Source: Struthio camelus
Taxonomy: Eukaryota > Chordata > Aves > Struthioniformes > Struthionidae
Direction of reading: 5' to 3'
DNA length: 64,000 nucleotides
NCBI RefSeq assembly: GCF_040807025.1
Contig: NC_090943.1
Coordinates: 560,501-624,500 of the forward strand
A program made the position numbers and the translations under genes. Position 1 is the first letter of the stretch. Every line of letters starts with the position of its first letter. Below, one piece after another: positions 1 through 64,000 of this stretch. The notes beneath the pieces were generated by a model that worked only from the letters and a program-made list of their open reading frames with translations, made no database searches and had not been told where the DNA came from.

Positions 1-3000
1 TGTGAAAACCCCTTCGCCGGCCGGTATTGCACTTTTACCGGCAATACTAGCAGTTATCTACGGTCATGACGAACACGCAGCGTGCAGATCGTTCTGCTAA
101 ACCGGCAGCACCCCTCCGTCGCTTTCCGCGGGAAGCATTTTCCGAAGGAGCGCTGCTTGCTTTAGCAAATATACACGGCAGTCTTCAGAGGACATGTGAT
201 TTTAGTTAGACTGCATGAAAAGGATTCCTTTTATAGACTTGATGGGTAAGCCAGCGGGCAAAGAGCTGACACTGCTTTGAGTAAGCAAAAATATTCTTTC
301 AGAATCTGCTCTATGCGAAGGAACAGCAGAGAGACACTGTGCTGAAACTGTGCTATCTTCGCGATAGCTACCACTGTTTCTGGAGCCGCTAAAGCACTTC
401 ACCCATTTTTGGTGTGTGAGCTGAGAACTTAAATCTGTTGTTTTTGTGATCTCCTAAATTTTTTTTTTTTACAGATGACAGAACCGATGAAAATGCTTAC
501 TGCCATCAATTGCAGCTCCCTTTTCTGCCAAACGCTTGATGGAAACTTCCAGCACGTCCCACGCGGGCGTATCAACCCACCGCAGCCGTGAGAAAGAGGA
601 AAGCTCCCTGAAGCGGGGCACCCACATCGGGTCAGGATGCTCAGTGCGCTCCGGCGCGCTCCCGCAGGCCGGCGCGGGCTCCCGCCCCTCTCGCTCCTCC
701 GAGACCTTTCCCTTTGCGCAGCGTCAAGTTGCGCACCTTCCGCTGCCGAAAGGTTTGGTGGGCTGGCTGCAAGACCTCCGGGTCTCCGCAAGGGAATTAT
801 CCCCTTTGGGTTTGTAATACGCAATCAGCTTGGGAGCTCGCGTGCCGCAGATCTTGCCCAACTCATCCTCAGAAAATTCTGAGTGAAGGGCTTGTTTTGT
901 GGCAAGAAGGAAGCTTTTAAAGCTGGAAACACTTTTAACTACCTTGCTACAGCTGGAAACAATGACAGCCACTGCTGTGATGTAATAGCTGGTATTCAGC
1001 TTCAGCAGAATCAGAAAGTCTTTTAACGCTCTGCTTGTACATGTATATTGAAAAGTGGCTGCAAACCTTGCAGGCGATGGACTCGGCCCTGACACCCGGA
1101 TTACCTACCCCATACAGCTGTATAAAATGCATACCAGACAGCCCTCTCCAAAACATCCTTTTCGTGGTTCCTTGAAAATACCCTTGCCATTACTGACGCT
1201 GCTGGTGGGATCCAGCAGTCGCCGTACAGTGTTGCCTGTGAACGCCACATGTTTTGCAAATAGGTTGTGTTTCTCCACAGTTTCTTGGATTAACACCACA
1301 GTTGCACTCAGTCAGCTCAGTAGCTCTAGTAACGTTGACCGTATGCCCCTGCTCTTCCAGTCACAGTTCTGAATTTATATGGGATAAATCTCTTCCCTGT
1401 CGTGACTGCACCCATCTGTAGCGACTGCACAGCACAGCGTACCATCAAGCCTTCGACAGCAATGCCCAAATGTGGGACCAAAGGCAGAAGCAGTTATGGC
1501 CTGGGTCTCTATTCCCCTGATGTCTCACGGGGGATCGGGAAGCATCTCCTCCACCAAGCCATAGGCGCCGCCTTGGACGTCTTAGGCTCCCTGCGGTGTG
1601 CAAAGCCAGAATATATTTTGCTGCAGTTGCTGAATCCACAGATTTGGAGTGCAGCTGCACAGCGCGCTCAGTCTGCTTTGCCGATGAATTCCTACCCGGC
1701 ACGCTTTCCCTGCGCTTCGCAGACTTCCTGTCCTCTTCACAGTCAGCTGCAATTATTTGCACAGACGTGTATGCGCCTGCACACAAGCTGCTCCCCTGCT
1801 GCCCCGTTTCTGCTGTCCGTGAGAGCACGGGGGTACTTGGCCATTAGGTCTTCATGAACTTGCACTTTCCTTTTGACGAATGGGGGGAACTTGGACAGAA
1901 CTACAAACAAGAGTTAAAAAAACTGCCTGTATTTGCATGAGTTAAGATAACGTGTGTAAGTGAGAGGAGCAGAATCAGGCCGTACAATTAAACAATGTCT
2001 AAAGGTGAGCTGTTCTTGCAAAATATCAACGGATGACCTCAGCGACACCATGGTTTGAACCACGTAACCTTTGCCCAAAGGAGACAGTAGAGCTCTGCTT
2101 GCACATGGGTCATCGTGACACCGTGCCAAACCTCGCTGCTCAGAGTAAGGAGCGCTGCGCTGCGCTCACCAGAGCCGGGGCGGCCTGGACCGGGTGCTGC
2201 AGGGAAACACACACCTCTGGTAACCTCCCCTCCTCCCCAGGAAGCGGGCCGTGAGCCTGGCTCGCGCCAAACGCGGTCCAGCGCTGTCTCACTCTGTGCG
2301 TCCACGCGCTGCCCTCGCGCTCGCGCTGTCTCAGCCTGGCAGGTGACGGTGCCTGCGATTCCCGGGCAGACACCCCATGAGACGGTCAAGCAGCCACGTT
2401 TCTCTCCAGGGGATGTTTCCTGCTGGTACTTTGATCAATTTTCTGCAACACTTTGTTGTTCAGAGGAATTTGTAAAGGCCCAAAGGCTGAGCGGGGAGGG
2501 CTGGCTGAGGATGCGGCCCAGGACCTTCAGGCGCTGCCTTGAGAGACGGTGCAGCGAGCGCGCTGGAGAAAGCAGCATTTCGCTGCGCTAGCTTCCGAGG
2601 GGTTTTACTTTGCAAGGCAAAACCAGCCTGCTGTGCTAGGATTACTGCTCTGAAAGATCAGCGGCTGCGAAGGAAAAGCCTTCAAGTCAAGATGAGCCGT
2701 CATCAAGAAAGGGTCTGTCAGCTGGCACTGCTGTAGCGCAGCAAGCTGGTGGCCTGGGGCTGCTGGACAGCTCGCTTCGAGAAACAGCCGCAGCACACGC
2801 TCCTGCCCCCTGCACTGAGGCGCCTTGGATCCCCGCTGCGCTTGTCCAGGGGTGATGGACGCTGCGGCAGGATCAGGGACGGCTCCGAGCGCCGGACAAG
2901 CGCGACCTCTCGGAGGCTTCCTCGGCTCCACAAGCCTCCGCCGCACGCAGCGCCAGGGCCCGTGCCTGGCTGCACGGGAGCAGCGGCGGCGGCGGTGCCC

Positions 3001-3240
3001 CACGTTGGCCGCGTGCCGCTGCGGGGCGCGGAGCGCGGTGGAGGAGCCAGGGCCCGCGAGGCAGCACGTGCTGCGGCTCCGCGAGGCAGGCGCAGGTCCG
3101 CGCAGCTGCCCGGCCGGCTGACAACTGGCAGGGGCTGCCTGCGGGCGCTGCCCCGGAGCTGCCTGCGCCCGCCCGGGGCTGGGCCGTCACCAGAGCGCTG
3201 GGATGGGGAAAGGCCTCGCTGCACAGCCGGAGGGGCTGCC
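1..3240. other. Left flank, no gene recognised
   Basis: Mixed-composition DNA with short open frames on both strands, none showing a recognisable domain, a run of splice-bounded exons or consistent codon use. GC content rises from about position 2100 towards the minisatellite on the right. A TATA-like TATAAAA lies near 1121, but no convincing exon follows it. It may be intronic or intergenic. Confidence 0.5.
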
Positions 3241-3246
3241 GACGCC

Positions 3247-3796
3247 TGGAGGTGTGGGTGAGCTGCAGGGGTGGGTGTGCTGCAGGGGTGTGGGTGTGCT
3301 GCAGGGGTGGGTGTGCTGCAGGGGTGGGTGTGCTGCAGGGGTGTGGGTGTGCTGCAGGGGTGGGTGTGCTGCAGGGGTGGGTGTGCTGCAGGGGTGTGGG
3401 TGTGCTGCAGGGGTGTGCACTGGAGGTATGTGTGCTGGAGGGGTGTGTGTGCTGCAGAGGTGTGGGCATGCTGCAGGGGTGTGCGCTGCAGGGGTGTGTG
3501 TGCCGGAGGTGTGGGTGTGCTGGAGGTGTGGGTGTGCTGCAGGGGTGTGCGCTGCAGGGGTGTGTGTGCCGGAGGTGTGGGTGTGCTGGAGGTGTGGGTG
3601 TGCTGCAGGGGTGTGCGCTGGAGGTGTGTGCACTGGAGGGGTGTGTGTGCTGCAGGGGTGTGCGTGCTGCAGGGGTGTGGGTGTGCTGGAGGTATGGACA
3701 TGCTGGAGGTGTGTGTGTGCTGGAGGTGTGTGCATGCTGGAGGTGTGCCTGCTGGAGGTGTGCGTGTGCTGGAGGAGTGTGCGTGCTGGAGGTGCC
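3247..3796. repeat. G-rich minisatellite, about 19-21 bp unit
   Basis: Tandem copies of a unit close to GTGTGCTGCAGGGGTGTGG, mixed with a variant ending in TGGAGGTGTGG. The array ends abruptly inside CR1 reverse-transcriptase sequence at about 3797, replacing the 3' part of that element. Long open frames cross the array in several frames on both strands because few unit phases contain stops; they are not evidence of a gene. Confidence 0.9.
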
Positions 3797-4530
3797 CAGG
3801 ATCCCATTGGCCTTCTTGGCCACAAGGCCACACTGCTGGCTCGTGGTCAACTTGTTGTCCACCAGCACTCCCAGGTCCTTCTCTGCAGGGCTGCTTTCCA
3901 GCAGGCCAGCCCCCTGCCTGTCCTGGTGCATGGGGTTATTCCTCCCCAGGGGCAGGACTCTGCACTTGCCATTGCTGAACTCCATGAGGCTCCTCTCCGC
4001 CCAACTCTCCAGCCTGTCCAGGTCCCTCTGAATGGCAGCACAGCCCTCTGGTGTGTCAGCCACTCCTCCCAGATTTGGATCATCAGCAAACTTGCTGAGG
4101 GTGCACTCTGTCCCTTCCTCCAGCACATTGATGGACCAACTGAACAGGATTGGAGCCAGTATTGACACCTGGCGGACACCTCTAGCTACAGGCCTCCAAC
4201 TAGACTCTGCGCCACTGACCACAACCCTCTGAGCTCTGCCATCCAGCCAGTTCTCAATCCACCTCACCCTCCACTCATCCAGCCTGCACTTCCTGAGCTT
4301 GCCTGTGAGGATGTGATGGGAGACAGTGTCGAAAGCCTTGCTGTAGTCCAGGGAGACAACACCCCCTGCTCTCCCCTCATCTCCCCAGCCAGTTGTCCCA
4401 TCAGAGAAGGCTCTCAGGTTGGTTAAGCATGATTTCCTCTTGGTGAATCCATGCTGACTACCCTTGATCACCTCCTTATTCTCCATATGCTTAGAGAGAG
4501 CATGTGGGATGAGCTGCTCCATCACCTTTC
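3797..4530 (-). mobile_element. CR1 LINE fragment (reverse transcriptase)
   Basis: On the minus strand this encodes the middle and C-terminal part of a CR1 reverse transcriptase: the HGFT..KSCLTNL region, the [14 protein letters not shown] block, and a decayed catalytic box reading FADDPNLGG. The PQGSVLGP block is changed to RQVSILAP. The copy is 5' truncated near 4530, as is usual for CR1. Its 3' part and 3' UTR are missing and replaced by the minisatellite at 3796. It is an inactive relic. Confidence 0.92.
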
Positions 4531-4699
4531 CAGGGATTGCTTGACTTCTTGCTCAGTGGGATGCACCGTTCTTGAGCTTGGAGGAGGAGGAGGAGATCCT
4601 TGAATGTTAGCAGCTTCTTGGACGCCCCTTCCTTCTAGGGCGCTATCCCATGGGATTCTTCCAAGCAGGTCCCTGAAGAGGCCAAAGCTTGCTCCCCTG

Positions 4700-4985
4700 A
4701 AGTCCAGGGTCTGGTGCTGTCCCTGACCTCCCCATGCTGTCGTTGATCTCCCCATGATGTCCCTGACTTCCCAGTGCTGTCCCTGACCTTGCTGCAATGT
4801 CCCTGACCTGCCCATTATGTTTCTGACCACCCTGTCCTGTCCTTGACCTTCCTGTGATGCCCCTGGCCTCCCCATCCCTGACCTCCCCGTCCCATCCCTG
4901 ACCTCTCTGTGATGTCCCTGATGTCCCCGTCCTGTCCCTGACCTCCCCATCCCATCTCTGACCTCCCCGTGGTGTCCCTGACATG
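4700..4985. repeat. Degenerate minisatellite (TGTCCCTGACCTCCCC type)
   Basis: Irregular tandem repeats of about 20-22 bases based on TGTCCCTGACCTCCCCATG, with many substitutions and length changes. It runs directly into the more regular 53-bp array to the right. Older and more diverged than its neighbour. Confidence 0.75.
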
Positions 4986-5580
4986 GCAGTGCCTCCCCTA
5001 CCCCTCCTGGCATCCCATGGCAACATCCTGTCCCCATGGCAACACCTCCCCTACCCCTTCCTTCCCTCTGGCAACACCTTGTCCCCATGGTGATGCCTCC
5101 TCTGCCCCTCCTGGCATCCCATGGCAACACTCTGTTCCCATGGCGACGCCTCCCCTGCCCCTCCCGGCATCCCATGGCAACACCCTGTTCCCATGGCGAC
5201 GCCTCCCCTGCCCCTCCCGGCATCCCATGGCAACACCCCGTCCCCATGGCAATGCCTCCCCTACCCCTCCTGGCATCCCATGGCAACACCCTGTTCCCGT
5301 GGTGACGCCTCCCCTGCCCCTCCTGGCATCTCTTGGCAACGCCCCGTCCCCATGGCGACGCCTCCCCTGCCCCTCCCGGCATCCCATGGCAACACCCTGT
5401 TCCCATGGTGACGCCTCCCCTGCCCCTCCCGGCATCCCATGGCAACACCCCGTCCCCATGGCAATGCCTCCCCTACCCCTCCTGGCATCCCATGGCAACA
5501 CCCTGTTCCCATGGTGACGCCTCCCCTGCCCCTCCTGGCATCTCTTGGCAACGCCCTCGCCCCCGTGGCGACGCCTCCTC
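4986..5580. repeat. 53-bp minisatellite of X-box-like sites
   Basis: About eleven copies of a 53-bp unit; successive CAT(C/T)CC landmarks fall near 5114, 5168, 5221, 5274, 5327, 5380, 5433 and 5486. Each unit carries one or two CCATGGCAAC or CCATGGCGAC cores. Variants such as GTCCCCATGGCAAC match the RFX X-box consensus GTNRCC-N(0-3)-RGYAAC at all but one base. The array ends at the edge of a CpG island that contains a perfect X-box. Long open frames through it are repeat artefacts. Confidence 0.88.
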
Positions 5581-5581
5581 C

Positions 5582-5595
5582 GTCACCATAGTAAC
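5582..5595 (+). promoter_or_regulatory. RFX X-box, perfect consensus match
   Basis: GTCACCATAGTAAC fits GTNRCC-AT-RGYAAC at every position. RFX factors bind this palindromic motif, often in promoters of ciliary genes. A second site, GTCGCTGTGGCAAC at 5745-5758, has one mismatch. Binding itself is inferred. Confidence 0.6.
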
Positions 5596-5900
5596 CCCCC
5601 GCCTCGGGCCGGCGGCTGGGCGGGCGGCGCGCACGCGCGGACGGCCCGGCAGGGGTCGCGAGGCGGCCGCTCTACGGTCGGCGCCGCTGCGGGTGCCGGA
5701 GGCGCCATAGAGGGGCGGCGGCGGCGGCGGCTAGAGCGGCGGCCGTCGCTGTGGCAACGCGGCCTGCCGGGGGCGCGAACGGGTGAGCGGCGGAGGAGCC
5801 TGTGTCTGCAGGGCTTCCAGGTCAGAGGTGCGGCGGGTGGACGAGGTGCCCGGAGAGCCGGCTGCGCCGCCCGGCGCGGGGCCTTAGGAGCTCGTCACTG
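5596..5900 (+). promoter_or_regulatory. CpG-island promoter with a possible 5' exon
   Basis: Dense CpG sequence, including CGCGCACGCGCGG and GCGGCGGCGG runs. It contains an X-box-like site and, at 5783, a good splice donor (AACGG|GTGAGCGG), suggesting an untranslated first exon ending at 5782 on the plus strand. No downstream coding exon could be recognised, so the gene it serves is unknown; it could also drive a minus-strand gene lying outside the window. Confidence 0.5.
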
Positions 5901-6479
5901 TTAATCTGTGACAAGCTGCAAGCTGCGTGACGAGCTGGTTCTGTAATTAAGGAATACGGCGATGCCGTTATCATCGCAGCAAGGCGGCCCCTCTCTCGTC
6001 CTGATCGTGTAGGATGCCTGTCGCTCTCCAAGGCTTCGTGTTCGGGGCAGACGTGGTTTGGCGGTGGCAAGAATTGCGGAGCTCCTGCCGTCGCTGGAAG
6101 TCTTACGCAGCCCGAGATAGACGTGGCCTTTGGGATAGCGCGATTCCCTTGTTACTCTGGAGGATGAGGCAGGACATTGCACAGCCTCTGACTGGAAGGC
6201 CATCCCTTTTTAAAGAGGGAGATTGCTAAACGCTCTGCAAAAACAGCTGCTCAAAATATTGCCAAAGATGCACAGGGCACACCTCTCCGGTAGCTCTGAG
6301 TAAGGGGAGTCTTACTCAAAAATACTCATTTTCTGTGACTGTTAGCCTGCAGTGAATTTCTCTTCTGTGAGCACATTCAGGCTCCTCTTGACCTTGAGTT
6401 TCGAAATTGGGACCTACTTGCTTCACTGGTGGTCCCAGTTCCAAAGCTGGGGAGACAGTGAACAGTCAGGCAATCCTCC

Positions 6480-6700
6480 TCCACCTTCTCCCGCCACCTG
6501 TGACTTTGCAGACCTTCACCATCTTCCTGATAGTTTCTTCTCCCAATCTGAAAAGTCCCAGCACGCTGTGTGGCATGAGGAAGCTGTTCTAGACCTTTGG
6601 CCACCTCTGTTGCTGCTCTCTGAGCCTTTCCCAGCTCCAGTCTATCCTTTTGAGAGAAGGGGCCCAGAAGTGCTCGCTCTTTTCAAGAGTTGGGTGAATA
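6480..6700 (-). mobile_element. Possible ancient CR1-like relic
   Basis: The run from AGGAAGCTGTTCTAGACC to GGGGCCCAGAAGTG resembles a heavily mutated minus-strand CR1 segment corresponding to the part of the reverse transcriptase ending in the FWAPQ region. Divergence is high and the limits are approximate. Confidence 0.35.
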
Positions 6701-8244
6701 TGGAGATAAGCAGTAGCGCAGTGACATTCTCTTTTGCTTTCTCTTTTGTTTCTGTTTGCTTTGTTTTTGACCTCCACTTGTCTCATATGCCTTTGATCTG
6801 TTTGTCTACTTTTCACTGATTAAGATGGAGCATAGAGCAGAAGTACGTTTAGTAAGGGCTTTGCCAACTGACTTTAACATGGTTGTGCGTGGAGGCTTTA
6901 ACAACCTGATAAACCAGAGAAGAAATGTGCTATTTGGCTTCCTGTGAATAAACATTTCACCCTTCTCTCTTGTGCCTTATTTGGGGATCCCCCTGCACAG
7001 AAAACATTCTTAGATGTCTCCTGAGACCGGTTTCTTATGAGTCAGCTGCCTCAGAGGCCTGTCACCTCGGAGTCAGTAACGCCAATATAATCTGGGTGGA
7101 CACTGGCTGGCAATGTGTCTAGCTGGTCCTGAGAGTGGGCAGGTTTTGATTTGCTACCTCTCAAAGCAGAAGGTTTTATAAAGAATGTTTTGAATGTGGT
7201 ATTTCATACTACACATCTGCAAGACCCTTGTTCTGGTGACTGTTAGCCATCATTCTTCTTTCCCTTCACTATCACAGCAAAGATTATCTTGTGAACGGAT
7301 TGGAAAAAAAGTGTTTTGAAGAATTAGTGCAAAGGGGTTGGATGATGATGCAATTTATAAAACACAAATATAATGTTAGTACATGTCTGGAAAGTTTCAA
7401 ACATGTTTCAGCAACTGTTGTGTTTCTTGCGAGACTTTTGTCGTATTTGTCAGCGGAAGACCTGTTCCTGGTTTATATGGAAAAAAATTGTGTTTGTTTT
7501 CATCCCATTTCAAAATTAAAAAAAAGACTCCTGCAAACCGTGTAACAAGCAACAGAAATGGGATTATGTAAAAGTTGAAAGGATGACACAGTAAGTACCT
7601 CAGTGACTTTTCTCCTGATGGTTGATGACAGTGTACTGTAGTCTGCGATGAACATTAGCAGATGTGGCAGTAACTCCCTGCCAGCAGTGACAGCTGCGAC
7701 AGAAGAAGAGTTTTCAGTTTACCAGGGCTTTCTATAAAGTGTCTGGTCTTGAAGTGAGCTTAAAATAGGAGAGAGCTGAAGCTGAAGGCTCTATGGATTA
7801 AATCGCACATAGAAACATGAGTAACAGACCGCTGTGTGCACACCACCTTTGTCTCTCAGGCAGATATTTGCTGACCTGTCTTACTGATCACTTGAACCTT
7901 GTTCCTAAACCATTCCTTTATACAGACAGTCTTTAGACCTTCTAGAGACTCACTGGCTGTACTTTGCTCCTGCTCTGCATGAAGCGGGGTGGATTTCTCT
8001 TTGTCTTCACCACCTTGTCTTGTACATCAGATACTTTTAAAGCCTGAAGGCATAAAACTGAGCTTTACCATGTTGTTTTAAGACTGTCCTTTGAGACTGC
8101 CAGGCCTCTCAGGGTGCAGAAGTGGTTGCTGCGGTTCTGAAGTTTTCCTCCCTTGGAGGAGCAGTTCTGCGTTGCTCAGCGCCAAATACATTTTTTCCCC
8201 CCTGCATGTTCCATTCACCGTGAGGGTGAGTGAGCACTGAGGGT

Positions 8245-8387
8245 GAGGTTATGGAGTCTCCATCCTTGGAGATGTTCAAGACCTGACAGATGTGGTCCTG
8301 GGCAGCCTGCTCTAAGTAACCCTGCTGGACCAGATGATCTCCAGAGGTTCCTGCCAACCCCAACTATTCTGTGTTTCTGTGGCTGCA
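8245..8387 (+). mobile_element. CR1 LINE 3' end fragment
   Basis: Plus-strand CR1 3' UTR: GGAGTCTCCATCCTTGGAGA, then TCCTGGGCAGCCTGCTCTAA, the GACCAGATGATCTCCAGAGG block, and a terminal ATTCTGTGTTTCTGTG close to the CR1 octamer tail. Only the last ~140 bases remain, a typical severely 5'-truncated insertion. Confidence 0.85.
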
Positions 8388-11300
8388 GTCGAAAGCCGTA
8401 TAATCAAAAGAATCGCAAAACATAACGGTGGCCCAATAAACTCCTTCATCTGTTTCACTAGCTGTTTCTTTCTTTCAAGAGTAAGTCTTCCATTACTCAG
8501 GCTTTTTATGAGTTTATGCTTCTTTTGGGGACCCTGATACAGTGTTTTGTCAGAGAGATGTTTCCTTTTAAGGCATGGAGGGCTGTTTTTGAAAGGACAG
8601 CTACTAAATCACCTGACCTTAGTAGAGCCCTTGCAGTTGGAGGAGAACAGCATAAACAGTTTTAAAAGGGCCCTATTCCTTTCCACACAACTGCATGTTT
8701 TTCTCAACAGGCTGTTGTCCCGGCTGGAGGGCAGACCCACTCTTAATCCTTAGGAGTAGAGACTGTTAAATCTGTCCCTTCTCTCTGTTCCCTTTGGGTA
8801 CAAAAAGGATCTGGATAGCCCTCTAGTTGCATCTCAATAGCTTCTAGAAAGAACCCGTGCACTCGAGGATGCCTCTGACTCACCACAGTTGCAAGCTGCA
8901 ACTTTTCCCAGGGTTTTTTCATCGCAGTCATGTAGGCTGTGTTTAGATTAATGCTACAACTCCTCCCCTTTGACAGAATATACCCTGGGCTGTGTTGGTG
9001 AGACCTGGCAATGTGCATGCTTGGTCAAGGCTGTGTCGATTTTGTCATTTTTTTCAATAACAGAGTCCATCATGTCATCTGTAATAACCAGATTTTTTTT
9101 TAAATTGCCTGAGAATAGCTGATTATCGCTAAGAGCAAAAGGAAGCTCTCTGCAGAATTATAAAAGGACGTTACCGGGCAGTGTTTCCTACAGTTGCCCA
9201 CAACTGTAGAGCACACAAAATCTTCAAGTTTAACAGAGCATTTATTTAGTATTATCTACACTGCAACACAGGGGTAACTGTGTTACAGAGTAGATAAAAG
9301 GTAACACAGCTGGGGAAACTCCCTCAAGTATTTCAGGGGGAAATTTCTCCATATGCTCGAAACAGAGATTTGAACTTTGATAAACTCACAGGGGCCAGAA
9401 GATGATCTTTGTTGTTTAGGGTTTTGGCAGCATGCCTGCTGTGCTGCTGTCTTTTCGGGGTCTTCTCCAAATGTGGCAGAACAGTCAAGAGCTACTTCTT
9501 TGCAACTGTCCGTGTGAGGTTTTTCTCCCCACCTCTCAGGCTGCGGAGTAATCCCTTTGACTTGTGTGGAGGCCTTTCTGTCTGACAACATGTCCCTGCA
9601 TGTTTTGGATGTGCTGGCACAAGCGCTCTGATTGCCGATACAACCTCGCTTGCGAGGCGTCCTGAACCAGCCCCGGAGGAGGCTCCCCGCTCTGCCGCTC
9701 GGCGCGCGAACCACGGGACGGATGTTGTGGTACAGCAATGACCCTGCAACATCTCTAGCACGCACTGTGCTTCCAAGCAAGAGGCGGCGACACGTTCGTA
9801 TGAGCAGTGTCAGTGTGACGCTCTGTGGCATCCTTCCAAGATGTGCCCTTCATTTCCTTGCTGATACTCACATAATGAAATCTCATATCCTGGTGAAAGC
9901 TAATTACACAAGGGTTAATTGGGTTCTCTGGTGTGGGTGTCCCGGAAGTGTGATCTTTAGGCAAAAATACCTGACAAAGGTTTCTGAAACAATTGAGCAA
10001 GTTTTCATTCAATTGATCAAATTTTGCTGGAGATTGTGACATTGTCCTTCTGTTTTTCTTCACTGGTACCCAGGCAGAGTGGGTGCTAGAGAGGGTCTAT
10101 ACATCATTTACTGTTTTAAAGGAAATGTTAACATTTTCTTTCCAAGGAAGGCCTTTGGTGTCATTGTCCTGATCTGTCCTGTGCAGGATGCAAGCCTGCC
10201 TCAGCATTTTGATGTTCTGCTCACAAGACCAGAGCAGCTCCTTTGTGAACTCAGAAGTTGTATCTCTTGTTCCGTTGCCCTCCTAGAAATGTATTTATTT
10301 ATTCTGCCAACACCACCGTGCTGCCCTGCAGGCAAAGGTCAGATGATATTCTGATTTTTTGATGTAATAGAAAGGTGGAAGAAATGTCCTTTACAGACTT
10401 CAAACCCCATCATCTGGAAGAGTCTGCAGATTCTTCATGGGTGGCAGATTCAAGCACTCTGCAACATGACTGTCCAGAGACTGCACTTCTGTGAATACCG
10501 GGTTATGCCCCTGGGTAACCACATCCAGCCTCACCTTCTCCTTCAGTAGCTGGTTAACCGTGATGTAGCCCCCATAACTGTTAGCACTGTATGTGCTAAG
10601 TACAGACCCAGAAATTTGTGTCTTTAATGGTATTAAGAAAAGGATGACAGACATGCTTCTGTATCTTATATTTCCTTGGTCCTTCCACCTTCAGTCACGT
10701 TGCAAAAATATAATTGGGAAAATGTCTCCCAGTCTCATGTATTCATTCAGAATTGAAAAAAAAAAAGTAATTTTTGGACTTTTCATGATTCTATTTGAGT
10801 CATGAAGCACAAATGAGTTTTCACATCAGCGTGAACTGCAACACTGTCCCGTGCTTCCTTTCACACTTCCCACCTCTGTGCATGTGATTGGCACTTAGCA
10901 AACAGAGTTTTAACCAAGCATGTGGCCTGGTTATCAGCTGTCGAAACCCCTCAGACAGCCAAGCCCGTTTTAGAATGACAATACAGCCTACAACTAGGGC
11001 ATCCCAAAAAAGCCACTTGAGGTCATCTGCATACGTCGCACTCAAAGATGACACAGAAACGGCAAGAGGGGCTGTATCTGTGTAATGACTGGCATAAATC
11101 ATGAGAGCTTCCTGCTCCAGGTAACTTTTTTTACACCCAGAGCGCCACATTAATACAACTATTCGACAAGATGGAAGAAGTCTTTGAGTACCCGTGAGTC
11201 TCTCATCTTTTCGAGAACTCCCAGGGTCCGTTCTCTCTGCACAGCACAGCCTGAATACTGGCCTGGAAATGCTTTTCAAACACTGCGGCATTGTTGAGCA

Positions 11301-11929
11301 TGATCTTTTCTTAATCCAACTGCCCCAGTTTCTCCTGCAACTTTCTCACCCTGCCTAACAATTCTGTACCATGGGGTCACCAGCAGATGGGGAAGACATG
11401 AGGCTGCCTGCAAAACTGAGGGGTTTTTATTCCTTTTCCATGATATAATACAAGTGTGAATGTTTGCAATATGTCTCTTTATACTTGATGCAATGCCTCT
11501 GGCTACTGTTTTTTAAATTCCGTGTGCCGTGAGCTCACTGAAGCAGCCTGGCCTGCTTGTTACAAACCAAGGAAAATAAAATCCCCCAATTCATGCTTTT
11601 GAGGGATACATGTGTGAAGAAGTCTGCAGCTAAACTCTTGTGGTGCTGGTCATAGCTTAAAGGAACAGGTTTTCTAGAAGAGAGGCTGTAGCACGTTTGT
11701 CAGCCATCAAGAAAGTTGTTCTCCACCGGGAAGGAAAGCGAAGCACAGGGTGGTTAGCGTGCAATTAGGGCAGCATACGGACCACAGAGACACTGCCGCG
11801 TAGAAGGGAAGGCAGAGGCAAATCTTTACGCTATGACGGTGAAGTGTGCTGCCTCCCCAAGCGTGCCACTTCTATTCTTTTAACCTCCTTTTTCCCACAG
11901 TTTGCCTTGCACGTGATGATCGATGTCGG

Positions 11930-12720
11930 TTCTGAATCCTGACGGGGGCACGTGCTGTGCACGGCTGCAGGCGACAGTAACCTGCGGCGGTGCTGGGGCC
12001 TCTGCGCCCGGTGTCCGTGGAAAGCGGCTGCCTCCCTTGCCGGCGTCTCGCTGAAAGCCCGTCTGCGGCGAGGAGCTTTCCAGCGAGGGCGCTGGCGGTC
12101 GGCCCAGCCCGGAGGAGGCCGTCGCCCAGCGTGCTGCGGGTGAGCGGCATGGCGGTGCGCGCTGCCGAGGCGGCCGAGACCGTCGTCAACATCAGCGTTG
12201 CCTTGGAGTTGTTGCTGTTCTACCTGGTCCTGCTGCAGCCTGGACCGGCCGCGGGGGGACGGGCGCGGGACGCTCCGAAGAGGGATGCAGCGTTGCCGCG
12301 TGCTTCAGTCTGCACAACTCTCTCCCGACGCACGGTTCCAAAATCTCCGCCGCCAGCGGCTGCGTTCCCGGCAGGCTGCTGGCCCGGGGACGGCGGGATT
12401 TTCGCTGCCTCCCGGTTACGTAAGCGACGGCGGTGCCGGCTGCGCCACCCGCTCCCCGGGCCACCTTCCCCTGGGCAGCGAGGCAGCACCACGGTTTAAC
12501 TGCGGCTCTGCACCCCCGGCAGGCGGGAGGCCCAGCCGGCCCCCGGCACAGCACGCAGCCCCCGTGGCGCCTGCCGCCGTGCGAGCCGCGCGCCCGCGCT
12601 CGTGCTGCTGCCGCGTCCCAGGCGCCCACGGCCGCTCGGCGAGGTTGCTCGTATGTGAGAACGGCAGCTGAAGCTGAGCTTGGAGACGCACGTACCTAAC
12701 GCGGGTGTTTCAGCTGTCTG
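11930..12720 (+). promoter_or_regulatory. CpG island, possible promoter
   Basis: CpG-dense block with a donor-like GCTGCGG|GTGAGCGG at about 12139. An ATG at 12149 opens a frame whose first part is hydrophobic (VALELLLFYLVLLQPG), but it soon becomes GC-driven low-complexity sequence without a known domain. I call only the CpG island; gene identity and direction are unknown. Confidence 0.4.
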
Positions 12721-12773
12721 CAAAATCTCCTTTTGCTTTTGCAGAAAAAATTAAGGAAAAGACACATAGGATG

Positions 12774-12896
12774 CAACCAGGCAGCGGTTTCCAGCCTGAG
12801 GATGTGGGATGTGTGCAGGCAGCGGTTTCCAGCCCGTGGACAGGGATGTGTCCAGGCAGCGGTTCCAGCCCGGGGACGTGGGATGTGCAGAGATGT
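12774..12896. repeat. Short tandem repeat, about 3 copies
   Basis: Three imperfect copies of a roughly 38-46 base unit built around GGCAGCGGTTTCCAGCC followed by GTGGGATGTG. Copies differ by small gaps. Confidence 0.75.
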
Positions 12897-13745
12897 GCTG
12901 GGGCTGCACTGTGCAGAGAGCAGCTCTCGGCTGCCTGTGCCAGCAAAGCCCTTCTCCGCACTCTGCACCGCGGGGAGGCGGTTTCCTCGGCGCTGGGCGT
13001 GCTCCCGGCTTCCCCGTCTGCTGGGTTCACTCTTTGGCTTCTCTCGGCTCTGGGAATTTCGCCACAGCCCCTGGTGCCCGGAGGAGCGCCGCGGGCTCCC
13101 TCGGCAGCGCCGCGTCCCTGGGCTGCCCAGCCCCGCGGCACCGCTCCCCGCGCCGCCCCTGCCCGCCGGCCTCCTGCAGCTGCAGCGCTCCAGCAAAAAA
13201 CGACTTTGCCGCCGGCTGTTCCCGCCGGGGCTCTCTTTGCTCCCTGCGCAGCCAGCTGCTTCCCGAAGGGCTGGTGCTGGCGCTGGCATTTTCTGGGCTG
13301 TTCTGGGGCAGGCAGGGCAGCACTGTTCAAGGATATATCTATACGTGCAAATATTTAAGATTTCGTTGGCCTTGCTGGGTGGCGGCGGAGAAGTGGCGAT
13401 AAGAACACCGGGGGAAGGAAGGGAAGGGAATTTCGCTGAGCCTCCGCCGACCCACAGCCGCAGCCCGCTGCGCCCGCGCACCCCGCCGGCCCCTGCCCGG
13501 GGCACAAGCATCGCCGGCTGCCGGGTAAGAGCACGGCAGAGCTCACGCCTTGTGCAGGCTGCGCAGGGTCAGCGCGGAGGGCAGGGTGCTGGGAGGACGG
13601 ACGTGTCCCCGGGAGGCTCCGGGCTGCAGTTGCTAAGGCTGCCGTCGGGGGAGCGTCCCCGAAGGCTTGCCCGCTCTCCGAGCCCCGTCCTTCTCCCCCA
13701 GCAGGGCCGGCAACGCGCCCTCGGGGCAAAGGCAGCCGCTGCGGC

Positions 13746-14030
13746 TGCGTTAGGCTGGGCATTGCCAGCCGGCGGAGGGAGGTGATCCTGGCCCTCTGCT
13801 CAGCCCCGGGGAGGCCTCGCCTGGACTGCTGCGTCCGGTTCTGGGCTCCCCAGGACAAGAGAGACCTGGAGCTGCCAGAGCGAGTGCAGCGGAGGGCCGC
13901 GAAGGTGATTCGGGGGCTGGAGCATCTCTCACACCAGGAGAGGCCGAGGGAGCTGGGTCTGCTGAGCCTGGAGCACAGAAGGCTCAGGGGGATCCCACCG
14001 ATGGGTCTAAATACCTGACGGGGGGGTAAA
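13746..14030 (+). mobile_element. CR1 LINE fragment (C-terminal RT to 3' UTR)
   Basis: Plus-strand translation gives [15 protein letters not shown], then [39 protein letters not shown] and [15 protein letters not shown], the characteristic C-terminus of CR1 ORF2. It is truncated at both ends and unusually GC-rich for a CR1 copy, consistent with long residence in GC-rich DNA. Confidence 0.9.
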
Positions 14031-14032
14031 GG

Positions 14033-16600
14033 GGACCCTGCTGCTGTGGGACCCCGGCTGCTGCAGGGCGACGGTTTTCTCGGGGCTGCGGAGACAGCGG
14101 CACCGGGCAGGTCGCAGCTCCTTCCGCAGCAGTGGGTGGACGTGGCGGAGGAGCAGCGGGGGCAAGACCAGGCTGCGATGAGCAGGAGCTACGAGCTGGC
14201 AGCCTCCCGGGGGGAGGATCCCGGGGGTCTCTGCAGCCGCAGCACTGGGGCTGGCGGGGGCTCCATCTCGCCCCGCGCGCCCCGGGCCGCTCCTGCTCCC
14301 CCGCGAGCGGCTGCAGCGGATGGTGCAGAGACCCGGGAAGCAGGTGCTTCAGGGACTTGCCGGCGGAAGGGGATGTTTGGATGGTCTCTGGGTGGCATGT
14401 TACGGGACCTGCAGCCTTCCCTGGTGCGGGGGGGTTAAAAGCCGTTATCCTTCCGCAGCTGCAGCCCGGGGCTGGGCCCCTTTCTGCCCCCTTGCTGCGG
14501 GTGCAGGGGGCTGATGCAGCGCTGGGAGAGGGCGTGCGGACTCTCCGTCTCGTGCTCCAGGTGACCCGACTCTCTGCTCTGGGGCATTTCTTTCTTGTGG
14601 GGGAAAAGCAGCTAAGTGTTAGGTTAGGAAGAAGAAAATCCCAGGCCCAGATTTCAGCGTAAAGCCCTGCTCACAGCACAGCCAGCCCCGATGGGTATGA
14701 ACAGGCCTCCTGGCTGGGGTTTGTGCCTGTAATGGACACGCTGGTGCCAGTCCTTGCCGGAGCCTGGCTTGTTTATTTTTCTCATTCCTAATATTGTGGT
14801 CTCCCTGGCATTTAAATCACATGCAGAAACAGTGAGAAATTGGAGAGGTTGCAGAGAGGAGGTGCAGAACTGGTCGCAAGGCCAGAGAAAACTCCTGGGA
14901 GTGAGATTCCCTAGAAGCTAGGCAGTAAAGACGGCAGTGAAAGCAGCCGCCCAGGACTGAGAGCGCTCAGGCCAGCCAGGTAGGACACGAGAGATAACAG
15001 CGAAAAGCCAACCACGTTTCAAAGCAGAGGAGGGCCAGGTTTTGTAACGGGGGTGATTAACTGGCGGACAAACTGCCCGAGCCCTGGCTGGGTGCTCCGT
15101 CTTGGAGGACGTGGGCTGGCTGCACCTCCTCCAGCCCACCGTGCTCCCCAGGAAGGCGACGGAGACCCGGGGTGGGCAGGGACACCGAGGCCGGGCAGCC
15201 CGAGGCTTCAGGAAACCCCATCCGACCCTGCAGCAGTTCCATTATATTTCCACCTGCCTTAGATTTACGATTTCCGGGGTTAGTTTAATTTAGCGCTTGG
15301 AACATCAAGACAGGGGATTGCACAGGGTGAGTGATCACTAGGACTGTGCATCTGCTTGCAGCGCGGTTTTATGTTCTCTTTTATTAGCAGCCCCCTGCAT
15401 GCTGTTATCTTTGGCCGCGCGCAGGCCATTCAAAGCGCGGGCGGCTCAGCGGGAGAGCCCGTAGCCTGCTCTGTCCTACTCAAACGCTCCTCCTTGAAAC
15501 TCAGTATTTTGCAGTGTTTCTCGTCAACTCTTCCGCCAGTGCATGGCATTATAATTATCCATTATAATTATTTCAGCCCCTGCACAGCAGCAACACCTCC
15601 AGGAAGCGTGTTCCTTCCCTGACTCTAGCGAGAGAAAAACACCTCTGTATCCCTGACGGAGGACGATGGCTCCCGCTGCCCCGCCTGCGAGGAGCAGTGT
15701 CCTGCCGGTGGCAGGCAGGAGTTTGCAGGAGAGCTGCCGAGCGGGTCCCCATCGCAGCTTCAGTCTCGCTCCAGCTCCTGCCTCTTGCCTCCCCAGCAGG
15801 CTCCTCGTCCTGCCCTTCTCAGCGTCCCTTCGACTCTGCCCGGAGCCGGGGGCCCCTCAGCCTGCTCTCTCCGCGTGCTGCCCTCCCGGGGAGCGGGGGC
15901 ATTTCCACGTGTTTCTGCTCCCCCTTCTTTTGTGCAAGCGTTGCGGGTTTTTGGTCTTCGGTGCTAACTTTCCCCGTTTCCTCGGGGACGTCAGGCTCAT
16001 TAATTCTCTCCTCAGTACTGCTCCCCGTACCTCCCAGGCAACATTTTTAGATGTTTGACCTATATACAAAAGGCGATTTATTTTCCTGTTTGATGACATC
16101 CCAGACAGCAGCATCCTTCATCAGGGCGGCCCGTAGCTTCCAGCTGCTGCCAGCGGCTGCGGGGTGGCCCGTCCCCTGCTGCCTGCCCGCCCCGGGCCCC
16201 GCGCCCTGGGCCGGGTCAGCCCGCCGCTGCGGCCGCAGGCGGGGGCAAGGCCGGAGTCCTTCGCAGGGCCGCGAAAGGCCCGACCCCGGGAGAGGGCACG
16301 GCGAGCGCCGCGTGCCCCCCGCCCGAGCGGAGCGCGTGCGGGGAGACGCCGTGCCTGCGGTGCTCCCCTCCCAGCCGACTGCTGCCCGTGGCGGGGTTGC
16401 AGCTAACGGTGAAAAGGCAACGAGCAAGCGCGGCTCGCTGGGGTGCCCCGCGCAGCCCTTCCCGGATCACAGAAACCTGCCCGCATGCCTCCAGCTTGTA
16501 CTTTTTTTAAGGGACGCTTTGCTGCTGCTGCTGCAGCTGTGGGAAGGACACGTCCTGTGGACCGCTGCAGCTGGGGCCTCGGTCCCCTCCGCTGGCTCTC
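14033..16600. other. Intergenic stretch without a recognised gene
   Basis: GC-rich at its left end, mixed afterwards. The segment about 14800-15260 (GAGAAATTGGAGAGGTTGCA, later GGGGGTGATTAACTGGCGG) resembles the 3' part of an old L3/CR1-type LINE on the plus strand, but is too diverged for a firm call. Other open frames show no domain. Confidence 0.45.
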
Positions 16601-16611
16601 AGCTCACCCTC

Positions 16612-17105
16612 AAGGCAGGATCCCCAGCAGTGGCGTCCCCAGGAGCAGGGTCTCCAGCAGTGGGGTCCCCAGGAGCAGGGTCTCCAGGAGCAGGGTCTCC
16701 AGCAGTGGGGTCCCCAGGAGCAGGGTCCCCAGCAGTGGGGTCCCCAAGAGCAGGGTCCCCAGGAGCAGGATTCCCAGGAGCAGGATTCCCAGCAGTGGGG
16801 TCCCCAGGAGCAGGGTCCCCAGGAGCAGGATTCCCAGGAGCAGGGTTCCCAGGAGCAGGGTCCCCAGCAGTGGGGTCTCCAGCAGTGGGGTCCCCAGGAG
16901 CAGGGTCCCCAGGAGCAGGGTCTCCAGCAGTGGGGTCCCCAGGAGCAGGGTTCCCAGGAGCAGGGTCTCCAGCAGTGGGGTCCCCAGGAGCAGGGTCCCC
17001 AGGAGCAGGATTCCCAGGAGCAGGATTCCCAGCAGTGGGGTCCCCAGGAGCAGGGTTCCCAGGAGCAGGGTCTCCAGCAGTGGGGTCCCCAGGAGCAGGG
17101 TTGGG
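16612..17105. repeat. 15-bp minisatellite upstream of gene A
   Basis: About 33 copies of a 15-base unit alternating between forms close to TCCCCAGGAGCAGGG and TCTCCAGCAGTGGGG. Because 15 is a multiple of 3, each frame codes a pentapeptide repeat, which explains the long open frames on both strands. It ends about 0.9 kb before the first coding exon of gene A. Confidence 0.95.
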
Positions 17106-17539
17106 TGCTGCCAGCCCGAGGCTTGCCCTTCCTGCCCTTCTGCACAAGCCCATGCGTGTGACCGTCCCGGACAGGCCTGGGGACGGGTTAGCAGCAGAGG
17201 GGGGCGGCTCTGGCCAGCTCAGGGGACCAGACACCACAGGGGGGCAGGCCAGGGGGTGCCCGTCCGCGGGCACCGTGCAGAGTCCCACTCAGCGCCAGGC
17301 GCAGAGGGGCGGCCGCAGCTTTTGGGGGCCGGGGCTCAGCTGTGTATGGTGCTGCCGGGCTGCAGGGCTGGCAGGGGCTGGCAGAGCAGGGGTCCTGCCC
17401 CCCCCTCAACTCTGCAGCCCTTCCCGCTTGCTTATGGGACAAGTGGCAGTGCCAGGCCGGCGGGGGGGGGGGGTCACTGCAGCTCCCAGCAGGGCTGGGC
17501 GCCGCCAGCATCCCGGGACGCGGGCACCCCGGCCCCGCT

Positions 17540-18052
17540 GCTGCCTTCAGCCATTGGCCCCCCCGGCACCCCGCTAGCCCCGGCCCCCCGGGAGCCCCCG
17601 TGAAACCCTGGCACCGCCGCTGTCCCGATCGCCCCGGGAGCTCACGCACCGCCGCCCCCCGGCACCCCGGGGCCCCCAACAGCCCCGGGACGCCCAGCGC
17701 CCCCCGGGCCCCCCAGCATCCCGAGCACCCGCTGTCCCCCGAAAACCGCTGCCCCCCCGCGGCCCCAGCAGCCCCGCTGCCGCGGGCAGGGAGCGCGCCG
17801 CCAGGCCCCCCCCGCCGCCGCCAGGGCCCCCCCGCCGCCGCCGCCTCCCCGGCCCGGCCCGGGCGGCGCCTCCTCCCGCCCGCCCCCGCCTCGCGCGCCG
17901 GCACCGGCGGCACCGGCAGCAGCACCGGCGGCACCGGCAGCAGCGGCAGCAGCGGCAGCAGGGCCGCGCGCCGGGCGGCCGGACCGGACCGGACCGGGCC
18001 GGGCCGAGGCGCTGCCCGGCGGCGGAGGATGGCTGCGGGCACCGGGCCGCGG
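17540..18052 (+). promoter_or_regulatory. CpG-island promoter of gene A
   Basis: Extremely GC-rich sequence with ACCGGCGGC and CAGCAGCGG tandem triplet-type repeats at 17895-17965, leading straight into the first coding exon of gene A. No TATA box is visible. A broad CpG-type promoter is inferred from position. Confidence 0.6.
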
Positions 18053-21000
18053 GTAGGGCCGGGCCGTGCAGCCGGGGGGGCGCGGGGCCGGGAGCGGGGC
18101 CGGTGCCAGCAACGGGGTCCGTACCAGGAGCGGGGCCGGTAGCAGGAGCGGGGCTGGTGCCGAGAGCAGTGTCGGTGCTGAGAGCAGTGTCGGTGCCGGT
18201 GCCGGGAGCGGGGCCGGTAGCAGGAGCGGGGCTGGTGCCAGCAACGGGGTCCGTACCAGGAGCGGGGGCGGTGCCGAGAGCGGGGCCGGTAGCAGGAGCG
18301 GGGCCGGTGCCGGGGGCGGTACCGGGAGCAGGGCCGGTAGCAGGAGCGGGAGCGGGGCCGGTAGCAGGAGCGGGGCCGGTGCCGGGAGCCGGACGCTGTC
18401 GCAGCGCTTTGTCTGGGCCGCCCCGGCGGGAGGCGGCTCCCGGGACGCGGCTCCCTTTGTCCCCGGCCTCCTGCCCCGGCTCCCGGGGACAGCCGGTCCC
18501 GGCTCCCCTTCCCGGCGCTGCTGCCCCGGCCTCCGGGGCCCTCAACCCTGCGGCCTCCGCGCTCCCGGGGGCTCCCCGGGGACCTAGCGGGAGCGGGGGG
18601 AAGCGCTGAGCCCTGGCGCAGACCGACACACCGATGCCCCGAGGCCCTGGCTGCTCCCCCGAGGCCCCCGGCTCTGGGGTCTCCGAGACAGCAGAGGCTG
18701 AGCTGGAGCAGCCTGTTTTCCAGGAGCCGGTGACCTTTGAGGATGTGGCCGTCTACTTCTCCGCGGAGGAGTGGAGGAGGCTGGCAGAGTGGCAGAAGAA
18801 GCTTTACAGGGACATGATGATGCAGAACTACCAACTGATCACATCTCTGGGTAAGTCTTGCTTGTCCTACCCCGGGCAGGGCCCCCTATCCAGCAACCCC
18901 AGGTTTCCTCCTCGCTTCGGGCCCTGTTTGGGGCATGTCTGCACTGCTGTTAAACAGCCCTTCCTGGAGCTGGGGAAGAACCAAGCCAGGACTGTGAGAA
19001 GGAGCCAGAGGCCAGTGGGGAGGGGGAAAGGGGGTGCCAGGGGGTGGCAGGGAAGACGAGGTGTGCTAAGGAACACGGCTGAGGGGCGTCTGCAGGGGCT
19101 GTGTCTGCTCCCCGCGCAGCCAGGCTGGCCCACGGCTTTCCTTCTGCCCCCCACAGCCCCCCAGGAGCGGGGGGCTGGCGGGAGAAGGGCTTGTGCTAGC
19201 GATGGCGCAGCCCACGCGGGGACGGGGAGGACGTCGGGGTGCTGCATCGGGGGGGGCGGGGTGGAGACGGCCCCCCCCTCGCCCGTGGGGACCCGGGGGG
19301 CTTAGGGCTGAACGGCCCAGAGCAAGTCGCGGCGGCCAGGTCTCCTGCGGCGCCGGAGCCCTCCAACGTGCGGGGCGCTGGTGCCCTGCGGCCCATGGAG
19401 CCGTCGCAGCCCCGGGGGCACAGCGGAGACGCGGCTCTGCTTCTCCCCCCGGAGCAGGCTCGGCGGGCCCCAAGCCAGAGGTTGTCCTGAAGCTGGAGCA
19501 AGGGGAAGATCTGCATCCCGGGGATCCTTCGGACGAGTGCGTGGCAGAGAGCTGGAAGGCCCCCGACACAGGTGGGTGACGCGCAGGCCTGCAGCCCCCG
19601 ATGGGCCAGCCCGGTCGCCAGGTCGGAGCTGGCCCCGGCTGCGCGCTCCTCCCCGTCCTGGTGGCCTGTCTCGGTGCCCGCGCTCCTCGCTGTGGAGCAG
19701 GGGTGAGTTGCCTCTGTCCAGCTCTCGGACCGGGTTTTGCAGGGGTTTGCAAGCTGCCCGTGCGCTGTGCGCGGGAGCAGCGAGGGCCGGCTGCTCCGCG
19801 CCGGAAGGTGAGCCGGGAGCGGAGCGCGGTGACAAGGCCGGTGCGGAGCCTGGACCAGCACGGAGCTGGGATGCAGAGCGGCACGGCCGGGTCCGGATCA
19901 GGGTCAGAGACACTGACACAGTCACCCAGCCGACCCGCAGTGATGAGGCAGGTCCGAGGCCAGGCCAGGGAGCCCAGCCGGCGGCGGGTCCAGGTCTGGG
20001 CAGAGCTGGGATGCAGCACAGGCGGGGGCCAGCGGTAAAGCCTTGGCATAAAAGCAGCCCCCAGGGAAAGCAGAGGCAGGCCTTCCAGTTTTTCTAGCTT
20101 TCTTCACAACAGTGCTTATCAGCCGAGGAGCTGACCTTGGACTCAGCCACTGAGCTCTCTGCCTTCGCCAGCCAAACTTCTGGAAGGGGGACGCGCTCCG
20201 GGCCCTGCCAGGCTGCTGGGTGGGAGGTGCTGGTGTGGACACCCTGGCGTCTGCGCGGCGCATGCCTGGGCTGAGCAGCGCCCCGGCTGTACCTGAAAGC
20301 AGAGGTGCAGCTGGGGGCATGCGCCGATGCTCGCGGAGGAAAAGCATCTCTGTTCTCGGAGGGTCCCTCTGTTTCCCCTCGCCCCGTCTCCTTTGCAGCC
20401 TTTTTTGCACCGCTGTCCGGCGCTGCAGGCCCGGTGCTCCCAGGCTGTCCTTGCACAAGGGCCACGTGCTGCTTCTCCCTGATCCCACCAGCAGCATCTC
20501 CTACCTCCTGCAGCCTGTTCTTTTCCCTCCTTTGCACACATGTTGCAGCACAGGAGGCTAAATCCTGCCCAATGAGAGCTGCTAAGGTGCTTTACAGCAC
20601 TGATTCCTTCTTGAACATGAACCTGCTCCTGGCAGAGCTGTCTGTGTGAGGGGGCTGCCAGCCCCAGGCCCTTGGGTGCCACACGTGCAGGGGGAGCCGT
20701 GCCTTGCCGGGGGGCTGGCAGGGAGACCGGCCCTCCAGGGTCTCCACGTGGTGCTGGAAGAGGCTGGAGGTCTGTGGTTGCAGTGCAGGGAGCTGAGTCT
20801 GCATCTCTGTTTTTTCTCCCAGCTCTGTGGTTGAGCAGCACCGTGACTCAGTTTCCCCATTTGCAGAGGGGGTCAGTGCTATTCAGCACCTCCCAGGAGG
20901 GCTGTGAGCACTTTGCTGAGGTCGTGCCAGGAGGCACTGTGGGCAGGAGCTGGGAGGGGAGAGGAAAGGCTCTGGGGACAGGGGGTGAGGGCTGCCAGCG

Positions 21001-22665
21001 AGGAGCCCTCCTGGGCTGAGGACCAGCCTCGGGCAAGACACTGTGCGTAGCCCCGGAGCCTAACAAGGAATCTGTCTTGCAGCGGACTCCTCCAAGCAGC
21101 AGATCTCCTGCTGCACGGCCACCGTGGTTTCCAAGAGGAAGGAGCTCTCCCTGGCCGACAGGGTCAAGCTGCTGCAGGCCCTGGAGTCACCGTCAGCCTC
21201 CCTCTCCAGCGTGGCCAAGCTCTTTGGCATCTCCAAGAGCCAGGCGGGCCGGATCGGCCGGAGCCGGGAGCAGATCCTGGCCGACTGGCGCACCAACGCC
21301 AACCCGCTGCGCAAGCGCAAGCGTGAGGGCAAAGGCGGCGAGGTGGAAGACGCGCTCTTCGCCTGGTTCCAGCAGGCGCTGGCCAGGGGCGAGCGCCTCT
21401 CGGGGCCCATCCTGAAGGCCAAGGCGCAGGAGCTGGCCTCAAACTCCGGCCGAGAGTTCGAGGCCACCGATGGCTGGCTTTGCAGGTGGAAGACCCGCCA
21501 CAACATTGTCTTCAAGCGGCAGCACAGCGAGAAGCAGGATGCGGACATCAGCAGTGCCCAGAGCTGGGTGAGCGAGGTGCTGCCTTCCCTGCTAGCCAGC
21601 TACAGCGCCGAGAACATCTTCAACGCGGACGAGACGGGGCTGCTATACCGCAGCTACCCGGACCGGGCACACACATCCCGGGACCTCCAGCTGCTGGGCG
21701 GCAGGAAGGCCAAGGACCGGATCTCCATCCTGTGCTGCACCAACCACACTGGCACCGAGAAGCGGCGCTTGCTGGTGGTGGGCAAGAGCCGGCGGCCTCG
21801 ATGCCTGCCCAAGGACCTGCGTGCACTGCCGGTAGCCTACGCCAACTCGGCCAACGCTTGGGTGACGGCGCACATCTTCCAGGAGTGGGTTCTGCAGTGG
21901 GACCAGGAGCTTCGCCGCGACCGCCGCAGGATCGTGCTCTTTGTGGGCCACAGCAGCGCGCACCCTTGCGAGCTGAAGGCCAAGCTGCGCAACATCAAGC
22001 TGGTTTACTTCCCCCCCAACACCACCAGCATCACCCAGCCCATGGACATGGGTGTGATCTGCAACCTGAAGGGTCACTACCGGGCGCTGGTGCTGGCCAA
22101 GGCGCTCCAGAACCCGGAGCTGGGCCAGGCAGGGCGGGCGGCCGAGATCGCCGGGCGCGTGACGCTGCTGGACGCCATCTACATCTTGCACCAGGCCTGG
22201 AGCTTGGTCCAGCCGGCAACAGTGCAGAGCTGCTTCCAGAAAGCTGGTTTCCACCTGGTGCCCTTCGAGAGGGGGGAGGCCGACCCGGCCCCGCTGGCGG
22301 ACGTGCCCCGGCCGCCCTTCATGAGCGAGCAGGACTTCCTGGAGTTCGTCAGCATGGACGCGGAGGAGCCGGCCGTGGGCGAGATGACCGGCGAGGAGAG
22401 CTGGCTGGCGCAGCAGAGCCAGCAGGCTGCGGCTGCCGACGGAGAGGAGGAGGACGGTGAGCCGGACCCCGGGAGCCACGTGACGGCGTCCGAGGCCCTG
22501 GCGGGGCTGTCCGCCGCCATGAGGTGGTGCCAGCTCCACGGCTTGGTCTATCACTGGGAGAGGCTGCTGGAGACGGAGAGCGCCGTGCAAATGGCCATCC
22601 TGGCTGAGGCCAGCCAGGGCAAGCTCCCAGCCTGCTGCGGCTACGTGCCCAGCACGGTGCCGTAG
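18029..22665 (+). CDS. Gene A: KRAB-Tigger transposase fusion
   Basis: Predicted 615-residue protein from four exons. Exon 1 is 18029-18052 (M-A-A-G-T-G-P-R; A at -3 and G at +4 around the ATG; donor GTAGGG; phase 0). Exon 2, 18724-18850, is the KRAB A box, exactly 127 nt, starting [17 protein letters not shown]; donor GTAAGT. Exon 3, 19458-19571, 114 nt, is a KRAB B box ([16 protein letters not shown]); donor GTGGGT. Exon 4, 21083-22665, encodes the transposase. All junction phases agree (0, 1, 1) and no stop intervenes. KRAB boxes usually recruit repressive cofactors. Here the zinc fingers expected after a KRAB module are replaced by a pogo/Tigger DNA-binding and DDE region, so a DNA-targeted transcriptional regulator is inferred. 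The mammalian MLE triplet in the A box is MMQ. An ATG at 18634 also reads in frame into exon 2 and could give an alternative N-terminus. No transcript evidence was available. Confidence 0.8.
18066..18390. repeat. Minisatellite in first intron of gene A
   Basis: Imperfect tandem copies of about 18 bases based on GGGGCCGGTAGCAGGAGC, with variants such as GGGGCTGGTGCCGAGAGC. It starts 13 bases after the first splice donor of gene A. Confidence 0.85.
20838..20925 (+). mobile_element. MIR-like SINE fragment
   Basis: The GTGACTCAGTTTCCCCATTT motif, followed by a CAG-rich stretch and GGGCTGTGAGCAC, resembles the MIR core region. It is short and diverged, and lies in the third intron of gene A. Confidence 0.45.
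21083..22665 (+). CDS. Gene A terminal exon: CENPB/Tigger transposase domain
   Basis: Single long exon entered in phase 1 after TCTGTCTTGCAG. In residue numbering of the 615-residue protein: a psq/CENP-B N-terminal helix-turn-helix at about 105-157 ([24 protein letters not shown]), a basic patch LRKRKRE, a second CENPB-type HTH at about 175-232 ([12 protein letters not shown]), then a DDE-superfamily region at about 267-477. The first catalytic Asp is present in NADETGL (271) and the third in QPMDMGVI (410). The second, expected in a DN.SAH block, reads VGHSSAH, so Gly377 replaces Asp. The tail is acidic and ends GYVPSTVP. About 510 residues is normal for Tigger-derived proteins. Loss of one catalytic Asp with an otherwise clean frame suggests a domesticated DNA-binding protein. 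I do not assign a TIGD number. Confidence 0.9.
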
Positions 22666-25600
22666 GCTCGAGGTCAGCGTGTGCCAGGGCCTGGGTGGCC
22701 TTGCGTAGAGCAGGAAGGGCAGAGGGCTGCAGGGACTGATCCTGCGGCACCTCCCTCTCATCAGCACCTTGCTCCGTCCCCGTCCCCCTCGCGCTGCCTG
22801 GCGGAGGGGTGGGCGGTCACCAGGCAGGAGCAGGACGCGTGCGGGGGTCTGTGGGGCTGCTGAGGGCCCTGGAGCAGATGGGGAATCCTTAGGGGTCGGG
22901 TGTTGTTAGTATGCTGTAGGTTAGACTGCAGGGATGGCTGTGAGCAACCGCAGAGAAGGGGAGGGGAGCAGAGACACAGGGAAGTCGTAGGTCTGCAGGG
23001 AGCAAGAGGAAAGAAAGCTTGGAGGGGCCCGTGCTGTGCTGCAGCGAGGGTCCGTCCTGGGCGCAGACCCTTTGCAAGGGATGCTCTCCCTGGAGCTGTG
23101 TCCCAGGGAGGCCGTGGCTCCCAGGCCCATGCTGCCAGCCCCAGGGGAGTCTCAGTGCCCAGGGCTGGGCTCGTAGCCCCGGCAGCAAAGGCTGCAGCTG
23201 GGTTCAGCTTGCTTACCTGGAAGTAGACCCGAGGTTGCCATTTGAGAAGCTTGGGAGCTGCTGTTGCCGGCGATTTGTGGGGCAGAGCAGAGTTAACGGC
23301 TCTCCCTTGGCCTGCAAGGAGATCAGCAGCGGCTCCAGGTTTTAAACAGCCGAGGTGGCCCTGATGGTCATGGGTCATGTCCCATGCGCTGCCTTCCTGG
23401 GCTTGCTTTCACCTTCGCAGCCCTGTCCGAGGGTGCCCCCGCGCCCCGCTCTGCCTCCAGCGGGCACCTGGATCTGTGGGCAGCGCTGAGCAACGCAACC
23501 GGCAGCACCTGGCTGGCGGTGCCGGAGCTGGCGGGACGCCGTCGTGGCTCTGCTCTGCGGGCGAGGCAAGAGACCTTGGTGGCAGCAGAAGCAGCGCATG
23601 GGGGCCGCTCGCCCCTCTGCAGCGCAACCCCTGGCCAGAGCAGGCGAGCTGGGCTCGGACGAGTCGCCCACGCGCCGCCAGAGCTGCTCCCGGCCGCCCG
23701 GCCTGCCCTTGGTGCAAACGTGCTCCTGGCGCTGGAGCTCCAGCAGCGGACACGAAGAGATTCCCCGAAGCCCCGGGGCCCTGCGGGGCAGGCGCGGAGC
23801 GGGAAGACGAGTGGGTCTGGTCCTGGTTGTCTCCGTCCCCAGCTGGGATGGTAGGAGGGGCGCAGCGTTGCAGGGGACGCCCTCGCACGGGCCAGCTTTG
23901 GGCCTCTGTCTGCTCTCAGCCCAGCTCCCCGCCGCCCTGCCGCATCTCCTGCCGCGCGCTTGGCGGCTGGGTCTGTGCGGCGGCTGCGGGTCCCCGGGTG
24001 CCTCGCCGGCAGGGTGTCCCCGGCACCCGCGGCTGCGGGGCTGACCGTGCAAAGCCCGTCGTCCCAGTTAGTGGAGCTGGAGAGACCACTGCTGTTGGCC
24101 CTTTTGGCATTCAGGCCAGGAGTCCGCACCTTGCACCTCGGGACATCCGCGGGGACCTGGCAGTTCAAGGGCTTTCCTGTAAAACAGGGTCTGTTGTGTT
24201 TGTCCTGCTCCTGTGGTTGTTTGCTCCGTGTACCCTCTTGCAGTCCCGACATCCTCCGGTAGGCCGTGCGGACCTAGAGTAGCTCCTCGCTGCAGGTCCT
24301 GCTGGGGTCCCCTGCGGTTTCCTGCCTCCCTGGTTTTGCAGCGTGATCTCGGGGGCAGGCGTGTTTGCCTCTGACCGGACGCGTGTGCGTGTGTAGTACA
24401 GAGACACAGACCTGTACCATAACAGAATAAAGCAAACCGCCCCAGTCTGCCCTGCAGCAAGCTGCAGGCCTTGGGGCGGCCGGTGAACCTGCTGCTGCCG
24501 GTTTTGCTCTGCCCTGCTCCTGGCCTGTCCCAGCTGCCTGTTCCCAGCGCCTGGTGTTCAGCATCCTTCGGGGCTGCAGCAGGGCCAAGGCTCCTGGCGG
24601 CTCAGCCGAGCGGCCGCCTGCGGTCCCCAAGCTCCCATCCGCGGGGTCGGGCGCGGGCCGCGCACAGCATCTGCTGCACAGGCTGCACCTTTTGGGAGGC
24701 TGCTGGAGTGCCCGTAAAGCCCTGAATTTCTGTCGGGATTTGGGCACGCAGATCATGGCAGGGGCAGGACCCTGTTGGCAGGAGGAGCGCCCGGCTCCGG
24801 TCACCGCCAGCCCTGCTGCCTGGGGCATTGGGGCCATCCAGACCAAGCGCTGGCCAGGACGTGGCTAGCAGCAGTCCGTGCCGCGCTAGCCGGGGCGCTG
24901 GCCAGGACGTGGCCATGGGGCCCTCCCTGTGCCTCCCTGCTGCCTCCGCTCCAATCGCTCCTTGATCCTCCTCGCAGTGCGACCTGCCGCCTCCATCTGC
25001 AGAGCTGGGCAGGCTGCGGACGCCCCGCAGACTCCAGCCTGGGGCCAAAGCGCCTGGAGGAGCTGCTCCCAGGCAGGGGGAGGGTTGTTTCCCCGCGGGC
25101 ACAGGGCGAGCAGTGCAGCGGGCGGTGCTGCTGGCATGTACGGTGAGTGACGGTGCAGGACTCTGCTGGCAGAGCGAGCCCCCGGGGGCCCAGGCCACCA
25201 TCTGCTCTGGTCTTTCCTGCAGACAGGCTGGTGCACGTCATCAGCGCAGCCCGCATGCCGGCTGGTGACGTGTCTGGCTACGGCATCACCCAGGGAGGCT
25301 GGTTTGCAGGCGCCAGAGCTGGCAGACCTCCATCGCCAGGTATGGGAGATGGTCCCACTCGCTCCGGGACCAATCAGTGCCATAGGTCGTCAGTGTTTCT
25401 CTGGCCTGAGTGCAAGTGCTGCCCCTGCCTGCTGCCTCTAGACAGGAGAGCCTGTTTCTGTGCACCCAGGGCAGCCCCCCCGTTCCCAGCTCCGCAGGCA
25501 CTGGCCCTTGGCTAGCACCTGGCAGAGTTGCAGGGTGATGGGAGATGCTTGGATCCTTTCACCTTGGCTCTGGGGAACTGTTGTGGGTTGCAACCTGGAG

Positions 25601-26768
25601 GGCTGGTGCCTATCAGTGTATGTGACCACTGCTGCCAGCTAACACTGCCCCCCAGGGTGCCAATATATCTTGTTTAGCTTTCTGCCAGCCCTAGGAGCTG
25701 CTGCTTCTGGGCAGGCTAGATTGGGAGGACTCCTCCATAGTTGGGGGACTGTAGAGATGAAGCACAGAGCTACCGGAAGGAGTCTCATCCTAGTGCTGCT
25801 TGCAGATTTGAAGGATGGAGATGAGTCCACAGGGCTGGCCTGTTGCTTGGTCGCAGCGGGTGCAGCTCCAGCTTGCCTGTTTGGGTGGGCTAAGCCCATG
25901 AGGATGCAGCTGGAGAGACTGTAAAGGGAGTCAAATCTTGTCAGGGTAGCAAACATCTCTGTAGCATGTTCCAGGCAGCAGTCAGCTCGCTCAGGCGTTA
26001 CCTGGGGCTGCCTGAAAGGCCTGCAATGGCATGGGTATGGTGCCAAGCCTGCAGCCATACGTCCATCCCCTCTGCAGAGCCTTTGGCTTGGAGACATGCT
26101 AATGCAGCTTCTGCTCAGCTGGAGACTGGCCAAAGCAGGCTTAGGTCTGACCACAATGGTACCAGTAGAGAAATGAGCGCTTTGCAAAGGCAGCATGGCA
26201 TGGGCACATCTGGCCAGAGGAGTGTTCCTGGGAGACCTGTGTGAGCAGTGACGTGGGCTTGTCCTCCAGGCAGCAGTCTCCCTGCTGCTCTCGGTGCATC
26301 ACTGGTGCCCCACTGTGTCCCTCAGTGTGCTCCAGGGGTTGGGAGCACTGAGCCAGAGCTGGGCTTGTGTGGGAAGGGTATTGCACAGGATGGGCAACGG
26401 GCTCCTCGGGTGCCGGTGGGGGAGGCAGAGCAGCAGTCTGGGGTGGGCAGGCACATGTTTGTGTCCTAGGGACAGCGGGTGCGAGTTGGGACCAGCTCAC
26501 TGGAGACTGCTGGGAGGTGGAGACGATCCCTGGGCTGAGAGGAGGCTGGAGGGAGGAACCAGCTGCATGCTGGGTTTTCTCTAGTGAGTGTTGGGAAGAG
26601 GCTCCCTCCCGAGGCTCTCCATCGAGGAGAGCAGTGGAGCAGAGGCCCAAACATCTTTCTGTGCAAGGAGAAGTTTCCACATAGGTTTCCTCTAGATTCA
26701 GGGTGTGCTTTCCAACCCCCCCACCAGGGCCCTGGCACATGATATAACCTATGTCTCCCCTTTTCCAG
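22666..26768. other. 3' UTR of gene A and intergenic DNA
   Basis: The first AATAAA noticed after the gene A stop codon is at 24426-24431, implying a 3' UTR of up to about 1.8 kb if it is used. Otherwise no convincing gene is seen. A splice-bounded open segment at 25223-25339 (117 nt, phase 1 to 1, acceptor TTTCCTGCAG, donor GTATGG) could be a decayed B-box exon of the zinc-finger pseudogene that follows, but the protein similarity is weak. Confidence 0.45.
24426..24431 (+). terminator. Possible poly(A) signal of gene A
   Basis: AATAAA within CAGAATAAAGC. It lies about 1.76 kb after the stop codon, and I noticed no nearer canonical signal. Use is inferred. Confidence 0.35.
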
Positions 26769-27684
26769 AAGATCACCATGCCAGGACTGCCTGCGAAGCC
26801 CAGCAGGAAGCACCCATGGGGCAGGAGCCTGGTGTGATACCAGTGGCACAAGACCCCCAAGGGAACATGCCAGGGTCTGGCTGGGGCAGAAGCCAGTGTG
26901 GGTCCGAGCTGGTGCAAAGGGCCAAGGCACCTGGGGAGCCCTGTGGGGAAAGGAGTCAAGAAACCATTTGCTGTTGCCCCAGCTACAGACTCTCAAGGGT
27001 GGCCAGAGGGGAGCTGTGAGGGCAGGGCTGACCACAAGTCTAGCTGGAGAGGGACGAGTTGCAGCCTCAGCATGGGCAGCGGGAGATGGTGGAAGATCCA
27101 CCCAAGCTGGCTGGAGGAAGCTCTCTTGCTGCCAGTTGTGCGGGAAGGTCTTTAGCAGCCGACTGGAGCTGACCAAGCACTGGCGGTTCCACCAGCCACT
27201 GCCGTCTTCTCCTGCAAGGAGTGCGTTCAGGCCTTCGGCAGCACGGGCAGCCCAGCACGGCACCAGCAGCTGAAGGCAGAGGAGAAGGCACACACGCGCT
27301 AGCACTTGGCAGATGTTCCTGTGACACCAGTGCATCCACATAGGGAAGGGGCCCTTTCCCTGTGCCCAGAGCGGGAAGAGCTTCGCACGCAATGAGAACC
27401 TCACCCACCTCTGGGACACGTATGTCCAGGAGCACTTCATCTGGAAGAACCAACCTCACAGCGCAATTCAAGAGCCACAGCCACGTGGTGGAACAGCCAC
27501 ATGCTGGGAGCGTGGGCAGAGCTTCCCCCGCCGCAGGGACCTGCTGCAACACCAGTTGTGCACAGGTACAGCACCCCTCTTCTCTCCTGGGGAGACCTTC
27601 AGGGCGCTCATCCGGATCCACGAAATGCTGATATCCCGCAACCATGCCCACAAGCCCCCGTGGGTCCAGACGAAATACAAATGA
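26769..27684 (+). pseudogene. Decayed C2H2 zinc-finger terminal exon
   Basis: A splice acceptor (CCTTTTCCAG) opens a phase-1 frame reading EDHHARTACEAQQEAP, similar in position and start to the zinc-finger exon of gene B (SEEDHQRHW). The frame ends at a TGA at 27017-27019. One good finger, CQLCGKVFSSRLELTKHWRFH, survives at about 27130-27192. The next, CKECVQAFGS..SPARHQQ at about 27213, lies in a different frame. A third, near 27358, has its second Cys replaced (CAQSGKSFARNENL), and a fourth remnant near 27510 reads CWERGQSFPRRRDLLQHQ. Stops, frame changes and lost zinc ligands mark it as a pseudogene of the same family. I found no KRAB-A exon for it. Confidence 0.8.
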
Positions 27685-27689
27685 GACCG

Positions 27690-28635
27690 TTGCAGGGGAA
27701 AGACAGCCAGCTTCTGCCAGAAAAATGCCTTGCAGGCACCAATCCCTCCCCAGAGCTGCAGCAGTAGAGGGGAATGTGGCCTGGTTTGGGAGTCCCTGCT
27801 TCCTGGGCTGTTCCCTCTTCCCCTCCAAACAGTCAGGAGGTGCTGTCCAGCTTGGGTCTGCACTGGCTCCTGAACCCGAGGGAATATTGACTCACTGCTT
27901 AACGTGCTCTTGTAACTCGGGTCCCAAAGTACTACTGCCCAGTGCACACTCACCAACCTTGCAGATCTCAGCAACATGTACCCTGGCTGAGATGTGCCAC
28001 CTGGTGCCAGAGCAGGACTTGCTGGACGTGTGCCACCCTCCGCTCAGGGAAGAGCTCGAGCCCGGGGCTCCCCAGTCATGCTGCTACCAGCCTCAGATGA
28101 AGCCTGCATGGATGTCACGGCTACGCAGGTGGCGCAGGGAAGGCTGGTGCTTCTGGGCAGGGGGCAGGCGGACAGACGGAGCTGGCACGGCAGGTAGGAG
28201 AGAAGGACAGCACCTGCCCCCCAGCCTGGCAGCAGCCCCTGTGCTGTCACACCCAAGCTGTGTCTCCTCTGCTGCAGCTCTCCGGGAGCTGCGGAGGGGC
28301 TCCCGGGGGGCCTGTGGACAGGTTTGTGGCCGTGTCCTCAGACCGGGCTGCTTTAACACCTCCTTCGTGAGGAGGGAAAGGAGGAGTAAGAGGAGCTGCA
28401 GCCAGGCCCAGCGTTGTCCCTCTCCCCTCCGCCCATGCCTTGTCCCCTGGCCCGGGGCCCGGGGCCCTGGCCCAGCGTGCTGCAGGGAGGCGGCCGGAGC
28501 CGGATGGCGAGCTCAGCGGGACAGCGCATTGCACAGCCAGGGGCCGGGGCCGGGACCAGGACCGGGGCTGGGGCTGGGGCTGGGGGCGGCCTGGCCCAGA
28601 GGGACAAGCAGGCCCGAGGGTGGTGGCCAGAGTCC
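27690..28635. other. Intergenic stretch
   Basis: No gene recognised. A long open frame that crosses this stretch continues into the minisatellite and is not supported by any domain. Confidence 0.5.
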
Positions 28636-28639
28636 CGCT

Positions 28640-29560
28640 CCTGGTGCTTCCCGCTCCCAGTGCTTCCCGATCCTGGTGCTCCCCGATCCCGGTGCTCCCT
28701 GTTCCCGGTGCTCCCACTCCCAGTGCTCCCCGATCCTGGTGCTCCCCGATCCTGGTGCTTCCCACTCCCGGTGCTCCCCGATCCTGGTGCTCCCCGATCC
28801 TGGTGCTCCCCGATCCCGGTGCTTCCCGCTCCCGGTGCTCCCTGATCCTGGTGCTCCCCGATCCCGGTGCTCCCTGTTCCCGGTGCTCCCACTCCCAGTG
28901 CTCCCCGATCCTGGTGCTCCCCGATCCTGGTGCTTCCCACTCCCGGTGCTCCCCGATCCTGGTGCTCCCCGATCCCGGTGCTCCCTGTTCCCGGTGCTCC
29001 CCGATCCTGGTGCTCCCCGATCCTGGTGCTCCCTGATCCCAGTGCTCCCCAATCCCGGTGCTCCCTGTTCCCAGTGCTCCCACTCCCAGTGCTCCCCGAT
29101 CCTGGTGCTCCCCGATCCCGGTGCTCCCTGTTCCCGGTGCTCCCGCTCCCAGTGCTCCCTGATCCTGGTGCTCCCCGATCCCAGTGCTCCCCGATCCCGG
29201 TGCTCCCTGCTCCCAGTGCTCCCCGATCCTGGTGCTCCCCGATCCTGGTGCTCCCCGATCCCGGTGCTTCCCGCTCCCGGTGCTCCCCGATCCTGGTGCT
29301 CCCCGATCCCGGTGCTCCCCGATCCCGGTGCTCCCTGTTCCCGGTGCTCCCCGATCCCGATGCTCCCCGATCCCGGTGCTCCCCGTGCCCGGTGCTCCCG
29401 GGGCCGGTTCTCCTTGCTCCCAGTGCTCCCCGATCCTGGTGCTCCCCGATCCCGGTGCTCCCCGTGCCCGGTGCTCCCCACGCCCGATACCGGCTCCCGG
29501 TGCTCCCCGTTGCCCGGTGCTCTCGGTTGCCTTGCCGGTGCTAGATCCCTGTTCCAGCTC
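28640..29560. repeat. 15-bp minisatellite upstream of gene B
   Basis: About 60 copies of a 15-base unit near GGTGCTCCCCGATCC, with variants (TTCCCGCTCCC, CCTGTTCCC, CCCACTCCC). It gives open frames on both strands (VLPDP and GSTRIGEH type pentapeptide repeats) because 15 is a multiple of 3. It lies just upstream of the gene B CpG island, as the other 15-bp array lies upstream of gene A. Confidence 0.95.
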
Positions 29561-29689
29561 CCGGTGTCGGCTCCCGATGGTCGCCGCGCCCGGTGCTTCC
29601 CATTCCCGGTGCCGGTTCCTCATGCTCCCCGTTCCCGGAGCTCCCCGCGCCCGGTGCCCGCTGCCCGCCGCCCGCCGCCCGCCGCCCGG

Positions 29690-29900
29690 CGCCCGGCGCA
29701 GCCCGCCCCCGCCGTGTCCTTCCGGCGCCGCCCCGGCCGAGGCTCCGCCGGCGCCATCGCGGAGCGGAGCGGAGCGGCGGGCGCGCTCCGTGCCGGGCCC
29801 GCGGCGCCCGGGGGAGGCGGCGCGGGCCCCGCCGCCCTGCGCCCGCAGCCCGACCCCGACCGGCACCGGCGCCCCCGGCCCGTGGCCGCCGGCGCTGGAA
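29690..29900 (+). promoter_or_regulatory. CpG-island promoter of gene B
   Basis: CpG-dense block with an ETS-like CTTCCGG near 29719, a GGCGCCATCGC (YY1-like) motif near 29750 and GGAGC repeats at 29760-29778, ending at the first ATG of the 49-bp array. No TATA box is visible. Confidence 0.5.
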
Positions 29901-30775
29901 ATGCAGCGGGTGAGTGCGAGCGGGAGCCCCGGGGCGGGTGGCGGTGGAAATGCATCGGGTGAGTGCGAGCGGGAGCCCCAGGACCGGCGGCGGTGGAAAT
30001 GCATCGGGTGAGTACGAGCGGGAGCCGCGGGGCCGGCGGTGGTGGAAATGCATCGGGTGAGTGCGAGCGGGAGCCCCGGGGCGGGTGGCGGTGGAAATGC
30101 ATCGGGTGAGTACGAGCGGGAGCCGCGGGGCCGGCGGTGGTGGAAATGCATCGGGTGAGTGCGAGCGGGAGCCGCGGGGCCGGCGGCGGTGGAAATGCAT
30201 CGGGTGAGTGCGAGCGGGAGCCGCGGGGCCGGCGGTGGTGGAAATGCATCGGGTGAGTGCGAGCGGGAGCCGCGGGGCCGGCGGTGGTGGAAATGCATCG
30301 GGTGAGTGCGAGCGGGAGCCGCGGGGCCGGCGGTGGTGGAAATGCATCGGGTGAGTGCGAGCGGGAGCCGCGGGGCCGGCGGTGGTGGAAATGCATCGGG
30401 TGAGTGCGAGCGGGAGCCGCGGGGCCGGCGGTGGTGGAAATGCATTGGGTGAGTGCGAGCGGGAGCCGCGGGGCCGGCGGTGGTGGAAATGCATCGGGTG
30501 AGTGCGAGCGGGAGCCGCGGGGCCGGCGGTGGTGGAAATGCATCGGGTGAGTGCGAGCGGGAGCCGCGGGGCCGGCGGTGGTGGAAATGCATCGGGTGGG
30601 TGCGAGCGGGAGCCGCGGGGCCGGCGGTGGTGGAAATGCATCGGGTGAGTGCGAGCGGGAGCCGCGGGGCCGGCGGTGGTGGAAATGCATCGGGTGAGTG
30701 CGAGCGGGAGCCGCGGGGCCGGCGGCGGTGGAAATGCATCGGGTGAGTGCGAGCGGGAGCTCCAGGGCTGCTCAT
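29901..30775 (+). repeat. 49-bp minisatellite duplicating start codon and splice donor
   Basis: Eighteen copies with a period of exactly 49 bases (29901, 29950, 29999, and so on to 30734). Each begins ATGCATCGG|GTGAGTGCGAG (ATGCAGCGG in the first copy, ATGCATTGG in the copy at 30440), so every unit carries an ATG and a splice donor three codons later. GTGAG is preserved in every copy except that at 30587, which reads GTGGG. From any ATG, unspliced reading continues for about two units and stops at the TGA of GGGTGAG in the third. Confidence 0.97.
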
Positions 30776-33746
30776 GGCAGTGTGGCCAGCCCATGCCCGG
30801 TCTCTGGGGTCTCCCAGGTCCAGACCTGGTCTCCCAGACCACCCAGGTCTGGGTGGGAGGGAGGCGGCTGGGGAGGCAGGTCTGCGAAGAAGGCCCTCAC
30901 CTCCTCCGGGCCCCACCAGCTGCTTTGGCCACCCCAAAGCACTGCCAGCCATGCCCGTCTCTGTGGCTGAGGCCGAAATTTCCCCCGTTTCCCTCCTCCC
31001 ATTTCCTGCTTCTTGTTTCAGTGGCTCCCAGCTTGCTTTTAGCCTGACAGCTTTAGCTCAGCTGTCACGGAGATCCCACCCTGGGCCACCTTAGACCAGG
31101 CCCTTCCCTGGAGCCGTGCACAGCTTGCACGTGGCTCTGTGCTGGGACAGGGTCGCGCAGGGACGTGTTCCCTTTGCTGGGGAGAGCGGGCTGTGCAGCC
31201 CCTGGGGGCGGCAGGCAGCGGAGCAGGAAGGGCCCGTTGACCGGGGAGCCCGTAGCAGACCTGAGCGCTGGGGCCAGGACTCAGGAGCGCCTGGCCAAGG
31301 CGGCCGGGGTCACCGGCTCCTGCCCACCTCAAGCGCCAGGTAATCACAGCCCCCAGCCATGCCCCGCTCCTTGCCAGGGCGTCCAGGCAGTGGTGTTTTG
31401 GCAAGCGCGGCAAGCTCCAGCAACACGTCTTCCTTGGCAGCGGGGCTGGGAGAGAGCAGCCACGTGGGGAAGGGGGTGACAGGGACACCCCTCACCCTGG
31501 CGCCCAGGAGGTGATGAAGGTGCTGCTGGATCCACAGCTTCTGTCAGACCCCCTTTTTTTTTCCCAGGCTGCAGTGGCGTTTGAGGACGTGGCCGTCTAT
31601 TTCTCCCCCGAGGAGTGGGTAGAGCTGGAGGGATGGCAGCGGGAGCTGTACCAGGAGGTGATGATGGACAATTATGATCTGGTGGCCTGCCTAGGTAAGG
31701 ACGACCCCTCGCTAGAGTCAGGGCACAAAGCCGGCAGTGCTACTGGGCTGGGAGCGCGTGCAAGGGCTCAGCCGCCGGGGCTGCAGCCGGGGCCGGGCGC
31801 CCCTCGGAGCAGCCGGTGCTCGTGGCCCGCTCGGGCCCGTCCCCGAGGCACTCTGCTGCCCTGCAGCTCCTCTGGGAGGTATTTGCCAGGTGTGACCGGC
31901 CAGAGCCCAACCTGCCTTCTCTCCACGCAGAGCGGGGCTCCACCTGGCCAGCTGTCCACCCTGGGCTTGCTGAGTCCATCCCCTGTGTGTGAGGAGTATG
32001 AACCCGCTCCAGGTACCCTGGCCCCCGCTGCCCCCTCTCCCCAGCCGCCCCACAGTCAGGTCAGTACTGGGGCTGAACCGGTGGCTCCAGAGGGCCCTGG
32101 ATGGCCCTGCTGGTCCTGCAGCCCCCTTCCCACCCGGCACATCCCCACCGCCTCCTCTGCCCACTGGGACGCTCTCTCGGCGGCTCCGGGGGATACCCAA
32201 GTGTTTCCCTCCCCACACAGGCTCTGTTGGCCCCACGTCCAAGCTCGTCCACAAAATGGAGCCAGGGGAGGAGTCGCGTGGCGAGGTCCCCCAAGGAGAG
32301 CGGGGCAGAGGAATTCCCGACACCTCTGCTCTCGGTGAGTGGCGTTGGGTTTCCCTCTCTGTGCGTGGCCCCAGCAGATGAGAGTGGAAAACCGGTGCAA
32401 TTTTAGCACCAAACTGTAGCATGAGACCGAGATGGCTCCAGCCAGACCCTCACAAGGCCCTGTCTGAAATCTTGACTCTTTTTTGTGCCGGGTGTCTGCT
32501 GTTTCGCCTCAGCCCCTGGGCCGGTTTGTCCCGGGCGGTTGCAGTGGGTGAGAGGAGGCTGCAGGAGCGTCACAAACTTCCCCTGCACCCGAGCGAGGGC
32601 CGGTGCTAAATGTGTTGGGTCTTCAGTGGGTTTGTGTTAGGTGCCCAGCTCTGGGATGAGTCCTTGTCCCCTTCCCACTGTGATTGTTGGCTTCTGCTCC
32701 CAACAGCTGGCTGGGACATGACCACTGCAGAGGACCTGTCTGAGGAAGACCATCAGAGACACTGGGTCCCACGTGCCTCTCCAGATGGTGGGCCAGAGGG
32801 GCTGGCGATCAAATACCCCAAGCTCTGTCCTAGCTGGTGTGAGGCAAAGCCTGGGGCCTGGGCAGGAGATGCTCCCCAGGAGCTCCCAGGGTGGGACCGG
32901 AGGGAGCAGCCGTTGGACATGCTGGAGGCAGGGAGTGAAGGACTCCTCATCTGCGGCACCTGCGGGAAGAGCTTCGAGGATGAGGCTACCCTGAGCGTGC
33001 ACCAGCGTGAGCACCTCCGCCCGGTGCCCTCGTACGAGTGCACAGCCTGCGGGAAGGTCTTCCGCCACCACTGCAACCTCCTGACGCACAAGAAGCACCG
33101 AGGCAGGAGCCGCCACGCTTGCACAGAGTGCAGCAGGACCTTCTGCTTGAAAGGGGACCTCCTGCGGCACCGGGCAGGCCACGCGGGCGAGGGTGGCCAC
33201 GTCTGCCCTCTCTGCGGGGAGAGCTTCCGCCACAAGCGCAACCTGCAGGTGCACAGGAAGGGGCACGCGGAGGACGCGCTCCACAAGTGCCCCGAGTGCG
33301 AGAAGCGCTTCCAGGACGAGGCCAGCCTGAGCCAGCACCGAGCCACGCACTGCGAGGAGCGGCCGTTCGTCTGCGGGCGCTGCGACCGCAGCTTCAGCTG
33401 GAAGGAGAGCCTGATGATCCACCAGCGCAGTCACACCCAGGAGCGCTCCCACAAGTGCCCTGACTGCGGCCGTAGCTTCAGCCGCAGCGGGAACCTCTTG
33501 GTGCACCAGCGCGTGCACACAGGCGAGCGTCCCTTCGCCTGCGCCCAGTGTGACAAGACCTTTTGCAACAAGGCCAATCTCATCACGCATAAGAAGCTCC
33601 ACCGGCGATTCAAGTCCTTTGCCTGCTCCAAGTGCCGGCTAGGTTTCAGCTCCAAAAGCAAGATGCTCTTGCACCAGCGGGCGCATGGAGAGGGGGACAA
33701 GGTGACCTACGGGGCAGGGGACAACCCGCCGGACTTCCAGCAGTAG
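29901..33746 (+). CDS. Gene B: KRAB zinc-finger protein, nine fingers
   Basis: Predicted 429 residues. Exon 1 is a 9-nt coding stub, M-(Q/H)-R, in one unit of the 49-bp array (29901-29909 if the first copy is used; phase 0). Exon 2, 31568-31694, 127 nt, is the KRAB A box ([17 protein letters not shown], ending DLVACLG); acceptor TTTTTTTCCCAG, donor GTAAGG. Exon 3, 32221-32334, 114 nt, is a diverged B box (GPTSKLVHKMEPGEES); donor GTGAGT. Exon 4, 32707-33746, holds a linker and nine C2H2 fingers. All phases agree. The family acts in the nucleus as sequence-specific regulators that bind DNA through the fingers. The A-box MLE position reads MMD. Which ATG and donor copy are used cannot be told from sequence. 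I saw no AATAAA within about 300 bases after the stop. Confidence 0.85.
30776..31567. other. Remainder of gene B first intron
   Basis: GC-rich intronic sequence between the 49-bp array and the KRAB-A exon, ending in a strong polypyrimidine tract. Nothing else recognised. Confidence 0.5.
32707..33746 (+). CDS. Gene B terminal exon: nine C2H2 fingers
   Basis: Entered in phase 1 after CTCCCAACAG. About 80 residues of linker precede the first finger (CGTCGKSFEDEATLSVHQREH, Cys codon at 32952); the ninth ends near 33686. Fingers 1 and 3-9 keep C-X2-C-X12-H-X3-H; finger 2 (CTACGKVFRHHCNLLTHKKH) has only two residues between its histidines. Only the linker between fingers 7 and 8 is close to canonical TGERPF; the others are diverged (HREHLRPV, HAGEGGHV, HAEDALHK), which suggests an old array not recently homogenised. 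The tail ends DNPPDFQQ. Confidence 0.93.
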
Positions 33747-35250
33747 CTGGGGCTGCTTTTGAACAAGGCCGGGGAGTTTGCCTGCACGTGAAGGGGCCCT
33801 AAGGGCTGCAGCGGGACATGAGGGGGGTCTTGTCCTGCTGGCTGCCAGAAGTGACCTTCCCTGGTATTTGATGCATCCTTACAGGGCCTTGGTGCAGTGC
33901 AAGTTCAGGACCTCTGAGCCTTGCTCTCCTCATCACCTTCAGACCTCTAAGAAATCCCTCCAGGGCATTCTCCCATTTACCTCATCCCCCCACACTTGCC
34001 CTGCCCCATGCATGCCCAGGAGGCAGTGTTCTCCCAGGAGCTCTCAAAGAGTTGTCCAGGGTTGTCTTGTTGTCATTGTTTATATTTAAAGCCATAAGAG
34101 ATTTATGTGAGTGTGGAGTCTGATCTTTTGCAGCAAAGGTGGAAAGACCTGGTCTTGTTCGGAGTCCCCGACCAGCTGCACTTAAGGGAGGGCAGCCCAA
34201 TGGTTAGAGCACTGCGCTAGGCCTTGACAGTGGGGCCGTGTCCCTTCTGCCCAGGCAGCTTTTGGCCCTTGGCTTTCCCCTTAGGAGGGGTACCTTCTCC
34301 TCCCCCCCTCCTGGCTGCTGGAGGGCAGGAGGTGGGCTGGGTGACTGGGCGGCACCCAGGGCTCCTGGAGCGGCCTGTTCCCCTGCGGCTCTGAGCAGTG
34401 TCCTGCCCCGTGACGTCTCCCCCGAGCAGTGCTGTGTGCGTGGGGAGGCTCCTTCGGCTGCCACGCGTGGGCCCTCCGCGGCCAAGGCGTTCGTGTCCGG
34501 GGGCTCCTGCGGCCACTTCATGTGCAAGATCAGAGCTTGTCCTATCCCTGTACCATCCCTGCAGATGCTTCATGTGCGGGGTCAGAGCCTGTCCTTGTCC
34601 CTGCCGAGGGGATGGCCCTGCCTGCGGTGCTGATCCGGCTGCCCTGCTCTTGCCGTGTCGGGTTTGGCTGGGGCAGCTGGGCAGAGCCGGGTGCCGGGAG
34701 GGTGCAGAGCAGAGCTCGGGACCCGGCCCTGCTCCCTTCTGCCCAGCCACCTCCCAGTCCCTGGTGCCTTGTGGCCCTGCTGCCGGGGGAGGCCAGGAAG
34801 AGCCCCGCAGGGGAGCCAGCAGGTCTTCAGGCTCACCCTTCCCGGGCGCCTGCCTGGCCGGGAGCGAGGGCTGCCCGGGAGCGGGGTCCCTGCACTGCCC
34901 TCGGCCCCCCGCACCGGGACGCGGGGGCCGGCAGCGCTCTCCAGCCCGCCTCGGCACGGGCAGCGGGGCCGGGCTCTGCTGCTGCTGCCCGAGCCCCGGC
35001 GGCACCGGCAGCGGGGCAGGAGCGGCCAGGGACCCCCCGCCGCTCCGGGGAAGGGCCAACCCCGGTGTGCCGGTGCGGGAGCTCCCGGTGCCCCCCACCG
35101 CGCCCCGGGTTTCTGCCCCGCTCCCTCACTGCCTGCGAGCGACGCTGCTCCCGGCGGGCAGCCGGGCCCCGCCGCCCCTCACCGCGGCGTCGCCCCTGCA
35201 GCATCCCGCCCGCGCCAGTGCGGGGCCGGGCGGCTGTAGCCCTCCCGGCC
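33747..35250. other. Intergenic DNA between genes B and C
   Basis: No coding exon recognised. GGCAGCCCAATGGTTAGAGC near 34190 looks like the head of a tRNA-derived SINE, but I see no matching body. GC and CpG density rise steeply from about 34850 towards the gene C promoter. Confidence 0.45.
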
Positions 35251-35256
35251 CGGCGG

Positions 35257-35275
35257 ACTACAGCTCCCACAATGC
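35257..35275 (+). promoter_or_regulatory. ZNF143/THAP11-type SBS motif, gene C promoter
   Basis: ACTACAGCTCCCACAATGC fits the SBS pattern ACTACA-NN-TCCCA-NN-ATGC, bound in vertebrate promoters by ZNF143 and THAP11. It lies about 225 bases upstream of the proposed start codon. A YY1-like CGGCGGCCATC follows 84 bases further on, and the same pair occurs at gene D with almost the same spacing. Confidence 0.75.
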
Positions 35276-35505
35276 CTCGGCGGCCGAGCGAGCGCTTTGT
35301 CTTTTCGCCCGTCTGCGGTCTGCGGGAGAAGGTCCCGGGGCGGCGGCCATCGGGCGGAGCGGCCGCTGCCGGGCGCCGTCCATGCCGCGCCGGGGCGGGC
35401 GAGGGAGCGCGGGGCGGCCCCTTCCCCTGCCCGGGCCGCCGCTGCCCCGGCCGCCGCCCCCCCCGCCCGGCCCCCCCCGCCATGCCCCGCACGGGCGGCG
35501 CCCAG
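35276..35505 (+). promoter_or_regulatory. CpG-island core of gene C
   Basis: Contains TTTGTCTTTTCGCCC, a YY1-like site at 35341, long C-runs, and the first coding exon at its right end. An ATG at 35272, inside the SBS, reads in frame to the exon-1 donor and would add 70 residues if transcription began upstream. An ATG at 35382 is out of frame with the KRAB exon and would compete if included in the mRNA. Confidence 0.55.
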
Positions 35506-38500
35506 GTGAGAGCGGCCGGGGGCGGCGGGCACGGGGCGGCGGGCGGTGCGGGGCCGGGGGCTGCGGGTGGTGCGGGGCGGGCGGTGCGGGGCTGCAGGCG
35601 TGGAGGTGCCGGCGGTGCGGGGCCGGGGGCTGCGGGCGGTGCGGGGCTGCAGGCGTGGAGGTGCCGGCGGTGCGGGGCCGGGGGCTGCGGGCGGTGCGGG
35701 GCTGCAGGCGTGGAGGTGCCGGCGGTGCGGGGCTGGGGGCTGCGAGTGGTGCGGGGCGGGTGGTGCGGGGCTGCAGGCGTGGAGGTGCTGGCGGTGCGGG
35801 GCCGGGGGCTGCGGGTGGTGCGGGGCTGCAGGCGTGGAGGTGCCGGCGGTGCGGGGCCGGGGGCTGCGGGCGGTGCGGGGCTGCAGGCGTGGAGGTGCCG
35901 GCGGTGCGGGGCCGGGGGCTGCGGGCGGTGCGGGGCTGCAGGCGTGGAGGTGCCGGCGGTGCGGGGCCGGGGGCTGCGGGCGGTGCGGGGCTGCAGGCGT
36001 GGAGGTGCCGGCGGTGCGGGGCTGGGGGCTGCGAGTGGTGCGGGGCGGGTGGTGCGGGGCTGCAGGCGTGGAGGTGCTGGCGGTGCGGGGCCGGGGGCTG
36101 CGGGTGGTGCGGGGCTGCAGGCGTGGAGGTGCCGGCGGTGCGGGGCCGGGGGCTGCGGGCGGTGCGGGGCTGCAGGCGTGGAGGTGCCGGCGGTGCGGGG
36201 CCGGGGGCTGCGGGCGGTGCGGGGCTGCAGGCGTGGAGGTGCCGGCGGTGCGGGGCCGGGGGCTGCGGGCGGTGCGGGGCTGCAGGCGTGGAGGTGCCGG
36301 CGGTGCGGGGCCGGGGGCTGCGGGTGGTGCGGGGCTGCAGGCGTGGAGGTGCCGGCGGTGCGGGGCTGGGGGCTGCGAGTGGTGCGGGGCGGGCGGTGCG
36401 GGGCTGCAGGCGTGGAAGTGCCGGCGGTGCGGGGCCGGGGGCTGCGGGTGGTGCGGGGCTGCAGGCGTGGAGGTGCTGGCGGTGCGGGGCCGGGGGCTGC
36501 GGGTGGTGCGGGGCTGCAGGCGTGGAGGTGCCGGCGGTGCGGGGCCGGGGGCTGCGGGCGGTGCGGGGCTGCAGGCGTGGAGGTGCCGGCGGTGCGGGGC
36601 CGGGGGCTGCGGGCGGTGCGGGGCTGCAGGCGTGGAGGTGCCGGCGGTGCGGGGCTGGGGGCTGCGAGTGGTGCGGGGCGGGCGGTGCGGGGCTGCAGGC
36701 GTGGAAGTGCCGGCGGTGCGGGGCCGGGGGCTGCGGGCGGTGCGGGGCTGCAGGCGTGGAGGTGCTGGCGGTGCGGGGCCGGGGGCTGCGGGTGGTGCGG
36801 GGCTGCAGGCGTGGAGGTGCCGGCGGTGCGGGGCCGGGGGCTGCGGGTGGTGCGGGGCTGCAGGCGTGGAGGTGCTGGCGGTGCGGGGCCGGGGGCTGCG
36901 GGCGGTGCGGGGCTGCAGGCGTGGAGGTGCCGGCGGTGCGGGGCCGGGGGCTGCGGGCGGTGCGGGGCTGCAGGCGTGGAGGTGCCGGCGGTGCGGGGCC
37001 GGGGGCTGCGGGCGGTGCGGGGCTGCAGGCGTGGAGGTGCCGGCGGTGCGGGGCCGGGGGCTGCGGGCGGTGCGGGGCTGCAGGCGTGGAGGTGCCGGCG
37101 GTGCGGGGCCGGGGGCTGCGGGCGGTGCGGGGCTGCAGGCGTGGAAGTGCCGGCGGTGCGGGGCCGGGGGCTGCGGGCGGTGCGGGGCTGCAGGCGTGGA
37201 GGTGCCGGCGGTGCGGGGCTGGGGGCTGCGAGTGGTGCGGGGCGGGTGGTGCGGGGCTGCAGGCGTGGAGGTGCCGGCGGTGCGGGGCCGGGGGCGGCGG
37301 GTGGTGCGGGGCTGCAGGCGTGGAGGTGCCGGCGGTGCGGAGCCAGGGGCTGCGGGTGGTGCGGGGCTGCAGGCGTGGAGGTGCCGGCGGTGCGGGGCCG
37401 GGGGCTGCGGGTGGTGCGGGGCGGGCGGTGCGGGGCTGCAGGCGTGGAAGTGCCGGCGGTGCGGGGCCGGGGGCTGCGGGTGGTGCGGGGCTGCAGGCGT
37501 GGAGGTGCTGGCGGTGCGGGGCCGGGGGCTGCGGGTGGTGCGGGGCGGGCGGTGCGGGGCTGCAGGCGTGGAGGTGCTGGCGGTGCGGGGTGGGCAGTGC
37601 GGGGCCAGGGGCTGGCGGCGGTGTGGGGCCGGGGGCTGCGGGTGGTGCGGGGCTGCAGGCGTGGAGGTGCCGGCGGTGCGGGGTGGGCAGTGCGGGGCCA
37701 GGGGCTGGCGGCGGTGTGGGGCCGGGGGTGGTGGGCGCGAAGGTGCCGGCGGTGCAGGCTGGGGCTGCGGGCACAGAGGTGCCCGTAGACCCCCCGGCGC
37801 TGTCCTCTCCGCACTGCCGGGACCGCAGCTCTGCCCCTCCGTGCCCGCAGCCCCCGGCCCCGCATCGCCCGCCCCTCCGTGCCCGCAGCCCCCGGCCGCG
37901 GCTCGGGGCTGCCGATCCCTCCCCGTCGGTTCGCCCGGCTCGGCGGGCGCTCTGGGGCTCGGCAGGCAGCGTGAAGCGGCGGGGCAGCTCCCGGGGCCGG
38001 CGGAGATGGGAAGGTCCCGTGAAACGAGCCCGTTCATCCCTCCTGTATATGTCTTCAGAGCCCCGGAGGGTTTTGTGTGGCCGAGCTGGTTTTGCCCCGC
38101 AGCACGGCCCGGGGGAGCATAGCGGCTGGGACAGCCAGGGTGCACTGAGAGACGGGTCTGGGCACCCGCCACCCCAAACCAGCCAGCCCTCGAGGGGGCC
38201 GTGCCATAGGGCTGTGAGCAGGGGTCCCCGGGGCTCGCTGCCCCTCTAGGCTGGTCTCCGCCGGGTGCAGCTCTCCGGCCGGGGGGGCGCTGAGCAGGGA
38301 CCCTTTGCTCTTGCAGGTCCCGGTGACGTTTGAGGACGTGGCCATCTACTTCCCCCCGGAGGAGTGGGCAGAGCTGGCAGAATGGCAGAAGGACCTTTAC
38401 TGGGATGTGATGAGGGAGAATTACGAGCTGGTGGCCTCCCTGGGTGAGAGGGTTTTCCCTGGCTGCCCTCAGAGCCTGCAGGATGGGGTGTTTGCCAGGA

Positions 38501-41225
38501 GGCCTGCTGGGACCGGGGCCGCAGGGAAGGCTGTCAGGAAGCGGGGTGTTGTCTCCTGTGCTCGCAGCTGTCGCTGCTGGTGTGCTTCTGAGACCGAGGA
38601 CAGCTGCGCGCTTTCCGAAGGCTGGCTTTGCCCGGTGGGCACCTCCAGGACGCTGAGACTCCCGAGCCTGGAGGGCAGGAGTTGGAGGAATAGGGCACCG
38701 AGATAAACGTACAGCTGTGTGTGCAGTGTTGAAGCGCTTTGCCGCTTGCCTTGCCAAGGGGAATATCCTGTGTAGGGCCAGGATGCGCCTAGTTCCTAGG
38801 TGAAGGACACTGCGATTCCCTCCCCTAGGAGCAGAAACACCGGGCCCCCAGCTGGATCTTCTCTCCAAGCTGGAGCGAGGGGAAGAACTGCACATTGAGG
38901 ATCTCTTGGGGGAGCTGCGTATGGGAAATCTCTGGGGAGAGCGGCCCGGAGGCCTGGACACCCCCAGCATGGGTGAGTGACCCTGGGAGACCCCTGACAC
39001 TGGTGCAGCGCTGGGGGAGCCGGGTGGGGAGGCAGCCGTCCACGCGCGTGTCCCGCTGTGCTCCCGAGCCGGCTGCGGCCGCTCCCTGCGCTCGGCTGCT
39101 CCGCTCCTGCGGTGACAGGGAGGGCGATTGTCCCCCGCAGGTGCCGGCGTCGCAGGCCCCAAACCCTCGCCGGTGTCTAAGCTGGAGCGAGGGGAAGAAC
39201 GGCGCGGCAGGGACGGCCAGAGCGAGCCGCTCGTCTGCAGTTCTTGCGGGAAGAGGAGGAACGGAGGAATCCTGAACGCCTCCTGCACGGGTGAGTGACT
39301 CCCGCGGAAGTGGCCGTGCAGCGCGGGAAGAGCTGCCAAGGCAGGACCGGCCGCTTTGCCGCGTGCCTTGAGCAAGTCCAGGGCCGTTGCTGGAGCTCGG
39401 CGGTGTGATTCCTGGCGCGTGTCCCCCAGCCCAGCACCGTCTCTGCGGGCGGGTTCACGCCTCAGTGAGGGCATGAGAGCTCTTGTTCAGGATGCCTCAT
39501 CGTGCCAGTTTCCAGAATGAAAGGTGTTAGTGCTGTGGAGCGCAGGAGCAGAAATCCAGCTGGCACTCTCCCATGGAGGACTTCCCTTTCTGAGACAGTC
39601 CTGCCTGCTGCCCAGCCCCTCCTGGGCTTGCTGCATGGCATGTAGGCTCATGTCCTGGCGCTTGCCAGCATGAACTAGAGCAAAGCATGCTTACTGCTCC
39701 AGAGCCGCACTGTCCGCAACTGTAGGGTTGCCCCATGGGGCCCACTCTGCGTCTGCCTGGCCCCTTTCAGGCCATACCCCGTGTTTCTGGAGTACGGACG
39801 CTGCCTTTCTAGGAACTGGCATGTGATGCCTTGTGCTTCCTCCGTGAGCCCTGGGGCCAAAGCAGACTTCAGCAGCTGTGACTTGAGGCTCTCCTGGTCC
39901 TGCCTGCTGCTCACCTCTGTTCTTTCTTGCCGGTGGTCCAAGCCAGGGATCCGCTACACGAGCTGCTCCTGATGGCCAGCCACTTGTTCATGCTGTGGGG
40001 CAGGCGTGCCGAGCGGCGATTCATGGCCTTCCGGGCTTTCCTGAGGTGTCGGCGGGTGCTGAATTGGGAAGACGACGATGACACCTTCATGGCGGACTGG
40101 GAAGACATGATGAACGCTGCCATCGCTGCCCAGTCACCATGCGTTGACCGGCGTTTCTGGAGCAAGAGGACCAGCACGGCGTGGTGGGACCACATCGTGC
40201 TGCAGACCTGGGACGATCAGGAGTGGCTGCAGAACTTCCACATGAGGAAGCAGACCTTCCTGGAGCTCTGTGAGGAGCTCACCCCGGCCCTCCGCCGCCA
40301 GAGCACGCAGTTCAGGGAGCCCATCCCTGTGCAGAAGCGAGTGGCCATTGCTATCTGGAAGCTGGCCACCCCAGGCTGCTACCGCTCTGTGGCTAGCCAG
40401 TTTGGTGTGGGCAAGTCAACAGTGGGGCTGGTGGTGATGGAAGTCTGCGATGCAATCCTTAAGGTAGTTTACCCACGTGTTGTGGCCATGAAGAACATTC
40501 CTGAAATAAGGGCTGCCTTTCAGAAAATGGGTTTCCCAAACTGTGCGGGGGCCATTGATGCAACGCACGTTCCCATAGTTTGTCCTCCGGAAGGAGCCAA
40601 CGAATATGCAAACTGCAACGGGTATTACTCCCTGGTTTTGCAGGGCTTGGTGGACCACCGGGGCAGGTTCATGAACACCAACGTAGGAAGCACTGGCAAG
40701 GTCCATGATGCCAAAGTGCTGATGAGGTCAGGCATATACATGCTTGGACAAGCGGGAACGTTATTCCCTCCCAATGACATTATTATCAATGGTGTGTCAG
40801 TGCCGACGGTTATTTTGGGGGATCCTGCCTATCCCCTCCTGCCGTGGCTGATGACACCTTATCACGGCCACATGAGCCCTGGGAAACGGAAATTCAACGA
40901 AACCCTTGGCAATTGCAGGGTGGTTGTGGAGCACGCCTTCGGCAGGCTGAAGGCACGGTGGCGCTGCCTGCAGAACCGGCTGGATGCCAACGTGGCAAAC
41001 GCCATCCGCATGATCGTGGCCTGCTGCACCCTCCACAACATCTGCGAGGCGAAGGGTGAGTATTTCTGCACAGAGTGGTCCCAGGACACGGATGGTTTGC
41101 TCAACCGGTTCACTCAGCCCGAGAGCGCGCCCATCAACACGAGCACGTGCTCCCGAGAGGCGCGGGAGATCAGGGATGCTATTTGTGCCCATATCCTGGC
41201 CACCCAGGAGGACCCAAAGGAGTGA
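35482..41225 (+). CDS. Gene C: KRAB-PIF/Harbinger transposase fusion
   Basis: Predicted 575 residues from five exons. Exon 1 is 35482-35505 (M-P-R-T-G-G-A-Q; donor GTGAGA; phase 0). Exon 2, 38317-38443, 127 nt, is the KRAB A box ([17 protein letters not shown], ending ELVASLG). Exon 3, 38829-38972, 144 nt, is a B-type box ([14 protein letters not shown]). Exon 4, 39141-39290, 150 nt, is a second B-type box ([16 protein letters not shown]). Exon 5, 39943-41225, is the transposase. Donors are GTGAGA, GTGAGT and GTGAGT. Every junction is in phase (0, 1, 1, 1) and the sum is an exact 576 codons. The exon-5 acceptor, TCTTTCTTGCC followed by GGTGGTCCAAG, is acceptable but not ideal; it is the only one noticed there that keeps phase 1. 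A KRAB effector joined to a Harbinger-type nuclease domain suggests a host regulator made by transposase capture. The A-box MLE position reads MRE. Confidence 0.78.
35545..37760. repeat. 55-bp minisatellite in first intron of gene C
   Basis: About 40 copies over 2.2 kb; GCTGCAGGCGTGGAGGTG landmarks recur every 55 bases (35591, 35646, 35701), with shorter or longer variants. The array starts about 40 bases after the exon-1 donor. The unit has no stop in any frame on either strand, so open frames of more than 1000 codons run through it both ways; they are artefacts. The plus strand is G-rich with GGGGGC runs. Confidence 0.96.
39943..41225 (+). CDS. Gene C terminal exon: Harbinger (HARBI1-like) transposase
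   Basis: About 427 residues of PIF/Harbinger transposase (DDE_Tnp_4 type). An N-terminal part rich in acidic residues (WEDDDDTF) is followed by a helix-turn-helix near residues 275-320 of the fusion ([27 protein letters not shown]). The nuclease motifs are AIDATHVPI with Asp354 (codon 40557), ILGDPAYPL with Asp442 (codon 40821), and [13 protein letters not shown] with Glu478 (codon 40929). All three acidic residues are kept and the frame is clean to the stop. Related autonomous elements need a separate Myb-like partner for DNA binding, and none is seen here. No flanking terminal inverted repeats were noticed, which favours domestication over a recent insertion. Confidence 0.9.
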
Positions 41226-42992
41226 GGAGTCCTGGGGCATGCATTTCTTTCTAGATTTTGGTTTACTGTGGGACCTGCTGTATGCATTTTCTGAACTACT
41301 TTGTATATTATTTAGTTTGAAATAACGTGTAGTGCCTGGGAGGAGGGGACTGCTCAGATTTTTAGGGAATATCGTTACCCGGTTCAAGTTTCTGCCGTGG
41401 AGGAGCCAGTGGCTTTTCTCTCGGGTTCTACATAATACTGTTTTGCCTGTTACCAGGGCAAGCGTTAGGCTCTGTGTGCGCGTTTGAAATCATGGGGCAT
41501 CGTGTCATTTAATTTTCAGACTGACTTGTGTTTTCTCATAGTTTAATAAAATCCTTTTTGCAGAAATGTGGCTGTTTACTTAGACAAGTAATTGCCCTCA
41601 AAGCATTGCATTGTGCTGTCAGGCGCGTTGAGGGGAGCAGGCAGAGCAGTGCAGTGAGACCTGTTGGGAAGCAGTAGGGAGGCATCTTTTGCAAACGGAA
41701 AATTAAAGTGCAGTAGGGGAAGAAAAGCAACTCTTGGGCGGCCTCCGTCCTGTGGCGTTGGCAGTCGGGGAGCGCAGGCGAGGCGGGGGGGTGAATCCTC
41801 GCCCTGCGAGCGCCCGGGCCGGCTCCCTTCCTCTCCTGCTCCCGGAGCTGTGCAAGGAGCCTTGCCTCGTCCATGCCCGCTGCTAGCCTGTGTCCCACGC
41901 TCCTCCGCTCTGCCTCCGAGTTATTTCCCATGCCTTGTTCCCGTTTTCCCTCTCTGCTGTCCTACATAGTGGCTGAGCTTCGGGGCTAGATGGCAGAGTC
42001 CATAGAGGCAGAGCTGACTGGGTAAATTAAATGCTTCCACGTGAGAAGCAATTTGCAACCCTTTGTCATTTGTGACACTAGCTTGTTGCCACTTGCAAAG
42101 CTGGCTTCTCGGATGCCGCAAGTGCGGAGCAGCTGTAAACACCAAAGTCATTTGGCGCAGCCTTATAAAAGTTTCACAGTGACTCAAAATTGAACTGGCT
42201 GCCCGTGACGGGGTGTGACTGGAGTCCTACCACGGCCTCTGCGGCTAGTGTCGGACTCTGACCTTCCCTGCAGCTGGGCAATGTTCAGGAGATGCAAGTA
42301 TTTCAGAAATACCGTGGTGCAGGGCGGGTGGTGTGTCGGAGCAGAGGCAGGACTCCAGCGACGTGTCTGGGGGCTGCTTTCTTGGTGGCACAGGGTCAGT
42401 GAGCGGAAGCATCCGGCCAGTCATAGCGGTGGTTCAGCAGAGCTCGCTCAGCGCCTGGCCGGGGTTTCCTCTGAGCGACTGTGCCAGCATCACCCGTGGA
42501 GAGAGGAGAGGATGGGAAGAAGATCAAGCGCCCATTGCGGTGAGCGGTGGATGCTCAACGCTGTCCTGCTCCCCATCGCAAGCACAAGCGTCCGTGAATG
42601 GAGAGAAAGCGGGTGTGAAAACCAGCAGGGACTGGTGTGCAGAAGGCATAGCAGGTTAGAGGGGGCTGGCAGAACGCCGCGGGCTATTTGAGCAACTGAG
42701 GAGCTGCGGTGCTCGCAGGAGCCTTGCGCTCTGGCAGGCTGCCGTCCTGGTGTGCCAGTGCGGGGAAGGTGTTTGCACAGTGAGAGGCCAAACGCTTCGT
42801 CCGCCTCTCCCGGCGCATGGCCCATCTCCCGGCAGGCAGCGCCCCGGCCGTACGGCGATGCACCGGGACAGCTGCGCTCCGCTTTAAGGCCGAGGGCAAA
42901 CGCTCAGTCGCACCCGAAACGTGGAGCCTGTGCAGCGTGCCTGAGAAACCTGCAGCAGGATGCTCTTCTTGGCCCTGATGCAGGACATGCAG
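41226..42992. other. 3' UTR of gene C and intergenic DNA
   Basis: A canonical AATAAA at 41545-41550, about 320 bases after the stop, gives a plausible short 3' UTR. The rest shows no recognised gene. Confidence 0.5.
41545..41550 (+). terminator. Poly(A) signal of gene C
   Basis: AATAAA in GTTTAATAAAATCC, about 320 bases after the stop codon in AT-richer sequence. The position is typical of a vertebrate 3' UTR end. Confidence 0.6.
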
Positions 42993-44905
42993 ATCACAGA
43001 ATCACAGAATCGTTTAGGTTGGAAGGGACCTCTGGAGATCATCTAGTCCAACCTCCCTGCTCAAGCAGGGTCCTCTAGAGCAGATTGCCCAGGATCACAT
43101 CCAGGCGGGTTTTGAATATCTCCAGCGAAGGAGACTCTACCACCTCTCTGGGCAACCTGTTCCAATGCTCTGTCACCCTCACAGTCAAGAAGTTTTTTCT
43201 CAGGTTCAGATGGAACTTCCTGTGCTTCAGTTTCTGCCCGTTGCCTCTTGTCCTGTTGCTGGGCACCATGGAGAAGAGGCTGGCCTCATCCTCTTGACAC
43301 CCCCCCTTCAGATACTTGTACACGTTGATGAGATCCCCTCTCAATCTTCTCTTCTCCAGGCTGAACAGGCCCAGCTCTTGCGGTCTTTCTTCCTAGGAGA
43401 GGTGCTCCAGCCCTCTAATCATCTTGGTAGCCCTCCGCTGGACTCTCTCCAGGAGTGCCAGGTCTCTCTTGTACTGGGGAGCCCAGAACCGGACACAGTA
43501 CTCCAGGTGAGGCCTCCCCAGGGCTGAGGAGAGGGGCAGGATCACCTCCCTCCACCTGCTGGCAACACTCTTCCTAATGCACCCCAGGATCCCATTGGCC
43601 TTCTTGGCCCCAAGGGCACACTGCTGGCTCACGTTTAACTTGTTGTTCACCAGCACTCCCAGGTCCTTCTCTGCAGAGCTGCTTTGCAGCAGGTCAACCC
43701 CCAGCCTGTACTAGTGCATGGGATTATTCCTGCCTAGGTGCAGGACCTTGCACTTGCCTTTGTTGAACATCATGAGGTTCCTCTCTGCCCACCTCTCCAG
43801 CCTGTCCAGGTCCCTCTGCATGGCAGCACAGCCCTCTGGTGTGTCAGCCTCTCCCCCCAGCTTAGTATCCTCAGCAAACTTGCTGAGGGTGCACTCTGTG
43901 CCTTCCTCCAGGTCATTGATGAATATATTGAACAAGACTGGACCCAGGACTGACCCCTGGGGGACACCACTAACTACAGGCCTCCAACTTGACTCTGCGC
44001 CACTCACCACAACCCTCTGAGCTCGGCCATCCAGCCAGTTCTCAAGCCACCTCACTGTCCACTCATCCAGCCTGCACTTCCTGAGCTTATCTAGGAGGAT
44101 GTGATGGGAGACAGTGTCAAAAGCCTTGCTGAAGTCCAGGGAGACAACACCCACTGCTCTCCCCTCCTCTACCCAGGCAGTCATCCCATCATAGAAAGCT
44201 ATCAGATTGGTCAAGCATGATTTCCCTTTGGTGAATCCATGCTGACTACTCCTGATCACCTTCTTGTCCTCCAGATGCTTAGTGAGGACCTTCAGGATGA
44301 GCTGTTCCATCACCTTTCCAGGGATGGAGGTGAGGCTGACAGGCTTGTAGTTTCCTGGCTCCTCCTTCTTGCCCTTTTTGAAGACTGGGGTGACATGGTC
44401 TTTCTTCCAGTCCTCAGGCACCTCTCCTGATCTCCAGGACCTTTCCAAGATGATGGAGAGTGGCCTAGCGATAACATCCACCAGCTCCCTCAGCACTCGT
44501 GGGTGCATCCCATCGGGGCCCATGGATTTATGGAGGTCAAGTCTGGACAAAAGATCTCTAACCTGATCCTCCTCCAGCAAGGGAGAGTCTTCCTTTCTCC
44601 AGACTTCTTCTCTTGTCCCCAAGGTCTGGAATTCCTCAGGACTGGCCTTAGCAGTGAAGACTGCAGCAAAGAAGGCATTCAATAACTCTGCCTTCTCTGT
44701 ATCCCTCATCACCAGGGCACCCGCCCCATTCAGCAGCGGGCCGACATTGTCCCTAGTCTTCCTTTTGCTCTGGATGTGTTTGAAGAACCCCTTCTTGTTG
44801 TCCTTGACATCCCTTGCCAGATTGAATTCCAACTGGGCCTGAGGCTTCCTTGTCGCATCCCTGCATACTCTGACAACGTCCCTGTATTCCTCCCCACATA
44901 AACAT
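42993..44905 (-). mobile_element. Long CR1 LINE copy, 5' truncated
   Basis: Minus-strand CR1 of about 1.9 kb. Its 3' end is at 42993, shown by tandem TCACAGAA octamers (ATTCTGTGA on the sense strand) and the GATCATCTAGTCCAACC block. A 400-residue open frame (43711-44913) carries reverse-transcriptase blocks [27 protein letters not shown] and [12 protein letters not shown]. The catalytic box reads FAEDTKLGG instead of the expected F-A-D-D, so the first of the two catalytic Asp residues is lost. A stop follows NNPMH at 43711; the remaining C-terminus ([24 protein letters not shown]) continues in another frame. The 5' end is truncated near 44905. It is inactive but younger than the other copies here. 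Confidence 0.95.
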
Positions 44906-47900
44906 CCCCACATCTCTCACACCCCTCCTGAGCCCCCACCTCTGTTAGTGCTGCTCCCCTGTGCTTGAGAGCCTTTGGGACACAGCAGAGACTGAGCCCT
45001 GGCCTGGAGGAAGGGGAAAGACGGGATCTCTGGAGCAGGAACCCGAGTTGTCTCCCAAACGCTGGGAGGTGAAAAGCAATGCTTCCAGGCTGTGCCAGCA
45101 TCACGGCCGTGTCTCCCGCCGCTGCCTGGTGCAGCAGGTTTGGCATCCCCACGCGGACACGGTGCCCTCAGTGGAGACACCGCGGTCCTCGCTGGCCCCC
45201 ACCGCTGCCATCCCCCCAGAGGGATGCTGCTGCTGGCAGACACCAATGCACGCCGCAGGTGTCTTTGGGCACGGCACGGCCCCCGCATCCCCTGTCCCGG
45301 TGCCTGTCTCCCGGAGCAGCACCGGGGTCTGGGTGCAGGGCTCGGCGAGGCAGAGCGCTCCAGCCCCTGCCTGCCCGCCGAGGGCCTCGGGGCTGCACCA
45401 CGGCCATGAAGCTGCCCCTGCTGCAGCTCTGCGTCCGAGAGGCTGCAGTCAAATCCAGGACACGCCATCTGCTTAACTGGACAACGCTTGCAATTTTCAT
45501 GCTCTGCTGATAGATTTCATGCAATGCAACTTCTCTGATGAACACTTTACAAATCTCAGCGTTAACTGAATTGCAACAGCAGAGGCTATTGCCTCCAGGG
45601 GATGGTGCTCGCAGCAGCACCCCAGGCAAGGTGCAGCGTGATACTGCCTTGCACAAGTTCCCATCACAGCAGAGGACGTGTGCTCTCTCCCTGCCAGCCT
45701 GTGCTCTGTTAATAGTGTCTGGACTTTTATGGCCAAGTACAGCAGATGACACCATAATTTTCTTTTTTACTGACGGTAGAATAACGAGCAGTCACAGAAA
45801 AGCACAAATGAAAATAAACTCATCCCAGGGGCTGTTGTGTATGTGTCTGCCCTCCTCTGCAGCGCAGCCAAGCGAGGATAACAGTGGTCTGCTGGTGCTG
45901 CTCCTGCTAGCTCCAACGGCAGCGCGGGCAGCCGCAGGCTGCGGGTCCTGGCTCCGAAACGCTGGGCTGCGGTAAGACCGGTGCTGCCACTGCCTGCGGC
46001 TCCAGCTCCGAAAGGACTCACGGACCTCGCGGGCTGACACCGTTGGTGGCTGTGGACCCGCACCAGCACCTCCCGCACACGCCTGTAACGTGCTGCCAGC
46101 ACTGGCTGCTTCCCCGGATGTTCCCCCTTGCTTTACTGGCCCTTGGGGAGAAGCCAGGCAGTGGTCCCCCACAAGCCATTTCCAACCTGTTTCTCTGGCT
46201 GTAGCTGCGGGCTTGCGGTGTTGGGCTGCTGGGTGGAAGAGCCGCCTGTGCCCGCGTGGAGGCCCCTGGGTGTCTCCAGCCTTCTCCTAGGAGAGCTGAG
46301 CGCCCCGGGCTGCTCTGGGCTCAGCGCAGCTTTCCCAGTTGTTCCTGCAGCTCCTTTCTGAGCCTTTCTCACCGCTGCCAAAGCAATGAGCAGCCGAGTG
46401 CCCTCGTGCCCTTGTGCCCTGCAGCCGGGGTCTCGCTGCAGGTGCTGGGCAGCAGGATAGAAAGGACGTAGGCAAGCGAAGGCAGCCGTCGGCTGAGCCC
46501 CCCCTCCGGCTCCCGCCTCTGCGCAGCCCGCGATGCTGGGCAGGTTCCCCCTCCTGTCCCAGGCCCCCAGCAGTGAGTTTGAGATGCGTTTGCAATGCCG
46601 TGGCTACGACTGCATCTCCCATCCCCGCCTTACCCCTCTGGATAAACCCAGAAGCCAAAAGAGAAGCACTAGGAGCAATTGCTGTCAAGTAGTGTGCAGG
46701 GAGAGGGACACGGAGGAGCCTGGGCTGCAGCCTGGGGAGCAGGAAGAGGGGAGGAGACGGAGGCCCTGTACCACCCCAGCTCCTCAGGCCTGTCCTCATG
46801 GCAGCCTCTTCTGTGCTCCCGAAAGGGTTCCTCACCTCTTTGCTCCACCAGCCCCTGCCTCTCCGTCTGCTGGCCCTGCAGTACCCTTCCTGCAGTGGTG
46901 TTCGCCTCACTCGCGCACTGCTTGCAGCCCAGGCTCTGCAGCCCGTTCCCGGAGCGAGTGGCCCTGGAGAGAGGCAGATCCGCGGACCAGCCCTGGCGGC
47001 AGCGGCAGGGCAAGGAGCAGCCGCCTGCTGTTGCAAGGTGACGGGTGCCAGCGTGAAGCAGTGCCTGAGCCGGGCAGGGAGCTGGTACAACCCGCGCAGT
47101 GCCAGGCTGAGTCCCAGCTCTGCTTTTGTGAGAACTGAAGCTCGTGGAACCTGGCTCAGCACATGGATTTAGGAGCCTGGAGCTTGTTGGAGGGGAAGGC
47201 TCAGCCACATCTGGCATCTTTGCTCTCTGTTCCTGCTCCTTTGCTCACGCTCCTGCCCCTGCAGTGGTGGTTGACCATTTCCCTTTCTGCAAGCTCTTCC
47301 CCATTTTCCCTTGTCTCCCCTCTTGGCTCCCTGTCACTTGCTTGGTCTCTGCTGGTCTCGGCCTGGGAATGTGCCACCTTCCCAAGCTGATCCAGTTGTT
47401 TTTGCACCATTTGTGCCATGCTTAAGGACGCCCTGGCTGCTCAGAAGAGCATCGTGGTTTCAGCTTCAAGCCGAGGAGTGTGTGCACGTAATGAGGGGAA
47501 TGGTGCAAGTGCACGATTACCAGCACAAAGCCATCTCCTACCGACCTGGAGAGCAGGTCTGGGGAGGAGATGCGAATAGCTGGTGTCGAGCCGCCGCCAG
47601 GACAGAGGAACGCGAGTGGGTGTGAGGATGTCACAGCCCACCTGCACCCCAAGGAGCAGGCAGAGGTCACAAAACTCAGGGGCACGCAGCGGGGGAGGCT
47701 TGTGCGTTGGGGCTGCCCAGGTGAGGGGGGTGCGAGGATGCTCTGCAGGGGGGAATGGGAAGTCCCATGGCAGGGCCAGTCCGCAGGGTGCTGAGCTCAA
47801 GCCAGAGTAAGAGAGGAGCCAGGGTAGCCAACCCAGCTATGGAAGGTCAACAGACTTCAGGATGACAAGGACTTTTTAATACCCAGTCTGAGCATTTCCG

Positions 47901-49700
47901 CAGGCCCCGCACAGCCCATGGCTGGCTGGTGGGAGCAATGTCCAGGCAAGGTTTAAAGTCTCTGAGTGATGACTGGTCACAGTATTCCTTGAGAAATTGT
48001 TCCACAAGCAAACTACCCTCGCCCTTAAGAGTTTGCCCTTATGTCACGCTTTTGCTACAATGGGGATGAATCAGCCCATTGCATTTCCAGCCCCCCAAGC
48101 CGATTCTGCTCTCGAATGGCAGTGAAAAGCTGAAGCCGTGGCCTGGGCGGGTGCTGCTCTGCCTGCAGGCTCTCTAGGCCAGCGGCCAGGGCAGCAGAGC
48201 AAGGTGCCGGCAGAGCCACCGCAGCTCCCCGGCTCGGTTTACCCGCTCCACCGCCCTGCGGAGGCGGCCGGGTGCCGCAGAGACCGCGGCGGGGGGGACT
48301 GCTCCTCGTCACCCCGCTGCGGCGGCAGCAGGAGCGGAGCCCTCTCCCAGCCCTGCTCCTCTCCAGCCCCTCGTCCTTGAGGTGCCCAGTTCTGCCGACA
48401 CAGCTGGCAAGGTGGACTCGGCCCTCAGATCAGACCGGCGAGGGCCGGCACCATCTAGAGCCGGCGCAGAAGGCGACGGGGCTGTGGGGGACTCACCCGC
48501 AAGCCTCTGGGGGGCAAGGGAGGTGCTGCTGACCCTGATGCGATGCAATGGCCAAGTTGTGTGCAAGGCACCTCGCCCGGGACTAAGGCCGAAGAACGCC
48601 CTCTCTGAAAGCCCTGCTGCGCTCTGCGCTGACGGGGTAGCTCTGACCTCTTCCTGGCTGATTTTTCCCATTTTGCGAGGCCACGAATGATCTGCGTGAG
48701 GAGAGACATCTCCATCACAAGACACGTGCTCCCCATGCTGAAGAGGCAGGCTTAGACACAGCAAAGGTGAGAAAGACCTGCCTTCAGGAGGGAAATCTCA
48801 CGCACCGACTGCAAAGGTGTCACACGCAGAGCGGGGCAACGCGCGTGCGCACAGGGGACACAGGGAGAGCAGCAGGGAAAGCGCCGCACTGACCTGCAGC
48901 AAACGGGTGGGAGAGCGACTTCTCACGTCCTCACCTGCCTCCAGCAAAGCACGCACAGGAGAAACACCCTCTGTGCCCTGCCAGCACGGAGAGCTGCAGC
49001 CGGCTCACAGAAAGGCTTATTTCTTGCCCCTTTGCCCAAAGGCCTCCAGAAGTCTTGACCAATCCCCATATAAAGCAACGGCCCCTTATACAGTCCTTTC
49101 CAAAAGGACCAGCCGCTGGGACATCACCTGCACGCTCCTCTGCTCCCCCGGGAACTTACCTGCATTTCGCACCTGCTAGCGGCACCAGACCGGCAGCCTG
49201 CAGGATAGGGACCTGGTGGAAGCGGCAGTGCGGGCGAGCGCGACACGGAAAGGGAGAGCCGCTGCGCGCGAGCGGGCAGCGGGAGGCTGAGGGCTGGCCT
49301 GGCCGGGGCCACCGTGTGCCCCCAGGAGGCAGCCCAGACCCCAGGCACCTTCAGGCAGACCTTTTCCATGGCCGGTGCCGTGCTCAGCGGGGCATGCATG
49401 AGGGAGCCTCACCTCCAGCCGTCCCTGCCCTCCCTGGCCGAGCCTGGCGGCTGTTCACAGCCTCATCAACCGCCCACCAGCGCGCCCTCCCCAGCTTTGT
49501 CAGCCGCCACATGATGTACAAGCCTGCGCCACGGCTACCCCGCTGCCGGCAGCCGCGGCGGTCCCCAGCAGCGCCGGCAGCTCCTTCGCGCAGGGTCTCC
49601 CAGGGATATTTTGCACATGGGTCCCCGAAAGCCCGCAGGCGCCAGGCCGGGACGGCGAGGGGAGCAGCCCCCTTCCCGCTCTCCCGGGCCGCTCCCGGCG
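44906..49700. other. Intergenic DNA between CR1 and gene D
   Basis: No supported exon on either strand. Open frames are scattered, short and without domains. CpG density rises after about 49,200 towards the gene D promoter. Confidence 0.45.
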
Positions 49701-50188
49701 GCTGCGGCAGGCACGGAGGCGACGGGGACGCCGCTCTAGCCGGCTTTGGGTGCCGAAACCGGGCTCCTGCAGTCGGTTCCTCCGGGAATCCCACTGCCGA
49801 CGAGCCCGAGCCCAGTGGCACCGCTTCGCCCGGGCGGCCGCGGCCAGGCCCCCGGCGGCGGCCGTTCCCGGGGGTCTGCGGCGCCCCGTCCGGGGGGGCC
49901 GGCAGGAGCAGCCCCCGCGCTGCAGCCCCCCCGGCCGGGGCAGCACCGGGCGCAGCGGCGGCTCCGGGCGCGGCCGCCGGGGGCTGCAGGGCGGCGGCGG
50001 CGCCGGCCCGGGTCCCGGTTGCCGGTTGCCGGCCCGGGGGGGGGCGGCGGCGGCGGCGGCGGGGGGGGGGCGGACTACAGCTCCCGGCATGCAGCGGGGT
50101 GCGGAGCCCTTTGTCTGCCTCGCCCCGCGCGGCCGCCCGCCCCGGGGCGCTCCGGCGGTCGGCGGCCATCGGCGGCGGGCGCGGAGCG
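49700..50188 (+). promoter_or_regulatory. CpG-island promoter and 5' exon of gene D
   Basis: Very CpG-rich, with an SBS-like motif at 50074-50092, a TTTGTCTGCCTCGCCC element, a YY1-like GGCGGCCATC at 50161 and a splice donor GGAGCG|GTGAGAGC (exon end 50188). The order matches the gene C promoter closely, indicating shared ancestry. The 5' exon is probably untranslated. An ATG at 50089, inside the motif, stays open to the donor but ends in phase 1, which does not fit the best downstream acceptor. Confidence 0.65.
50074..50092 (+). promoter_or_regulatory. SBS-like motif, gene D promoter
   Basis: ACTACAGCTCCCGGCATGC matches ACTACA-NN-TCCCA-NN-ATGC at all but one fixed base (G for A). It is paired with a YY1-like CGGCGGCCATC 86 bases downstream; the spacing at gene C is 84. 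Confidence 0.6.
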
Positions 50189-50189
50189 G

Positions 50190-51010
50190 TGAGAGCCCGC
50201 GGGGCGGCGGGGGGAGCCGGGGGGGCAGCGGGGGCAGCCGCGGGGGTGCAGCGCCGTGCGCGGGGGGAGCAGCGGGGGAACCGGGGGGGGCGGAGGGGGC
50301 AGCCGGGGTGGCGGTGCAGCGCCGTGCGCAGGGGGCGCAGCGGGGGTACCGGGGGGGAGCAGCGGGGGCAGCCGCGGGGGTGCAGCGCCGTGCGCGGGGG
50401 GAGCAGCGGGGAGAACCGGGAGGGTGCGGAGGGGGGAGCCGGGGGGGCGGTGCAGCGCCGTGCGCGGGGGGAGCAGCGGGGGAACCGGGGGGAGCAGCGG
50501 GGGCAGCCGCGGGGGTGCAGCGCCGTGCGCGGGGGGAGCAGCGGGGGAACCGGGGGGGGCGGAGGGGGCAGCCGGGGTGGCGGTGCAGCGCCGTGCGCAG
50601 GGGGCGCAGCGGGGAGAACCGGGGGGAGCAGCGGGGGCAGCCGCGGGGGTGCAGCGCCGTGCGCGGGGGGAGCAGCGGGGAGAACCGGGAGGGTGCGGAG
50701 GGGGGAGCCGGGGGGGCGGTGCAGCGCCGTGCGCAGGGGGAACAGCGGGGGGAACCGGGGGGGGCGGAGGGGGGAGCCGGGGGGGCGGTGCAGCGCCGTG
50801 CGCAGGGGGAACAGCGGGGGGAACCGGGGGGAGCAGCGGGGGCAGCCGCGGGGGTGCAGTGCCGTGCGCGGGGGGCGCAGCGGGGGGGAGCCGGGGGGCG
50901 CAGCGGGGGGAGGTGGGGGCCCAGTGGGGGGGGACCCGAGGGGCGCAGCGGGGGGAGCCGGGGGGGCGCAGCGGGAGGACCCGAGGGGCGCAGCGCCGTG
51001 CGCGACGGCG
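50190..51010. repeat. G-rich minisatellite in first intron of gene D
   Basis: Around a dozen units of roughly 65-70 bases, each marked by GTGCAGCGCCGTGCGC followed by GGGGGAGCAGCGGGG and ACCGGGGGG. It starts immediately after the 5' exon donor. Long runs of four or more G on the plus strand give high G-quadruplex potential. Open frames crossing it are artefacts. Confidence 0.93.
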
Positions 51011-54000
51011 CAATGGGGGAGAGATGGGGGGGGGGCCGGCGGAGCAGCACCATGCGTGGGGGCGCATGGCGGGGTGGGGGTCGGCACGATGCGCCGGGGG
51101 GGGCAGCGCCGTGCGGGGGAGGGGGTCCCTGGGGCCGGGACGCGCTCGCCCCGCCGCGGCAGCCTGTCCTGCCCGGCCGGGCGAGGGGCTGCAGCGGGGG
51201 GCGCGGACCGCCGCGGCCCCCGGGCAGAGGAGGCAAAGCCCTAGCGCCGCTTGCCGAGCGAGGCTGGGGCGCGGGCGGCTGTTTCCCTCTCCGCCCTGGG
51301 AAATGGGGGTGTCCTCCAGAGCATCCGCGTGGTCTGGGGCCGCTGAGCAGCGCACACAGCACCTGGGTGCCGGTGGCAGGAGGCCCTGGTGCGCGCTGGA
51401 CCCCTCTCAGCCCCCCCCCCCCCCCCCCAGGGCCTCCCTTGAAAATGCAGGTCCTGATCATCCTGCTGCTTGCGAGCAAGGCGATCCCTTTCCCGGGGGG
51501 CTGGGTGGGGGCAGGTGCAGCGCCCCGCAGCCAGCGATGTTCAGCTTGTTTGTGAAGCGTCCGCTATAGGACGTAACAAGTAAACCCTAATAAAACAGAA
51601 CGGCACTTATTATTGCGTGGCTTGTAAGCTCTGGGCTGGTTTCATTACGTAGTTTTTTAATTGGCGGTTGGAGTCAGGTTTAGGCAGCGTCCTGAGCGCA
51701 GGCTGACGCTCTAACGAAAGCTTTTGCTACCTGTCTTTTCTTGATTCGTGCAACCAGCGGCTCCAGTTGCAGGAACTTCTGTGTTCAGTTTTATAAACTT
51801 GTGTGAAAAGCCGTGGGCAAAAACACGGTCAGGAGTCCCGAACTACCAGTAGTAAGTAATAAACAAACCATCTGCGCTCTCTTCCAGGACTCTGGTAGTT
51901 CCAGATCCTGGAGAGGAAAGGCAGGAGCTGGCCAGGAAAGGGGTCATGTCTTGGGTGCAGATGTGCTTTAGGATTGTGTTTTCCCTAGCGGACTGGGAGG
52001 AGTGAAGAAGACGGGGTGGGAGGCAGGAGAATCACCAGTTTGTGGTTTCAGAGGGTGCAGATAAATACGGGTGGAGTCTGCGAGATGTTCCAGCTGGCTC
52101 CTGATGAAGCTAGTCTTAAATCCCCTGGCCGGAGGGTACCCCCGCTGACGGGGTTTGCCAGGACGAGGCTAGTCCTGCATTCCTTGGCTTAACCGGGAGT
52201 GCTGGCACAAGGCAATAGAAGGGAGCCCCAGGGCACCTTTGGGAGACGCCCCACCAAAAGCAAATCCTCTCCTGTTTAAAAACAAAACAAACGCCGGCAT
52301 CCTGCCCTGCGCGCTGTGTTCCTGCCAGCGGAGCTCTGCACCCTGCCCTCTGACCCCGGGCTCGGGCCTCATCCTGCAGCCTGGCCCGGCAGCTCCTGGC
52401 CGGGTCGGGCAGCGTGCAGCTCTTGCACTGCGCCGCGCCGCGTGCTGGAGGCTCTCCTCCCAAGCCCGTCTGCCTGCTGCTCTTGCCCGGCAGCCTGCTG
52501 GTTCTGGTGAAACCCTGGGTCTGCCCAGGGTTGGGGTGGGCCTGCGGGAGACCCAGGGTGTCGCCGCTTGCTGCGGAGGGAAAGAGGTGCTTGCGGGGCA
52601 GGTAGGTGCCCGCGGAAGGGGCTCTTTCGGCTGGGGGTGCAGCGGAGGTTTGCAGCGAGGCGCGATGCAGCCGTCCTCTCTCTGCTCAGGCTCTTGCCGA
52701 AGCACCGAGACCTCCCTGGCTCGGTCTCAACTCCTGAATCCGTTCCCTGCGCGGTGCTGTCCCCAGCCGGCGGGGCGGTCGGGGCCAGGGGGCCGGGCGC
52801 AGGTCTCGGCCCTGGTGCTGCCACCCGCTTTGATGCGACGGGACGGCTGTGTTGGTCGAGCGGTGGGGGCAGCGCGGGCAGCGGGGCGTCGTGCAGAGCT
52901 CCGGCCGATGCTGGCGAGCTGCAGGAAGCCCTGCCTGCTGCCTGGCGATGCTGCCTGTCCCTTTTTATGCCCGTTCAGTAATATCTGACAGCGAGTTTGC
53001 GGACGGGCGGATTAAAGAGGGAAGGGAGCGTTGCTGAGCTGCTCGCCCAGCTTCGCTCGCGCTCGCTTGCAGCGCTGGCGCGGGCCTGGTCCGGGCCCGG
53101 GGACGGGCAGGAGCAGCACGGCGCTGCCCTGACCTCCGGCTCGGCCGGCTCTCCTCACCCTCCTCCTTTACGAGGTGGAAGGAAGGATAATCTCTGCACC
53201 GCACAGTTAAATCAGGATGCGAGACCAACCAGGAAGAGACTGCGGAAAATAAAGATCAAGAGGGAGCGGGGGGGCTAGCTGGGGCTGGGGGGGTGGGAAG
53301 GGGCTGGCTGCGGCTGCTCCGTGATTGCAGTTTGCCTGAGGCCTGCCGGGTGCAGAGGGTTTTGCAAACAAATTGGATGGCAGCAGCCGATGCCCCCCGG
53401 AGCGCAGAGCCTCATCGGGACAGATCCCCCCCTTTGCAGAGGGGGTCGGGGTGTGTTGGGGGAAAGGGCCGGGCAGGAAGCCGTGCGAACGGGGAGCTGC
53501 TCTTGGGCTGCCTCGTGAGCAAAGAGCAGAGAGCGTTGTTGAGAGGTTTCTGCTTTGCGTTGTACCTGAGGTTTGTGTGTAATTGCTGCGTGTGCGGGGC
53601 CAAACGGGGCAGGAAGGGGAAGCGTAGCGCAGTGGGGGTCCGGGGTCAGGGGCCCTGGCAGCCGCACCAGGGACATCGTGTGTGCGTTGTGCCCAGCTCC
53701 ATGCTAGCTCAGCCCCCTGCAGCACCTTTCTCCTCGGCCCGGGAGCTGATTCCCGTGGTCGCTGCTGGCGCTTCCCTGGGCCCGCTCGCTCTCCCCGCCG
53801 CCTGCCCTCGGAGACGTGTGCTGGCAGCAGGCCGGTCCCTCTGCCTGGTCTCGGACTCGCGCTCCTTCTGGCTCTTCGCCCCTGGGTGAAGAACAGCCCT
53901 TTTCCTCCCCGGCTTGGGTCCCAATCCCTCTCTCGCAAGTGTGAGAGACCAGAACTGTCCAGTGCCGCCTCGGGGCTTGAAACTTCCCCATCGGCCCGGG

Positions 54001-55068
54001 AGAGGCGTCTGCTGGCAGTTCTGGGATTGCGCTGTCCTTCGTCAGGGCCGCGTCACGCTGGCTCCTGGGCTGTCCCAGGACGGGTCAGTGCACCCAGCTC
54101 TTCTCTGTCACTTCTGCAGCGGGGCTCTCCTGCAGCTGGGCTGACTGCTCCGGGTCCCCGAGGACCTGGCTCTGTCCCGTCACACGTTCTTCCACTGCGG
54201 TGACACCAGCCCGCACGGTCACTCGGCTCCTCTGGAGCGAGATCGTCCCCTCCTCTGCACGATGAGGTCTCCCGAGGGTGCTTCGTTAGCAGGTGTCGAT
54301 GCTGCATCCCTGCTAACGAAAGCGTTTGAGGTCGACTGATCCCGAGCAAAGCTCCTGGCGGCCCAAACCAGCCGGACGTTTCGCCTTGCAGGAGAGTCTC
54401 CTGCACCTCTCTGCCCTGCCCTTCCCCTGGCAGCTCTGCACAGCTCTCGCCCGAGTGCTCCCCGTGGCACGGTGCCAAACTCCAGAGAGGTTCCAGCTAC
54501 CACGTTTCCGTGATTTTTAGGAAAACTGAGCGCAGCAGCCATCTAGGGAAGCTTAGCAAATTCATCCGGCACAGCCTACCTCTGTCAGCTGTGCCGGGCT
54601 TCATCGCAGCCTTGCTTGCCCTCTGGCCGGTCAGCCGTTGTCCCATGCGTGGCATCATCTCCGCTGCTGGCAGGCCAAAAGGCGCAGCTCGTGGCGGAGG
54701 TGATGGGGGCAACGGCAGGGTGGCCCGACCCCTCGCCGTGCGCCGCCAGGCTCGTGCCCCCGGCACGCTGCTCCTCGCCCCCTCGGAGGCAGGCAGCGTC
54801 CCGCGGCAGGCTGGGGGCGAGGGCAGGGCTGCGCGGCGGAGGGGAGGAAGCGGCACGGCCTCCGTGCGCGGGAGAAAGGGAACCTGGAGCCGACGTGTCC
54901 TCCGGCGCATCCGTGTGTCCGGGGCCTTCCCAGACCCCGGCTGCAAAAGAAGTGCCCCCTCCCGCCCGCCGCCGCTGCCTGCTTTGGGGCTGGCTTGTCG
55001 CCGCGGGGGGGCTCATTTGCAGGCGTGCCCCGGGAAGGTGGCACGAGGCTTTTCTTTGCCTCGGACAG
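51011..55068. other. Presumed large first intron of gene D
   Basis: Starts GC-rich, then mixed. Searched by eye for a KRAB-A exon ([11 protein letters not shown]); none found. An AATAAA occurs at 51589-51594 but follows no recognised exon. A CpG-rich patch at about 52,700-53,150 may be another regulatory element. Confidence 0.45.
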
Positions 55069-55107
55069 GTCGTCGTTGGAGGAGGGAAGCCGGAGACGCG
55101 GCTCGCG

Positions 55108-58100
55108 ATGGAGCGAGAGGAGAAGCCGTTCGCGGGGGATCTGCGGGCAGCGAAGCTCGGCGGGACGCCGGGCGCCCCCGGTGCAGGTGAGCGGGTCGGG
55201 GCCGGGGACCCGGACCCCACGGAGCCCGGCAGGGCTGTTGGTGCCCGCGGCCGGGCAGGGGGTTCGCCGGCCCCGTGGGAGAGCGGTTGGGCGGAGGCGG
55301 GTACCCCGGTGCCCCCGGACGGCGGGTTTCGCCGCCGCGGCGGAGCAGGTGGCAGCGCCTAGCGCTGGACCCGGGCGGTCGGCAGCGCGCGGCGAACCCG
55401 GACGCGGCTCTTCTCCCGCAGGAGAGGGCTGGGCTGGCGCGACGCGCGACGTCGTGGTGAAGACGGAGCCGGAGGACGAGATGTACATCGGCCGTCCCCC
55501 GGACCTGGGTGAAAGGGCCGCTGCCCCCGGCTCCCCCAGCCCCGGTGAGCGGCGGCGCCGGGAAGGGCCGGGAGCTGGGTGAGACCTGCAGCCCCGCGGG
55601 GCGTCCGGTCCCCTCGGCGGACGTCCGGCGCGGCAGGGGATGCTCGGCACCCGCGGCCCGGACGCCTCTCTCCGAGGCTGCTCCTCGCCCCGGCGCCGGG
55701 GCAGCCGGTCCCTGCGGACCCGGCTCGGCTGGAGGTCTGAGCTCGCGGCGCCCCGACCCGCCTGGAGCTGCCTGGCCCTAACGTGGCAGGTTCCTCCCGG
55801 GAAACGGCGCCGCAGAGGCATCGCGGCGCCGACGCAGCCCCTGCTCCCGCGTGCCGGGGTGCCGCGAGTCGCTCGGCCCGCTTTTCGGAGCAGGGCTGCC
55901 GGGAAGAAGTGGGGGGGGCACGTCCTGCCCTCGGGCCGGGGCAGCGGACGGGGGCCAGCGTCGGCACGGGCAGGCCGCTCGGGGCGGGCGCTGCCCCAGC
56001 AGCCGTCCCCGGAGCGGGGCTCAGCGGCCGCGTCTCCCCTTCCGCAGGGATCAAAACGGAGCTCGTCATTAAAACGGAGCCGGAGGACGAGGCGTACGGC
56101 GATTTCTGCCAGACCTACCCGGGGAGGGAGGTGCCCCCCGACGCCTCCGCCTGTGAGTGGGGCCGGGGAGGGCGGGCGGCTGCATCTCCGCGGCGGGACC
56201 CGGGGCCGCGGCGCCGCAGGGCCGTGCGCCAGGGCGCTCTGGCCGCCGCTGCCTCCCCGGCCGGCTCGGCCAGGTCCCCGCGCAACGTCCCCGTGCCCGA
56301 GTTCGCCGTGGGGGCGATGCTCCCGCTGCAAACGCCGCGCGTGGGGCGCTGCGGGCGGGCTGCTCCGGGCCGCGCCGCTGCCGGCGAGCCTCCGCGCGGG
56401 TCGCGGAGCAGCCTGGCTCTTCGCCCCGGCCTCGGCGGCGCCCTCGCCGCCCGCCTAGCGCCGCGCTCTCCCGCTGCAGGCGACGCCAAGCCCGAGATCA
56501 TCGTGAAGGTGGAGCCGGACGAGGAGCCGTGCGCGGGGGGCCCCCCGGGCCGGGGTGGCCGCGGCACAGGTGAGCGGCTCCCGCGCCGTGGGACGGGGCG
56601 AGCCGGGGATGCACCCGGGAGCCCTTACCGGCCTTGCGAACGGAGAGCCCGGAGCCCTGGGAGGGATTTTTCTCCCCTGTTTATTTCCACCGCGTGAGTG
56701 AAAAGCGTAAGTGTGTTGCATTTGAGAAAAGCTGAAATAACTGAAAATTTTGAGAGAGGCGCTACCGCAAACAACCCCTGGAAGGTGCATGGAGGCACTG
56801 GATGGACAGTTTGTGACTTAAAACGGAGACAGGAGCAACTGAAGTGCAGCGTGAGTCCCTCTGGCTTGTCAAGCGCTGTAGCTCCGTGCGAAGCGAGGAC
56901 AGGCTCCTCTTGCAACGGCCGCGCAGAGCAGGGCCGGAGCCGTTCAACCAGCAAAGAGCCTGGCTATGCTGGTGTCCTGCCCGACTGATGGAAAACAGGC
57001 CGAGTGCTTTTATCACCCTCGTGCAGAAGTTGATCTTAAGGCATCCTCTGGCTGGCTGACTTGGCTGAAGCGTCCTTACGGCGTCCAGGAGATCCGTGGG
57101 GGTTCGGTTGGCTGCTGATGGACCTGGGGAAGGTTTTCAGAGGTTAATAGAAGTGGAAAGCCCACAACCAGCGTAGGTACGCAGCCAGGCTTTGCTGGAA
57201 ACGGTTACCAAATGGGACATAAGCTCTTGGCGGTGCTGTTGGCTGCAAAGCGGGGAGGGAGGTAGTGATGTCCCTGGCCCCCACGGCTAAGCTTTGGGAG
57301 ATGGGAAGTGAAGGAATGGTCCCCCCGGGACGGGACCGAAGCCCCGGAGGTGCCAGTAGATGACGGTAGCCCCGGGGTGGCACGGCACAGCCCTGGGATC
57401 TGCAGAGATGGGCTGGACGAGAAGTTTGTTCAGCGCTGCTTAGCAGACAGGCTGGCCTGTCAGGCGGTCTGCCTCCCACCCTCCAGGAGCCTTCTGGGAT
57501 CAGGAGATGTTGACTTCTTGGCAAAGAGCCTATCGCCGTCTCCCTCGGCGCAGGGTGATGCGCAGGTGGCGATGCATTAGTGAGCAGGCCTGTTACAAAG
57601 CACACGGACGCGGGGGAAAGCTGGGGTCGCGGGCGCTCCTCCTGAGCGCAGCCAGCTGCAGCGACGGGGGCCGGCGCAGCAAGGCAACCGCGAAGGCTGG
57701 GAGAGGCTGCAGGGGCCAGCCAGGCGGCGAGTGCGGGGCGTCGGACGACCACCTGAGCCACCTCGGCGTGGGACGGCGCTGCCCCGGGCCACGCGGGAAC
57801 GGCCCGAGCCCCTGGGGCGGCAGCGGGCTCGCTGATGGCAAAGGCGCCCTTCGCCGGCTGCGCGCAGGCAGGAGGGAGGAAGAGAGCCCGCCCGGCGATG
57901 AAGCACGGGAGAGGGGCAGTCTGCTTACGAGGACAGATGCAGCAGTGGAAACCTCTCACGAGGGTATATTTTTCATTGTTCGAATGAACGTTTTCCCCTT
58001 TATGTTTGCAGTGTCATCCTGTGCTTTCATATGTCTCGGTGAAGTACATCGCCTCTACTTGCACGTGCTTTGCATTATCCGCGTTTAGCTTTGCCCTCCT

Positions 58101-60408
58101 CCCAGTTCCCTTGGGTAACTGGGACACGAGCTGACGGTGGACTGCAGGCATGAGGTGCCGGGGCTCCAACGTCTGTGTCGGGAAGTCCCTGCTGCTTTCT
58201 CTCTCTTCTCCCAGAGCCCCCAGCCTGGCTCCCTGCTGGCTTCAATGTCATCGTGGTCCTCACGGCTCTCCTTCATCCAGCGCAGCTGCCTGTCGAGCTC
58301 GGGTGCTCTTCCTGGTGTCTTCAGAGGTGCCTCCCATAGCAGAAAAGGGACTTTTAGACTTAAACTATGGACATAGCCTCTGAGCACATTTGCCTTTGGA
58401 GCAGAGCTTGCACGAGGCATCGTTGAGCACGCTGGAGGCACGGTGACAGATCCGAGTGCGGTGCAGCTTGGTGCCAAGGGCTGTTTCTTCTCCCACACCC
58501 AGAATCTCCCTGCCCCTGCACCCAGGAACTCTTGGGCGCATTAAACCAGCGCCGTAGCCCAGATCTCTGCAGCTCTCTGTCAGTCTCACCTCCGTGCCCA
58601 GGGATCTCCAGAGTCCTGCGGTGCTCCAGGGAACAGCCGTTCTGGTCTCTGCTGCCCGGATGCCGCAGTGGTGCCGCTGTGCCCGCGCTGAGCGGATGCA
58701 GCTCTGCTAGCCCAGCGCAGGTCGATGCAGCCTGCACATGTCCTGGGAGTGCAGCGGGGGGTGAACTGGGCTGTGTGGGTCTCTGGAGGGCCCTGCCGGC
58801 TCCGGGCTCCCGCGGCGAGCGCTGGCGCTGGGGGAGGTTTCCCGACGGGCACGGGTTTGGCTCAGCGAGTCCCCGGGAGCAGGGGCGTACGCGGCTTCGC
58901 GCCTTGGGCTGAGGCTCCTCAGCTTTTTGCTTGCGGGTTTCTTTCCTGCTCTCATCGCTTGCCCGTGGCATGTGGTAACGGGGCTCCCTCTTCTCTTGGC
59001 AGGTAGTGAAGGTGGCAGCAAGAAGCAGCTTAAGGAAGAGCCGGAAGACGTGAAGCCGGACAAGGCTCTGCTGGTGAAAAGCCTGGAGGCCGCTCTGCGG
59101 GGCTCGCTCCGGCCGGAGCCCTGCGTCAGCCAGTGGACGGTGCAGCCGGTGCAGGGCGACGCGGCCGAGCTCCGGCGGGGCCCGGCAGGGCCCGAGGGGC
59201 CGCGGGCAGCCGCCGAGCCCATGGAGCTCTACTTGGAGAAGGGAGCAGCGCCCGTCCTGCCGACGAGCGACGCGGGGCAGAAACCGTCGCCGATCCGTGA
59301 GCAGGGCAGTGCTGCGGTCCCCGGCGCCGAGCCGGCGAGGCGCCCGCGCAGCCATGCCGCCGAGCGGCCCTTCACCTGCACCGAGTGCGGGAAGAGCTTC
59401 CAGCACCGGGGGAACCTCATCACCCACCTGCGCGTGCACACGGGCGAGAAGCCCTTCACCTGCACCGTCTGCGGGAAGAGCTTCAGCCAGAAGGGCGACC
59501 TGATGCGGCATCAGCGCATCCACACGGGGGAAAAGCCGTTCGAGTGCAACGTGTGTGGGAAGAGCTTTTGCTCCAAGCAGACCTTCATCCTGCACCAGCG
59601 CATCCACACGGGCGAGAAGCCCTTCTCCTGCACGGAGTGTGGGAAGAGCTTCAACCGCAAGGCCAACTTCATCACGCACCAGAAGATCCACCGTGGTGAG
59701 CGCCCCTTCATCTGTGCCGAGTGCGGCAAGGGCTTTTGCGCCAAGAAGACCTTCATCCTGCACCAGAAGATCCACATCGGCGACCGCCCCTTTGGTTGCT
59801 CCGAGTGCGGGAAGAGCTTCAGCCGCAATGGTGACCTGACACGGCACCAGCGGATCCACACCGGGGAGCGACCCTTCGCCTGCGCCGACTGCGGCAAGTG
59901 CTTCAGCCACAACGGCGAGCTGATCAAGCACCAGCGCATCCACACGGGCGAGAAGCCCTTCACCTGCACAGAATGCGGCAAGAGCTTCAACCGCAAGGGC
60001 ACGCTCATCACCCACCAGCGCATCCACACTGGCGAGCGCCCCTTCGTCTGCCCCGAGTGCGGCAAGACCTTCAACCTCAAGACCACGCTCATGAAACACA
60101 AGCGGATCCACACTGGTGAGCGCCCTTTCACCTGCCTGGAGTGCGGGAAGAGCTTCAAGTACAAGGGCAACCTCCGGACCCACCACCTCACCCACACAGT
60201 GGAGCGGGTCTACCCCTGCACCGAGTGCGGCAAGATCTTCAGCCATAAGAAGGAGCTCACTGTGCATCAGAGTGTGCACACAGAGGAGAGGATCCTGTCC
60301 TGCTACAGAGATGGGGAGTCCTTCAACCCCTTTCTCCCCATGCACCCGCTCCTCATGTCCTGCACCCAAATCCAGGTGCCGCTGGAAGCCTTGTCGAAAT
60401 ACAAGTAG
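55108..60408 (+). CDS. Gene D: zinc-finger protein with SUMO-motif exons
   Basis: Predicted 600 residues from five coding exons: 55108-55186 (ATG with G at -3 and +4, MEREEKPFAGDL), 55422-55544 (123 nt), 56048-56152 (105 nt), 56480-56569 (90 nt) and 59003-60408. The exon carrying the ATG begins at about 55069 after TTTCTTTGCCTCGGACAG; just upstream of the ATG it reads GKPETRLAMEREEKPF, resembling a KRAB B box. All internal exons are phase 1 to 1, and the total is an exact 601 codons. Exons 2-4 each carry psi-K-x-E-P sites, usual targets for SUMO attachment: VKTEPED (K40), IKTE (K70), IKTEPED (K76) and VKVEPDE (K112); the last exon adds LKEEPED (K143). A nuclear DNA-binding regulator is inferred. 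No KRAB A box was found. Further exons in the 2.4-kb last intron cannot be excluded. Confidence 0.82.
56570..59002. other. Last intron of gene D
   Basis: No recognised exon or repeat. Ends in TCCCTCTTCTCTTGGCAG, a strong acceptor for the zinc-finger exon. Confidence 0.5.
59003..60408 (+). CDS. Gene D terminal exon: 11 C2H2 fingers
   Basis: Entered in phase 1 (GSEGGSKKQLKEEPED). After about 115 residues of linker come 11 intact fingers, from CTECGKSFQHRGNLITHLRVH (Cys codon at 59377, residue 258) to CTECGKIFSHKKELTVHQSVH (ending near 60279), mostly joined by TGEKPF or TGERPF linkers. Helix residues at -1, 2, 3 and 6 in order: HGNT, QGDR, SQTL, RANT, AKTL, RGDR, HGEK, RGTT, LTTK, YGNT, HKEV. 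Fingers 3 and 5, and 4 and 8, look like duplicates of one another. A twelfth unit (CYRDGESFNPFLPMH) has lost its zinc ligands. The regular spacing suggests a functional array. Confidence 0.96.
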
Positions 60409-60647
60409 GAGGGGCTGGCAAAAGCGGAAAGAGCTCTGTGACTTGCCTGTGGCTCATCCCTGGAGCTGGAGTGGAGGGAGAAGGAACGACACGATAATTT
60501 TATGACTTAGACCTACTGTGGTGCTGGCAGAATATCAGGGCCCTGCCCTGGAGAGCTTGCAGCGTTGAAGAACAAGCCAACAAGCAAACCGCACGTCCCC
60601 AAAGCACATATGAACACACTTGTGACACATTCTGTGACCAAAACAGA

Positions 60648-60653
60648 AATAAA
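60648..60653 (+). terminator. Poly(A) signal of gene D
   Basis: AATAAA in CAGAAATAAAGG, about 240 bases after the stop codon. A typical position. Confidence 0.65.
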
Positions 60654-61890
60654 GGATTCAACCTTGCCCTGAAGGACGCCAAAGATAACGTAGCCCTTCC
60701 TCCGTTGCTGGTAAGAGAGGTTTCTGAAGCCTCCAGATTTAGCAGGATGAGAGCTTTCATGGACTGGAGGTCTCTGGGAAGGAGTGATCTGGGGAGCGGT
60801 TCGCACAGGGCTGGGGTCGACCTGGCCTCCCCGCGGGGTGCTTCATGTCTCACCACCTAAACGCAAGGGTTGGTGCTTGCAGGGTCTCCTGCCCAGTCCC
60901 AGGCTCGGGAGCGAGTGGGGAGGTGTTAAGCAGACTGTTTTTGCAACACGAAGGCCGGTGGTTTCTCAGGGTGCGCTGAGTGTTGCGCGTTACGGTGAAG
61001 CCCCAGGTTTCTGGGGCGGCTTCGAGCTGCTGTCGCAGCTGGTGCCAACAGCTTCCCGAGGGAAGACCTGGCAAGAGCAGAGAGCTGAAGCCCTGCCTGG
61101 TTTTCGACTAGGCAGGCACTGGAAGAAACGTCCCGTTCCAGCTTGGGCCAATGACAACTTGCAAGATAGAAACACAGCAGGCGAGTCGAGGCTCGGGACT
61201 CGAAGAGCAGCGCCCTGCCGTGGAGCTCGTGGTCTGGTCTCTCGTGGCACGGCCGCCATCCCAAGTTCACAAGGGACTGTGGCAGGAGGCATCATCCCTC
61301 GTCTAAGAGCTTACTATCTCCTTTGATGCTATTTAGAAATCTTTTGAAAGGGCATTGTACTAGATGGAAATGAGGAAGACCTTTGGGTCGCTGTGCCCTC
61401 CCTAGCCAGCATGGGGTTCTTCCTTCGCAGGATTTTCTTGCCCTGATGCTGCAACGGGTCTGATCTGGGCATCTCCTGCTGAGGGGTTTCCGTGCCCGCC
61501 CGCCATGAGATCGTCCACAACCTAACAGATACAGACTGGTCCTTGTCTTGTATAAAGGGACTTCAGCTTAGTTGCTAGTTAGGAAAGGGGTAATTTTAAC
61601 GATAAGAGTTGTTGTCTCTCCTAGTGAACGTCACAGATGCACAGACGCTGGACCTGGAGGACGACTAACTCGCGACTCAGCCCTTTCCCTTGCTGGGCAG
61701 ACTTGTTCGCGATGGTGCTTCACCAGGATAAACCGAATCTCCTCCCAAGTCCCCTCCTCGGGGCGACCGGGCTGCAGCCTCGTTCGTCTCTTGGGATGCG
61801 TCCTGCAGCTTCCACAGTGTGTTTTTGGTCGAAGCCAGTCGCCGTTGCGAGCGCTGCGCTGGTAACCCTGGGGTGGGTGTCTCGTGCCCC
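60654..61890. other. Intergenic DNA after gene D
   Basis: No recognised gene or element. Confidence 0.5.
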
Positions 61891-62660
61891 GGGCTGCCTG
61901 CGCTCCTCCCTGAACCCCGCGAGCGGGAGCTGGTTTCCTTCCGCTCTCGGCGTTCGCGGCAGCTCTCGTGCTGGAGCCGGCGGCGGCGCGCGGAGGGACG
62001 GGGCAGCTTCCGGCTGCTGCTGGCTGCCGCCGTCTCTCCGCGCCGGCGCTGCTCCGTCGGCCGGGCTGCCCGCAGCGGGAACCTGGGCTGCTCCCCCTCT
62101 CCCCTCTGCTGGGCTCCGTGGGGCTGCGCGCTCTCCTGCCGGCCTCCAGCCCTGCGCCTGCGCGTCGCCCTCGGGCGCCTTCCCCGGGCTGCCGACGGAG
62201 CCTGCCGGAGCCGGGGAAACCCGGCTCGCCCTCGGCGGGCTGCTCCCGGCGGAGCCGAGCCGCGGGGGGAAGGCTGCGGAGGCGGCACGGGCTGCGAACG
62301 CGCTGCTGGGACGTGCAGGCAGGGGCGGCGGAGGTGGGAATTTCAGTAGGTCTTGGGCAGCGGCCGGATGCCAGGGTGAGGGCCGCCTCTCGCCGCGCTG
62401 TGCTTTCGAGATCCTTTCTTTCCCGGCTCACGCTAAATCCCTGGGTGCGGGAAGCGGCTGGTTTGCAGCTCCGGGGAGAGCGCTGCCCACAGCGTGCTCC
62501 TCGCGGAGCCCCCGCGCGGCCCCATCGCCGGGTGCTCGCCCGGCCCCCCGAGGAGCCGGCAGGGGCTGCGGGTGCCGAGCCCCTCGACGGCCGTGGGACG
62601 CTCCCACCCTCATGGGCAGCGGGAGCCGGGTGGCGTGCGGTGCTGTCGGACTCCCCTTCT
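61890..62660. promoter_or_regulatory. CpG island, orphan
   Basis: CpG-dense block with GGCGGCGGCGCGCGGAGG near 61980 and many CGG and CCG runs. Probably a promoter for a gene extending beyond the window, but no exon was recognised and its direction is unknown. Confidence 0.4.
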
Positions 62661-63260
62661 CCCCTGGGTTTATTCCTCCGTAACGTGTCCTGCAACGTTA
62701 AAGCCGGGCAATACTCAATGCAAGGCCGTTCCCTTTTCTGGAGGCGGCGGCTGCTGCTAGGAGGGCTTGGGGCTGCTGTGACTTGGCATTTGCAGCGCGG
62801 GCTTGAAGATAAGCAGGGCCGGGGTGGGGGTCTTCCTTCAGCCCTGCCACATTAATGAAAGGTGTTTGTAACTCTCCTAAGAAATATTTTGCAGATTGAT
62901 TCATTTGTTGGTAACGTCCGTGTGGGCTGCTTGGAAAGGACTCTTCACTGACCTCTTCTGCATGATGTTCCTGTCGATATATAGCAAGCTAATCGTTGTG
63001 TGTGGTGTACGCCTTGGAAACGTGCTTCTTTGTAAAATTAGTCTTTTGTACCGTCGGCTGCTGGCTTGCAGTCGTGCACTGCTGCAGTCAGTTGGCAAAG
63101 GTGCCATTGGCAGGGCCCGTGGACGGTAGATGTTATCCCCAGGCAAACACTGATCCCTCTTGCTGCTGTCATTGTGGTGATAGGGCCCTTAGCTGAGAGG
63201 CTGTGGAGGCGAGAGGCCCTGGGCGGCGCTGGGAACCAAGGGCTCCCGAGCGGAAACTTG
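62661..63260. other. Stretch without recognised features
   Basis: Mixed-composition DNA between the orphan CpG island and a MIR element. No exon supported. Confidence 0.5.
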
Positions 63261-63267
63261 CGCTGAC

Positions 63268-63480
63268 TTGCTGTGTGGCTCGAGGCAAGTCTCAACGTTT
63301 CTGCCTCAGTTTCCCCATCTGTAAAATGGGGATAATAATGCTTACTGTACCTACCTCACAGGGGTATTGTGAGGGTTAACCAATTACCTACTGTTTGTAC
63401 AAAGCTTTGGAGAGGATATAAAGTGCTTGGCTATGAGACTGCTAAGTAGTAGTACTATTACTAGTACTACTGTGGACTAG
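63268..63480 (+). mobile_element. MIR-type core-SINE
   Basis: Contains CTTGCTGTGTGGC, then CTCAGTTTCCCCATCTGTAA, AATGGGGATAATAATG, ACCTACCTCACAGGGG and TTGTGAGGGTTAA in the order of the MIR core and 3' region, ending in an AAAGTGCTTGG block and TAGTAGTACTA triplets. The tRNA-derived head is degraded or missing. Confidence 0.85.
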
Positions 63481-64000
63481 GGACTGCTCTTCGATTAGAT
63501 AACACCTGTGAGAATTTCTCCTAGCAAGCCTTTGTAATGCAGCAGAGCATGGACCATATGTATTTATATCTTTTTTTTTTTTTCTAATCTAGAAATTAAT
63601 AAAAGGTGAAAACTGATATAAGGAAATTGGTTTGTCTGGTGCCATTTGCCTCGTGTTGCTGCTCGGGGTCGAGCCCGCTGCCCTCCTCCTGCTCCCCGGG
63701 GCGTTGCTGGACGCTGAGGCCGGACTCGCGAAGTGGGTGAGGACTGTTGGGTTCAGTTGTCTGTTTTTTCTCCTAGTGTTTCTATTTCTGCTCTGTTTCA
63801 GCATCAAGCTCCCTGCCCGCTTTTACAGCTGCTCTAGAGCTGGGTGGCCCTTGGCTGCAGGTGGTTTCCCCCGTGCCTCCCCCGAGCTCGGCTTCAGGCT
63901 GAGCTGGACGGCCGGGGACGTGGGTGGCTTTTCTGCGTCTGGGCACCGCCAGCTTTGCCCAGGGCTAGGTCTGCACAAATGCCCGAGGCCCCTGAAAAGG
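63481..64000. other. Right edge
   Basis: A T-rich run at 63572-63583 is followed by AATAAA at 63598-63603, which could be a poly(A) signal of an unseen transcript or part of a repeat tail. The final 300 bases are GC-rich with no supported exon. Confidence 0.4.

What the first reader, a model, noticed from the sequence alone, without database searches (positions are those of the whole stretch)
18029..41225. Two independent transposase captures by neighbouring KRAB genes; a phase-1 exon socket
Genes A, B and C share the same skeleton: short ATG exon (phase 0), 127-nt KRAB A, B-type exons of 3n length, then a phase-1 terminal exon. That last slot holds a Tigger transposase, a zinc-finger array and a Harbinger transposase in turn. 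The symmetric phases make the KRAB module a ready acceptor for any 3' exon with a phase-1 splice site. Two captures from unrelated superfamilies within one cluster suggest the locus is prone to such events.
Basis: partly seen in the sequence, partly recalled or inferred. Interest (0 to 1): 0.93.

Follow-up and report, generated by a model that had tools for sequence, protein, structure and literature searches.

The report
KRAB genes that captured transposases
Two neighbouring repressor-type genes in a bird-like genome each carry, in place of the usual zinc-finger tail, the enzyme of a different jumping gene, probably making new DNA-binding regulators by a route already known from other vertebrates.

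Summary
Genes A, B and C share a phase-0 ATG exon, a 127-nt KRAB-A exon, 3n B-type exons and a phase-1 terminal exon carrying a pogo/Tigger transposase, a zinc-finger array and a Harbinger transposase. Spliced, they give open frames of 615, 429 and 575 aa. A's transposase exon has no in-frame ATG before residue 321 of 527, so its DNA-binding half must be translated from upstream. A decayed zinc-finger exon 4 kb downstream (0 of 1000 shuffles score as high) is probably A's displaced original end. The nearest relatives in the genome are only 41% (A) and 43% (C) identical. C's KRAB alone, of 16 scored, keeps all 12 KAP1-binding residues.

The 'socket' is the ordinary KRAB layout. Proneness to capture is plausible but open: a second Tigger-type gene and a KRAB gene with an orphan exon lie in the same cluster, yet the Tiggers may share one origin, and no transcripts or other species could be examined. 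Host-transposase fusion is a known route (KRABINER, POGK); I file A and C as new members of it, unusual for two superfamilies in neighbouring paralogues.

The parts
18029..18052 (+). Gene A exon 1, ATG, 24 nt, phase 0 (MAAGTGPR)
18724..18850 (+). Gene A KRAB-A exon, 127 nt
   Evidence: (Pfam KRAB 6.2e-22)
19458..19571 (+). Gene A KRAB-B-type exon, 114 nt, phase 1-1
21083..22665 (+). Gene A terminal exon: pogo/Tigger transposase, phase 1; no in-frame ATG before residue 321 of 527; second presumed catalytic Asp reads Gly
   Evidence: (DDE_1 1.9e-38, HTH_Tnp_Tc5 3e-16)
26769..27690 (+). Decayed zinc-finger terminal exon (acceptor in the phase A would need, stops and frame changes inside), probably gene A's displaced original end; end coordinate approximate
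29901..29909 (+). Gene B exon 1, ATG CAG CGG, phase 0; first unit of a 49-bp minisatellite whose units repeat ATG plus splice donor
31568..31694 (+). Gene B KRAB-A exon, 127 nt
32221..32334 (+). Gene B KRAB-B-type exon, 114 nt, phase 1-1
32707..33746 (+). Gene B terminal exon: C2H2 zinc-finger array, phase 1
35482..35505 (+). Gene C exon 1, ATG, 24 nt, phase 0 (MPRTGGAQ)
38317..38443 (+). Gene C KRAB-A exon, 127 nt; keeps 12 of 12 KAP1-binding residues
38829..38972 (+). Gene C KRAB-B-type exon 1, 144 nt, phase 1-1
39141..39290 (+). Gene C KRAB-B-type exon 2, 150 nt, phase 1-1
39943..41225 (+). Gene C terminal exon: Harbinger transposase, phase 1 through an AAG acceptor; presumed DDE triad intact; own in-frame ATG at 39972
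   Evidence: (DDE_Tnp_4 1.6e-32)
55108..60408 (+). Gene D: zinc-finger gene with phase-1 B-type exons and no KRAB-A match of its own; possible alternative 3' end for gene C's KRAB exons
   Evidence: exons read by eye

Best explanation
Genes A and C are two host-transposase fusion genes. A KRAB zinc-finger gene was duplicated in tandem. A pogo/Tigger transposon entered the last intron of copy A, and a Harbinger transposon entered a 3' intron of, or the region downstream of, copy C. In each case an acceptor in the right phase let the KRAB exons splice to the transposase instead of a zinc-finger exon; in A the old zinc-finger exon then decayed. The products most likely bind DNA through the transposase part and recruit the KAP1/TRIM28 silencing machinery through KRAB: C's KRAB fully, A's more weakly (Glu35 to Gln, Val32 to Met). 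A should not cut DNA if its second catalytic residue is truly lost; C may still have its triad. Shown: exon geometry, open frames, domains, lack of near-identical copies, the dead zinc-finger exon, the missing start codon in A. Inferred: transcription, splicing, that the dead exon was A's, age, DNA targets, repression.
For: Spliced frames open end to end with phase-matched splice sites. A's transposase exon has no in-frame ATG for 320 codons, which hold both DNA-binding matches. Dead zinc-finger exon at 26769-27690 on the same strand, no KRAB match between it and A's transposase (0 of 1000 shuffles). Nearest relatives 41% (A) and 43% (C) identical; of 57 Harbinger-like matches 49 carry stops, while C's frame is open. 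The 1.5 kb after each exon gave one match each in a genome-wide DNA search, itself. C's KRAB keeps 12 of 12 KAP1-binding residues, the only one of 16 scored (residues).
Against: No RNA evidence. C's acceptor is AAG with a competing out-of-frame CAG 4 nt downstream, and its transposase has its own ATG at 39972, so C could be a stand-alone gene. No terminal inverted repeats or target-site duplications stood out. No decayed zinc-finger exon was seen downstream of C within the window. Purifying selection was not tested. A's KRAB departs at 3 of 12 KAP1 residues. The absence of Met in 320 codons is itself not very rare (0.04 to 0.0008 for Met frequencies of 1 to 2.2%); what counts is that no start exists there.
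Confidence: 0.75

Rival explanations
1. The transposase ORFs, C's above all, are stand-alone domesticated single-exon genes that merely sit beside KRAB exons; the KRAB exons splice elsewhere (for C, to gene D's zinc-finger exons).
For: C's exon has its own ATG at 39972. A Harbinger-derived ORF with an in-frame ATG of its own exists at C94:29574-30509. Gene D downstream has no KRAB-A match of its own and enters at phase 1. C's acceptor is weak.
Against: A's transposase exon lacks a usable start and the zinc-finger exon downstream of it is dead. In C, a phase-1 donor leads in frame into the transposase exon 653 nt away, no zinc-finger match lies between 41.2 and 59.3 kb, and C's KRAB is the best preserved of 16 scored.
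Confidence: 0.15
2. A's Tigger and the Tigger-type gene at C2:949138-950574 are one capture that was duplicated with the cluster, so the cluster shows fewer independent events than it seems to.
For: That gene is A's best match in the genome apart from itself: 41% identity, against 35% for the next (the reverse search was not run). KRAB clusters grow by tandem duplication.
Against: Their N-terminal leads differ: 17 aa from acceptor to the shared RKELSL motif region in A, about 155 aa in the other. The other gene has no KRAB match on its strand in the 7.5 kb upstream that I fetched. With so few relatives in hand the tree cannot be rooted.
Confidence: 0.45
3. Both ORFs are still transposons or recent insertions, without host function.
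For: C keeps all three presumed catalytic residues.
Against: No near-identical second copy, no detectable inverted repeats, flanks matched only once. A has lost a presumed catalytic residue and has no start codon for its first 320 residues.
Confidence: 0.03

Closest known systems
Host-transposase fusion genes of tetrapods (Cosby et al. 2021; 106 genes from 94 events), KRABINER of bats as the type case
   Same: KRAB joined to a full transposase; origin by capture through splicing; use as a DNA-binding repressor (known to me here only through passages in PMC8616336, PMC8232201 and PMC12062965; the paper itself is not held)
   Different: KRABINER uses a mariner transposase. Here a pogo/Tigger and a Harbinger transposase, in neighbouring paralogues, with a decayed zinc-finger exon beside one of them. 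Whether Cosby et al. already list these loci could not be checked.
[quoted passage not shown]
   Same: KRAB plus pogo-superfamily transposase
   Different: POGK derives from Passer, has a BrkDBD domain and is described as a mammalian domestication (PMC7386202, passages). A shows HTH_Tnp_Tc5 and DDE_1 with no BrkDBD match at E up to 0.01, and matches the CENP-B DNA-binding domain.
HARBI1 (domesticated Harbinger)
   Same: Harbinger transposase (DDE_Tnp_4)
   Different: HARBI1 is not fused to KRAB (recall). A HARBI1-like locus sits at C5:39796869-39798426, 21% and 32% identical to C's exon in its two pieces; the name HARBI1 for that locus is my recall.
KRAB zinc-finger genes
   Same: Exon skeleton and KRAB-A/B exons; gene B is one
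   Different: A and C end in transposases, not in zinc-finger arrays

Membership tests
Host-transposase fusion gene | Host domain and transposase in one continuous reading frame across a splice junction | tested here: met
   Open spliced frames of 615 and 575 aa, phase-matched sites; sequence only
Host-transposase fusion gene | Transcript that joins host and transposase exons | not testable with these tools
   No RNA data on hand
Host-transposase fusion gene (gene A) | Origin by exon capture next to or in place of a host exon | tested here: met
   Decayed zinc-finger exon downstream on the same strand, no KRAB match between; that it was A's is inference
Host-transposase fusion gene (gene C) | Origin by exon capture next to or in place of a host exon | tested here: inconclusive
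   No zinc-finger relic found downstream of C before gene D
Host-transposase fusion gene | Fixed, conserved in related species under purifying selection | not testable with these tools
   No other vertebrate genome is searchable here; an open frame without near-identical copies only hints at it
Host-transposase fusion gene | No longer a mobile element | tested here: met
   No near-identical second copy, 3' flanks matched once, no clear inverted repeats
POGK | Passer-type BrkDBD in the transposase part | tested here: not met
   No BrkDBD among Pfam matches of A up to E 0.01
HARBI1 | Orthology to the HARBI1 gene | tested here: not met
   A separate HARBI1-like locus at C5; C is 21% and 32% identical to its two pieces
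KRAB zinc-finger gene | C2H2 zinc-finger array in the terminal exon | tested here: not met
   A and C: transposases instead; gene B meets it
KAP1-recruiting KRAB | The 12 residues required for KAP1 binding (PMC9753469, section 8) | tested here: inconclusive
   C 12 of 12, B 10 of 12, A 9 of 12; binding itself untested

The most novel reading that the evidence does not exclude
The cluster is a terminal-exon exchange site: the KRAB module has repeatedly swapped its DNA-recognition end, taking two pogo/Tigger captures, a Harbinger capture and a still unidentified orphan exon besides zinc fingers, so that new repressors with new DNA specificities arise by replacing one exon, and the displaced zinc-finger exon then dies.
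Probability: 0.3. Interest if true: 0.78.

Novelty: new member of a known kind. Interest (0 to 1): 0.57.

Why it matters
It shows transposase capture at the level of the exon and leaves its trail: live KRAB exons, a captured transposase without its own start codon, and a dead zinc-finger exon that it probably replaced, with sister genes beside it that kept zinc fingers. If confirmed by transcripts and dated in other birds and reptiles, the cluster would let one test whether KRAB clusters are preferred landing sites or preferred keepers of captured transposases, and whether a fused transposase inherits its transposon's old binding sites as a ready-made regulatory network.

Tried and rejected
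Assembly chimera: unlikely, the window lies inside a 173.66-Mb contig. Inverted repeats flanking the two ORFs: among the 25 longest pairs shown of 37 (C) and of 111 (A), only short or imperfect pairs, none standing out around either ORF. hAT and piggyBac transposases in the cluster: no match there (PF05699, 9 matches elsewhere; PF13843, 2 matches elsewhere). Link of the cluster to the EZH2-side zinc-finger cluster of mammals (recalled): the two PF11616 matches lie at C2:62.67 Mb and on C25, not adjacent, so dropped. KRAB-A trees: A, B, C and C2:650969 lie near one another but support is weak; they neither join nor separate A and C clearly. A degenerate zinc finger in the terminal exon of the second Tigger gene: 3.6 bits only, not claimed. 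Structure prediction of C's transposase: the machine was busy at every try. A scan with PF12417 (DUF3669) was asked for four times, never answered, and dropped. The Pfam scan of the orphan exon of the gene at C2:815513 gave nothing at E up to 1.

Full report
What was checked. The window is C2:560501-624500 of a 1.45-Gb genome in 262 contigs. Its host is bird-like by my reading; no call names the organism. I rebuilt genes A, B and C from the raw sequence and tested the exon boundaries by script. The spliced frames give 615, 429 and 575 residues with a single stop at the end. Pfam names KRAB in all three, DDE_1 and HTH_Tnp_Tc5 in A, zf-C2H2 in B and DDE_Tnp_4 in C. A's transposase also matches the DNA-binding domain of human CENP-B (1hlv, E 3.7e-12), so it is a pogo-superfamily protein; whether it is strictly Tigger, pogoR or Passer was not resolved.

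Why A is a fusion and not two neighbours. The open frame around A's transposase runs from 21064 to 22665 and its first in-frame ATG is at 22042, residue 321 of 527 counted from the acceptor. Everything before it, including both DNA-binding matches (residues 18-140 against CENP-B, 87-145 for HTH_Tnp_Tc5) and more than half of the DDE_1 match (211-385), has no start codon of its own. The frame is nevertheless open and alignable to relatives, so it must be translated from an upstream exon, and the only upstream exons I found are the KRAB ones. C is weaker on this point: its exon has an ATG at 39972 and needs an AAG acceptor, with an out-of-frame CAG 4 nt on.

The displaced exon. A scan of both strands of the window with a zinc-finger profile built from genes B and D gave, outside those two arrays, just two matches above 5 bits (domain E up to 0.1): 27130-27192 and 27355-27405, both on the + strand downstream of A's transposase. 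Scored by itself, the stretch 26700-27700 reaches 12.2 bits at best; none of 1000 dinucleotide-preserving shuffles did (maximum 5.8). It matches gene D's array at 72% over 79 bases (E 1e-7 in a two-sequence comparison). An acceptor TTTTCCAG|AA at 26769 opens it in the phase A's exons would need, and the array is broken by stops and frame changes. No KRAB match lies between A's transposase and it. The simplest reading is that A was a KRAB zinc-finger gene, that the transposase exon took over the 3' end, and that the zinc-finger exon died. Downstream of C no such relic was found before gene D. Gene D has phase-1 B-type exons and no KRAB-A match of its own; it starts 14 kb after C's last exon and could be an alternative 3' end for C.

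Are the transposases still transposons? Searching the genome with C's transposase gave 57 matches (98 of 194 candidates scored, so a lower bound): itself at full length, relatives of 43% (C94, residues 62-378) and 35% (C26, residues 69-416), and shorter pieces. Of the 57, 8 have no stop inside and 49 do. A's transposase gave 5 matches: itself, C2:949138-950574 (41%), a TIGD4-like gene on C4 (35%), a TIGD5-like gene at C2:171.8 Mb (28%) and a fragment on C8; the TIGD names are my recall. The 1.5 kb after each exon matched only itself, in a search that skips simple and very common words, and no convincing inverted repeats flank either ORF. In A the second presumed catalytic Asp reads Gly, while the first and third are kept; in C all three acidic residues are kept, as in the C26 gene and unlike the C94 gene. 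Which residues are catalytic is recalled, not taken from a call.

Do the KRABs still look like repressors? [quoted passage not shown]). Scored on the 16 of 25 KRAB matches that are at least 41 residues long (the other 9 were dropped as partial), C keeps 12 of 12 and is the only one to do so; C2:650969 keeps 11; B keeps 10 (Ile11Val, Glu35Asp); A keeps 9 (Ile11Val, Val32Met, Glu35Gln); the other 12 keep 7 to 10. So C should recruit KAP1 well and A less well. This is prediction, not measurement.

The socket and the neighbourhood. The KRAB-A exon has the same splice-site positions in 13 of 13 plus-strand full-length KRAB exons of the genome (read from the flanks; minus-strand ones were not read), so it explains how captures can work but not why here. 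Of the 17 KRAB matches on C2 (579-976 kb) I could look well downstream of 10: 7 have zinc-finger arrays downstream on the same strand (B and the genes at 650969, 848275, 878011, 929415, 968996, 976103; splicing checked only for B), one has Tigger (A), one Harbinger (C), and one (815513) a phase-1 exon of about 424 residues without any Pfam match. A second Tigger-type gene at C2:949138-950574 on the minus strand also has a phase-1 acceptor before its transposase exon and a candidate ATG exon with a phase-1 donor upstream; its first Met in the terminal exon is residue 172 of 651; no KRAB match was seen on its strand in the 7.5 kb fetched upstream. In the genome, 2 of 9 DDE_1 matches and 1 of 13 DDE_Tnp_4 matches lie in this 0.4-Mb cluster; of those that span nearly the whole profile without a stop it is 2 of 3 and 1 of 3. 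That concentration is striking, but the two Tiggers may be one capture later duplicated, and host genes with introns are undercounted by this search. hAT and piggyBac families have no match in the cluster.

Compared with what is known. Capture of transposases by KRAB and other host genes through splicing is described (Cosby et al. 2021, known to me here only through passages in PMC8616336, PMC8232201 and PMC12062965; the paper is not held). POGK joins KRAB to a Passer-type pogo transposase in mammals (PMC7386202, passages); A shows no BrkDBD, which marks POGK. Searches combining KRAB with Harbinger, HARBI1, Tigger, host-transposase fusion and birds or sauropsids turned up no paper whose listing, or the passages I read, describes a KRAB-Harbinger or a bird KRAB-Tigger gene, but the library lacks most subscription journals and these loci may be in Cosby's tables. 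I therefore file A and C as new members of a known kind.

Verdict. The strongest new facts are A's missing start codon, the dead zinc-finger exon downstream of it, and the full KAP1-binding set in C.

Noticed in passing
window 29884-30760: A 49-bp minisatellite (17.9 copies, 96% matches) iterates gene B's start exon: most units read ATG CAT CGG followed by a GTGAGT splice donor, so the gene has some 18 tandem candidate first exons of phase 0.
   Followed up: partly
window 18077-18389, 29884-30760, 35518-37687: The first introns of A, B and C all begin with a GC-rich minisatellite within 25 bp of, or overlapping, the start exon.
   Followed up: partly
L074:841-2111 (G000:C2:817741-819011): A KRAB gene (KRAB at C2:815513) has a phase-1 orphan exon of about 424 aa downstream, without Pfam match, with LxDHxYC-like repeats. 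The genome gave 57 further matches, all partial: 52 of the 57 lie on contig C40 between 0.1 and 16 Mb, and 41 of the 57 carry stops.
   Followed up: partly
G000:C40 and G000:C41: The two contigs share matches at a near-constant offset of 19.3 to 19.5 Mb (for example C40:55644852 and C41:75183408), as if Z and W chromosomes with a large shared region; this would suit a ratite. Inference only.
   Followed up: no
G000:C94:29574-30509 and G000:C26:259588-260640: Two further Harbinger-derived matches in open frames of 626 and 401 aa. The first has lost all three presumed catalytic residues, the second keeps them.
   Followed up: partly
window 43714-44916 and 2876-4552, minus strand: Open reverse-transcriptase ORFs (RVT_1, E 8.4e-33 and 1.7e-20), CR1-like by recall.
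   Followed up: no
KRAB loci of G000 (L001-L015, L023): 10 of the 16 KRAB-A domains scored have lost Glu35, a residue reported as essential for KAP1 silencing; in 6 of the 10 it reads Gly.
   Followed up: partly
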